Origin: Sphagnum magellanicum
Lineage: Eukaryota > Streptophyta > Sphagnopsida > Sphagnales > Sphagnaceae
Reading direction: 5' to 3'
NCBI GenBank assembly: GCA_021904315.1
Contig: CM038914.1
Coordinates: 17,471,065 to 17,535,064, forward strand
Length of the DNA stretch: 64,000 bases
The translations under genes and the position numbers were made by a program. Under the pieces are notes generated by a model that saw only the letters and a program-made list of their open reading frames with translations, was not told where the DNA came from and ran no database searches. Shown here one piece after another: positions 1 through 64,000 of this stretch (position 1 is its first letter; each line of letters starts with the position of its first letter).

Positions 1-2330
1 TGTGTGTAATGATTTTGTGTTTGTAGGTAGATTGGATAACGTGGCATTAAGCTATTGTGCATTGTTAGCATTTTTTGATATAGGTTTGTGAAACCATTAT
101 TTCGAATGGATGACACCTCCATCCACATGGTGGCACTCTTCAACAATAGTGAGGTAGGATTTCCAATAGCTAGAATTTTTGCACCTGTTGTAGATATTAT
201 AAGTTGGCTTAGATGCCTCTAGTGATAGTTTGATTTCATATGTTCCCTTGCTCTAACATCCCTACTAGTACAAATTGTCTTGTCAATGCAATAACATATA
301 TTTAAATCTTTAATAAAAAATTGAATCAAAACAATGTTAGGGATGCCTAACTTTCATAGAAGTATTCTTAGATGTGAAGGGGTTAGCATCAATAGACATG
401 GTGCATGGGTTGCACCCTTCAAAATTGAATGCAAGTGGAACAATGAAGAGGTGTTACTTCAACCAAAGCTCCATCACGGTCCCATCATGAGGCATGTCAC
501 AGTCCATAATCATGTTATTGATATTGTCTTTACTTGTTCTGTGAGGTTGCCAATGGAATTACATATAAACTCAGGTTTGTTTAATTTTCCCCGAGTAACA
601 CAAGTTTTGCACCATATGTATGGTTCAATAAGGAATACACACATTACCCATTCATTTTAAATTGAATTGTTTAACTTTAATTTACATTGATTACAAAAGC
701 AATGCATACTCATGGCTAATGTAGTGTTCATCAGTGGAAATTTGAAATTTGAATATAAGAGTACTTAAATTTGTAAAGTAGAAGAGAAATCTTGTAATTA
801 TTTCTATAGTTTGTTGATCATGTGGATGTATATCGATATTTGACTCTAAAATGTGCTGGTGTTGTTGGATTTGGGATGTTTTTTGACAATTAATGTTATC
901 ATAACAATTGTCTATGGGAATTCGGATAGTGGACTATGGCTTGCCACAATTATCAATGCACATGTTTTTTCACTTCCTTGTTAGTGCTCAATATTTAATG
1001 ATTTCAACAAAGTTCATAAATTTCAATAGAAATGTGGTTTTGATTACAAAATTTGGGTGAGTTTGTCCCTGCTATTCTATGGGGCATGGAGATACAAGTT
1101 AAATTATCCAAGTTCATCCAAATAGTATGCACATGCAATTTTCCTACTATGGTGGAGATGTTATATGAGAAGTTTTGATTTTCATATTACAAAGTAAATA
1201 ACATGATTTGATTTTTCATTTGTTAACATGGATAGTAGTGATTAAGTTATTAGTTACAAGTTTGGTGGTTTTGATTATCTTATGATTATCTAATAATTCA
1301 TTTAGGTCAATTACAAAAAGCTAAACATTTGTAGAGAAAGATTTTGCACATTTTAATACTTTTGTAGGTAAATTTGAATTTTCGTTACTAGGGTGTAAAC
1401 AAGATAAGATGAGCCATGGCATTACTTAATAGAAAAGGACTATGTCCTTTTGCCCAAAAATAAATTTTTCATACAAATGAATTTTTGAACATTTTTTTTT
1501 GCAAATTGTTATAATTAATGCTTATAATTGTCCAAGTACATGACATGTTTTTGTTCACAATTTTGGAATAATATGAAAATGTGAAAGTGTGTTAATTCCT
1601 TGAAAATTCAATGTTTCATCATTAACAATAATAACAATTTCAAGTCATAACCAAAATTGATTTAATTTTTTTTAATGTTTTCTTGTATAATAAGCTACAG
1701 ATTTTCTTAACATATCATGTACATTATACCCCATTTATATGTGGTAAAAAGTTTTGAATCTAAAATTCCAAATAAGTTTTGGAAAGTTTTTAAAAATTTT
1801 AAAGTTCTAAATTTCCACATATTTTAGGCTACTATGAGTGTTTTTTCAATGTGGCGAATAGGTCTTTATACTTCTTAATTTTTTTCCCATCATTTTATTT
1901 ATTATATGAGTTCTTGTGATAGTCCTTTGCAAATTTGATTCCTTTTGACATAATAGGTGTTCATTTTCAAAGGTCGTAATTGAAATTAAACTTAAATTTT
2001 ATCAAATGAATTTTTGATTGGATTCCATGACATTCATATGAATGAAAAAGGAATAGCTTGCCATGATTGCCATGGTTTTAAATGGTAAAACATAAGATTC
2101 CTTCAATTTTGACTATTTTTTTTGTCATTCACAAGTCTTTGTGGCTCGGTTTATTCTGACTACACCCACTAGGGTAATGTAATTTCATTGTTACTTATTG
2201 TTGAATAACCTATTTCTTTTCATGTTTCCAGTAGGTACCCTCAATAGATTGAGTTCAAATAGTATAATATCTTTCTTCATACATGCATATACCATTGTAG
2301 TGGTCATTAACAAACTCAATGCAGAAATTG
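1..2330. other. AT-rich non-coding DNA
   Basis: Very AT-rich sequence with no convincing coding signal. One 108-codon open frame (334-660, plus strand) has no recognisable motif and no supporting splice or composition signal. I see no RNA gene or TE terminus here. Confidence 0.6.
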
Positions 2331-3435
2331 CTAGTTAGGAATTTGAACCAAAGAAACAAAACAATTTGTAAAAAGAAGAAAAAACTTGTCAAAAAGGTCA
2401 TGCATGTCATGTGCATAACTATTAATGGTGTGATAAAAGACCATCACAATCTTTGATAATAAATTGAGAAGTTTTTGTTGCAAAACCAATGATGAGGCAT
2501 GTTGAAAAAATATTTTAATTTTGTTGGTATAACAATAAAGATCCACAGAGTATGAACATTACAAAATTGCAAATGTTGCAACATAGATGGCAAAAAAAAA
2601 TCAATAAACATTGTCAAAAAGGCCATGCATTAGTCATGCACAAGTAATAGTATTTTGATTCAAACAAATCAATACTAACTTTGATAATACAATGAACAAT
2701 TTTGTTACAAATTTAATGACAAACCATGTTGAATAATGATTCAAAATATCATAAATTTGTTAGTGAAATCATAAGTATTCCCAATATACACTCACAAGAA
2801 AATTGCAAATGTTTTATCAAAGAGCCTATATGAAAGTACCAATAAGTTGTGTCAAAAAAACCATGCAAAAGTGATGCATAATTGATAGTGTTTTGATAAA
2901 CAATTCATGATAATCTTTGATAATAAATTGAAACATTTTAGTTGCAAAATTGATGATGTATTGTGTTGAATGATCATTCAAAAATTATTATAAATTTGCT
3001 AATAAATTCATAAGTATTCTTAATATACATTCACAACAAAATTGCAAATGTTTTGTGAAAGAGGGCATGAAGATATGAATAAATAGAGTCAAAAAAGCCA
3101 TGCAAAAATCATGAATAGTTGATAATGTATTGATAAACTAATAATCACAATCCTTGACAATAAATCAAAATAATTTTTTGCAAAATTGATGACGTACCAT
3201 GTTGAATAATCATTCAGAAATTATTATACATCTGATATTAAAATCAAAAGCATTTACAATATACATTCATAACAAAATTGCAAATGTTTTGTCAAAGAGG
3301 CCATGAAACTCCAAATAAATAGTGAAAAAGTGATGCAAAAGTCATCCATAGTTGACAATGTTTTGATAAACTAATCATCAAATCTTTGAAAATAAATAAA
3401 ACAATTTTGTTGCAAAATTGTTGATGAACCTCGGT
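2331..3435. repeat. Satellite-like tandem array, ~237-bp unit
   Basis: The landmark TTGCAAATGTT recurs at 2567, 2803, 3042 and 3278, a period of 236-239 bp. Each unit also carries a CCATGCA(A)AAGTCATGCA-like segment, a TTTGATAATAAATTGA segment and a CATGTTGAATAATCATTCA-like segment in the same order. Four to five diverged copies are visible, the outer ones degraded. Internal stops argue against coding use. The unit is longer than the ~170-bp nucleosomal plant satellites, and the array continues only about 1.1 kb. Confidence 0.85.
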
Positions 3436-3710
3436 AGCAAGTGTCACAAGATTAAATAATTTGTGTGGAAATTCTATCATAATTTGTGATAAACATTCAA
3501 GAGAGCTTGAACAAATTTAATCATAGCCTAGAAAAAGAGTGAAAGGAAGAAGTGTCACAAATCTAGGATCAAATGTGCATGAAATGTGTGACACATGCAT
3601 GACGATATGTGATTGAATATTGTTCCTAACATAAAACAAGCATTGTGAATTTTCATGATATTCCTAAATTAATCAATTAAGAACACTAGCATAAATGTAT
3701 GTTCAAAAGA

Positions 3711-4004
3711 CGTTGAAATTAAGTTTGTTACAATGTTAAAAAGGTGTGAGATAACAATGTTGGAGATATTATGCAATTATGTTGTTTTTCAACATGTTTT
3801 TTTAAGATGTTGAAAATAAGTTTGTTACAATGTTTAAAAAGGTGTGAGATAACAATGTTGGGGATATTATGTAATTATGTTGTTTTTTCAACATGTTTTT
3901 TTAAGATGTTGAAAATAAGTTTGTTACAATGTTTAAAAAGGTGTGAGATAACAATGTTTGGGGATATTATGTAATTATGTTGTTTTTTCAACATGTTTTT
4001 TTTT
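3711..4004. repeat. Three-copy tandem repeat, ~98-bp unit
   Basis: A unit beginning GTTGAAAATAAGTTTGTTAC repeats at 3711, 3809 and 3908 (periods 98 and 99). It ends with a TTTTTCAACATGTTTTTT segment. Copies two and three are almost identical, so the expansion is recent. The GTTGAAAA and TTTTCAAC parts of each unit are complementary and could pair. Confidence 0.88.
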
Positions 4005-4367
4005 GGACACATTTGTACCTAACGATATTTTTAACATAACAACATGTTACCCATGTGATTTTGTCATATTATCATCAAGAAAGGAACCTTGAACTCATGT
4101 TGAATACGTTAAAAACACATGAGAAACAGAACACAAATGTGTTGAAAATTGTAGTAGTGTGAGCTGATCACCAGACTTATGAAGAGCAGAAAGGTACAGA
4201 TGTGTGCTCATTTCACATTCATTACATGTGTGGTACGTGTTATCATGTTTATTATGCCTGCACCCCATATTTCTTGGTTGAGTTGAATGAAATGCTGCAT
4301 CTTCTCAGTCAATGTCACATTCTAGAAACAAATGGCAACCACCTGTGAAAACATGGAAGGTAGCAGC

Positions 4368-4455
4368 TAATGGGTTTTCACTGGAATTGATATGAGACAA
4401 CACTCTGTTAGGTAATGGGTTTTCACTAGTCTTTGACATGAGACAACACTCTCTG
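4368..4455. repeat. 45-bp tandem duplication
   Basis: TAATGGGTTTTCACT ... GAGACAACACTCT occurs twice, 45 bp apart (4368 and 4413). No function is apparent. It lies just beyond the last visible exon of the interrupted oxidoreductase gene, probably inside its next intron. Confidence 0.75.
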
Positions 4456-4531
4456 GAATGTGCACAGGATTCAAGCTTCTGGACTTTGCAAGAATGACAT
4501 CATATAGTTCTCACTGATCCAGCTGCTCTAC

Positions 4532-4724
4532 CGCTTGAAGTAGTTCTTGACGATGTCGAGATTATGAAAGTTCAGCACCCCGATATCGACCTGTACGTCC
4601 GGTCTGGGGATCCGTGTATGTCTGTGTATGTCCACCCATGCGGTCCTTGTGTTCCACCACAACCACGCTCTTCCCCAAGTCGAGTAGGCGAATGGCTGCA
4701 TAGGTGCCGGTCGAGCCGCCCCCA
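4532..4724 (-). pseudogene. FAD-dependent oxidoreductase, second half of the interrupted exon
   Basis: Minus-strand reading gives the rest of a Rossmann FAD-binding loop and following strand ([31 protein letters not shown]), then [17 protein letters not shown]. This pattern is typical of secreted amine-oxidase-like flavoproteins. The reading frame must shift by one base near 4586-4590, between TYTDPQTG and VDIGV, so this copy carries a frameshift or a sequence error. The exon probably ends at a GT donor (AAGCG|GTAGAG) at 4532. No later exons are recognisable down to base 1, so they lie outside the window or are lost. The segment is GC-rich, unlike its surroundings. The 5' half lies 39.6 kb away at 44285-44427 because a transposon sits between them. 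Confidence 0.85.
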
Positions 4725-4755
4725 CACAAGGGGGCCTGTGAGGAGGTCCCACATG
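4725..4755 (+). repeat. Left terminal inverted repeat of the giant transposon
   Basis: 31 bp starting CACAAGGGGGCCTG and ending GTCCCACATG. It is the reverse complement of 44252-44281 apart from one extra G in the G run. Immediately outside is the target duplication CCA (4722-4724). Confidence 0.95.
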
Positions 4756-5086
4756 TGAAAAGAAAAAGAATTCCCCATTAGATTACCATGTCATTTACAC
4801 TAATCAGGGAATGCAGACCATGAGGGATTAATGGCACAGTCCCCTATCCTTTCCCATTGATATTTTGATGGGGTAGAAAAGGTTAATTTCACATATCATA
4901 AAATCAAAACATTTGCCATGTTGATTTGCAAGTAAATGATGCAGGAATAACACAAAATATCCCACCCATTTTCACTAACAAATAATATTGTAAATGACAC
5001 TACATTCCCATGTAACAGAGGTGGAAAATTTCTATTTTATTTCACATCAAAAATTGGTACATATGGTTCTCTTCAACACCTAGCCA
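4756..5086. other. Left subterminal region of the transposon
   Basis: About 330 bp of AT-rich sequence inside the left end with no gene. Direct or inverted copies of a transposase-binding motif would be expected here in a CACTA element, but I cannot pick out a clear repeated motif by eye. Confidence 0.4.
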
Positions 5087-5817
5087 TCAAAATAACCTAT
5101 AGAAATAACCTAGGCGAGGTGACAACATTCTCTGATCATCCGGACGCTCAGCAGGACTCGCGCCATCCTCCTCTGAGGAACTTGAGTCCGAGCTTGAGAT
5201 TAGCGGGATGTTGTAATCCCTTGAAGTCCAGCCACCAGTAACCCTGCTCTTTATTCCATTCCAGTGTCTTGCTCTTGAACCATAGCCAGCTTCCATGCCG
5301 CCGCTGTGTTTCTGCAAGAGCCTCCTCCTCCGCTTCCTGCGCTTCGAGTACCTGCACCAGCTGCTGCTTTCCATCATGCAAAACGCCATCGCCATTTCCT
5401 TCTTCTTCAGTTTCTTCTTCGTTGTGACTGAGAATACTGCTCCTGTAAACGCATCTGGTTTTCAAGAAGCAGTTCCATGCGACGAATGATCTCTTGGCCG
5501 CTGCACTTGCGCGGCTCGCCGTAGCTGGAGCTACTCTTCCTCTGCTTGCAGCAGGAGACCACCGCATGTTGTGGGAGCTTATGAAACTGGACATTACAAG
5601 CCACAACTGAGCTTGCGCTGCGTCGTGGCTTGTAATGTCCAGTTTCATCAAGCTCAGCCACGATTTCTTCGCGATACTTGATGCTCAGCAATGGAGAAAG
5701 AGCTCGAGATTTCGAGTGATCGCTGCTGAGTACGACGAACTCCGACCTCGTGAATTTGGACTTGATCATCACAGAAGAAGCACCAGCAGAAGCAGCTCCT
5801 CTTTCCTTGGCCTGCAA
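5087..5817 (-). other. Low-complexity open frames, unidentified
   Basis: Two overlapping minus-strand frames are open here. One (5407-5817) contains RKCSGQEIIRRMELLLENQM, which looks helical; the other (5148-5651) continues with a Glu-rich run (EEETEEEGNGD). They could be joined only by a one-base shift, and neither has a good ATG at its 5' end. The composition is richer in GC than the surrounding element, suggesting a captured exon. I do not recognise the family. A 23-bp perfect hairpin lies inside. This may be a decayed captured fragment rather than a gene. Confidence 0.3.
5582..5647. repeat. Perfect 23-bp inverted repeat (hairpin)
   Basis: TGAAACTGGACATTACAAGC... at 5582-5604 is exactly complementary to 5625-5647 around a 20-nt loop. 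Pairing continues outward with one bulge (AGCTT/AAGCT). It lies in the otherwise coding-like GC-rich patch. Confidence 0.9.
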
Positions 5818-6107
5818 GCTTCAGATATCGGTACTGAGCTCGAAGGAGGAGTAAGAAGGCAGGTAACGCTTACGAGCTCCGAGGAGAAGATACTCGGAGT
5901 TTTGAAAGCTTTAGAAAAGAGAGAAGGAGCTCCCTTTCTTCTTCAACACGCACAGCAGCGGACGATCCATGACAGCCGGTTGTTTGCGGATCGCAGCAGG
6001 GAAACGAATGAGCGTAGAAGAAGAAGAAGAAGAAGCTGTAAAGTACTGCAAAACAGCGGATGCGGATTGCTGCGATGCTGCTTCTTATTCCTCCAGCAGT
6101 AACTCCT

Positions 6108-9100
6108 ATTATCAATCCCCAGAAAGACGACCTGATTCTCCCCAGATCCCCAGTTCAGCGTAAGCACACTGCTTGCATCACTGTTAAGTACATTTGTCAC
6201 AAGCATTCATCACAAGTGTAGGTATTCCCTTACCTCACACTGCAGGTAGTTGGCTGATGATTCAGAACCACCACCCATTGCCCCATTTGCTAGAGCATTT
6301 TTCCTTGGCCGAGCATCAGCAATATACAACTTCCTGTACATCACCAAAGCAGGTCCATCACTACACCTTCAGATGCAACACTAGGTCCTAGAAGAGTATG
6401 AAGATCTCTGCAGTGAAGTTGTGATCAATTATGACCAGCCCAGATTAATGCTAGTGCGGGAGAATCATGCATTATCCTCCGACTCACATAGCATCTACCC
6501 AATTGCAATCCTTCAGACACCTGATAGCCTGGTCTAAAATCAGATCAGCCTTACAGCATACAAGCACTGCTATAGACACTGCTGACAGGATACAAAGAGT
6601 GGAAGGAGACCTGTGCTGAGAGAAACCTGTGGAAGGAGGTGCACACAGGGCTGCAACCAGCTTCTCATCTGCATTACTGAGTGCCATAGAAAACACCAGG
6701 CCACTACATGTGAGCATCACATGACTAACAATTTGACCACAATTTACAATTCAACATCCCAAGAGAAAAAGAAGCAGCACCTAAACTGAGCTTTCTTCAA
6801 TCATCTTGCACCCTTCACTGGCATGATAGCCTTGCATCTGAGAGACTTGAGTTGTACCTGCGGGAGTTCATCATAATTCCAATCAAAGGCTGAGATGATC
6901 GAGCCAGAACAGCTCCATTTCCTGCAACACTACCTCAAATGTGAGTCTCCAGAATTTAACGAAAACAGCTAAAAGCTAACACAGAAAAGAAGCAATATCA
7001 CCAAATGCTTTCTGAGAACATACTTCCATCTTCATCTCAGCAGATTGCAAACACCAAATGCTGATGCAATGCAAAGATGAGAAGAGGGAATCACCTGGAT
7101 GTTGCCAGCAAAGAACTGGAAGTCTACCACGTGCCCTGAATGCAGCAGCTTGCTGTACCTCCTCATCACTGGAGGGCATAAAAGATCCAAAACACAAGGT
7201 AAAAATGTCAAGCACTTGCAAGTAGCTGCAAAAATTGCAATGCCCTAAAGGAATCATACTAACGTTTTGCAGACCAGCAAACTCTTAATTAGTGATCATG
7301 ATTGCATTCAGCATAAACATGATCCCCACTATTAGCCACCACAGTCATTGGTCTACTAATTGATATATAAGGCAATCACAATCGCTATTTCTCAAAGCTG
7401 CAAAAAAGGACCAAAAACAAGGTTAACAGGGCAACCTGAAAGAGGCCGGCATGACCAAGAGTGATGGATATGTGGGGCAAACATTGTAATTTGCATTCAC
7501 ATCAGAAAGTCGCCACTCACTCCGAATGTTTGAGTCACCAGCACTGGTATCAGTGCCAATTGTAGTGGCTGATATCATCCGCATATACTCTGCCCGCAAC
7601 CGTATGCGCGGATCCCTTCCATTGGGTAAATTAGTTGAGAATGCATACAATTCATAGAGTCGTGATGGCCTCATCAGATGGGTCAAAGCCTCATGCACGG
7701 TCCTTCTCTGCACATCAAAACATTCAGCACCAGTACACCAAGTCATGAACCCACTTGAAACTTGCTGTCCATACTCACTGTTGCCCACATCAGACCATGG
7801 AAACTAACTACAGTGCCACTGCCTCAAACCTGCAAATCCTACACCATAACTATCAAGTGCTTGTTGGAAGATTCCAATGCCCAACCAAAGCAGAATCTAC
7901 AACAAACAGTCTGCCAGGTGCAAGAGGAAATTTGTCCAGCATTAGAGCGCCACAGTTTGGTTTCTCCACACACTCAATTCTTCAACTACAGGGCAGCACT
8001 CAACCAATAGAAAGTGTTAAGCACACATTGCTACCAATCTGGAGAGAATATGCCATGAAGAGTTGCTGTCTAACCTGCCTTGTACATGGCCGAAACCCAA
8101 AAACAATTTATCGCATATCCTTCCCTTCACGCAGTTGACAACCAACAATCAGGGTCAAGGTTAGCAATCACAGTGTGTATACAACGATAGAGATCTATAG
8201 CATATCCTTCCCTTCACCCAGTTGACAACCAACAATCAGGCTCAAGTTTAGCAATCAACGATGATAGAGATCTATAGCTGAAATTGGTACTCAGTCCTGT
8301 TTAGTGTCCAGAGCATGAAATTCTTAGTCTTACCAGTTACATTGTACACTTAGCTTTGATGGTGGACCTTCCTAGGTGACCACTTTTAGTGAACACAACA
8401 CATGACACATTATTCCTCTGTAAGTGTGTATCAGGAGAGGATTCCATCCAATACTTTAGGCCCATAGCCCAGACAAGCACAGTTTTGACAAATAGACACA
8501 GTGATATCTCAGTTGTACAACCCTCAATATGGAAAGTTGAGGGAATGTGCACGATTCAATGTCCCAAAATTGAATGAAGTTAAACCAACTTCAGTCATGG
8601 GCAAAACATTGACAGAATGTAACATTGTATTGCTCTCAGCAAATGTGTCATGAACAGCTACTTCTGACTTTCCGAAAACAGCCAAGACAAGCCACACCAC
8701 ATTGCTTTACATTCTTATGTCTAGTATAAGATAAGAAGAATCCCCACCGACTATATGAAGCAGCCGACGGACAGGACGTAAGGGTGCTGCCCCTGGAATA
8801 CGAGATGCAGGTGGTGACTGCCCTAGATGCTGTTTCCACCCCAATACAGTACCTCATTGATAAGTTTTGTTGACTATCACAATAGTTACACCTGAAACAT
8901 CTCTGCTAAAGGGGAGGTCAGCAGTCTTCCATCCTTCCACCTGTTTCGTTCATGAGAACTTTTTCAAAGAATTAGAAAGCATTAGTGACTTTGAAGACAA
9001 CCAGAACTTGTAGTTCCTACTGCTTACCAGTTTGGTGAATTTTTCAATGGTAGCCAGGGGTATTGTCCCCAAGGGTACAAGCTGTTTTGCACCCTCCCCC

Positions 9101-9715
9101 TGCAAAGTGCAGCACATAACATAAGTAACCCTGGGCAAAGCAAGAGATGAAGGAGCTCTATGCCTATGACCTGCTTACAGAGAAGTTAAAAGAGAGATCT
9201 ACAGTTACTGATTCTAAAAACTGAGCACCTCATTGTCTCCAAGGGAATGACACTGGCCAAAAGAATCCCACAAAGTAGAGAAGTTTGGCATGATCCAGGT
9301 TAGAAGGAATGATAAGTCCAACAAATAACATGGTCCAAAGGCAGATAAAGCTAACCAGAAAAAGCAAGCGGAAATTTGTGACCAACAATAAGCCAGCTGC
9401 ATCAAGGTTCACCAGAACCACTGCCCTTCCCTGCACCCCTGTCTGTTGTTAATATCAATTCTTCAATCAGCAACACTCTTGTCTTAAACAATTTCATGCA
9501 CACATGCTTGACCTAGATTTTCATCCAAATTGAACCTACTTCGCAGAATTGACAACCAATTCATGAGGAAACTCCAGATACAAACCTCTGCCACAATTTG
9601 TTCTGCTGGAAGTAGAAATCCATCCAAGCTATGTGCCAATGAAACTGTCCCTGCCTGTCGCCCAAATTTCCTCTAAATCCTGACACTCTGTCCACAATAC
9701 CTTCCCATGCCTTTC
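6108..9715 (-). pseudogene. Captured plant myotubularin (PI3P phosphatase) fragment, 11 exons
   Basis: Splice-consistent minus-strand exons match plant myotubularins in order: 9715-9586 (LLPAEQIVAE), 9430-9356 (GLLLVTNFRLLFL), 9099-9028 (VPLGTIPLATIEKF), ~8850-8748 (RRLLHIV), 8124-8075 (GKDMR*IVFGFRP), 7707-7436 (RLYELYAF; YNVCPTYPSLLVMP), 7168-7095 (FRARGRLPVLCWQHPG), 6921-6858 (GAVLARSSQPLIGIMMNS), 6676-6611 (NADEKLVAALC), 6333-6234 (KLYIADARPRKNALANGAM) and 6131-6108 (VVFLGIDN). Donor, acceptor and codon phase agree at nearly every junction. The piece covers the GRAM/PH region and the start of the phosphatase domain, and stops before the catalytic CX5R loop. It has an in-frame stop (TAA at 8108-8110) and a likely frameshift in the first exon. 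It cannot encode an active phosphatase. Retained introns show DNA-level capture. Confidence 0.9.
8110..8257. repeat. Duplicated ~61-bp segment at a myotubularin exon edge
   Basis: 8110-8170 and 8197-8257 are near-identical (GCATATCCTTCCCTTCAC ... TTAGCAATCA). The duplicated block contains the 5' edge and acceptor of the exon ending at 8075, so one exon boundary exists twice. This is another sign that the gene fragment is decaying. Confidence 0.85.
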
Positions 9716-9880
9716 CTACATGACCTAACAATGCAAATCATGCAGCCTTACAATATTGCTATGACAATCACATAACCCTAGTATCAGGTTTGAAGAGGGA
9801 ACCAACTCTACAATGAAATTCACATGCTTGAACATTACGTGTTGCCGAGTGAGTCATGGTGGGACATGCCTAACAAACCC

Positions 9881-10565
9881 AATCTTAGGCCGGTTTCACA
9901 CAATGGAAACAGACCAAACAGCAGCTCAACATCAATTAGAATACTATTGGAGCCACCCACAACCATTCAGACAAGTACTGGAGCTACCTGCAAGCTATAC
10001 AGCAAACTCATGAAAAAGCCTGTGCTCAAACTCACCCAACCTGGATCTACATCCTACACATTGTGTTGGATCTGAACACAATTAATGAGAAGGGGCTGAT
10101 TGGTGTAAGGCTGTCCAAGGTTCAGATTTGTAATGCAAGAAAGGTCAAAACCATGGCTTTTTCTTCAACAAATGGCCAGAATATTTCTGAGATTTACAGT
10201 CTGACCTCCTTTATATAACTGAAGTCTATCACTTAGATTTGCATGTTTTGCTCACAATAATGCTGATTGCCTGCATATTGTCAGACACAAACAAACTTCA
10301 GAATGCAAGAAACCCAAAAAAAAAGGTTCACCAGTACCCTGAAAACTACAAAACCAGCATTGCTTACAATTGAGGAAAGGCAGCACAATGATGTCCAACA
10401 GCAGACCCACCTTTCAGAAACTTAAAAAGTTTTTACAAGAATCTTCAGACATGCACCTTATAACTATTTCAGCACCCAGTTGCAGATGTACATAGCTCAA
10501 ACCCCATGTCAAGTTTGTGAATATCATGTCCTCTAGCACATCCTGATTTCAATTGAACACAGTTG
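9881..10565 (+). repeat. Left arm of a ~680-bp internal inverted repeat
   Basis: Reads AATCTTAGGCCGGTTTCACA and onward to about CCTGATTTCAATTGAAC. The reverse complement is present at 43054-43729 with only scattered differences. The outer edge, TTA followed by GGCCGGTTTCACA, resembles Tourist/Harbinger termini and the MITE at 45011. The matching end in the other arm does not carry a direct TTA duplication, so a single element spanning both arms is not shown. Confidence 0.9.
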
Positions 10566-10757
10566 ATCTCTGGTCCAAAGTCCACCTCTAAAACAAGCTG
10601 CTCCAGTTCTGCACAAGTACTTATCAGGCAGCCACTACATAGCGTTATAGTGATCATGTAAATAGAAATTATCAATCTACAACAACAATTTTAGGCCTAG
10701 TTCTTTTCATTAACTTCTAACTTTTGAAGAAGGTAGGAATGGTTCTCACCTTCAGAG

Positions 10758-12134
10758 CTAACCATGAGCATTCATTATGTCTTGCCATATCCATTCAGTA
10801 GGTTCCCCATTGTGATGGTGAGTAACTTGGGCATCATCCAAAATTCTTTCAATAGAATGCCAAGACCTGGTGCTTGTAATGCCAGAGGCCCTGTACCTCT
10901 TGAAGGTTCCACGCACCCGCCCATAAACTTCCAACATGCCCAAGCACACCATACCCACAAAGTAATCTTGTTGCATGAGTGGCCCTACTGCAATGGCTTT
11001 CCTCTTGCTTTCTTCTTCTACCTGAGAATCAGTTGTAAATGTTGGTGTAGACACACTCCTCACTACTGCCATGGAGAAGGACCTGTCACTGCTGTTCCTA
11101 ACTATCACCGCATCCCCAACTTCTGGATAAGGAGGGCAGCGGCCAGGCATCCCTAGCTGAAACAAATGGCCACTCGGGGAAACATCCTCTAACTCATAAG
11201 CTAAAAGAATCCCATTATTCTGCCCTACCAAAGGTATCGGAATGAATTTGTGCATCAGAAGGTGAGCTGGTTTGATGTCATTCCCAGGCCACTGTTGTGG
11301 ATGTGGTTGTAAAACAACCATGCCAGTACAGCTGTGTTGGAGAGCCACAGAAGATGATGATGCTGATGATGCTGTGTTGTAGTACTTGCCTTGGAAAAAA
11401 ACTCTCATGTCACCATAGAATTCATGGATGAAAAATTGGGTGATTTTGGCCTTCCATGTCCACCTGTGCCCTTCGTATGGCTCATCAGGCTCAACAACCA
11501 CTGAATCACCAACACAAAATTCCTTTCCATGCCTCATCCAAAATGAGAATCCTTGAACTGAAGTCTGAAAAAGTGCTGAATTTTCAGTGGTCATGATCCC
11601 CATGGTGGTCCAAAAACATTGTAAGTACGAGATTGTGTTTTCTGAGATTGCTGCTTTGATGCCAATCTTCCTACCCACAATTATGCCCTTCTGTAGTAAA
11701 ACTTGCTTACATGAGCATGTTGGCAACCAGTGCACCAATTTGGAAATTGCTCGAGCTATTTCCTGAGAAGGCACAACCACCACACATGCTTCATGCCACT
11801 GCTCACAAACTGTCAAATCTTGGTCCATCACACGATGGACATCTGTGGGCAGATGAAGATATTTGTGAACCTCTTTCAAAGCTCTTCCACCCAGGAATAG
11901 ACCGTCATTGTCTAGTTGCATAGCTTTATGGATCTTTGTGAAAATCTGCCTAGCATAGTAGCTAGTGTAAGTGACTTCACTTGTCTTTTGATTGGATGAA
12001 ATGTTGACAACTCTGGAAATTTCCCTTTCAAAAGGGTAACACCAAAATATATCGTGACAACCGTGCCTCTCCACATCATCTAGAAGCTCTCCGCTCCCTG
12101 TGTGCCCGAACACAAAGTTCCATAGATTATATTC
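10758..12134 (-). CDS. TNP2-like transposase, C-terminal exon with BAH-like module
   Basis: An intact ~458-codon exon opens after an acceptor at 12134 (TTGCAG|GAATATAATC) and ends with TAG at 10758-10760. The first part (GELLDDVERHG, FWCYPFEREISRVV) corresponds to the conserved Tyr-Pro-(F/M)-E-R stretch after the catalytic core in TNP2-type transposases. Further along, FCVGDSVVVEPDEPYEGHRW followed by a beta-rich segment looks like a BAH/Tudor-type reader fold, and a second module follows (PPYPEVGDAVIVRNSSDRSF). Its phase does not match the donor of the exon ending at 14810, so at least one exon between them is unassigned. No stops or frameshifts are seen. The BAH-like assignment is by pattern only. 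Confidence 0.75.
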   Translation of the reverse strand, partial: EYNLWNFVFGHTGSGELLDDVERHGCHDIFWCYPFEREISRVVNISSNQKTSEVTYTSYYARQIFTKIHKAMQLDNDGLFLGGRALKEVHKYLHLPTDVHRVMDQDLTVCEQWHEACVVVVPSQEIARAISKLVHWLPTCSCKQVLLQKGIIVGRKIGIKAAISENTISYLQCFWTTMGIMTTENSALFQTSVQGFSFWMRHGKEFCVGDSVVVEPDEPYEGHRWTWKAKITQFFIHEFYGDMRVFFQGKYYNTASSASSSSVALQHSCTGMVVLQPHPQQWPGNDIKPAHLLMHKFIPIPLVGQNNGILLAYELEDVSPSGHLFQLGMPGRCPPYPEVGDAVIVRNSSDRSFSMAVVRSVSTPTFTTDSQVEEESKRKAIAVGPLMQQDYFVGMVCLGMLEVYGRVRGTFKRYRASGITSTRSWHSIERILDDAQVTHHHNGEPTEWIWQDIMNAHG

Positions 12135-14696
12135 CTGCAATATGCTTTTGCAGTGACAGAACTCATAATAAAAACACACTCTATGGACTAGTTTCACAAA
12201 ATGAAATATCAATGGTCCTAAGACTTTAATTTTCAATTTTGTAATATAGCTAAGCTATCAATTAGCCATAAATCAGCTGGTTGCATCAATATCATTGAAT
12301 TCTTGGAAATCAATATCATGTATCATGAAAATGAAATGAATTACTGATGGTTAGATTTTGATTCTTGACCCATTTGCAACTGGGCTACAATACACAGAGA
12401 TTCCTGTAATAGAATCTCGGCCATCTATTGAACCCCTGAGAGTCTAGACAGAAAAAAATGGTGGGCTTTTCGAATTGACCTTTAACTACTAATCCATCAG
12501 AAACAACTCTGACAGACCAAACCTGGTAGAATACCACACTGCAGAGATAATGAAAACTATGCTGACCACACAGTGAACCCTCAACAGTCCTCATGGTTTT
12601 TGCAATCTTCAAGGTTTGTGGATTTTTCTGGAAGAATCTGCAGTCCCCAAGAGCTGTGATACAACACAGCCACTTGTGAACAAAGGGTTTATCAAACATG
12701 TACCAAACAAAGACACAACAGATTGCAAACAATATCAAGTAACAAAAAAAAATTGCAGTCTGCAAGCAGGATTTATTGACCAACAAGTAACAAATGCCAA
12801 CGAAGGAAATTATAGTATGAATTGGTGAAAACTACTGATCTACATATCAAAAGCAGAAACATTATCCAACGACCAGACACAGCAAACATAATTGTGGTTT
12901 CTATTTTTTTGCAGTGCTCCAAAGATGAAATGTCCATCCTATCCCTTCAGACTAGGTCCACCAATCTCCCCAACCAGCATAGAAGGACATAAACCCAACA
13001 AACAAGAAATTTGAAAAAACACTGATGCATGGTCTCTTGCATCGCAAGAACATTCAGTTCATTCACATGTGCAGCCATGGAGAAAGTCTGCAATCTGCAC
13101 AGACACTGGATTTCTGGTGCCTTTGCATCCAATTGGAGCTATTGCCTCCTTTGTAGATCGGCAGCTACCTTCTTGTACCATGCGGGAGCATCTATGAGGC
13201 CTTAGTCTTCCCAATCAGAAACTAAAAGTAAGACATATCCTGTATAACAGTTTCAGCAAGCTAGGAGTTGAATTTGATACTCAATCGACAATGCTCAAGT
13301 GGCAACTTCGATGAACTACTTAACCTGATGATGATTAAGAATGTTGAAACCTGAGATAAAGACCACCAGATTGACATTGCATTATGCCCAAAATGACCAA
13401 GGGTGGTGGCTAACAAAAGCATTGCACCACCTGCACTTCTGCAACCAGATTGTACTGAGGTGAATGCACCTTTGCAACCAGTTTGAGCCGACATGAAATG
13501 TCCAATAGAAATCTTCTATGTTGATTCTTTGCCCCCCAAAAAAACCCTAGAGACCTTTCCTCATCTTTAGCAGCAGCAAACACAGTGCCCCAGATTCTCC
13601 CCTTCCAAAAGCAAAATGAGCTACCGGCCATGTCAAAATGCCCAACAATTTGGACAAGATCACATCTGTTTAGAAATCAAGCGAAAAAAATAGGTTCCAA
13701 AAATTCACTTGTACCAAAAGCACCACTACAAGCATATCCTAGGAACCTTCCCCAGACATCACAACAGACGGTCTTCACTGATAACAATAATGGAGGATGC
13801 ACACATCTACAAAATTGCAGACCAATCTCCAGAACAACAATCTGAAGGTAATATGACATGAATGCACACATGCAAAGGAAGAAGGAGATCTGTGAACAAA
13901 CAATCGTAGCTGCTACAGGTGAGAAATAAAGTTAATGTTTTTTCAAAGTTTTTCTTTTTGTTATTTTCTACCCAATTGAAACTTAGTACAAAAACCAGCT
14001 ACATTCGACTGATGATCACCAACCTGCTCCTCCTGCAAGGAAGTCTGGTACAGCTCCTCATGACATGAAGAGCTGCACCCCAGCTGCTGGCATACCCATG
14101 GCTGCAGCAAGTGGGTTCAGGCTAGCAGCAGCAGCATGAGCAGCTGATCAGGAGGATCAACAGCAGTTCCAATTGCAAGTTCTAGATCATTTTCTGGACA
14201 AGCTGCTTAAATTCATTCCCAGAAGAAAACGTTCTTGCAAGCCCAAATTGCAGAAAGTGCTTGAGATCAAGGCACTAGGGATGATGATGACTCTTCCTAA
14301 AGTAGCTGCTACTGTGGCAAGCACTTCGGCTACTGTCACCAAACCTCAGGACAGTACTAAAAGCTGCAGCAGGTAAGTAGACTTCTTCTTCACTTGGTTA
14401 CATCAACAACATGCACTATTGCCAAAGATCAGCCAGCTGCTGTTGCCTGCTTATTTATTGTTCAAATTTCACTGAAGCTCCGGAACAATCATGTCTACTG
14501 ACAGTCAGATCTTCTATTGCATGATCATTGACATCTTTTGATCTGCTTACCAAAACTGCAGATCCAACATCATGGAGCTCCAGGTGCATCATCAGCAGAG
14601 CTTCAAATCCAGCACGAGTCTGTATTTGGCAAACAAGATGAATTCTTTGTGCATACCCACAAGGTACAAAATCTTCCCACCATCACGGAAGCTTGT
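12135..14696. other. Transposase intron region, nothing assigned
   Basis: About 2.6 kb between two transposase exons. A 133-codon minus frame (12385-12786) and a short plus-strand frame (14173-14376) are open, but neither shows a recognisable domain. A small linking transposase exon must lie somewhere here if the flanking exon phases are to agree; I could not identify it. Confidence 0.4.
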
Positions 14697-14772
14697 TTAC
14701 GGTTTAGGATTCAGGGTTTGGGGAACCTTTATGATTCAGGGTTTAAGGTTAGGGTTCAGGGTTTGCAATCTT
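14697..14772 (+). repeat. Degenerate telomere-like repeats
   Basis: A run of variants of the plant telomere unit (GGTTTAGG, TTCAGGGTTT, GGTTAGGGTTCAGGGTTT) occurs within one short stretch just downstream of a transposase exon. It is too irregular to be functional telomere and may be chance enrichment or an old interstitial patch. Confidence 0.45.
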
Positions 14773-14809
14773 TCAAAAAGACTTATATGAGATTTGGCAA
14801 CTAGAAAAC

Positions 14810-16010
14810 CTGCAAAACATCTTGCCATCATTTTCAAAAGAAATGTTGTCACCTTAACACTAGATAGCCCAAAAAAAACAGCCTTAGAATGAATACCTGC
14901 AACATGCTCCAACGGAGATGAGTTGGGCCCAACACTTTCCTCCAAGCGCACACGCCATGCTGCTAATAATTCTCGAGCATTCTGCCTGCTTTGAAAAGTC
15001 CAGCCATAGCTTCGGCTATGGGTGTAAAATAGCCTTCCTACCTCAGTGAGCACCGCACCTATCCCACCCAAAATGGAGTCCAAGCCCAAATCTAAATGAT
15101 CTAAGACATGTGGTAAGCACCACATAACAAAGATTTGGTACTCTTCGGCCTTATAAAATCCTAGAGATTCTGCACTCCTAGGCCACCTTGCTCCAAGTCT
15201 GGCTGGACTCAAATTCTTCACAGTTTGTAATGCACCATCCAAATCCTTTATCTTCCCATTTCTTGCAGCATATTTGACCAACATGTGGACATATTTTTTA
15301 AAGACACACAATGATAAAGTGTGCATCACATCATATGTGAGGTCCTGAGAAATGTCAAAGCCATACAAATTGTACAGCCTCCAAAGACATGATTGGCCTG
15401 AAATGCCCGCTTCATGACCAACCTCATCCCTTTCCCTGCCAATTGGAAGTTCCTGCCACTGCTTCAATGCGAATGTCATGTCTGTTACACATCGCATGGC
15501 AGATGGATGCCTCCTATGTTTTCTATTGTCATGATATTCCACCAAACCCTTATTGCCGGATCGAGCACGCCATCTTGATATAACATAGTGACGTCGACAC
15601 CCAGAATACCCCCCACTTTTCACTGCCCCCACTTTACATTGGGCAGGATGATCACCGGTCCATACCATCACTATGGCCCGCAAAGTAGCCAAACCGGAAG
15701 GCAAATCATCAAACATGCATTCACTAATTAATTCTATAGGATATGCATACTGGACCGGGAATCCATCTACAAACACCCTTTCTAAGTCTGTCATGAGAGG
15801 TTTTAAAAATGCTGTCAACACGTGGGGGTCAGCTTGTTTGATTATTTTTTCTGAACTTGATGGAATGAACATAATAGGAATAGGATCTAATGTGTTTTCT
15901 CTCCCACAATTCAGTATGCTCAAATCCACTGTCCAACAATTCTTCAAACTTGTCTTTGCGGAAGAAAATCCATCCCAATGAAACATCAACCCAAAATTCC
16001 GCGGATCGCC
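14810..16010 (-). CDS. TNP2-like transposase, central catalytic-region exon
   Basis: A ~400-codon intact exon opens at an acceptor (TTTGTAG|GGCGATCC, 16010) and ends at a donor (TTTTGCAG|GTTTTC, 14810). It contains GLMFHWDGFSSA, then ADPHVLTAFLKPLMTDLERV, IVMVWTGDHPAQCKVG, SGGYSGCRRHYV and LTYDVMHTLSLCVF. This is the order of conserved blocks of the TNP2/Transposase_21 family (target-DNA cleavage in CACTA elements); the D of TGDHPA and the D and H of YDVMH sit where the family has conserved acids and His. Later blocks include RWPRSAESLGFYKAEEY and YGWTFQSRQNARELL. No stop interrupts it, so this transposase region is well preserved. Confidence 0.85.
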
Positions 16011-17769
16011 CTACAAATGCACACAAAGTATATTAGTGCATGATAAGAAACATTGCAAGTTTACTTTTACTCAAGGAAAAATATGAGGTTGCCAATTATT
16101 TAATTATGTAGTTATATAGAATCAATGACAGAATAAAATAGCAGTTGCAATTGTCACCTATGGGCTGCACCCATTACATATCACTACTCAATCCAACAAT
16201 CTGCTAGTACATCTCTAATACTTCCACAGAATTCTTCTAGTGTAAGCTCTTGTACCAGATTGCCCACAACAGTTTCATAGAATCTCCACCTAGTCAAAGA
16301 GAAAATACAATATGTGAAAATGACACTCAGAAACAGGGTAGATACAGCACTAAAATGGTGTTCAGAAAGTTGCACCAAGGATAAACCTCCAATGGATAAT
16401 ATGGCTCCTTGCTAGTTAGTCATGTCACTGGCTCATGATTTTGTAAGCCAAACTCACAGGAGCTGGTGCAAACTGGCACACTATATCCTAATATTAAAGA
16501 CCCTTCACTGAGACTCAATTCAAAGTTTAAAACCCCTAAAACAAGGCCATCAAGCTCTCTGTTCACCACAGCTAAGACACAGGTGTGACATGAAAGAATG
16601 TGGAAAACATAGTCTCATTTACGACATTACAAAGATCTACATGAGTATTGCAAAGTTTTCCATACTTACGATTTAAGTCAAGCTGAACAAAACTGAAAGT
16701 AATCTACCGAGGTTCTATAAATTTCAGATCTGACAACAAATCAATAGCAATAAAGAGAGAGAAAGAAGGAAAAAGACAAGCCAACTCTTAGAACAGCAAA
16801 AAGACTCAGGAGTGGTTTGAACAACAGTGACAGTTACACACAGGTTCAGTGACCATCAACAGGAACAATTATAATAGTGAATAGCTACCATAACATCCTC
16901 ACCAGCTCCCGGCAATGGGTTGAGATCAATGTCATCCATTCATGTAGTGAGTTTCTGTCACAAGACTGGCAGTAACAGAAGACTTAACATGATGTTGCCT
17001 AGCTCCACAAACAATAAAAGAGATATCTTTCATAAGAATAGAGAAATCTCCATTCTCACAATGAAGAAGAAACAGCAAGGTTAACTCTTCCTCAAGAAGC
17101 CACATAAAGAACCAAACAAGGGAAGACAAAAACAAACCAAAAACAAAAAACACACACCGGTATGAACAAAAGTGCCAGTCTCACACCTGTTCAGGGACCA
17201 TCAACAGTAGTAAGTATGATAGTGACTTAACTACCACAACTTCCCCACTGAGTTCATCAGCTCCCTACAGTGGGTAAAGGCCAACGACAAGCACCAACCT
17301 ACAAACTGAGTTTCTGCTGCAATTCCAGAAGCAACAGGAAGACTCAGCCATACTACTGGCCAACAACAGACCACAACAACAATGACAAGACAAAGAAACA
17401 AATAAAGACAGAAAGGGAAAAGAAAAACTCAAAGAAAGGACAAAACCGGGAAAGACTATGAACAAGTGGGCTTACAAAAATCTCCCCACTTACAAGACCA
17501 GAAACAAAATCATTCTGAAAATGCCAAAAGTAGAAATTCCAAACAGGAATTTTTCTTTAAGAAGCAACCCTCTAGTTCTCTTCAGAAGAACTTTTAAAGG
17601 GTAGCCTTTTGCCTTCAGAAAGACAATAAGACTGACCATTTGGAAGACAAAAAACTTCTTACAACTACAAAGTCTAAAAAATTTGTAATTGACTATTGAT
17701 AACCCCCAGCTTAGCAATCATTGAGATATTGGAATGAACATGAGGCATTCTAATCATTTCAATACCTGC
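16011..17769. other. Large transposase intron, left part
   Basis: AT-rich DNA with polypurine and polypyrimidine runs. One possible small transposase exon is visible on the minus strand at about 16289-16190 (RFYETVVGNLVQELTLEEF) behind an acceptor-like CTAG, but its phase does not fit the first exon directly. Otherwise I see nothing coding. Confidence 0.4.
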
Positions 17770-18740
17770 ATATTCTGGTTGAGAGCGTTTGTCAAAAATG
17801 TCACAGGATAAACCTAGGGACTTTGACTCACAGCTAGCTGCAAGAAATTACAAGAGAAGCCTTTAGATGTACAGTTCAACTCACAAGATGTTTTTGGGTA
17901 TATGCCGCTACCAAAAGAGTCTTGGTTAAGGTACATGAAGTTCACAAAATTTGGAAAATCAGGAATAAAAAGATTATCCACAAACCTATGAACCAAGTAC
18001 AATCTATGAAGCACGACAGGTCATGTGTTACTCTTCAAGAGACGCTTAATGAAATCAAACACATAGGTAAAGAGATAGAAATTAGCCAAATAAACTGCAC
18101 AATTAGTACCCATGGGGATACCAATGGATTGTCTATAAACACCCTGACCAAAACAAAGAAACAAATTGTCTAATAAAAAATCCAGCCAAGGGATCAAATC
18201 TGAAGCCTCCGTGACTTTGAAGCTATGAAGGTTTTCAAACAAATAGATCTCTGATTTATTTTTCAGCCACAAAAAGCTAAAGTTCAAAGCTGTTTTTTGA
18301 ACCATCAAAACCTTAAAACGATGAAGCTTCAGCATCCAACTAAACACTTTATTTATCAGGACTCTCATACGAGCTTTTAGATCCACTAGGTCAATTTTAG
18401 TGTATAGAGTTGAGAAATCAAAATACTGCAACAGAAGTGGGGAAGCTTTATCAATTTCAGATCTTGAAAGATTAAGTTTATTTATTACCTCCACCACTCC
18501 TGTAGAATCATTGAGAATCCAACTACTATCACAAGGAACATCTGCCTTTTTGAGTTTAGACACCCAAAGGTCATTGACCGTAGGAAAGATAGCTTTGAAG
18601 AAAGAGCACAGCCATTTAGAAACATCAGTCAGAGAAGTAGAGCTGGCTGCACAAATAAATCTAGGTATAATTGGGTTTTTATGAAACTTCCAAACAGCAC
18701 AAAGAAACAGGAGACGAGGGCCACACTAATAAAACAACAA
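17770..18740 (-). mobile_element. Penelope-like element reverse transcriptase fragment, inactivated
   Basis: The minus-strand translation reads WKFHKNPIIPRFICAA, then KWLCSFFKAIFPTVNDLW, FDFSTLYTKIDL (motif A with its Asp), YRQSIGIPMGTNCAVYLANF (motif B) and RFVDNLFIPDFPNF (motif C position), then GIYPKTSCELNCTSKG. This order and wording match reverse transcriptases of Penelope-like elements and not LTR or LINE types. Motif C has VDN where VDD/IDD is expected, and an in-frame TGA lies at about 18018-18020 between motifs B and C. No GIY-YIG endonuclease domain is visible downstream. It sits in the big intron of the transposase gene as a later insertion. Confidence 0.75.
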
Positions 18741-19136
18741 TAAAAAGAGATGGCCAAAGAAGAAAAGGGCATGCAGAAGGAGGAAAATACAGAAAAGAAA
18801 CAAACAAGGGAACAGGAAGAAAAGAGAGAAACAACATGGAGAACCCTAAGAGCATTCTCTTTGGAGAACAAAGCATGAATTGAAAAGCTCCTCATTGAGG
18901 ACTGAGACACTGCAAAACTCATTTCAAAATGCAGAAACAGCAAACAATAATCATTCATCAACAAGCAAACAACTGGTTCAAGTTTGAAGATCCAATTCTG
19001 GTCCTCAAAAGACTAATGATGGGCACTGTTTGGGCTACAATGTGTTAAGAAACTACAAAGATCACTACTGACTACTCCAAATGTGACAGAATTTGAAAGA
19101 TTGGAATTCACACGAGCTATACAAATTGTGTTAATA

Positions 19137-19320
19137 CCTGCATAATCAGGCTGAGAAAGCTTGCAAAAAAATTTACATCGTTAAAGCCATTTGTCGAATA
19201 TGGGTCATTGCTAAATCCCAGAAGATACACGAGAAGCCCATTAGAAGCACAATTAAGCTTACAGAATGACTTAGGGTATATGCCACCAGTAACAGTTGTT
19301 TATCTGGGTACACAAAGTTG
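19137..19320 (-). mobile_element. Second, shorter Penelope-like fragment
   Basis: Minus-strand reading gives GGIYPKSFCKLNCASNG followed by VYLLGF, parallel to GIYPKTSCELNCTSKG in the fragment at 17.8 kb. A shared flank (ATACCTGCATA-TC-GG-TGAGA) sits at 17764 and 19136. It is therefore a diverged, truncated second copy in the same orientation. It has no complete domain. Confidence 0.65.
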
Positions 19321-19746
19321 CAGGAATAACAGATCATTTTCCAAACCCTTCTTATGTTCTTCTGAAGCATAACTTGCAAAGAAACCTGAGCATACATTGG
19401 AGTCACTAAGAGACTCGTCCAAAACCATGACAGCTTATATGCTGTGGCTAGTAGCTCAATGAAACCAAAAAAGAACAGAAGGACCCAAGAAGAAAAGAGA
19501 AACACAAAATGAAAACCAACCAGAATTTTTTATGAAAAAAACGAAATGCCAGAGAGAGAAAAAGGAATCAAAGCAAAGGGAGGGAGAAAATTGAGGACAT
19601 GAACTTCAATAGCAAGGTTTTTAGAAAAGATACTGGGTTTTTGTCATGTGAAGCAACTAAAAGCCAATTGCTTTACACCTTGTGATGCCCCAAAAAAACA
19701 AGTTGATGAAGCAACTAGCTGCAGTCATGGGAGAGACGAAACTTAC

Positions 19747-20910
19747 TTTCAACATGCGCCTGTGAACATTGATAAGAGTCGAACACTCTGAGCATGGAAA
19801 CCTATAATAATTTGTATTTGAATCCCAATGTTGAAATAATTCTTCACACTTTTGAGTTGGAGGAAATGCTCGAAAAGAATGGGAACATTTGTTGTTGGGA
19901 CAAATCACAGGGGCTTCCCACTCCGCTTCAAGATTCCAAAATGCTTGATACTCACGAAACTTGCTACCATCAAAATGCTCCTTAATAACTTCCGGCAAAA
20001 CTTTAGGATCTTTTCCCAACCACCTATCTTTAGCTTTCCATGTCATCAACATCTTCTCACAAATGCTATTACTTTTACACAAGCTTGCTAACAAAGGTCC
20101 GATAGGCATGTAATCATAGGCTAATATGTGTTTCCTCATCTGTAAGCAAATCGGGCACCTATGAGAACAACCTGGACAATCTCTTTTAAATTTGTGTCCT
20201 GAATTAGACCCACACTCACAACGCACAACCTCAAAACCTTCATACAAATCCTCTACACTAGGGGACATCAAATGGGGAGCATGTGGTGCTTGTGTAAACC
20301 CAGTGCACAATCGCCACCTCTCTGTTGCTACAAGCCCTAACTCCCTATACAGATTCTGAAGTTGTTTCCATGAAGTTGGCAATGAAAATCCTCTAATTAG
20401 CTCAGGCTCTAAACCAACTAATGTCAACAATCTTCCAATTGGCAGGGCACCATAATCAAGTCTCCCATCCTCAAAAACATTAGGTTCCTCTTGTAATGAC
20501 CCAAACAATTTATGTAACATGTAATCTTGAAGGTTGATGGGCACTTGGCTTTCATCCCATTTTTCCTGAAGCTCCACGATTTTGTTGGTTAAGGCTTGTC
20601 TTAAGGTCACAACCTTAACTAGGCCTGCTGGATGTTGGTCACTGCACTGACTTGGCTCCCTGGATGTGGATGTTGATGAAGGTGGAGTAAACTCAGAAAT
20701 ATTTGTTGATGTATCCTGACTTGGTCCATCCAAAATAACAACCTCTTCTACCAAAGGATTTCCAAGCCTTGCAACTGGATCAACCATTTCTTGTATGTGC
20801 CGGTACATTGTCCTCCTGGACACCCTACGAGTCCCTTGGCATGTCAAGCAAGGACATAAAACTCTTATTGCAGAATTCAATGTAGGTTCATCCTCATCAT
20901 TTCCCTCCAT
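19747..20910 (-). CDS. TNP2-like transposase, N-terminal exon
   Basis: Begins with ATG at 20910-20908 and runs 388 codons to a strong donor (TTGAAA|GTAAGT, 19747). The N-terminus has VLCPCLTCQGTRRVSRRTMY, the Cys-rich 'CxxC...SRRT..RH' opening seen in TNP2-type transposases. Zinc-ligand clusters follow (CECGSN, CPGCSHRCPICLQM, CPNNKCSHSF, CSECSTLI). The middle is a Ser/Thr-rich linker. Upstream (20911-21200) there is a CT-rich tract that could be promoter or 5' UTR. The exon is intact. With the exons at 16010-14810 and 12134-10758 it forms one gene spanning about 10 kb on the minus strand, the likely source of mobility for the element. Confidence 0.8.
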
Positions 20911-22538
20911 CTAAAGTAGCCTCTTCCCAAGTGCCAGTTCAAAAATCACCAACAATCCAACCACCCAACGATCTCTCTCTCCCCAATTTTGCAAATTCTA
21001 GAAGCACCCAAAGCAGCAACAGCCCACCTACTCACCCCCTCTTTCAACTCCTCCCTTGAAGATCAAGTTCACAGCTTTGTGCAAGCTCCTCTCTGTCTGT
21101 CTCTCTTCTGTCTGCTAGTGTGTCTTGCTCTCTCTTGTTCATATAAGCTTGGAACTGGCAAGCTCTCAACTATATGCAGTTGAGCTGAGTTTTGCTTTTC
21201 TTTGCTTTTGCTTGTTTGTCTTCCTCTTCGTCCCCAGATCTCAAGTTCGGTTGTGACTTGTAGGCATATTTCTAGGGCAAGAGCTGAGGAGCAGCCTTTT
21301 CGCCAAAAAGAGAAATAAAAAACTAAAAAAATCGAAAATTCCTCTGGATTTTTTTTTTCGCCAGAAAAATAAAAATAAATGAAAAATGGAAAATTCATTA
21401 GCCTTTTCGCTAAAAAAAGAATTTTATTTTTATTTTTAAATTCAATAATGAAGTAAGTGATTTTCGAAGGGTTTTTAATCACTAGAAGTGAGGAGGGGAA
21501 AAGAAAAAATAGTGAAAATTGTCAGATTTTTATTTGTTTATTTCGTTTTTCAGTATGTATAGCCATAAAGTAAAAAGTTGATTAAGAGATTTATACTTCA
21601 TATTTGGTTTATAACTAGTTTACATTTGGCTAAATCTTCCTACGGATGATCGCCATCTTTTTAAACATATTCATATGGATGATTGCCATTTAAGCTACAT
21701 AATAAAATTCCTTAAATAATTTTTCCATCTTGCCATCATTTTCAAATGAAAGCACCAATGTTGTCTGGGGCATTGCCTCTCCAATTTAGCATAAACACAG
21801 ACCTAACCTTTCACACCCAACATCATCCACACATCAGCTTGCAGTAAAAAAATGTAATCAAGGCAATCCATTAAGGACAACTTTGTAACAAGTGCACTTG
21901 CAAAACACAAGATAGGAGTCAAGTGTTTTTAGCCTTTGTTGATCCCTTACTATGGTGCGACAGAAGCCATGACCACAGTGGGCTCTGAACTCTTTACTTG
22001 TCAGTTCATATATGTATTTATTTTCAAGCCTATTCAACTTTCATGGATAATACCTTGGATATGCAATTGATGCTAATCCAAAACACCTTAGATGCCAAAG
22101 TCAAGTGAATGTATCCCATATCCATCTGCATAGATATGGGATAGTAAAATTTCCAGTATAATATATTATGTTCCAAAAACATTAACACCTAACTATAAAG
22201 GTGCCACTAGAAAAAAAGATATAGCATGTCACTTGCCCTTCAGCTTTTGTGAATAGTTGAGTCAAGAATTTGTGTCTCAGGTCTGTCCCACCACCTATTG
22301 AGTGAATGAAATGCCAACCCTTGCTAAATATCAACTTGCTGAGTGATAAGCATATCTAAGCTGTGAAGTGGTTGAATGTAACTAATCTCAGTTTTTGAAA
22401 TATCTTGTGTATCAATACCTTGACCACTAGCCTTTTTTATACTAGGTTGTTGGTGCCAACATCAACCACCACTACCTTATGTTGAACAGATCTTGTACCC
22501 AACTTGTTTGTCACCAAGTCTTGTAAAGGGCGCCTAGA
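20911..22538. other. Spacer between transposase 5' end and coiled-coil gene 3' end
   Basis: Contains the CT-rich upstream tract of the transposase (about 20960-21130), then AT-rich DNA with homopolymer runs (21300-21550). I see no gene, tRNA or clear TE terminus. Confidence 0.45.
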
Positions 22539-25465
22539 TTACATGGGTTCTAGTGCAACTTCCTGCAGAACACCCCCAGCCCAGCATACTTGTCTAGAGT
22601 CCCCACACACAACCAACTTTCCACTACTTGTTAGGTTTGGGTGCTCAGGGCCCTGCATTATTTGTTCAAATGCACTAGGTGACATTTGAGCCAGCACAGG
22701 ACATTGTACCTTCATTATATTGTGCCATCCCTCTTCCCTTACATAATGCCATGAGGGGGTCTTAAGTCGTTTGGTCAAAGATTTTGGCTCACACACAATA
22801 TTGAGCTCTTGCACCTCCTTCAATTTTATACGTAGGGCAGCCTTCTTGACCTCAAGCTCTGGTTTTGCTTGCGCACATTTTTTCTGTTCCCGTAACCAAA
22901 TCATGAGATCTCATATTAGGGTAAAACGTTCATAATCAATAGACTACATTTGCAAACAAATTGGTTTAAGCACCACCTGACATGCTGTTCATTCAAGACT
23001 GAACTGACCTGCAGTTTGTTCAGTTCATCCTCGAGTTCCTTTCTCTCTATAGCCCTTGCACCCTACAACACCCCATTGATATGGAATAATCACAATATGA
23101 AATGTACATAGGGAAATGGAATGTTGTCAATATAGTCTTAGAAGTAGCAAAACCAACTTTTAAATGCCATCCCAGACCTCATGAAGCCCAAGTTGAGAAA
23201 ATGATGACAAGAAAAGTTAAAAGATACCTCACAAGCTTTGGCCACTGTCTTAATGTTATCCAGTGAAGCCTACAAAACTCCATTCACATGTTGCAATTGA
23301 ATATCTATGTTTATAGGACTCTAGATAATGCATATGACATACCATTCAAATGTCTTACTTGTGTGCACATTGATTTTGGAACAACAATTTGCATCACTTT
23401 GTACATGAGACTGCTGCAATTCTGTTTTGAGAGACCTATGAAAACTTTTTATGAATTTTTTTTCTATTCAATTCTGTAATGTTTTGAAGATCTTGAGCTT
23501 GCACTAGTTAGACCTGCCTACTGTGTTGATCTTGCATTCTTGCATGATACTGGTCTTCTTATCAGAGTCCCTAGCTATAGAGGACACAGGGGATGATGAT
23601 CATCATCAATCATCCTCATTAGAGAGTTGTCTTTTGCTTGCTATGCATCACATTGTACGTCCATGTGCAGCCATGTTTTGTTAAATAATTTGAGTACACC
23701 ATAGTATCTCCACCTGCAGCAGTAAAATGTAGTGTACAAGCCATTTTACTGCTGCAGGTGGAGATACTATGGTGTACTCAAATGGCCTGTACACTACATT
23801 TTACATCCATGTGCAAGATGTGTTCTGTTACATAATTTGAATACTATAGCAGAGCATTTGCACCCACAGACGTAAAATGGCCCAGGTACACTACATTTTA
23901 CATCCATGTGCAAGATGTGTTCTGTTACATAATTTGAATACTATAGCAGAGCATTTGCACCCACAGACGTAAAATGGCCCAGGTACACTACATTTTACAT
24001 CCATGTACAACCTAATTCAAGAAAAGATGTGCTTGAGTTCACATACATGTTGGACATGAGAAAAAGGTGTCCACCTACAACTGTCGAACACACAGAGATA
24101 GTGATGCCACTTCATCATTGGCCGTCTTCTGCCCCATAACCAGTCTAGCTTTTTCCTTCTCTAACATTGCCACCTGTGTAAACACCATTTTAAAATTATT
24201 GTTGTATGCACAAATTTTGGATTTTTCTAGTCTCATTTGTCTTTTTACAATTGCACTTTTTACGAGAACTTCTCCAAGGAAGTCACACAACGCCTTGATT
24301 GTTGATTGAGAAGAAGAAAGACTGTACTGCAATTTTTTGCTGGAGGCCAAGCTCTTCAAAAGCTTGTAACTTCATGGAACTCTCCCAAAGCTTCTGCTGG
24401 TAGATTGTGATAGTTTGAGAAATCTCCACATTTTTTGCAAGTACAGCCCGCATCTCCTTACACTGCAAATAGTGTTTTTAAAATAAGGATTCATTCTATA
24501 CAACAAAAGGAAAGGCGGCCTATCAACTCATGAAAATGGCATTCACACAATCCAATTTTCTTGATGTTGTGACATTGACCCTAACCAATAAAGCATTCAT
24601 CAGCCAAAGTACCTAACAACACAAACCTGGTTTTCATACTCTTTTCTCAATGCTACCATTTCATTTCTTGTAGATGTTGCTTCTACATCAGCATGTGCAT
24701 GCTTATTGTAGAGAGATGAAACCTCTTGCCTGCATGTTCAACATGGACTAGGGTTTGGTTATCCATTGGACCCCAATTTGCTCAAAAAGTCAGGACACAC
24801 AACCCTACAAATTTCTAGGCCTATGAAAGTCGGTTGCATTTCCAAAAGCAAAGCTCCACATGCAAAAATTGGGTGGCAACAATTAGAGTTACAAGGGCTG
24901 ACCTAGCCTTATTCAATTCTGCCTCCAAAAATTCCGCATAATCTGTTTCCTCTTCCCCCAACTTGCCAGCTTCATCCTGCTAGAATTTTTGTTCATAAGT
25001 GACATTCAAACCTTTTTTTTAGTAATTTCCAACACAAACTAAGAAATACACACAAAAAACATACCTTTGAGCCATCCACTTGCTGTTTCAAACATGCAAT
25101 TGGACCCATGGTCATGAGTTGGGAAACACGATGAGCAGTCACCTCTTCTTCATATAATCTTCTATATGCAGCCACCTGACAACATATCGCACCCCACATT
25201 TGTGTCCAGAATAAAAATGAATTGTTCATTCAATTTTTTGCATCACAATTTTTGCATCAAAAATTCGGTGGGCTTGATTTGCACAATGTGATCATGCATG
25301 TAAATTGGAGTAGGCACTTACAGTTGATTGAAACTTGTCAATGATATCAAATTGATCTTCAATTTGTTTCACCATGTCTATAACTTTATGCTGTAACACA
25401 TCAAGTCGTTGCTTCATCTCTTCCTCTCTTCCTGGGGACATTTCTGTACATTTTGTGGTCAATGA
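22539..25465 (-). CDS. Multi-exon coiled-coil protein gene, unknown function
   Basis: Short exons with good splice sites line up on the minus strand: 25465-25322, 25175-25065, 24976-24903, 24729-24627, 24462-~24310, 24173-~24085, 23269-23228, 23062-23009 and 22883-22539 (stop). Lengths of 144, 111, 74+103, 42 and 54 bp keep one frame across junctions. The product is rich in heptad-like Glu/Lys/Leu stretches (EEEMKQRLDVLQHKV, AYRRLYEEEVTAHRV, RNEMVALRKEYENQ, AIERKELEDELNKLQ), so a long coiled coil is expected. The C-terminus is non-helical (TPSWHYVREEGWHNIM). I do not recognise the family. The 5' end is not defined: the NOT3 fragment upstream ends in a compatible phase. The 3' ends of the exons at 24.3 and 24.1 kb are uncertain. 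It may be captured host DNA or an accessory gene of the element. Confidence 0.6.
23689..23782. repeat. Long perfect palindrome, 41-bp arms
   Basis: 23689-23729 (TTTGAGTACACCATAGTATC...) is the exact reverse complement of 23742-23782 around a 12-nt loop. A second nested pairing exists between GTAAAATGTAGTGTAC (23722) and GTACACTACATTTTAC (about 23790). It lies in an intron of the coiled-coil gene and could be a foldback element or give a hairpin RNA if the intron is transcribed. Confidence 0.92.
23791..24009. repeat. 97-bp tandem repeat adjoining the palindrome
   Basis: ACACTACATTTTACATCCAT starts at 23791, 23888 and 23985, a period of 97 bp. The first two units are identical as far as I can see and the third is partial. 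Each unit begins with the sequence complementary to the palindrome's inner arm, so the palindrome and array share origin. Confidence 0.9.
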
Positions 25466-26070
25466 CTGTCAATAGGAACATGTGTGATATTGACTAGCTA
25501 CTGCAACTAAATTCATCAGCTCGTAGCAGCGGTCATAGGTCAATGTCAGCCAATAACCAACATATAGAGTTTCTGTTACAAGTTTGGGGGTAACTAGAAG
25601 ACTCAGCCATCATTCTGGCTAGCCCAATCAACAAAGCAAGCAGCCCAAAAAAATGAGAACTAGTAAAGAGAAAGAGAAAATATGGCAATGAGATTTGCAA
25701 GTATACTCCCATTCAAAACACTCCCATTCAGAACCAAGAGATCGCATATGAGAACTTAAAATAAGGTTTACTCTCTTTATTCCCTGTTGTTAACCTTGAA
25801 TACTCTGCACAAGGAAAAAAATTCCGTGCAATCCCTGTCCCCTTCAAACATCTTAAAGAGCTATCCGCAAACAACACAGTAAAGAAAGAGACCCAAACAG
25901 AAGAACAACCACAAAATTGATGATTGGTTGACATTGAGTATTCAGCTCAAAACAGAGGGAGGATAATAAGAACTGAACAGCATCACCTAAAAGCTCAAAG
26001 AAAATTCAAACAGGAAAACCAAAGTAAATATGAGCAACTACTTGAGTGCAGAAGAGAGCAAAAAGTTTAC

Positions 26071-26812
26071 TGGGATGTAGCTTCCGGGTCGCTCAGAGTC
26101 TTTTGGCAAGGGAAGTTTGCGATATGCAGCCTCTAAGGCCTGTGAATTGAACAGTTGATCATGCTGTCCTGAGGCATTTCCTCCCCCAAGTGCAGGAATC
26201 AGATTGTCACCAATGGCACCCAGGTCAGTCATACTTCTTCTCCCTATCAAACCTGGAAACCTGGACCAGGTGAACGCTGCTGCAAAGATGATACCACTTG
26301 CCCTGGTGCAAAGTCTGCATCCCTTGATAGCTGGCTGAACTCTGCTAATGTCCCAGGTCCACCAATCTGCATACAAGATTAGTGTCACAATCTCTCAGAT
26401 ACAAATCCTATGTGTCTAAGCATAAAAGTCTAAGTACTTCCTGGAGATTGTAATACTAGAATAACTTTGACTGTGGAGTTGGACGTAGCTCACTGAAACA
26501 TCAAATGTGTCAACATTCTTCACCAAATAAACACCTTGGGCATTCCAAGGATTCTTAGGTATTTTGGTTACAATTGCAATAGATACACCCATTACTCATG
26601 TGGAGTTGGATAATCAATCACAGTCCAGCTGGTCACTGCAAGCATTTACATTTGCTAAACAGTAACTGCACATGTAGGAATTCCGGCAAAACACTACCCC
26701 AAATGAATAGCACCAGAAAATGAACCTTCTATTAATCATACCTGAAGAGTATCCCCTGAAGGATCAGCTTGACACTCATGCTGTACTTCTTGCAGTTACT
26801 CAAAGATTAGTT
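26071..26812 (-). pseudogene. Captured CCR4-NOT subunit 3 (NOT3) fragment
   Basis: The minus strand reads DFAPGQVVSSLQQ, GLIGRRSMTDLGAIGDNL and SQALEAAYRKLPLPKDSERP, ending YIP at a donor (ATCCCA|GTAAAC, 26071). In plant NOT3 this linker block lies just before the C-terminal NOT box. NOT3 is a scaffold of the CCR4-NOT mRNA deadenylation complex. The exon starts at an acceptor at 26366. A one-base loss near 26251-26262 shifts the frame between SPGPGF and GLIGRR. A possible upstream exon ends at 26742 (ECQADPSGDTLQ). The NOT box itself is absent, so this is a broken fragment. Confidence 0.8.
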
Positions 26813-28589
26813 CTAATGCTATGTATCTTGGTCAGAAGGATGTCTTTGCAGGTCATTGACATGAAGCTCTTGCTCGTTGGGCACTAAACAGTCTGAACAA
26901 AACAAGCCGTGATGGGGGACAGCAGAACCAGAAAGTTTGGAAAATCAATAGTAGGAATAAACACATTGCGAATAGAAGTTGGAAGACCCTAACAAACTCT
27001 GCATGTTTGAAAAAGACGTCCCACTCACTGCATGAATAATAATCACGTCGTGCGAAGTCCTCAACCCTACATACAACCTTGAAAGCTGAAGCAAGCTTTC
27101 AACGATTTAAGGTAGGCCGACAAATGGGATGCGAAAGTCGTTCAGAAAGAGACAAGGTTGGAAAGAACAATCTTAGCAGGAATGCAAACCAGCGCAAATA
27201 TTGCAAGTACTGGGAGTCAGTCCAATGCCCTGATGGTAGACGACAACGAAACTCGAGACTCGATATAAGGAGATAGTCCAAATGCTGTAACTTTCTCAAC
27301 CCGAGTACAGGGACAAGAACCGCCAGTGGATCAACTACAGCAACTGATTGTGCGTCGAAAGGAAAGAAGAGTTTCCATTGACGCGTATGCTAACGGGTAC
27401 AATATTTCGGGCAGATCCTGAATTCGTCTCAGCGAAGAGCTGCTCTCTAATCACAGAAACGCCACTGGAACAACTACATCCACCGATTCACCACCACAGG
27501 ACGTAAAAAACTGGCATGCCTACACCCGAGTTACAAATGCACTGCACAGATCTTTGTTCAAAAACATCATGCTGGTTGCTCTCACACCAAAAGGAACTGC
27601 ACAACTACCTCCACGGATTCAGCACCGCAATCTGCGACGAAAGTCCGTCGCACCAAAGGTGTCGCAACAGCCACATTTACGGCTGTACATTAGCTGGTTA
27701 CACCAAAGGTTGCTTTGTATCTCGAAGTCAAGAAACAAGCCCTAGGGCTTCACTCCATCAACCCGTTTCCTCGCCCCAACCGACAGAAACAAAAATCCTT
27801 CACAGGAATCATCACACCGAATAACTTGGTAACCAGAAAAGAGACAGCTATTCGAACCTCAACTTAGGTTGATCACAACGACTGATGCTTCTGCGTGTCG
27901 CGCTCTCATATTGAAAAAAGACCGGAACAAAAAACCCTCGGTCCACCACGACGTGAGCGTTCACAACACATCCTTCTTCGGCATCTTTTTACACCGCTTA
28001 TACAATCCCCCACAACCTCTTGGCAGCTGTTAATTCATTAGGGTCATAAGTCATAACAGCTGCTTCATAATTTTTCATACAAAGCAGCAAGAGGCGGGCC
28101 GCTGTCCAACGTAGACTCTGAATTATTCTTTTGAAAACTAAAGACGCTGCCAGCGAATCCTGCTCGATTGGAAGCTATGCTTGAGCAACCAGGAGGTAAC
28201 AGCAATGGCAATCTCATCAACTCATCAGACAGACCTCGCCTCTCCCAATAACCCAGCACAACAGCCGGAAATAAAACAAAGCCAATCGCCCCAGGAAACA
28301 GCAACCACTGTTCTTCCTTTCCCACAAACGCCTATGCCACGTTCACTCACCACCCCCCCCCCCCGGGCCGGTCCGGTCGAAAATACCGCCACGAGGAGAT
28401 TCGTGTCCACGTGGCGGTGGCAGGTCACCCGGAGGAATCCTCCGGCTTATCCGCCGGTCGTTCAAAGCACTACTAACCGGCGCTCGCGGTAACCCTATAA
28501 CCCTCTTCCTCCATTATCACATTACTCAGTTTCATTAGCAAATCCCTTTTGTCATGACACTCTTTTGTCAGCAACAACAACAACAACAA
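26813..28589. other. Non-coding stretch upstream of the NOT3 fragment
   Basis: Mixed-composition DNA. Several open frames of 60-100 codons exist on both strands, but none shows a domain, coherent splicing or a good start. A C run at 28351-28363 is a simple repeat. It may contain further decayed captured exons that I cannot recognise. Confidence 0.4.
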
Positions 28590-29478
28590 TCTACTATATA
28601 AATTCACTTGTTCTGTCTGTCTGTCTGTCCGACGACAATTCCGGCCTCTGCATTTTCTGTGGCAGAACCGGCCGGCCTCTGTATTTAGCTATGGCGGCAA
28701 TACCAATGCAGTTTTCTATGGCAGAACCGGCCCGGCCTCCAGATAATTTAGATACAAACGAGGCCGCCACCGCTCTTGCCATCGCGCACAGCTTGCCTTC
28801 TTCTTGCTCTCCCAAAGTTCAAATTTTGCACAGCCGTGAGTTCCTGCTGCTTCCAATGCTCCCCATTCAATCTTATATATAAAGTACCTTGTCCGTCCGT
28901 CCGTCGGACGACGTTCTGGGAGCATTTTCTATGGCAGAACCGGCCAGAGAGAGAGATAACTGAGCACCGGCTACCAGCGACCCAGGTCCTGAGAGCCAGG
29001 TCCTGAGAGCCAAATGCAGCAACACGGCAGCAACAGAAGAAGGGAGCCGCGTCCGTCTGTCTGACGACGTTCTGGGAGCATTTTCTATGGCAGAACCAGC
29101 CAGAGAGATAACTGACCACCGGCTACCAGCGACCCAGGTCCTGAGAGCCAAATGCAGCAACACGGCAGCAACCCAGGTGTCGCGGCTCCTAATAGGACTT
29201 GCATGGCTTCTAAAATTAGGTTTTCTGGGTAGGTATCAATATATCAAGAATTTGTTGAAAAAAAGAAGAAGAGGGTATTAGGCTTCAAATTTTTAGGTTT
29301 TTTGGGGGATGGGTTTGGGGTGAAGGATAGAGTGGGGGTTTGGGTTGTGGTTCTTTCACCTTCAATTCCATTTAACTATGGTTTGAGTATATATGGGAGT
29401 CTTAAGACCATCCAAGTGAAGAAAAAAAAAAAGCCAGGCACGGGCGGATTGTGTCAGACCGTCATGGGTACCCACTAG
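28590..29478 (+). mobile_element. Helitron-like non-autonomous element (candidate)
   Basis: Starts TCTACTATATAAATTC after an A and ends ...GGGTACCCACTAG before a T. This fits the Helitron pattern: 5' TC with an AT-rich TATATAA motif, 3' CTRR end, insertion between A and T. A GC-rich palindromic stretch precedes the CTAG end. Similar 5' starts (TCTTATATATAAAGTACC at 28871; TCTTATATATTAATTC at 32823) suggest several related copies. No RepHel helicase is encoded. The 3' hairpin is weak, so the call is tentative. Confidence 0.4.
28889..29165. repeat. ~155-bp imperfect tandem duplication
   Basis: The block GACGACGTTCTGGGAGCATT ... ACCCAGGTCCTGAGAGCCAA occurs at about 28900-29010 and again at 29060-29165, with a (GTCC)n-like run in front of each. 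An internal 18-bp unit (GGTCCTGAGAGCCA) is itself doubled in the first copy. It lies within the Helitron-like element. Confidence 0.8.
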
Positions 29479-32400
29479 TTTATTACAATTTTATCATTCC
29501 TCCTTCCTCCCTCCACCCACCCACCCAATGATATACCTTCTTCCAGAATAAGGGTATCACCCAAGGTGGCAGCTGAGGGTGGTACCCGTATTTTGGGTTA
29601 TGTTTGAGGGGGTTACGAAGAGTTAAAACACCACTAGACATGCTAGAAAATGTAAAAGTTTGTCTTCCAAAATTGTAAATACGTTTTTAACTCAAATGAA
29701 AACAAAAAGTTCATAATCATAATAATTTTTATAATTTTAGATGTATTTTTCATTGCAAAGTTCACCTTTGATTTTAAATATCGAAATTTTTTACTATATC
29801 TTTTTTTTTCAAATCTAGGATGATTAAAATATAATTTTAATTAATCATTTCATTTTTTGCTAAATTTCTCAAATGAATTCAAGTTATATATAACAAAACT
29901 TGATTAAAAGTCCACTAATAATATGCTGAATTATGAACATGATTCATTCACTTTTGAACAATGTCCATTATTATTTTACATTGTTATGTCAACATGACTG
30001 AGATTTTTGATCATTTTTTGTTTTATCCAACTTTGTCCCACATTCATTGCACACATATCTATTACAATCTAATTAATACAAACCTTTTAAAACACACCCA
30101 TTTTGCCTCTTTCATGCTTTATTAGTGAAGTTCACTTTAATGGTAAGATGTTTCCTTCCCTAGCTTTTAATTGATTGCTAGTTTTTCCACCTCCTAATTG
30201 AGAAGTCTTGACACATCTTGAGGCTGACCTTCATCATTATGTCCATTTTTTCTCTCTTTAGGGTTTATACTAGAAATGAAGCACAATTGAAACATTGGCA
30301 AACCCATTTATAATAAGGTCCCTAATGATGATACTATGAGCCCATTCAAAGGGTAGTCTTGCATGTTCTCCACTCATAAGTTATGAGACAAAACTTGTAG
30401 ATGAAGAACATGTGTACAAAAGCTTTAGCAAGATATGTTGGGCAATAATCATACGTAGCATTTGACAAGTGGTCCCATAAATTACATGTTGTAAAAGTAT
30501 CAATACCATTTTGATGCTCCAAGGGATTCATGTTCAAATCAAAATACCTTGTTTCCTTTAAGCTACAAGCAACCACGCCCACAACAAAGACACCACAAAT
30601 AACCTCAGTTTATAAAATGGCATCTTGGGAGGCGGAATAGGGCTAGCATGCCCTGCATTCTTAGGATGGCACCTTCCGCTTTTCAAGGGCCTAACATTTT
30701 GTTCCATGCCTTTTCTTATATTTTTTGTTATCCCTTAATTGAATACCTAGGTATTGTTTGAAGTATAATCTTCACCTAATTCCTTAGGAACAGTAAAGTC
30801 GGACGATGAGTCACTCCCAAGGCTAAGGATGAGGTGGCTTTAAAAACAATTGGTAACTACACTGAAGATGGAAATTTAGGGTTTTCCTTGGGTTTAGGGT
30901 TCCATTCCAAACCAAAGCTTCTACATCAAATCCTAGTAGAACCTTGAAAATTGGGGGGGAAACAAGCACCTCAGTTCCACCATTTTTTCACTCATGTTCA
31001 AAAGGGATTAGGTAATGGACAAACAGGGCGGGTTGGTCAAAACCAACACTTGTCTCTTTCATATGAGCAGAGATGTACCTACAACCCCATGCCAGTATGT
31101 AGTATGAATTTAGGTATTGAAAATAACTTGTAAATTTTTTTCTCGTGTATGCGGAATGTGGAGGCCGACTTACCCTCAATAAAATTCCTAACTCAACAAA
31201 GGGACTACGGCTTAGGCATAAGATGTTTCTTCTACTCTCAAACGAATTCACAGCCCTGCAAAATTATATGGGTTCCTTATGGAGGTACGAATTTTGAACA
31301 TGGCTATTGTGAGAATTTGGGTATCACATTTGCTCTTACATTATGCATGGACCCTTCATTCCCAAAAGAGCCCAATTCTTAGTCCTCACCTTACCCAGGG
31401 TCATCACCAAACAAATTTTGGGGTTAGCCATTTTCATTTCACTTTTCTTCTCTTATTGTCTTCAGAGGAACATTATGTGAGAAGATACAAAGTAGGCACA
31501 CCACCTTGTTGAACTTGTGCATTGAAAGTGTATGGTAAAGCCCTAGGTAAGGAATTCCTAAAATAAGGACCCAAGGATAGCTATGTTTGGCTCTGCATTT
31601 CGGGAACGATCCCCCCAATTTACCTCTTCATAAAGTGCAGGACCAACATTATCTTAAACCTAAACATATGTAAATTAGGAGGGGTTCTTATGCCTACTTT
31701 AAAGAGTAAAAGGGGATTAGTTATAAGTTCACTCTCCTTTTTTAGTAGGGATACTTGTGGATATTAGGTGAAAATTTTCCAATTGTGTTTGTAAAGGCCA
31801 AATGCTGATATTGATATGACCTCAAAACAATCCATGAGCAATATTATTGAGACCTTTTTCTAACAACAAGGGTCCCTAACCAATATGATTTTCACAACAC
31901 ATCAATTGCACAATAGAGGAAAGGATAGTAAAACATACCATTCTTAAATGTGTGATACTTCAAAGACAAAATATCAATAGGTAATAGAAGTGTACACTTT
32001 GATTGATTCTGTAAATACTTTCAGTTACATGTGTGGTGACCAACCAGTTTACTCTGGTATTATAAATGAGTTTACCATTTTACGTTTTTAACATCCATGC
32101 TCGGAGGGGAGACTGAGAAGCCTACAAAAGATTTAAGAAACATTACTCGACAAAACAATTTCAAAGCTTCCTTAGACACAGTGGACTCCTACTGGTATTA
32201 TTAGGTCTAAGGCTGATTTTTGCCTGGTTTAAATTTGGTATTGGTGTAAGGTTGACATTGCCTCAGGTCATACCTAGCTAATATGTTGTTCAATAAGGGT
32301 ACCCAGGTTGCACCCTATATACCAATACAACACTGGTATGTTCCCAAAGTTCACATACCAAAGTTCCCAAAGTTTTGCAAGGTGTACAAACATAACTACA

Positions 32401-33029
32401 ATGTTGTTGATTTTTATAAAGGCCCAAGTGGCTTGTGTTTGGAGGGAGGTGGGGCCATTCCAAGTAGGTCCCAACCCAAGTAGGTCTCAACATTGATTTC
32501 TTGGGATGTGAATTTAACCTAGTCTGTGAACCTTTCAAGAAAAACAAGTTTTAAAAATGTGAAATGTGTTTTTCTCAACCAAAGGAAATTGACAATTTTG
32601 CAAAATAAAAAAATCAAGGACCCAAAAATTAAATCATTGGCTCCAAATAATAAGAGAGCTATTGTTGGTCTGGTTTGGAAATACTGATAGAAAACTGGTA
32701 CCAGGGGTATTCGTCAGGTCCCTCCAGGGCTTATTTTGGTATGAGGTTGGCATTGCCTTATGTCTCTCTAGCCTAGTAAGATCCTTGCTGCAACTGTAGT
32801 GCCTCGGTAGCTTTGGCACTAATCTTATATATTAATTCACTTAGTCCTGTCTATCCTTTCTTCTGTCTGTCTGACGACGTTCTGCTGCAGAACCAGTGGC
32901 AATTGGGAAAAGTCACGGGCACCACTAGCAACATGGTTTCTGTGTGTGGACAAAAATTGGGCAGTGCGTGGAAGATTCTTCCAGTCACTACTCATTCCCT
33001 GTGGAGCTATCTGTCTGTCTGTGGTGACA
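29479..33029. other. AT-rich spacer without genes
   Basis: Long stretch with scattered short frames only. A fragment GGTGTAAGGTTGACATTGCC (about 32244) has a diverged partner at about 32741 (GAGGTTGGCATTGCC), hinting at an old repeat. A Helitron-like 5' start lies at 32823. I see no recognisable protein. Confidence 0.5.
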
Positions 33030-33182
33030 AACAGGGCAGGGCAGGGCAGGGCAGACACCCGCCCACTGGACCTGCATGTAATTAAAAAACCGGAGTGGGA
33101 AATGTGAAGGACGGGGGGGAGGGGTCGACGGGTTAAAAAACTAGAGTGAGAAAAGTGAAGGACCGGGGGGGGGGGGGGGGTT
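33030..33182. repeat. Simple repeats: (GGGCA)n and poly-G
   Basis: GGGCA units repeat near 33033-33053 and a G run ends at about 33181. The G run has four or more consecutive GGG tracts and could form a quadruplex. Confidence 0.8.
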
Positions 33183-33662
33183 TCAGCTTATTAATAGGGG
33201 CAAGGGGTTAGTTTCAGCTTACCTAATAGGGCATCAAACCGGGTAATTGGGAATGGAAATTTTACAAAGACCCAGACTAATTTTTCAAGCAATTTTGGTG
33301 GTTAACTAAGTTTCATATTGTCTTTCCTTTTTCCTGAGCGCCTCCAGTGCTGCTACACATGTTTTCACTGTTCTTACCTGTACAACTACTATAGTTACTC
33401 TCAACCATTGTGCATTAAATGTTGAGTTCCAACAATTCATAGTGAGGAAATCTATCCCAGACCCAGAACGCCGTCCAGAGCAATAGTCCCGTTCAGAAAG
33501 TAGCCTGTCTGAGTCTGCCCACATCTGCAGCCGCAACAAACGCCCCAAACAACCAACACGATTTGATCAACAAGCCTGCACGCGTCGTTTCTACAAGAAG
33601 ACAAAAAGAATCATGATCTACAGCAGGTGAATGAAGAAGAAGAGGCTTTCTTGCAGGCCTAC

Positions 33663-33940
33663 CCAAAAACAACCGGGACACTGACTGGTTTTCTACCATG
33701 CTCCGGGATCAAGTACAGATTGTCCTCCATTAAAAAACCAGAACTGTTTGTGTCGGAGTGAAAATTGCTTTGTGTGTAAGGGCATGATTGCTGCTGCGAC
33801 CCATCGTTAGATGCTGCAGCGCATGTAGTTTGGTTGATGCTGCAAAGCGGGTTGCTGCAATTCACTGGTTGCGAAGTCAAAGATGAGTTCGGCGAATGTG
33901 TATTCCCTATGCCCTGCGGCCCATAACACACATCATGCAT
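33663..33940 (-). pseudogene. Pepsin-like (A1) aspartic protease fragment
   Basis: The minus strand reads VNCSNPLCSINQTTC, SCPYTQSNFHSDTNSSGF, LMEDNLYLIP and VPVVFG. This is the middle part of plant A1 aspartic proteases (Cys-pair segment, CPY..., G-L-EDxLxL, FGCG). The expected Cys after VFG is replaced by a TAG stop at about 33660. Neither catalytic DTG/DSG motif is present. It is an inactive fragment of about 90 codons, most likely another captured host exon. Confidence 0.6.
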
Positions 33941-34391
33941 CTTGATCACTTATACTTCAGCAAGAATATAATATCCCGAGGAGGAGCAACTTCTTACAGC
34001 AGCAAGCAAGATCAAGACTCCCCGATGAGTCTTCTGTGTATCTAAGAACTTCTGATCTTACAGTAAGTCTGGATTACAGCTCTGGCGGAGCAAGAACAGC
34101 AGCTTCAGCTTCAACGGAAGTCTTACAAAGAGGAGAGCACATTGCAGGCATTCACAGGGGACCTAGAGCAGATCGCTGGCAAATAATCAGAACTAGTGAT
34201 GATGAAACCTTTACAAACTTATGCTAAATGAGATAATTCCTTTTTTATGGAGTTCTTTTGGCGATGGAGAATTTTTTTGTCTATGGAGATAAAATTGTTT
34301 TGAGATTTTAGTTGGTTTTAGTTTTCACTGTCATAATCAGAAGTAATGAAGACGAGCAAATAGAGAACTGACTTATTTTGTTTGCTTGCAG

Positions 34392-37300
34392 ATGAGTACC
34401 AAGGTGACCTTTGTGAACAAACACAATGAAGATCAAACCTTCAAGGTAAATTTGTTTGGGCCAAACAAGAACCGTGTGAAAGTTAGCAATGTCTTGGCGA
34501 TATTCAAGGCAACTGTCGCCATCATGTCTGATGGCAGCATGATGGAAGCAGATGACCTTGGATTGAGCATGGACTGCTTTGATTCTGGATCAAGGCATGA
34601 TATCATTCTCATTCCGGCTTTGGATCCAGGTATTTTTTTAAAATTTTGTTTTATAAATTTATCAGTCCTATTTTTGGTTTAGAGTTTGTCTTTGAATATT
34701 AAGTTTGCATAAACCCTAAAGTGACATACTTTGAACATGGTTATTCATTATGGATGAGACCTTGAGGTCAATTCCTATTGATTTATTTTTTATAGAGAGC
34801 TTGTTTACCTCCAAAACTTAGTTTCTTGTAGGATTGTGGGGTCACAGTGTCAGAGTTGTGTGGAATACCAATCCCCAGCGAGGGTGGTATTGAGCATCAG
34901 GCAGGACCAAGTTCAAGGAAGTGTGATGACATTTCTCACAGACCTATGCAGCATAACCACCAAACGCCAATTGCTACCTCTGATATGTTGTTCAAGCCAG
35001 GCATATTTCCTCCATCTGTTGTTTTCTTGAACCCTAAATGTGCCTTGTGCTACCTCTGATATGTTGTTCAAGCTAGGCATATTTCTTCCATTGTTGCTTT
35101 TTTGAACCCTAAATGTGCCTTGTGGGATTGCCCAAGGCCTGCTCAAGGAAGCAATGAGGGGTTAGTATACTGCAACAGTTTCCATGAAGAATTAGCACTG
35201 AGTGAAGGCACTCCAGGCATGTGCCCAGTGCTGAGACCAGGTAGGATTGACTTAAAGGATTGTCCTCTATTTGCAGCATTAACAGCTCGTGTCAATGGGC
35301 GAGCTATTGGTATTCCAGAATTGCATGGGGCTGCCACTTCCAAGACGCCTTGGAATGCTACAGGTAAACCCTATTCCTTTTCTAAATTTTGTGCTGCTGG
35401 TTGCTCAATTTGCTCAGAGCTATGCCATTTCAGCCTTTATTTTAGGGTTCTTTCAATAACCCTGAACCCACTTTGCAAGGATAAAGCCATTTGTGTTTTT
35501 TGGAGCAATAGGCTTGGTTCTTTCTGTCTTTGCAGTTCAACCAGAGTCATAGAAAATAACTCAATCCACAATGTACAGTGATGCATGTAAGCATATGTAC
35601 ATAATTTGGGCATGTAAGTATAGATATTGATTAGTAGTTGCATTTGCAGAAATTGCAGAATATCAGTCTAAAGAGAAGGATGTTGAAAAGTGCATCAAAG
35701 TTGATCACTCCATTGCAAAGAAAAAGAAGCAAGACAACTGCACTACTGATGCACAATTCACAATGTACGACAAGATTTTCAAAAAAAAACCGAACACAGT
35801 GTCTATGGAATGGGGTAGAGATTTCCTTAGGATTTTTCACCCCCTCCAATGGAAGGTGCACAACCGAAATTTGTGCATGGTGCGTTCATGGTTTAATGAT
35901 ACAAAAGATGAAAAAGTTAATGTTTTTCTGAATGCTAATCTACGGGAGCAAAAAGAGGTGGTCCACATTGTGAAACAGTTTATATCAGACCGTGAGCCAA
36001 CATTGGCAGCCCTTTTATTCATGGAAAATGGCACCACTACATGTATGCGTTGGAAGGTGGAAGACATCTATGAATGGTACAAAGAACATAAACACTACAT
36101 TTCAAACAAAGTAGAAAAGGTGAGACTGACCAACAAGTTGGTTTCTTTTCTTTTCTTCCAAGTTTTACAATTTCCATTGCTAGGTGGGTTGTCTAGAATA
36201 AAGATTTGAGCCATTTTTTTTTCATAATTGTTTTTTCTTGGTTTGGAGATTTTGGACTTCTTTTCATGCACTCTATGATGTCTTGCAGACTACAAGTGGT
36301 GGCATACATGAACCTCTAGGGCAAAGTTTTGCAAGTCGTGCAAGGAAAGGAGCCATAACATCTGCCGCAAGTGCATCTAACAACAGACCCTTGCAACTAA
36401 ATGCAGGGATTTCAAAGCTTGATATGGTAAGTTGGAAGAATAATGTTTTTTCTTTAGTGGAGGTAGGCCTGAGGGCTCAAAACGCAATCTACATTTTCGG
36501 AGTGCCACGTGGCATCATTTAAAACACTTTCAAAGAAAAGCTGAAGGTGACTAACTAGTCATCAGTGTAGGTGCCATAAGTTGGCCAGGGTGAACCAACA
36601 CCCATGTTGGTACCTTGATCTTTTTGAGTGAGGCCTCTTAGTGGCCATATTAAGCCTAAAAAATGTCAAATCTGAACTCAGACACCCTGATTTAGTCTTA
36701 GCATGGGATATTTGTAATGTTTTGAGATAATTTAAATGGACTAACTTGGGTTCACCCAAAGGCTCTCAAGTCACTATGCCCTCGTTGGCTGATGGAATAT
36801 CATTGAAACTACTTAATAGCTAGATGGGAATTTGAAAAAGTTTGTCAGAGTTGCACAAGAAGTCCAAGACCATATAATTCACAGGGCTTTTGTGAAAATC
36901 CCCTCCGATCTCATTTGTATCATTGAATCCATAAGAGACATGTCTGTGGACATCAGTTGCAAAAGCGTCCAGGTGTTGAAGAAGACTTATGTATGCCAGT
37001 GATTTTGCAGCTGCTGCTGGCTTGTTTATCCCCTCCCCCCCCCGTGTAGTAGGTTAAGTAGTATTTAGTTTTCTGGTCAACTTGGTCTACAATGTTAGAA
37101 AACAACAGTCTGTTAAGATCTTGTAAATAGTCCAACTGTTCCAAATTTGTATTGTTCTTTTTTCCAAGTCTCATATTGTGACTAGGAATCATTCAATGTG
37201 TTCGTAGTTGCTGGAAACAACAGGCTATGTGAAATTTTGGACTTCTTCTCACACACTCATGCACTGCCTGATGTTGTTGATGTTGTGCAGATTGCAAACG

Positions 37301-38696
37301 TTGAGTGTGACACACAAGATCATTATGATGATCAACATCACAACCAACACCCGAGCCATGAAGAGGTAGGGCACATCCTGTAGCAGACAAAAGGACCTAG
37401 GCGATCATTTTCCAACAAACTCATAGCTCCAAGGCTGCCTCTAGGGCAAATTTCTGCAAACCATGTGCACGGAAACAATTCTTGCCATGATGCAAGCAAA
37501 GAGGCTAGCATTGCTACCACAAGAGCACCTAGTAGCAAAGCCTTGCAATTCAATGCAGGGATACCAAAACGCAAGGCTCATTCGGTGAGTTGGAAGAGTT
37601 TTGTTTTGTTTTTTTTTCCCTGAAATATTTTGGATTTGCAAAAGCCCTTTAATGTTCATGATAGATTAATTAGATTTCAAGATTCTAGGTTACTTAAAGA
37701 TTCTAGACTTCTTTTAAAACAGTCCCTGGATTAATTAGACCTCAAGATTCTAAGTAACAACAGAAAGTTAAACTACTTAAAGATTCTGGACTTCTTTTAA
37801 AACAGTCACTGGATTAATTAGATTTCAAGATTCTACATTACAATAGAAAGTTAAACTACTTAAAGATTCTGGACTTCTTTTAAAACAGTCCCTGGTATCA
37901 TACAGATTGTAACCATTGTGTGTGACACACAAGATCATTCTGATGATCAACATCATGAGTGTCATGATGGGCTCCAAGGATCAAGTTCTACACGGATACG
38001 TGTTCCATCACAAAAAGCTTTGTAAGTTAATTTGGATTTCTAGGGTAGATTTAGATTTCAATTGTAATTTCAGTTATCTTTGTTTATGTATTGTTGTTTT
38101 CCAATATTGTCACTAATAGGTACCTATCAATATATAAAATGTAACGTGATTGTAGGTTGTCAATTGAGGCAAAGCCGGAAAGAAAGAAGAAAAAAAGTGT
38201 ATTTGAAGAACTTCCAGTGAGAATGGCCACCACCCCAAACACAATACTCCAAGTAAGAACTCTACATTATATTTTGTTTATGACTTGGTTATTCCAAAAT
38301 GTTCCTTCAAGTTTAGGGTTTTGTTGAGCATTGGGGTTTTGGTTTATTTGAGGTGCCTGTAGTAATTTGACATGTCTCCTTTTGAAACTTCTGCTTCAGG
38401 GAGTTTGTTTTGAAAACCTTTCAGTAAGTGCCAAGAAGACCATTGCAATGGTCGCCATGGATTTGGACAATGTCCATGATGTGGTGTCAAATATTTCTAA
38501 GTTTGCTGCCACGATTTTTGCTGATTTGTTCAACCGCAAAGGAAAAGAAGAAAACAATGGCAATACGAGAATGGAGCATTTGGACAGAGTGGTAGCCTGG
38601 GCATTAAAAGAGTTCAAAGTAGGAATAGTTGACTTACCTGCAGTGGAGAAGGATGGAGTCCAGAATCTGTTCCTACAGAATGTCAGAAAGTTGTGA
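34392..38696 (+). CDS. Seven-exon gene of unknown function, possible element accessory protein
   Basis: Exons join in phase: 34392-34629 (ATG at the acceptor; STKVTFVNKHNEDQTF), 35650-36119, 36289-36426, 37291-37365, 37906-38021, 38156-38252 and 38400-38696 (TGA). All junctions have AG/GT, and lengths of 238, 470, 138, 75, 116, 97 and 297 bp keep one frame, giving roughly 475 residues. The second exon is best conserved-looking (EWGRDFLRIFHPLQWKVHNR, EDIYEWYKEHKHYI). Exons 4 and 5 are duplicates of each other (CDTQDHYDDQHH / CDTQDHSDDQHH), and a decayed copy of exon 3 lies at 37383-37587. I recognise no family. Intron 1 holds a VOZ fragment. An intact frame in a decaying neighbourhood suggests selection, so a transposition accessory role is possible but unproven. 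Confidence 0.6.
34832..35363 (+). pseudogene. Captured VOZ transcription-factor zinc-domain exon
   Basis: Flanked by an acceptor (CTTGTAG|GATTGT) and a donor (GCTACAG|GTAAAC). The 3' part reads NPKCALWDCPRPAQGS, YCNSFHEELALSEGTPGM, PVLRPGRIDLKDCPLFAAL and KTPWNAT, the start of the VOZ (vascular plant one zinc finger) domain with its Cys/Cys/Cys/His ligands. Upstream is ISHRPMQHNHQTPIATSDML. A 76-bp segment (34973-35048) is duplicated at 35049-35123; the copy has lost one base and brings in a TGA at 35057-35059, so the exon cannot be read through. The C-terminal half of the VOZ domain is missing. It lies in intron 1 of the seven-exon gene; its donor phase matches that gene's second exon, its acceptor phase does not match the first. 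Confidence 0.9.
36469..36538 (+). repeat. Dispersed ~70-bp repeat, copy 1
   Basis: GGAGGTAGGCCTGAGGGCTC ... GTGCCACGTGGCATCATTT is repeated at 43730-43808 in the same orientation with few changes. Here it lies in an intron just after the exon ending at 36426. Family unknown. Confidence 0.85.
37652..37893 (+). repeat. 83-bp tandem repeat, three copies
   Basis: CTTAAAGATTCTGGACTTC starts at 37693, 37776 and 37859 (period 83), with GGATTAATTAGATTTCAAGA between. It fills the intron between exons 4 and 5 of the seven-exon gene and may mark the event that duplicated those exons. Confidence 0.88.
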
Positions 38697-39021
38697 ACAA
38701 TCGGATAACAACTTGAGGATGAGATAGAAACAAGTAAACATGAATGTCCAAAATAACAATGTAATTTTGCAAGCATTTTGTTCCTCAAATCCACAGCAGC
38801 TGCAAATCCATAGACCCCCATACTTGCCTCTGATTTCTCCCCCCTCTCATTTTATTTTTCTCTTCTCCTTTCTACTTCTTGTTTGCAAGGTCTTCCATGG
38901 TTTGGTTTTCAACTGTGTGAATTTCTCTGATCTGTGTTGCTCTTGTTGCTGCATTTCTGTGTGTTAATCTGTTGTTTTTGTTGTTGTTGAGTCCAGAATG
39001 CTTGTTGTTTTGGAAGGGCAG

Positions 39022-42000
39022 TCCTTCTCAGCCACTGCAATCTCAGGCAGTGAAACCACGTATAACTACACCACCTAGTAAAGAGAAGACTGCTCTAGGA
39101 CGGGCTGCATCAGCCTCAACTTATTCACCAAAAAAACTAGACATGAACAGCAAAAAAGCAGACAAAGAAGTATCTTTGACAAAGAGTGCAACAGCCAAAT
39201 CTGTTAAAGTGCAGGGTGATTCAGTTGTAATTGGAAGACCAAAACAGAACCAGAGTGTGAAGCTTCATGCAACACGGAAATTGGTTGCTGGAGATAACAG
39301 CTGCCTCCCCACATCCAGTGATATGTTGACTTCATCAAAACCTGGTCAGTTGCCTGTGTACACCTGGTTTTTGTTGTATGGCTTTGTATTTGTGAGCTGG
39401 AGACCCCTAAGCAATGGTAAGAACTGTGCTTTTCAGGTTATGGGGGTCAACAAAACTGTTGACGCTTTGGAAGGGAAAGTCTCTGTAGTAATGATGAATG
39501 GACTCTGAGAGATTGAGAAGGCTTGTACTATTTAAATCTCACATTCACTTTGCAGATCTTGTCTTTGCAAGTAGCTCTCTTTTACTCTCTTTGTAGTATT
39601 CATTGTAGCTGGTGAATACCTCCCAGCCCTATGTACAACTTAACCTGGAGACTCACGAAATGTTTGCATTCTTCACAGACCTCGGAGGGAGCTTGATTTC
39701 TGAACCCTTGGCAAGTGAAGACTCAACAAGGCCAGAGATGGAGTCAGTAGAGGTGCCAGTTTATAGTGAAGGGGAGCCTGAGGAATTGATATCCATGGAA
39801 GTTGACCATGCTGAAGATGAGCAGCTGCACCTGCCTATATTGGACACAGAGGAGAAAACTGCAGCAGTTTCTACAGACTTGCAACCAAGCCTTGAGTATG
39901 CACAGGAGGAACCCTCTGTGCATAGGTTGAAGTCAGACACAAGTTTTGGACAAAACAACGATATCTCAAATTACTTGCCCTCAGAGGAAGAAAGCAATCC
40001 ACAGGTGAATCTTGAGGCTCTGCATAGTTCAGATACAGAACTTACTTCAGCACCCCTAACTTCTTTGATGCCACCTTCTTTCCAAGGGATTCATGTGGAG
40101 CAAGAGGGACAAGTGGCCAGACCAGATTATGACTTTGCAGGTTGCCCACCCTCAGAGGAAGTCACAGAGTTTGAAGAAATCCAGGAAGGTCTGGAGAGTG
40201 CAGACACTGATGAAAGCAAGTTCACTCTCCAAACTTTACAGATCCCTTTGGACCTGTCTGGTCAGAAGCAAGGTTTGAATGATACTGATGTTGAGAATGC
40301 AGTTGTCAGTACAATGAATCATCTCTCAACTTGCGAGCTCCCTGATAATGCCAGCAGTGCACAGAAACACCAAGTTGACCTACACGTTGCAGACACTAGG
40401 AGAAGTGCATCAACTTGTGCAATCTCTTCAGAGTCATCAGCTTTTAAGCTGGCTGGTGCACAGGAAGAGATGTTCAGCAGACCAGCCATCTCAGAGGAGT
40501 TGAGAGTGAGCAGAAAGGACATCCTAACTGGGTTCTCCTCTGAAGTCTTTAGTTCTCCTGAGGTATCTCATACTCCCATAACCCAGCAGGAATTTGGCAA
40601 GATAGATGCCAGCAACAATGCAGTAGCTACTTTCCAGCAAGAAGTCGTGGGGTTACCTTCAGACACACCTCTTGAATGGTCAACTACATTTGATGTTGAT
40701 GAGGATCATGATATGAGCAGAGACCTTAATAAAGCAGGTTCTTTATGTGTGGCATTCATGCCAAATTTGGTGTGCCTTTCAGCTGAGGACAGTGGAAGTG
40801 GGGGTGATGTTAACCAGAATTTGACTGCAGCCACAAGGCAGAATGACTTGCTTTACCCAAGTAAAGATGTAGAATCTCATATAGATGTGGATCTCCTGGA
40901 GCATGATTCACATGAATTGAGGACTGGCACTACAGGATTTCCTCTTGATGCTTTGCATGAAGTCATTTTACCTCTTGATAATGACCAGGAAACTTACAAG
41001 AACCAGCTGTACACTTTTCACTCAGCAACTTTAATAGATTCATTTGATGGTTTTCATGATGTTACTTCAGAACAGACAACAGCTTCTTCTATTTGTACCC
41101 AGGAAACTGGCATTCAAGCTGGAACTTCTGTTTTGGCACAACAACCTGAGCAGGGTCTGGAGGAAGCACCACCTATCACCAATGCCAATCAGGAACTGAG
41201 TGCAAGTATGGGGATGACTCCCATCATGTTTAATATATCACCTGCTTTGGACACATCTCCTGAGCTTTGTAATTCATCTCCTGTGCTTTCTGCTAAACAA
41301 GAGTGTGAAGCTACTTCAGATTCAACTGCATCATTTTTCAAGGAGACATGGAGTTCATCTGATGATGAAGGGGCAGCTAAGATCAGCAAGGAGCTAACCT
41401 CTTTTGCATCAGATGCTGGGGATGCCAACTTCCTCACTTTTTCTGGTGAAACTGCCAACAAGGATCTTGGAGAGGCTGCAGACATCCAAGATGAAAGTTG
41501 TCAGGACTCTGTCACTAGGGTGATGGATCATAACAGAAGTGTGGAACTCCTGGATTGCCTGAAATCTGAAAAAGGCCACTCATCAAGAGTCCAAGAAGTA
41601 TTAGAAGGAGTGACCAAAGATCCTGAGAATTGTAAATTTGCAGAGGAAGCAACACACAGTGTGGATGAGAAGAGCACCGATTGTCTGCTTCTGGAACCAC
41701 TGAACTGCCCAAAATCTGACAATGAGACTTCACCAAAAATCCAAGAGATATCAGAAGAAGGGTTGACCAACATTCCTGACAAGGGTGCATGTGCAGAGAA
41801 AGCTAGACACAGGTTGGATGAAGGGATCACTCACAGTCTGCCTCAGGAACCTCTGGATTGCCTAGAGAATTGTACTTCACCAGAACTCCAAGAATTATCA
41901 GTAGAAGTATTGACATCTATTGCAGAAAAAGCAGTTGCATGTGCAGAGGAAGCTAGACAAACTGTGGATGAAGGGAGCACACTTTCTCTGCTTTTGGAAC

Positions 42001-42704
42001 CACTGGATTGCCCAAAGTCGGAAAATGCCACTTCAAAAAATATCCAAGAAGTATCAGACAACGGGTTGACCAACATTGCTGAGAATGGTGCACGTGCAGA
42101 TGAAGCTGGACATGGTGTGAATGAAGGGAGAAAAGCAGGTCTGGTTCAGGAACTACTGAATTCTAGAAACGGCACTTCACTGAAAATCAAAGAAGTATCA
42201 GAAGAAGGGGTAATCAACACTCCTGAAAAAGGTACATGTGCAGAGGAAGCTACAGACAGTGTTGGTGAAGGGATCACACCCTGTCTGCTTCAGGAACACC
42301 TGCATTGCCAAAAATCTGGAAACAACATTTCACTAGAATCTCAGGAAGTATCAGAAGGAGTGACCATCACTCTTGAGAATGGCACCTGTGCACCAGAGAC
42401 TGCACACAGTGTCGATGAAGGAAGCACAACATCTCTGTTTAAGGAATCAAGTTTGATTCCTGTGGAGATGGAAGTCAGGGCACCAGTAGTATTTGCTGAG
42501 GACATACTTAGAGAGACTGGGTCAGCAGTCCAGAAGGACCTGATCCCAGCTGATGGTGGAGAACCCACCAAGGAGGTGCCACACACCACAGGAGATGTAA
42601 AGGCTCCAGCTCCTGCAGCAGGAAATGTACAGCCTTTGCATGTTGACACCCAGGCTGAAGCTGTAGCGGTTGGCCTCCATCAAGAACTGGGTGGTGATGA
42701 AAAG
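39022..42704 (+). CDS. Acidic repeat-rich protein gene, 5' end missing, unknown
   Basis: Two exons fit: 39022-39344 (KPRITTPPSKEKTALGRAA; Lys/Ser-rich, basic) and 39679-42704 (over 1,000 codons, uninterrupted), joined in phase (CCTG|AC). The second ends at a donor (GATGAAAAG|GTGAGA). No in-frame ATG opens the first exon, so an earlier exon is missing or unrecognised. The long exon is acidic and disordered-looking. Its C-terminal third (about 41520-42440) holds roughly seven diverged copies of a ~50-residue unit with the pattern EPLDCPKSEN..S..IQEVSEEG..N...., A(E)EA.HSVDEG. No stop occurs in 3 kb, unusual for non-functional DNA. Family not recognised; it could be a captured host gene or an element protein. 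Confidence 0.6.
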
Positions 42705-43053
42705 GTGAGAAATTATTTCTTTGCCATAAAATACTGGGAACCTACCGGGAACAAGCAAGTGTGTGCTGCTGTTGCTGCTTCATTGCGATGTCATCCCACA
42801 TGAATATATCATATCTGACGTATACAGGTCATCCCACATGAATATGAATGGGGTTAGTGAGCAGCTATGACAGAAAAAGAAGGGGGAAAAATCATCAATG
42901 CTGGTGAGTTACATTGCACTCTCCAGATGACACACATGTTACTAGATCTCTTGAGAACTGGAGGAGTGTGGATACTGTACTGCTGTGTATATTATGTACA
43001 GAAAGCGCACAAGCTTTTCCCAAAGTTCTTTACGTGTAACTTGGACACAGTTG
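42705..43053. other. Spacer between repeat-protein exon and inverted-repeat arm
   Basis: About 350 bp with no gene seen. A 24-bp segment including GTCATCCCACATGAATAT occurs twice (about 42788 and 42828). Confidence 0.5.
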
Positions 43054-43729
43054 GTTCAATTGAAATCAGGATGTGCTAGAGGACATGATATTCACAAACT
43101 TGACATGGGGTTTGAGCTATGTACATCTGCAACTGGGTGCTGAAATAGTTATAAGGTGCATGTCTGAAGATTCTTGTAAAAACTTTTTAAGTTTCTGAAA
43201 GGTGGGTCTGCTGTTGGACATCATGGTGCTGCCTTTCCTCAATTGTAAGCAATGCTGGTTTTGTAGTTTTCAGGGTACTGGTGAACCTGTTTTTTTGGGT
43301 TTCTTGCATTCTGAAGTTTGTTTGTGTCTGACAATATGCAGGCAATCATCATTATTGTGAGCAAAACATGCAAATCTAAGTGATAGACTTCAGTTATATA
43401 AAGGAGGTCAGACTGAAAATCTCAGAAATATTCTGGCCATTTGTTGAAGAAAAAGCCATGGTTTTGACCTTTCTTGCATTACAAATCTGAATCTTGGACA
43501 ACCTTACACCACTCAGCCCCTTCTAATAAATTGCATTCAGATCCAACACAATGTGTAGGATGTAGATCCAGGTTGGGTGAGTTTGAGCACAGGCTTTTGC
43601 ATGAGTTTGCTGTATAGCTTGCAGGTAGCTCCAGTACTTGTCTGAATGGTTGTGGGTGGCTCCAATAGTATTCTAATTGATGTTGAGCTACTGTTTGGTC
43701 TGTTTCCATTGTGAAACCGGCCTAAGATT
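43054..43729 (-). repeat. Right arm of the ~680-bp internal inverted repeat
   Basis: Reverse complement of 9881-10565 over its whole length. Its outer edge (TTGTGAAACCGGCCTAAGATT) sits 552 bp from the right end of the transposon, while the left arm sits 5.2 kb from the left end. The arms are about 32.5 kb apart. Confidence 0.92.
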
Positions 43730-43808
43730 GGAGGTAGGCCTGAGGGTTCAAAACGCAATCTGAAATTTCAGAGTGCCATGTGGCATCATTTCAAACACTT
43801 CCAAAGTA
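43730..43808 (+). repeat. Dispersed ~75-bp repeat, copy 2
   Basis: Direct repeat of 36469-36538 (GGAGGTAGGCCTGAGGGTTC ... GTGCCATGTGGCATCATTT). It begins exactly where the inverted-repeat arm ends, suggesting the arm inserted into, or was joined to, this repeat. Confidence 0.85.
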
Positions 43809-44251
43809 AAGAATTTTTTTTCTTGTTGCCTTTCTTTCACAGCACTTGAATTATTCTGTTGTAAGTATATGAAAAATACTTAGTTACATTTTCCATTAAA
43901 ATTTTTAATACCTTTCATAATATTGGCCGCTAGGCTTACCTCCACTCCAGGTCCCAAAAGGGATCAACTAGTTGAAAATCTGGCGAGTGCAAAACCAACA
44001 AAAAACTCTTGTTGACCATAATTCTGCTCTCATACTTTAGTTGGAATGTGCATGTATTTGTAATACAGTGATGCATTGAGCATTGATCGATTACCATATA
44101 TCATTACATGGTTTTTTCCCTTGTATATTTCCTCATCTTTCCATAAATTCAGTTTTTCACTCATCTTTTCCCACATCTCAACTAGAATTGTTGTTTTTCC
44201 CTCATTGCAGAAAACTTGAGATGGTAAATAGTTCAATTTTCCCCTTGTGGC

Positions 44252-44281
44252 CATGTGGGACCTCCTCACAGGCCCCTTGTG
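44252..44281 (-). repeat. Right terminal inverted repeat of the giant transposon
   Basis: 30 bp, complementary to 4725-4755. The target copy CCA follows at 44282-44284. A second CACAAGGGG (minus strand, 44241-44249) lies just inside, a possible subterminal binding motif. Confidence 0.95.
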
Positions 44282-44284
44282 CCA

Positions 44285-44427
44285 ACGATGCAGACGTCGC
44301 GGGTGATTACGTCGGTGAAATTGTAGTCTTCCAGTTTGAAGTCGGAGTACTGGCTTGGCAACGCGGCGGCAACAGCCAGAAAGCTCGACGCGGCGAGCAT
44401 TAAGAGATATCGAACGATAATCTCCAT
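44285..44427 (-). pseudogene. FAD-dependent oxidoreductase, N-terminal half of the interrupted exon
   Basis: Minus-strand ATG at 44427-44425, then MEIIVRYLLMLAASSFLAVA, a signal peptide with an Ala-rich cleavage region, then SQYSDFKLEDYNFTDVITRD and VCIVG. The next codons should be the glycine loop, but the transposon starts here. The continuation (GGSTG...) is at 4724 downward. An upstream TTG could extend the frame to 44448, but the ATG gives the better signal peptide. The protein is expected in the secretory pathway. It is broken by the insertion: reading into the element gives TRGL and a stop. Confidence 0.88.
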
Positions 44428-45007
44428 GACTGTCTTTTCTAGCTGCAAGTATCTTCTCGGATAGCAATTCGAGAACTGGAGTGCGATTTTGCGGTTGCTC
44501 TCATGTGCGAGAACAATCTCAGATGTAGCTGAAGAAGAAGAAAAAGATCCGAGCTCAGCAAAGTCGATGACAGATTCGTCACGGCAGGCAGGGAGGAAGA
44601 AAAAACTTCTGAGGAATTGTGCGAAGGTCAGAGCTGACGAAAGTCAAGGACGGATGTTCTTCACGGCAGGCAGGAAGAAAAGCGAGGATTTTTTCCAAGG
44701 TAGGGGCCCAAATACGTCTTGTTCAGCATCTTTCTATTTTATTTTCTCTATCACTGTTGCTGAATCTTCTGAGAGAGTCAATAATCGAGAAAGTCTTTGC
44801 ATTAGCAATATGCATGCAGCTGAGTGGGATCATGTCCATAAGTGGAGATCTGGACTTCCGCGAGATGATTGTGGGCTGTTTCACCTCCAGTGGGATCACC
44901 CAAGGTATGGAGGATCTCCCTCTTGCCGCTTGGATAATGCCCAACACTCATTGTGTTGACAACTCTTGCTAATGATCTTGTCTTCTTTATCCTTGGCGTT
45001 TTTTCCA
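44428..45007. other. Upstream region of the interrupted oxidoreductase gene
   Basis: Presumed 5' flank of the minus-strand gene. A short block (CACGGCAGGCAGG...AAGAAAA) is duplicated at about 44580 and 44661. No TATA box or other promoter element can be assigned with confidence. Open frames here show no domain. Confidence 0.4.
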
Positions 45008-45391
45008 TTAAGGCGGCCCCTTTACACTAGGAGTCAAGCCCAATGTTCAACCCAAACCCAGCATTCCGACTGGTGCAAAAGTTGAAATCAGCCCCAAGGG
45101 CTTTACACTAGGAGTCAAGGCTGAAATAGAAAAAGAGTTTTCAATCTGCCCCAAGTGCTAATAAATGCTGAACTTTCTGACCTTGTATTGGCCCCAAGGC
45201 TGGAAAAAGTATACCATCAAATTTGGGAGGCCAATTTGCAAGCCTTGGGGCCAATGTTCCAGCATTTATTAATATCCTGACGTCAATGTTCTGGCATTTA
45301 TTAGTAACTTGGGCCCAATTTGCAACCCAAAAATGCTCAAACTTGGCCCCAAGTTTTTTTGGCCCGGACTCTTATTGTGAAGCGGGCCTTA
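45008..45391. mobile_element. Tourist/Harbinger-like MITE
   Basis: A ~380-bp element with terminal inverted repeats of about 28 bp (left AGGCGGCCCCTTTACACTAG, right end reverse complement GGCCCGCTTCACAATAAGAG). It is flanked by TTA (45008-45010 and 45389-45391), the target of PIF/Harbinger transposons. It has no coding capacity. CTTTACACTAGGAGTCAAG recurs inside it (about 45020 and 45102). The termini resemble the outer edge of the internal inverted-repeat arms in the giant transposon. Confidence 0.65.
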
Positions 45392-46598
45392 GTTTAAAGG
45401 CCAGTATACTACTGTCGAGATCTTGGGATGGTGAGGGGAAAAAGACCTGACGGGCAGAGTAGGTTTGTTACAGTTCACAAGCTCGTTGATTGCTAGGGTT
45501 CTGCACTTGGGGATTGGTAGGTTCTTTGGGAGGAGGAATGCTTTACCAAAGCCTTCCTTGCAAGAGGAGTCTGGCCAAACCTCCAAGCAGCAGACCAAAA
45601 AGTGCCCTCATCTTCACAGCCTGAAATTATTTTGAAGTGTCAAAGTTACTTCCTACAGTGCCTGCTATCGCAGTGGAATTTTGTAGAGTATTGAACCATG
45701 TTTGTTGGCGTAAGGTTCCTGGATCAGGAACTCATACCTGTAATTCAGTTTGTTGAGGATATGCAAGATTGTGGAAGGCTGCGGAACAAGGTGGTAGGTG
45801 GGCAGGTATATTTGAAAATTTAAATAGTCTTTGGTTCTTTCAAAATTTAGAAATCAAAGAACCTTCAGCTCTGTTTTTTTTTTAATTTTAAAGTTTTCAA
45901 ACAGCCTTAAATAACTGGAAATTTTCTTGAAATACATGTCTGTCAAATTATTTATTTATTTTGAAATTTATTTTCCAGCTTTGACACATGTCTGTTGAAT
46001 GATTAATTAATTTTGATATTTTCATTTTGAGAAAGAGAATCTCAATACTTTCCTTCAAAAAATTTGTTGTTAAAAGTAATTTCACAATTTCACACGAGCT
46101 ATTAGAGGTTGGGATGAGGAGGAATCAATCCACTCGACTGTCGAGAGGACCAAAATAATTTGGCTGGTGAAAGAGAGAGAGGAAAAAAAAAAAAGTATAT
46201 GCAGACAATGAATCATAAGTAGCTCCAAACAGCAAAAAAATAAAATAAAATATCAAAAGATAGAATTCATAGAATTGTACAACATGAATGGGTTTAAGAC
46301 CGAAACTATGTATGATTATTACATAGTTATGAAGTCTATGTTTTTTGTTGTAAAATTATTCTCCCACCCTTCTATTGGCTATGCAAGCCTCACCATTCTC
46401 CTACCATGATGTACACACAAACTACACCAAAACTATTCAAAACCAAAAGTCTTTCCAAAATCAAAACTTCAATTCTCACAAACTTTGTATTCATACCATA
46501 ACTTTGTACAAAATGAAAGTGTTTCTCAAGGTCACAAACATCTCTTTATATATTAACCAAAAGGAAACTAATCAAGAAACTTCCTAAAACTTATCCAC
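45392..46598. other. Spacer without genes
   Basis: AT-rich DNA with A-rich runs (about 46180-46250). Short frames only; nothing recognised. Confidence 0.5.
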
Positions 46599-47127
46599 CA
46601 CATGGTTCCCCAAATAATCAAAAGGAAACAACATCACATGGTTGCCCATGTGATTCCACATTTAATCACAAGGAAACAACATCACATGGTTATCCATGTG
46701 ATTCCACAATTAATCACAAGGAAACAACATCACATGGTTGCCCATGTGATTCCACAATTAATCACAAGGAAACAACATCACATGGTTGCCCATGTGATTC
46801 CACATTTAATCATAAGGAAACAACATCACATGGTTGTCCATGTGATTCCACAATTAATCATAAGGAAACAACATCACATGGTTCCCCATGTGATTCCACA
46901 TTTAATCATAAGGAAACAACATCACATGGTTCCCCATGTGATTCCACATTTAATCATAAGGAAACAACATCACATGGTTCCCCATGTGATTCCACAATTA
47001 ATCACAAGCAAACAACATCACATGATTCCCCATGTGATTCCACATTTAATCATAAGGAAACATCACATGGTTCCCCATGTGATTCCACAATTAATCACAA
47101 GCAAACAACATCACATGGTGCACATGA
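46599..47127 (+). repeat. 48-bp minisatellite with palindromic core
   Basis: About ten units of 48 bp (CACATGGTTGCCCATGTGAT ... AATCACAAGGAAACAACAT). Because 48 is a multiple of three, one frame stays open for 176 codons and translates as a 16-residue repeat (HMVAHVIPQLITRKQ). Each unit contains CACATGG...CCATGTG, a short palindrome. No start context, splice site or family match supports a real protein. Units differ mainly at a few sites (GCCC/CCCC; ATTT/AATT). Confidence 0.92.
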
Positions 47128-48094
47128 CATAAGTCAATGCACCATGATCAAATTATGGAATCCTACACCCAACTTACCCCATTAAATAATTACCCAAGTA
47201 ATTGTGTAATCAAGTTACGTATCAAGTTACAAAACCATTGCCCAAATCCCCAAAAAGCTACCTATTCCATCATGGTAGATGATGTTAAAATAAGATACAT
47301 GATAGATGATGATTCTTCCTCAACCTCGTAGCTATTAATCCCACCCCATGAGCAGCTGCTGATGCAAAGACAAAACCAGTAAAACTTCAGCAAAAACAAC
47401 TAAGAAGCAGAAGAAGAATAAGAAGAAGAAAGGGGGGGCCGACTTGATTCAAGGCTAGCTAGCTAGACTCTAGCAAACTGAACCAGATCAGGAAGAACGC
47501 CAATGACCCAACAAACAATAAAATTAATAAAAAATAATTCTCAACCCCATAAATGCCATCATCGTCTACTACATCATGGTTGCAACTTTTCCCAATTGCA
47601 GCTAGGGTTAACTTAGCTGTAGAAAATTACTCCTAATTTCTATTTATAACATACATTCCTGCTGATTCCCCCATGTAACATCTAGCTAGCCTAGCTACAA
47701 AATTATTATCCACCTCGTTCCATCTATGGATAGCAGCACTAGGCTAGTATTGCACGCAGTCTAAGTGTTACCAAATCACCTCCAACATTAAATAATAAAT
47801 ATACCTTCTAGTTTAAGGGCAGCTTCAACACATGTTTGTTGAGTAATTATTACTATTATTGATTAGATTTGAAGATTTCAAGTCCAAAAATAGGATGTTC
47901 CCCATCAGATTCTCTTTTTCCCTTCACAAACTTTTGTTCTTTGAAAACAGGTTTTTAAAAAAAATTCAACATATCTATAAATAATTTAATTTTAGTGTCT
48001 AAGCTGTCCAAGGTACTATGGTATATTCATTGTTCTCGATCAGCAGAACCTATAGCTCGATCGGTTGGTACTTAGTACTTAGTCAACTGCCCTT
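47128..48094. other. Spacer without genes
   Basis: Contains a GAAGAA-type run near 47401-47431 and CTAGCTAGCTAG near 47455. No gene seen. Confidence 0.5.
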
Positions 48095-48395
48095 TCTGGA
48101 GCCCAGTCAAGCCGAGCCTCCATAAGGTAGGTAAATAATTTTATACTTGCTGCGAGCTTTTGTGAGCTGAGCCTCAATCAGGTAGGTAGGTAGATTTGTA
48201 AGTACTGCCGTTAGGTAGTTTTACACCTACTGCCCTTCGTGAGCCAAGTCTCAATTAGGACATAGGAAGGTACATTCCTACCTACTGTCCTTCTGTGAGC
48301 CGAAGGCTCAATCAGGTAAGTCGGAAATCATAATACCGAGTGGCCTTTTGTGAGCCAAGGCTCAATCAGGTAGGTACTTTTATACTTACTGAGTC
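48095..48395 (+). repeat. Degenerate ~65-bp tandem repeat
   Basis: GTGAGCC(G/A)A(A)GGCTCAATCAGGTAGGTA-like units recur about five times (for example at 48163, 48237, 48295 and 48350), each followed by TTTATACTTACTG or a variant. GAGCC...GGCTC within each unit is palindromic. No coding role is seen. Confidence 0.8.
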
Positions 48396-51300
48396 TGGAG
48401 CCTGTCCTTTCAAACGTTATTTTGTGTGAAGAAGGTACATACAAAGGTCTTCTTTTGGGCTTTTTTGGACCTTGCGGTTCCTGATTGCACGTTTCAAATT
48501 TCCACGTTTTATTATCACTGGGGTGACCTCTGCTGCTGTTGGTACAAGTGTCCTCTCTTGTTTACCCAATCAATTTCTCCTTCAAAAATCAGTTTCCAAC
48601 AATACCTTTAAGTGTGCCCACTTCTTTTCCCAAACAAAATTTTGTTTTGATATTATTGAATTTTCAATGGCAATTTTGTTCAATATCAAGTAACTCTTGC
48701 ATCCTAGCTTGTCTAAACATTAAAAAACCACCTTGGTGCACCTCTCCTCACCAAGAGCTTTCAAACAGTATCAAGAGTGCAAGTGAGGGACACTTTGGTT
48801 TGGGAGATCTCAACATCACAATTTAATCAACATCATTAATAAATAGACTAGTGTGGCTTCTGTCATTGGCCCAAGCATGAGCAAGATTATGCAACTGTTC
48901 CACGTGTGAATAGAACCTTGACAATACAACCCAATTGTGAAAATTTTGTTTAAATTTTAATTAATTTCTCAAAATTCATATCTCACACACCTTCCAACTA
49001 AAAATTATGAAATCACATCCAAAAAATCTCAAAGTTGAGCCTTGGATGAGGCAGTAGTCCAGTTTAGCCTTGCATTTTGAGAATGTCCTCCACCCATGGG
49101 CTTTATCGATCATGGCAAATGTTATTATGAACCTAAATATACATAAATCATGAGACATAGGAGCTGGATGGTTCATACACTTACAGATAGATTCAAAAGT
49201 AACCTTGCATGCAATTACTTAAGGGGAAAGGCAAAAAGAAAGAAATGCATGGATTTGTGGGGGAAATCATTCCTTCCAAAAACCATGTTAAGTTTTATGT
49301 TAATTAGAACTAATTAGGGTTTGACTTTGGATTGGTCTTATATTGTTTTAGTTATTTAATTGGAATCAAAAGAATTATATGTAAGCATAGTGTTAACTAT
49401 ATGTACATTCCCATGGAAGCACATGTTGCTAAAGATTACATGCAATAAAACATACCTATAAAACTGGGTGTTTCAAGTTTCAACACCAAACTTGTGACAT
49501 TTCTTTTGGTGTATTGCATCAAATATCCAAAGACATAAATTTCTTATGGTTGCCAAAAGGTGTTATTTTAAAGGATTGGAAGTTCATGGATTCAAGGAGA
49601 ACAAAGGCCCATTATTGGAACAAACTTTTCAAGTCCAAATATCATGTGTGAACCAAACAAACCTAAGTCTCGACTTCAAACTCCAATCCTATTATTACAC
49701 CAAGAACTCACATATTTTAACCCACCAACCTATGTGTTGCTATATCAACAAGATTCAACTTTAGGGTTGTATTGGTATTTCAAGTCAATTTGACACACCA
49801 GCAACCCACCTGAATGCCATGAATTCAGCAATAGAAAAAGAAATTGAACCTTGATACTTAAACCCTAAACCCAAAGATTGTGTAACTATTAAAAAGTCAC
49901 ATTGCCTTTGGTACACGAATGATGTGCATTAAAGCCAAATTCAATACAAACTTCATCCCTTCTTTCAAAACCTAGGCCTATTAAGGCATTGCCCAATTTG
50001 TAGGATTGGGCATCATGTGGACGATAGTGGTGGAGAGGCTATGGTGAAGGCGCATGAAATATCACTTCATTAATAGAAAACTAAATAAGCAACTTCAAAT
50101 GAACAATGCTTAATGGCCAGTGATAAATTTTTTTAATTTTTCTGTGTTGTGTCATTGGCTAGCATCCCAAGAGGGATTTAGCACAAAATGGCCACAAGTT
50201 TTTAGAACCCATCTAAATAGTTAAAAAGATAGTTTTAAAAATGTTATCAAAATAAAATCAGAGTCCAAATGTGGCAGAAAAAGTTCAAATTTTAAATCAC
50301 ACATGGTCCCTTATTTACACACCACTATTTGATGACGACTGTCGCCAAAAGTGTTTTTACTTAGAATGTACCCAATCATTCGTTCCTACCTACATGAGAT
50401 TCTACCTATCTCCCTACCTACTTATATTGGGGAGGTGGATTTAAATTACTCTAGGTGAAAACAAGAAATCTCCTTCTTTTCATTTAATTATATTTAATAT
50501 TCCTTTTTGGAATATCAAACAATCACTTGCAGAACTTCATTATAAGAATTCAATAGGGAATTTAGGTGAATTCCTAATGATATACATTTAGAGAGAGAGT
50601 AGGGAATCACTTTTCACCCAATTACAATTTTCAATTTATATATTAAATACTAGTATGTCTAAGTATTGGTGTTTGAATATTCAAATTATTTTACTTAGTT
50701 CTTTTCATAAAAAAATGTTTTGGGGCATGTAGGTTCGTTCCGCTAATGATTTTTTTTTTTAAATGTAAATTAAAATTTCTATCCGAACCATTTTTTCCCC
50801 CTAATTGGAGAATAGCTGAAAAGAATCTTCTAGTAAACATATTTAAAATAAGTAGCTCATGTGGGTGATCGACATAATTATTCCAATTTTTTGACATGGT
50901 GTTTAAATTATGTTCATGGGGTTCAAAACGACATCAGGATTTGGATCCGAATGATTTTTCATTTTTATTTAAGTCTTGAGTTGTTGTTGGTTAATCAAAT
51001 TAGAACAATTTGAAATTTATTATTGAATTGTATCTAATGTAGGCATAGCTTTTTTTCTTTCCAAATTTTTCATATAAAACATTTGGTGAAAATTTCCAAA
51101 AATTAGCAAAATTATTCTAGGAAAAGAAATCCCTTATTGTTGAGAAAATAACAAAAGTTTTTGGAAAAAAATATCAATAAATATGCACCCTCATTTTTAC
51201 TATATGTTTTTCTTAAAATAAAAAACTTCAATTATGATAATGACAAAGTGTGAAGTTGTAAGATTAGCATAATGTGAATGGATAATAAATTTACAGAATT

Positions 51301-52491
51301 TTTTTTTAAAATAAATCTTATGATAATCATATCATAAGGAAATAAATATGGATGATTGTAAAAAAGATCATTTTATATTATTTAGGAACAATTTTTTTAT
51401 TTTGGGTGAAATTTCACCACTTGGCCACAAACAAAATGACAATGTAAATCTTACCAAAAAAATATTTTGAAAAAAAATCTGAATTTATCATACTTAGATA
51501 AAAAGTTCTAACATGTCACTAACACATAACAAAAATCCTAATTTTAATAATTTCCTTTGTAAGATTTTTACTATTTAATTTCAAAAAGACCTATCCTAGC
51601 TAGGAAGAAGCTTTCACCATGGTCAAAATGGCTAGTTTGGTGAAATGTTTATTCTCTAGAAGGGTAGGTGGTTTGATTTTTTACTTTTAAAAACTCTAAC
51701 TATATATATATATGAAATGTTTGGCTACCTAAAAACTGTGCAATAAAGTTCAATATAATTATGTTTATTTGGTTCACTTTAAATAATTAGACAATTTTTA
51801 AATGCTCTAAAGAATGTGATGAACAAATTTCTTAAGGTGGATATTTTAATAATATAACTTATGGACAAATTAAATCTTTGAATTGCCCACTATAACATAA
51901 GCCTCCTTTGGCACAATGCACACATTTCGCAGATACATATTGCACAAAACAAATGACAAAACACACAAACTTCAAACTATGCACAATTACGAAAACTTAT
52001 TTGTTCAAACAAACTTGTGAAGGAATAGAACCTCTAAATTGCCCATTGCAACACATTGCCTACAATTAAAAACTCAAACTATACAAAAAAATTAATCTAC
52101 TTGTTAGTATTACCTACACAAAAAATCATGATGTGATACTAATACACACTAAAGATTCAAACTTTTGAGATCATGGAAACCAAGGCCCAATGACCAAAAT
52201 TCAAACCTCAACTTTGAGCTTACATGTAAAAACAATTAAAAATTGGATTTGAAAGCCATATCAAACTAGCAAACCCTTCCAAGCCACAATTGCTTATGGT
52301 TATAGAAAAAAAATTAGAATGTAAAATTTTTGAGCAAACATTTTAATCACAAGGTTTAAATGTGTTGTTCATCAATTATGGAGTTTTGACTTGATGAAAT
52401 TCAAATTGTTAAAGTATATTTTGTCCTTAATAGAACCAAGAACTTGCACCATGGCGATTTTTACCAACTTCAAGTATTTTAACATTTTATG
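48396..52491. other. AT-rich gene-free DNA
   Basis: About 4 kb of very AT-rich sequence with only short random frames. I see no TE termini, RNA gene or ordered repeats. Confidence 0.55.
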
Positions 52492-53317
52492 TGTTGTCAC
52501 AACCCCACTTTGAGGGAAGTGTGAGGTTGTCACTCACACTGCCGAAAATGGGACTTGGGAGTCCTCCGGGACTCCTGAAAACTCAGAGCACAATTGTAGG
52601 GGTGAAAACACCTCACATTGAGGAGTTCTTTGTACCATTGAAAAGTTCTTGAAGTGTAGATGTCCAAAATGGCCTCGCATGAACCATTTGGACATTTGCA
52701 GCACAAGTTATGGTCGAAAGAAGGGTCGGGAGTCAAACTGACAATTTGACTCCTGACCACTAAAAGTCAGGAATCGACCCGATTCTGGTGCGTGTAGGTG
52801 AAGTGTGACACACCATTGGAAAGCTTTCAAGGAGAGCTACAATTTTGGTTGACACCTCGTCCCAATCCGAGTTTAAGGCGAGGAGTTATGAACGTCCAAA
52901 GTCCTAGGAGTCCAAACCGGGACAATTTCAAGACTCCACTTTGGGAGTCCCGGGAAAAAAAGCCATTTGGATGTAAGTGTGGCGGAGAGCTGTAGAGAAT
53001 ACTATATGGGGGAAGGTGGTGGCTTCCCCTGAATCCGGGCCATGTTGAGTCAAATGAGTCCAAGGTAGCCCGTGGCTTGTCCTAACACCAAAAGGGTGCA
53101 GAATGAGTTCTAACCAATTTGTTGGTTGGATTTGGATGCAGGACCGTGTAATTGAGTAAGCTTGTCCCTTTTCCTAGTCTATCCCGGAGCTTTTAGCACG
53201 CCCCTCTCACCCTCTTTAGTGTTGGAAGCTGGGAACATGCCCCGAGTCCCAAAAATTCCGCAATTTTAGTGATTTCGCTCCACTTGGGGCTAACTTGGGA
53301 CTTCGGAGCGCATCACA
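52492..53317 (+). repeat. 5' LTR of retrotransposon A
   Basis: 826 bp, TGTTGTCACAACCCCACTTT ... GGAGCGCATCACA. It ends directly before the primer-binding site and matches the LTRs at 56771, 57855 and 63914 (shared GGGAGTCCTCCGGGACTCCT and TACTATATGGGGGAAGGTGG). Confidence 0.9.
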
Positions 53318-53330
53318 TGGTATCAGAGCT
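53318..53330 (+). promoter_or_regulatory. Primer-binding site, initiator tRNA-Met (A)
   Basis: TGGTATCAGAGCT follows the LTR end CACA directly and is the usual complement of the 3' end of plant initiator methionine tRNA. Confidence 0.92.
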
Positions 53331-53365
53331 CCAGTTGAGCTCGGTGCACTTCTTGGGAGTTCTAG

Positions 53366-54412
53366 ATGGCGCCCAAGAAAAATCGGAAGCAAGCCCAAAA
53401 CACCATGTTGGAAGAACCCAACGAAGATCGTGTAGTCCTGCCGGAGTCAATTGGGGAAGAGAAACCAATAACCCAAGAGGACCAAGATGAGCTCGAAAGT
53501 GAGGAGGAACAACGAAGCTTGGTCCTATTCACCCATGAACAATTGGAAGTCCTCCTCAAGATGAATATGCCCGACTTTAGTGAACTGGTTGCGGCCCTCA
53601 AAGGAGGAGCATCTAAGGATGCAAGGTTCCAACCAGCCAAACCTGGGAATTTCGATGATGCCCATAACCAAAAGGTTGTGGATGCTTGGCTTGGGGAAAT
53701 GGAGGATTATTTGCATGCCGCCAAGGTTGGACGCCATTCGGCCGTGGAGCTTGCTCAATCCTATTTGAAAGGTTATGCCGCCACATGGTGGAGGACAATG
53801 AGACAAAAAGAAAGGAATAACCATGGCTACACTTGGGAGTTCTTTAAGGAACGCATTGAGACCGAATTTGTTCCAAGGAACTCCAATTACATCTCGAGGT
53901 GCAAACTTCGTGACCTTGTGAATGCCACAAATGAAAATTTGAGGCAATATGTGAGGGCTTACTCCGAACTCATGTTCGAAATCTGACACATGCATGAGTT
54001 GGACCATGTGTGCCAATTCGTGATGGGGCTTCCAACTTGGGCCAAGCAAGAGCTTGAGGAAAATTGGCCCTCCTCACTATCCGAAGCCATCACAAAAGTG
54101 GAAGGCTTTTCGGATGTGGGGCGGAGTGAAAAATCCGAGTTCAAGAAGGATGACAAGTTCCTTCACAAGAAACCAAAGCATGATGGTGAATGGAACCATA
54201 AGCAAGGAAGCCCAACAAAGGATAAGCCCAAACAATTCCAAGGCGCGGGGTTTAAACCCAAGGGGAACTTTGTGAAGAAAGGGGCTCCTTTCAAAGGGAA
54301 CCAACCCAAGGGAGATGTTAGGGTGAAACCCAAAGGAGCATGTTTCAACTGCAACGAGATGGGGCATTACTCCAAGGATTGCCCCAAGTCCAAAGTGGGG
54401 AATGGGGGGCTC
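53366..54412 (+). pseudogene. gag: gag of retrotransposon A
   Basis: Starts ATGGCGCCCAAGAAAAATCG. It contains the capsid-type block (YLKGYAATWWRTM, EFFKERIETEFVP, LRDLVNATNENLRQYVRAY) and a CCHC zinc knuckle (CFNCNEMGHYSKDC, about 54340-54381). A TGA at 53984-53986 replaces a Gln codon found in element B. The frame shifts near 54404 in a G-rich run before protease. Two-part ORF, not functional. Confidence 0.88.
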
Positions 54413-57400
54413 TAAGGTAATTGCCTTCAATGCCAACCTAGCCCAAGCTGAATGCAATCGACTTATCTTCTTGAAGGGGAAGATTGCTAAGTGGGATTTG
54501 TTATGTCTTTTGGACATAGGGGCTTCTCACAACTTCATAACACGAGAAAGCGTTGAAAGGATGGAGCTCCACTTGGAGGAGCTCAAGGCACCCATCAAGG
54601 TGCATTTCGCAGATAGGGTTCCCCTTCCCACTACGTTGCAAGCAAAAGAGGTGCCTCTCCAACTAGGAAATTAAAGAGGAAAGGTGGACTTGTTGGTGTC
54701 TTCCTTGGGTGGAATGGAGTGCGTTTTGGGAATGGAGTTCATCACCCAAAACAATGTGCTCATAGAAGGGCACAATAGGCTAGTTAGGATTCGTTCCAAA
54801 ACTGGGATCGTGAAAGTGAAGGCGCATGAGATGCCTTGTGTGGGTGGGCCAACCATTCACTTTATGTTAAAAAAAACGTGGGAAAGAGAATGTGTGGGAG
54901 GTTACAGCATGTTGTGTGTCATGCAGGTGTTGGATGAGTATGAGCCCAAGGAAGTCACCAAGTTGATGACTTCCGCCAAGTGCATAAAGCAAGTTTTGGA
55001 AGAGTTCCCGAATGTGATGCCCAAAGAGTTGCCCAAAGACGTACCCCCGAGAACACGAGTTAATCATGCAATTGAAGTGGTATCGGGAGTGGCACCTCCC
55101 ACCAAGGCCCCCTATAGAATGAGTCATGAAGAGTTGAAAGAGCTTAAGGTTCAACTTGAAGAACTCCTCACGAAAGGTGACATTAAACCAAACAAATCAC
55201 CATATGGGGCACTTGTCCTTTTTGTTCACAAGAAGGATGGGATATTGAAAATGTGTGTGAATTATAGAGCATTCAACAAGGCAACAATGAAAAACCGGTA
55301 TCCTTTGCCTCGAATCGATGATCTATTTGATCATCTCTCGGGAGCCAAGGTTTTTAGTAAGATTGATCTACGTTCGGGATATTACCAAGTTCGGAGTGCG
55401 AAAGGGGATGAAGAAAAGACTGTTTGCCGCACAAGGTATGGCTCATATGAGTTCTTGGTGATGCCTTTTGGGCTCACTAATGCACCTGCCACATTTTGCA
55501 CTTTCACGAATGACATTTTCCGGGAATGGCTTGATGACTTTGTGGTTGTCTACATAGATGACATTTTGATCTATAGTGGCTCCTTGGAGGAGCACGCGGA
55601 GCACCTTTGCAAGGTGTTCCAAAGATGAAGGGAAAACAAGTTGTATGCCAAGCTTGAGAAGTGCGAATTTGGGGTGACGGAAGTGGACTTCCTTGGGCAT
55701 AGGATAACTCAAGAAGGTTTGAAAATGGATGATCACAAGGTCAAAGCAATTGTGGATTGGGAACCACCCAAGTCGGTGACAGCTTTAAGATCCTTTTCGG
55801 ATTGGCCTCCTACTATCGCAAGTTCATCAAGAACTTTACGAAAATAACCGCGCCTTTGACAAACCTCTTGAAAAAGTCCGCCGTCACTTACGAATGGGAG
55901 GGAGCATGCGACGAAGCCTTTGAAACCTTGAAAGGCATTTTGGTGAAGGCACCAGTGTTGAAGTTGCCCGACTTTGACGAAGACTTTGAGATCCACTCCG
56001 ATGCCTTCGACTTTGTAATTGGAGGAGTCCTAGTGCAAGAAGGAAGACCAGTGGCATTTGAGAGCAAGAAGTTGAGTGAGACAGAGCGAAGGTGGCCAAC
56101 ACATGAGAAGGAAATGTGGGCAGTCATACATTGCCTCAAGACTTGGGGCCATTACATAGGCTCTAAAGATTTTGGTGGTGTGGACCGACAATGTGACCTT
56201 GAAGTACTTTGCCATTCAACCCACGTTGTCCTCAAAACAAATGAAATGGCAAGACACATTGGCTTTGTTCAATGTGAATATTCGACACAAGCCCGGGGGA
56301 TAATGTAGTGCCCGACACGTTCAGTCGAAACCACCAACTTAAAGTGGTGTATGTGGAAGAGACGGAACTTCAAAAAAAAGTTCGACTAGCAAGCCACCGA
56401 AATGCATTTGCCAAGGAGGCAAGGCAAAACATTCAAAATGGAGCCAAGTTCCACTTCCATTTGCAAAATGGATTATTATGGTACAAACAAAAGCGACTCT
56501 ATGTACCGGAAGGGAAGATGAGGGACACCATTTTGAAGGAGTGTCATGATAGACCGCTTGCGGGCCATGGTGGTGCAAAGCACACCACAACACTCCTAAA
56601 GAAGTCCTACTATTGGCCCAACTTGAAGGATAGTGCGGAAGAGTATGTGAAGACTTGTTTAACTTGCTAACGAAATCAAACCCTCAATAAGAAGCTAGCG
56701 AATTTGTTACAACCTTTGCTAATTCCGGAAGGGCCGTGGGAAAGTGTGTCCATGGATTTCATGGTAAGCTTGTTATCGCAACCCCACTTTGGGGCTAAGT
56801 GTGAGAATGCAACTCACATTCCCAAAAGTGGGAAACTTGGAGTCCTCCGGGACTCCTGAAAACTCAGAAGACGATTTGAGGGACCAAATCTCCTTGTATT
56901 GGTGCGTTCTTTATATCAATGAAAAGTTCTTGAAGTGTAAATGCTCAAAATGGCCTCACATGGGCCATTTGGACATCTATAGCCCAAGTTATGGGCAAAA
57001 GAAGGACCGGGAGTCAAATTGCCAGTTTGACTCCCGACCACTAAAAGTCGGGAATCGTCCTCTTCCCAATGTCGCTTGAAGGAGTGCAACACGGCGTTGG
57101 AAAGCTCTCGACAAGGGCTACAACTTTGGTTGAGACCTTGTCCCGATCCGAGTTTGAGGCGAGGAGCTATGAGCGTCCAAAGTCCCGGGATTCCAATTCG
57201 GGACTCCAACGCGAGACAGTTTCGGGACTCCAACTTGGGAGTCCCGGGAAAAAGAGCCATTCGAATGTAGCCTCCGCGATGAGACGCAGAAAATACTATA
57301 TGGGGGAAGGTGGTGGCTTCCCCTGAGTCCGTGCCGTGGTGAGTCTTATGTGTGAAAGTGCCCGTGGTTTGTCCCAACACCCAAGGGTGTTCCTGAATGT

Positions 57401-57854
57401 TAACTAACCCTCTTGTGGTTGGTTTTGGATGCTGATCCAAGCTTGATAATCTAGTCCCTCTTCCTAGTCTAATCCCGGGTCTTCTAACATGCCCCTCTAC
57501 CCCCTTTTAGTGCTGGAAGTCGGGAGCGACCCCCTAGTCCCCAACTTTCCGCAACTCTACATAATTGGACCCTCAAGTGGGTTCAACAAGGGATTTAGGG
57601 GCACGTCACTTGCCCCCATCGAGGGGGTTCAATGCCATCATGGTGGTGATGGATTGATTTAGCAAGATGGCGCATTTCATTCCCACAAAGGATGAGGCCA
57701 CGGCCCAAGAAACTGGTAAGTTGTTCTTCACACATATTTTCAAGCATCATGGGCTTCCAAAGGACATAATGTCGGATCGAAACCCAAAGTTCACAAGTAA
57801 GTTTTGGCGAACCTTGTGGAAGAAAATGAGCTCAAAGTTCAAGATGAGCACTTC
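54413..57854 (+). pseudogene. pol: pol of retrotransposon A (protease, RT, RNase H, integrase)
   Basis: Protease LLDIGASHNF (T of DTG/DSG changed to I); RT at 54684-55628 with [23 protein letters not shown] and intact YIDDIL; RNase H around 55930-56170 (HSDAFDFVIGGVLVQ); integrase zinc motif HDRPLAGHGG...CLTC (56546-56669), then SMDFMV before the solo LTR. After the solo LTR the core continues (FSKMAHFIPTKDE, HHGLPKDIMSDRNPKF) until element B interrupts at KMSTS. Stops lie at 54672-54674, 55626-55628 and about 57655, with a shift near 55790. Confidence 0.88.
56771..57608 (+). repeat. Solo LTR inside integrase of retrotransposon A
   Basis: About 838 bp, TGTTATCGCAACCCCACTTT ... GGGCACGTCA, with no primer site, gag or second LTR attached. 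Integrase coding resumes right after it (CTTGCCCCCATC; the same place in B reads AACTTGCCCCCATC). CTTG occurs at both edges, so a 5-bp target duplication (GCTTG/ACTTG) is likely, with one mismatch. It arose by LTR-LTR recombination of a third copy. Confidence 0.85.
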
Positions 57855-58667
57855 TATCACAACCCCACTTTGGGACAAGTGTGAGGATGAAACTCACACC
57901 CCCAAAAGTGGGAAGTTGGAGTCCTCCGGGATTCCCAAAAACTCAGAGCTTGAGTTCAAGGGTCAAAACACCTCGCATTGAGATGTTTTTTATATCAATG
58001 AAAAGGTCTTGAAGTGTAAATGGCCTCGCATGTTCCATTTGGACATTTGTAGCCCAAGTTATGGGCAAAAGAAGGGCCAGGAGTCAAATTGGCAATTTGA
58101 CTCCCGACCATTAAAAGTTGGGAATCGTCCTCTTCCTGATGTCTGCTGAAGGAGTGCAACATGGCGTTGGAAAGCTTTCAACGAGAGCTACAACTTTGGT
58201 TTAGACCTCATTCCAATCGGAGGTTGAAGCCAGGAAATATGAGCTCCCAAAGTCGCGAGACTCCAACCCGGGACAGTTTCAAGACTCCTCCTTGGGAGTC
58301 CTGGGAAAAAAAGCCATTTGGATGTAACCTCCACCGAGAGTTGTAGAGAATACTATATGGGGGTAGGTGGTGGCTTCCCCCGAGTCCGGGCCGTGGTGAG
58401 TCAAGTGAGTCCAAATGCCCGTGGCTTGTCCCAACACCCAAGGGTGTTCCCGAATGTGAACTAACCTTCTTGTGGTTGGTTTTGGATGCAGATTCGAGTG
58501 AGATAATACTTTTCCCTCTTCCTAGTCTAATCCCGAGACTTCTAGCACGCCCCTCTACCCCCTTTTAGTGCTGGAAGTCGGGAACAACCTTCAAGTTTCA
58601 ACTTTTCGCAATTCAACATACTTGGACCCTCAAGTGGGTCTAGCCAGGGACTTGGGAGCGCGTCACA
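57855..58667 (+). repeat. 5' LTR of retrotransposon B
   Basis: About 813 bp, TATCACAACCCCACTTTGGG ... GAGCGCGTCACA. The exact first bases are ambiguous (TCTATCAC against TGTTGCAAC in its own 3' LTR). Followed at once by the primer-binding site. Confidence 0.88.
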
Positions 58668-58680
58668 TGGTATCAGAGCT
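58668..58680 (+). promoter_or_regulatory. Primer-binding site, initiator tRNA-Met (B)
   Basis: TGGTATCAGAGCT, identical to the site in A and placed directly after the LTR. Confidence 0.92.
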
Positions 58681-58716
58681 CAAGGTGAAGCTTGACTTGC
58701 TTCTTAGGAGTTTGGG

Positions 58717-59760
58717 ATGGCACCCAAGAAGAACCATAAGCAAGCACAAGATTCTTTGTTGGAGGAGCCCGTCGAAGACCGAGTAGTCCCGCCGGAATCA
58801 ATTGGGGAGGACGAACCGAGGACCTGGGAGGACCAAAATGAGCCCAAAGGTGAGGAGGAACAAAGGAATTCAGTCCTATTCACCTCAGAACAATTGGAAA
58901 TCCTCCTCAAAATGAATAGGCCCGACTTTGGTGAGTTGGTGGCGGCCCTCAAAATGGGGACCTCCAAGGGTAAAAGATTTCAACTGGCCAAGCCCCGGAA
59001 CTTCGATGGTGTCCGCGATCGAAAGGTTGTGGATGCTTGGCTTGTGGAGATGGATGACTATCTACATGCCACCAAGGTTGGAAGGCATTCCGCCGTGGAG
59101 CTTACCCAATCCTACTTGAAAGGCTATGTTGCCACATGGTGGAGGACGGTGAGACAAGAGGAGGGGAAGAACCATGGCTACATTTCGGAGTTCTTTAAGG
59201 AACGCCTTGAGTTGGAGTTTGTTCCAAAGAATTTCGACTACATCTCGAGGTGCAAGCTCCGTGACCTTGTGAATGCCACAAATGAGAACTTGAGGTAATA
59301 TGTGAGGGCTTATTCCGAACTCATGCTTGAGATTCAGCACATGCACGAATTGGATCGTGTGTGCCAATTTGTGATGGGGCTTCCAACTTGGGCCAAGTGA
59401 AAGCTTGAGGAGAGTTGGCCCGCTTCATTATCCGAGGCCATCACGAAGTGGAGAACTTCTTGGATGTGGGGCGGAATGACAAATCCGGGTTCAAAAAGGA
59501 CAACAAGTTCCTTCACAAGAAACCAAGGCATGAAGGGGAATGGAACTGGGGGCAAGGAAGCCCAACCAAGGATAAGCCCAAACAATTCCAAGGCTCGGGG
59601 TTCAAACTTAAAGAGAACTTTGTGAAGAAGGGGGCTCCTTTCAAAGGGAGCCAACCCAAGGGAGATTTTGGGGTGAAACCCAAAGGAACATGCTTCAATT
59701 GCAATGAAGTGGGGCATTACTCCAAAGATTGTCCCAAGTCCAAAATGGGGAGTGGGAGTT
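58717..59760 (+). pseudogene. gag: gag of retrotransposon B
   Basis: ATGGCACCCAAGAAGAACCA start. Same blocks as A, with CCHC knuckle CFNCNEVGHYSKDC (about 59692-59733). TAA at 59296-59298 replaces a Gln codon (CAA in A), TGA occurs near 59398, and a one-base loss near 59444 shifts frame. The knuckle runs on in frame into protease, showing that the family uses a single gag-pol reading frame. Confidence 0.88.
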
Positions 59761-62700
59761 CTAAGGTACTTGCTCTCAATGCCAATCTAATCCAACCGGA
59801 ATACAATCGACTTATCTTCTTGAAAGGGAAGATTACTAAGCAGGATGTGTTATGTCTTTTGGACACAGGGGCCTCTCACAACTTCATAACCCGAGAATGC
59901 ACTGAAAGGATGGAACTCCACTTTGAAGAGCTCAAGGCACCCATTGAGGTGCACTTTGCAGATGGGGTTCCCCATCCCACTACATTTCAAGCAAAGGAGG
60001 TGCCTTTTCAACTAGGAAATTGGAGAAGAAATGCAATCCATTGGGTGGAATGGATTGCATTTTGGGAATGGAGTTCAAAACCCAAAATAATGTGTTCATA
60101 GAAGGGCACAATAGGTTGGTTAGAATCCCATCTAAAAATGGGATTGTGCGGGTGAAGGCACACAAGTAGCTTTATGTGGGTGGTCCAACCATCCACTTTA
60201 TGTTAGGAAAAGCTTGGGAAAGAGAATGCATGGGAGGCTTTGGCATGATGTGTGTCATACAGGTGTTGGACGAATATGAGCCCAAGGAAGCCACCAAGTT
60301 GGTGACTTCTCCCAAATGCATAAAGCAAGTTTTGGAAGAGTTCCTGGATGTGATGCCCGATGAGTTGCCCGAAGACTTGCCCCCGAAAAGACGAATTGAT
60401 CATGCGATTGAAGTGATGTCGAGAGTGGCACCTCCCGCCAAGGCCCCATATAAAATGAGCCATGAAGAGTTGAAAGAGCTTAAGGTTCAACTTGAAGAAC
60501 TCCTCACAAAAGGGTATATCAAACCAAGTAAATCACCATATGGGGCACCCATCCTTTTTGTTCACAAAAAGGATGGGACGTTGAGAATGTGTGTGAATTA
60601 TTGAGCACTCAACAAGGCAATGGTGAAAAACCGGTATCCTTTACTTTGCATAGATGATTTATTTAATCGTCTTTCAAGAACCAAGGTTTTTGGTATAATT
60701 GATCTACGTTCGAAGTATTACCAAATTCGGATTGCGGAAGGGGACAAAGAAAAGACCATTTGTCGCACAAGGTATGGCTCATACGAGTTCTTGGTGATGC
60801 CCTTTGGGCTCACCAATGCACCCGCCACATTTTGCACTCTCATGAATGACATTTTTCGCAAATGGCTTCACAATTTTGTGGTCGTCTACATAGATAACAT
60901 TTTGATCTATAATAGCTCCTTGGAGGTGCATGCGGAGCACTTCCGCAAGGTGTTCCAAAGGCTAAGGGAAAACAAGTTGTATGCCAAGCTTAAGAAGTGC
61001 GAATTTGGGGTGACAGAAGTGGATTTTCTTGAACATAGGATAACTCAAGAAGGTTTGATGATGGATGATCACAAGGTCAAGGCAATCTTGGATTGGGAGC
61101 TGCCTAAGTCGGTCCCTGCCTTGAGATCCTTTTTAGGATTGGCCTCCTATTATCGTAAGTTCATCAAGAACTTTACGGAGATAGCGGCCTTTTTGACAAA
61201 CCTCTTGAAAAAGTCCGCTGTCACTTATGATTGGGAAGAAGCATGCGACGAAGCCTTTGAGACCTTGAAGGGCATTTTGGTGAAGGCGCTGGTGTTGAAG
61301 TTGCCCGACTTTGACAAAGACTTTGAGATCCATTTCGATACCTCCGACTTTACAATTAGAGGTGTCATAGTGCAAGATGGAAGACCCTGGCCTTTGAAAG
61401 CAAGAAGTTGAGTGAGACGGAACGAAGGTGGCCAACCCACAAGAAGGAAATGTGGGCGGTTATACATTACCTCAAGACTTGGGGCCATTACATAGGCTCC
61501 AAAGATGTGGTGGTGTGGACCGACAATGTGACCTTGAAGTATTTCGCCACTCAACCCAAGTTGTCATCAAAACAAGTAAGGTGGCAAGACACATTGGCCT
61601 TGTTCAATGTGGACATACGGCACAAGTCGGGAAAGGAGAACATAGTCCCCGATGCCTTGAGCCGGAAACACCAACTTAAAGTGGTGTATGTGGAAGAGAA
61701 GAAACTTCAAAAGGAAGTTAGACTAGCAAGCCGCCGGGATGTTTTTACCAAGGAGGTAAGGCAAAGCATCCAAAATGGAGCCAAGTCCCACTTCCATTTA
61801 CAAAATGGATTATTGTGGTATAAACAAAATCGACTCTATGTGCCGGAAGGGAAAATTAGGGACACACTTTTGAAGGAATGTCATGATGGACTGCTTACGG
61901 GCCAATGGTGATGCAAAACGCACCACAACATTCGTGAAGAATGTTTAACTTGTCAACAAAACCGGACCCTTGACAAGAAGCAAGCAAGGTTGTTGCAACC
62001 TTTGCCAATTCCCGAAGGGCCATGGGAAAGTGTGTCCATGGACTTCATGGTGAACTTGCCCCCATCAAAGGGGTTTGATGCCATAATGGTTGTGGTGGAT
62101 TGATTTAGCAAGATGGCACACTTCATTCCCACCAAAGATGAAACCATGGCTCAAGAGACGGAGAGGTTGTTCTTCTCCCACATCTTCAAGCATCATGGCC
62201 TCCCAAAGGACATAGTCTCGGATCGAGACCCAAAGTTCACAAGTAAGTTTTGGTGGGCCTCATGGAAGTGAATGGGGTCGGAACTCAAGATGAACACTTC
62301 ATTCTATCCCCAAACCAATGGACAAACCGAGAGGGTGAACTTGGTGATCCAATAATTCCTAAAGAATTATGCGGCAGCGGATCAACAAGATTGGGTGGAC
62401 CACTTGGAGTTAGCCGAGTTTTATTACAACAACTCGGAACACTTTGCGATTGGGTCCACCCCATTTCAAATGGTGACCGACAAATCACCAATTATGCCCA
62501 TGACTTGGGCAGCACATGGACAACCCTTGGATGATGCAAGTGAGGAAGTGCCAATGGTCACACAACTTGATGAGGAGAGGCGGCACCTTTGGGAGTTGGC
62601 AAAGGCCAACTTGAAAAAAACGCACAAAAGGTACAAGGATTTTGCGGACAAGTCCTAACGAGAGGTGAAATTTCAAAAAGGAAACGAGGTGTGGTTGAAC

Positions 62701-63123
62701 ATTAAGAACTTCTGGTTGCCAGAAGGTTTAAATCATAAGTTCTTGGGCCCATATGCAGGCCCATTCAAAGTGTTGGAAAAAAAACTTTCCGACATTTATA
62801 AGTTAGAATTATCGGAAAATCTTAGAGTTCATCCCACATTTCATGTTTCCCTTTTGAAGCCGGTCTCTCGCGATGCTTCAAGGCCTAATTGAGAGCATCA
62901 CTCAAGGCCCCCATCGGACTTGATTCATAATGAACCAGAGTTTGAGGTGGAGGTCGTGCTCAATTCAAGACAACTAAGAGGACGAGAGCGGGAATACCTA
63001 GTTAAGTGGAAAGGATACCATCCGATAGAGGCATCTTGGGTGAATGAATCTGACATGGAACATGCCCAAAAAGCCATAGAAGAATTCCACGCTAGATTGG
63101 CAAAGAAAAGACGTAGCGCGTGA
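59761..63123 (+). pseudogene. pol: pol of retrotransposon B with C-terminal chromodomain
   Basis: Protease LLDTGASHNF (intact triad motif); RT with [12 protein letters not shown] but YIDNIL in place of YIDDIL; RNase H followed by VVWTDNVTLKYFATQ and NIVPDALSRKHQL; integrase core (SMDFMVNLPPSKGF, PKDIVSDRDPKFTSKF, FYPQTNGQTERVN, LELAEFYYNNSEH). Near the end is the chromodomain, EYLVKWKGYHPIEASWVNES (about 62992-63051), preceded by LRVHPTFHVSLLKP. Chromodomains bind methylated histone H3 and steer chromovirus insertion. Stops at 60602, about 62101 and elsewhere; the integrase HHCC motif is cut by a deletion at about 61905-61930. Confidence 0.9.
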
Positions 63124-63913
63124 TGAGGACATCACCTTTCTTTTAGTGGGGCAAAGTGTCACATAAAATGTACTACATCAAGTTACAAGTGAAATAAAGG
63201 CTAAAGACTTCCAAAAGATTGTATCATGAGAAATTTGTATAAGGCAAATAGAATTGTCAAATGGCATGGGACAAATGGAACTATTTTGCGTAGGCCCAAA
63301 TCTAAATCGGACTCCTACCTTGGGGTTGAGGAAACTTGGCCCCGAGAGAGGAGGCAAGCAAGGTGAGCTTGCGGGGACATGCACATGCCTTAAGTGCATC
63401 CCAAAGGGTTGGTTGGTAGTGCGGCCAACATGGGAAGTCATGACCCCGTTCACATACTTTAATCCTGTAGCTTGGGACTTAGGTTTTGGCAAAGCCCGAA
63501 TGTTGCTTCTCATACCTTGATAAGCAAACCTTTTAATTAAGGCTTGGTTGTTGTGACCAAGGCGCGAGATTGGGAAAGGAGTCATGTCAAGTAGCTTAAG
63601 TCAAGAGTAGACTTGGCTTGAGTTCCTCATGAGGGGAAGAATGAAAAGTTCCTCCCAAATGAGGGGCTTCGTCAAATTAGGCTAGTTTTAGTCCTCTTTT
63701 GACAAAGCATTGGAAGAGGGTTTTCAGGAGACCCTCTTGGACTTATTAAGAAAGTGTTGGAAATTTGGGGACGCCTAAAATAGCTTAAGGCAAGGTCCAA
63801 GCCGCAAAAGTTGGCAAATGGCCAAGGATCCAAAAAGAAAACCATTGCAATTGTGTGAGAGGAAAATTCTAAGTGTTAATGAGGACATTGACCTTTTCTT
63901 CTAGTGGGGAGAG
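63124..63913 (+). other. 3' untranslated part and polypurine tract of B
   Basis: About 790 bp between the chromodomain stop and the 3' LTR. No extra gene is supported. A purine-rich AGTGGGGAGAG (63903-63913) directly precedes the LTR and is the likely plus-strand primer. Confidence 0.75.
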
Positions 63914-64000
63914 TGTTGCAACCCCACTTTGGGATAAGTGTGAGGATGAAACTCACACCCCCAAAAGTGGGAAATTGGAGTCCTCTGGGACTCCTGAAAA
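63914..64000 (+). repeat. 3' LTR of retrotransposon B, cut by window end
   Basis: TGTTGCAACCCCACTTTGGG and onward matches the first 85 bp or so of the other LTRs. The rest, and the remainder of element A, must follow outside. Confidence 0.9.

Follow-up and report, generated by a model that had tools for sequence, protein, structure and literature searches.

Cut-and-paste transposons are usually thought to become less efficient with growing size, and Candystripe1 of sorghum is ~23 kb long. Tgmt* of soybean is a putative autonomous CACTA element of 20.5 kb which, as far as the accessible part of its report goes, resembles the Sphagnum element described here in lying in a host gene, in its multi-exon TNP2-type gene, in a 3-bp target duplication and in its unusual size, but differs in being about half as large, in having imperfect 13-bp CACTA ends and asymmetric subterminal repeats, and in its insertion into an intron (PMC2613891). 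Host gene fragments and possible chimeric genes, as found here, are also described for Pack-CACTA and CACTA elements of wheat and other plants (PMC4290129, PMC8903248), with 140 CACTA capture events given for wheat chromosome 3B (PMC4290129). In the accessible sections of these papers the Pack-TYPE elements are described as non-autonomous, whereas here the captures sit beside an uninterrupted transposase (PMC4290129, PMC8903248). The enlarged En/Spm elements of Chondrus crispus are likewise large and carry extra ORFs, but they are smaller (16-20 kb) and belong to a red alga (PMC6431247, citing Kojima et al. 2013, from the portion available). SmTRC1-type animal elements are placed in the CACTA superfamily though their ends are not CACTA, as is the case here, but they have CCC ends and 2-bp duplications in the part of the report at hand (PMC1636069). 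In the Sphagnum genome paper, in its accessible part, CACTA outranks all other classified repeat types (6.8%; PMC9946827).

The stretch analysed (the window) comprises 64,000 nucleotides of the Sphagnum magellanicum genome. It contains what is very probably a giant cut-and-paste DNA transposon, CACTA (En/Spm)-like and with a TNP2-type transposase (Table 1). The element in the window is referred to below as the C8 copy, and its relatives are named likewise after the sequences on which they lie. An earlier reading made from the window's letters alone (the sequence-only reading) had proposed a single transposon of 39.6 kb, about twice the length of large known plant CACTA elements. The single unit is upheld by an empty paralogous site, two near-identical sister copies and an internal uninterrupted TNP2-type transposase, and the estimate of relative size fits the 20.5-kb soybean element in the accessible part of its report (PMC2613891). 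In the accessible parts of the open literature on large, giant or CACAA-ended CACTA elements, no CACTA element above 20.5 kb was found. Gene capture by CACTA elements is already known; what is new is the combination, all in one genome, of size, an uninterrupted transposase, captures with located sources and an older relative without them. Of the features that define a Pack-CACTA element, host fragments between the terminal inverted repeats (TIRs) are present, and the absence of a transposase applies to the C5 copy and not to the C8 copy.

Table 1. Positions of the element, its parts and its surroundings in the window
Feature	Position	Strand	Basis or remark
Probable misassembled contig tip	1..4530	.	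From C3-copy left flank (1389-4530 tested); not the locus as given
Host flavin amine-oxidase-like gene piece left of element	4531..4721	-	~190 bp; complete downstream part in L002/L010
Target-site duplication CCA, left	4722..4724	+	Single CCG in empty paralogue
Whole element	4725..44281	.	39,557 bp; TIR pair, CCA duplication, empty paralogous site, sister copies
Left terminal inverted repeat	4725..4755	+	Begins CACAAGGGGGCC
Captured host DNA 1	6107..9868	.	Source C3:5129752-5133474, 95-97% identity
680-bp inverted duplicate, copy 1	9879..10558	+	Rearrangement junction; 97.8% to copy 2
Transposase exon 3 with stop codon	10758..12097	-	tblastn of full-length homologues
Transposase exon 2, predicted catalytic core	14897..16010	-	Homologues, PF02992 relatives, RAG1-like predicted fold, splice sites
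Transposase exon 1	19747..20910	-	388 codons, Cys/His-rich N-terminus; tblastn of full-length homologues, GT donor
Nested multicopy repeat	21747..25461	.	Common to C3 copy, mostly to C5
920-bp nested repeat	25862..26782	.	C8 only, among C8, C3, C5
Probable captured host DNA 3	26782..28489	.	Matches C2:3181650-3183376, 94%; common to C3 and C5 copies
~0.9-kb nested repeat	28589..29483	.	C8 only, among C8, C3, C5
Second family-conserved region, probably second element gene	34180..39016	+	Blocks ~34180-34828, 35615-36444, 37231-39016
Nested multicopy repeat in second-gene region	36454..37241	.	Within blocks common to C3 and C5
Captured host DNA 2	39017..42744	+	Source C5:7989618-7993262, 98% and 96% identity
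680-bp inverted duplicate, copy 2	43054..43731	-	97.8% to copy 1
Right terminal inverted repeat	44252..44281	-	Paired with 4725-4755
Target-site duplication CCA, right	44282..44284	+	Read directly
5' coding end of split host gene	44282..44427	-	MEIIVRYLLML...DVCIVG

Element ends, insertion site and the split host gene

The two TIRs are identical in 30 of 31 columns when 4725-4755 is set against the reverse complement of 44281-44252, the left repeat having one extra G. Re-reading placed these repeats, with CCA on both sides, at the positions first proposed for them. The variant CACAA terminus proposed in the sequence-only reading was also borne out: both the C8 and the C5 ends start with CACAAGGGG (CACAAG). 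The canonical CACTA end motif is absent, and a strict CACTA definition fails at the TIRs. Since the ends read CACAAG, not CACTA, we use the name CACTA-like and leave the element outside the canonical members, as a variant of the wider TNP2 group, for which other end motifs (CCC ends) have also been accepted in the accessible part of PMC1636069. A left-end query was 100% identical in L002, 99% in the C5 copy and 100% over the aligned part of the C3 copy. With up to 2 mismatches allowed, a 21-bp TIR core gave 20 matches in 439 Mb against none for the reversed control. Eighteen of the 20 lie within element-like ends, five of these being only ~76% alike, and the other two (L028, L029) do not. A single left end that was assembled twice probably accounts for two of the 18. 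Short-word counts revealed a single additional copy of the terminal motif, close to the right end, and no subterminal repeat array stood out. The five diverged right-end-like sequences (~76%; L027, L030, L031, L033, L034) lie on four contigs and have identical flanking bases, which suggests the copying of an element end within another repeat.

The sequences outside the element belong to a single exon, on the minus strand, of a flavin amine-oxidase-like gene. This gene, probably an oxidase gene of the moss, was split when the element inserted into its FAD-binding exon. As had been claimed for the two flavoprotein exon halves, the flanks rejoin in frame: joined without the element and one CCA, they restore a 16-residue stretch. 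A 1-bp insertion at window position 4590, which is not found in the other assembled copy of this flank, breaks the rejoined frame further on. A tandem paralogue without such an interruption (L009, 2230-5302) is found ~35-38 kb beyond the window's left edge. It is 93% identical to the left host flank and 88% and 94% identical to the right one, and its frame of 545 aa matches PF01593 (E 1.4e-14). At the insertion point this paralogue reads GCCGCCCCCGACGATG, and the occupied copy reads GCCGCCCCCA, the element and then CCAACGATG; the empty site thus has a single CCG where the occupied one has CCA on either side of the element. From this empty site it follows that one CCA was present before insertion, that the target duplication is 3 bp long and that the element measures 39,557 bp. 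With window 4301-4600 as query, further partial matches to the host gene appeared on C8 and C16, and the split gene therefore probably belongs to a small family.

Transposase and probable second gene

The transposase frame of the C8 copy is uninterrupted and comprises three exons and 1205 aa. The sequence-only reading had named TNP2 transposases among the features that define CACTA/En-Spm elements, and this part stands by way of related proteins but not by the query itself. PF02992 was matched by 21 of 30 aligned homologous proteins at E 0.01 and is carried by the 46%-identical protein P0007, whereas the transposase exon query alone gave no Pfam match at E 1 or at E 0.01. We accordingly describe the protein as a putative TNP2-type transposase, the tie running through its homologues only. 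The candidate catalytic triad consists of D401, D508 and E745 (D13, D120 and E357 of exon 2), which are found in 28/28, 30/30 and 26/26 lettered rows, respectively, and an AlphaFold model of exon 2 (pLDDT 76.5) has a fold match to RAG1. The model and the alignment point to a predicted DDE RNase-H-like catalytic core, with these residues as its putative triad. We know of no solved CACTA transposase for comparison, and none was among the PDB matches listed. Between the C8 and C3 copies the dN/dS of the transposase is ~0.65 (17 nonsynonymous and 7 synonymous differences), a value that does not clearly point to selection.

An additional ORF at window 18024-18725, within transposase intron 1, had no Pfam match. 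It contains the motif GIPMGTNCAV, which we take to resemble Penelope-like reverse transcriptases.

Beyond the transposase, the blocks of the second conserved region are ~80-95% conserved in places on C1, C2, C3, C5, C6, C7, C15 and C18. The exons tried for this second gene gave no Pfam match; our guess would be that it acts in a TNPA-like role.

Sister copies, captured DNA and inversion

Four copies with two ends were read, namely those on C8 (the window), C5, C3 and C1. The C5 copy (26,202 bp) has AGG at both sides and is collinear with C8 at 96-99.7% per block. It is a deletion derivative that is devoid of window 10644-21994, and tblastn found no match to the transposase in it. The C3 copy (38,495 bp) is near full length, and in three blocks set against C8 its substitutions amount to 0.29%, 0.76% and 0.51%. 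It lacks the outermost bases at both ends and is flanked by no target duplication, and may therefore have been inserted through end joining. The C1 copy (47,978 bp) is rearranged, with 85-95% identity where it aligns to the element, and holds a nested repeat of the kind found at window 52.5-64 kb. Its borders, AAC and CAC, form an imperfect duplication. The left end of a further copy, at C6:20.98 Mb, was not within the 500 bp examined. A genome search for TIR pairs with 3-bp duplications, as the sequence-only reading had suggested, gave a divided answer: the duplication is perfect in two of the four two-ended copies (CCA in C8, AGG in C5), absent from C3 and matched in 2 of 3 bases in C1. The flanks of the C5 copy gave no match to the C8 region. 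Since C8 and C5 have common ends, captures and several nested repeats in such unlike surroundings, the enlarged unit itself must have moved; it is present at three places (C8, C5 and C3).

Captures 1 and 2 are each 3.7 kb long and their sources have been located. Capture 1 holds a myotubularin-like exon (ORF 7426-7803, minus strand; E 1.8e-8) and had no match in the C1 copy; the TATT at its 6107 border is common to the element, the capture source and C1. At the site of capture 2 the C1 copy runs on, and compared with it C8 lost ~18 bp and gained the capture, which includes 84 bases that are absent from the C5 source. A 1064-codon open frame (39609-42800) consists mostly of capture 2 and starts inside it, and its last residues (GNKQVCAAVAASLRCHPT) derive from element DNA, of which C1 has a similar form. 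C8 and C3 both have this frame open, whereas in C5 it is broken. It had no meaningful Pfam match; the database protein P0053 (1048 aa) is 99% identical to it and has the same tail. Short fragments of the capture-2 gene, at 83-88% identity (96% for one 49-bp piece), also occur in the older copies L023, L024, L026 and C1, in the first three of these at ~1.3 kb from the right end. These fragments make at least two uptakes of the gene probable and suggest that one gene was captured repeatedly, perhaps with homology as the seed.

The interior of the element is flipped with respect to C1, the transposase and the second gene having the opposite orientation with respect to the ends, and hit strands give the same flip relative to the copies on C6, C7 and C18. 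In C8 the flipped block is bordered on either side by a 680-bp segment in inverted orientation, of which only one copy aligned in C1; we read this segment as having been duplicated at the inversion breakpoints. Capture 1 abuts the first copy of the segment and capture 2 ends ~0.3 kb from the second.

Alternative readings and proposed mechanism

The left junction of the element is assembled twice, 27.9 kb apart, and 13.4 kb is repeated. The locus might accordingly be truly tandem and ~67 kb long, with a partial or second copy and its host flank, ~10 kb of unknown sequence and then the complete element. We hold this to be improbable in view of the details of the repeat. A 10-kb run of N (L012), representing an assembly join or else withheld sequence, lies directly left of the window start, and on its far side joined-region 16613-29998 repeats window 4530-17919 over 13,390 columns with no substitution and four 1-bp indels, all of them missing from the left copy; the repeat ends 2 bp short of the N run. 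Moreover, window 1389-4530 reproduces, with noise, the sequence to the left of the C3 copy (99.1% identity, 4 substitutions and 22 gap runs, all gaps in the window copy). On these grounds the duplicated left junction was rejected as biology, and window 1-4530 was rejected as native flank. Unmerged contig ends together with a misassembled tip are the simplest reading of the left edge, and the true left flank has its place in the assembly beyond the N run, where L002/L010 holds the downstream part of the host gene that the window retains only in part. A composite of two tandem elements, the left end coming from one and the right end from the other with ordinary chromosome trapped between them, is another reading. 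The interior does contain host gene pieces and repeats, and a review, in its accessible part, describes a route from tandem arrays to Pack-CACTA hybrids (PMC13317346). Against it stand the absence of any internal TIR core from the C8 element, with as many as 2 mismatches allowed, and the recurrence of its ends and captures and of several nested repeats at C5, with a perfect duplication of its own, and at C3. We regard such a composite as extremely improbable for the present unit, of which it may describe the formation of an ancestor.

A different doubt concerns the class. The element might represent a separate DDE lineage nearer to RAG/Transib and not of the CACTA kind, which we think very unlikely. 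Transib and RAG make 5-bp target duplications, whereas the empty site gives 3 bp here. The sequence homologues of the transposase carry the PF02992 TNP2 domain, and Transposase_21 and RAG1 fall in different RNase-H-like clades in the accessible part of a survey (PMC3985635). We thus retain the CACTA-like assignment with a TNP2-type transposase.

For such a CACTA-like element, the transposase would bind the ~31-bp ends, its DDE RNase-H-like active site would excise a unit of roughly 38 kb, and insertion would occur with a 3-bp stagger. Growth could have resulted from internal breaks, probably gaps left by failed excision repair, that were filled by copying host DNA from distant sites. Such break filling would have given rise to the two 3.7-kb captures with located sources, to the probable third one and to the inversion bordered by the duplicated 680-bp segment. 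Taken further, this would make the element autonomous and still competent, moving ~38-40 kb that it built itself from host-gene copies in its own breaks, with a chimeric protein of ~1,000 residues travelling along and with a RAG1-like core and CACA ends. We put this fuller account forward tentatively, with rather more doubt than confidence. An element of ~40 kb with an uninterrupted transposase and near-identical sisters offers a way to test how large a unit TNP2-type transposition can move, and since two capture sources lie in the same genome and the older C1 copy displays the prior state, the mechanism of capture can be read base by base. The locus also provides a mobile element with large cargo in a moss.

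To the right of the element, window 46606-47119 is a 48-bp tandem repeat (10.8 copies, 92% matches). Window 52492-64000 contains a repeat family in tandem (~83% copies) that is nested also in the C1 element and partly in the C3 element.
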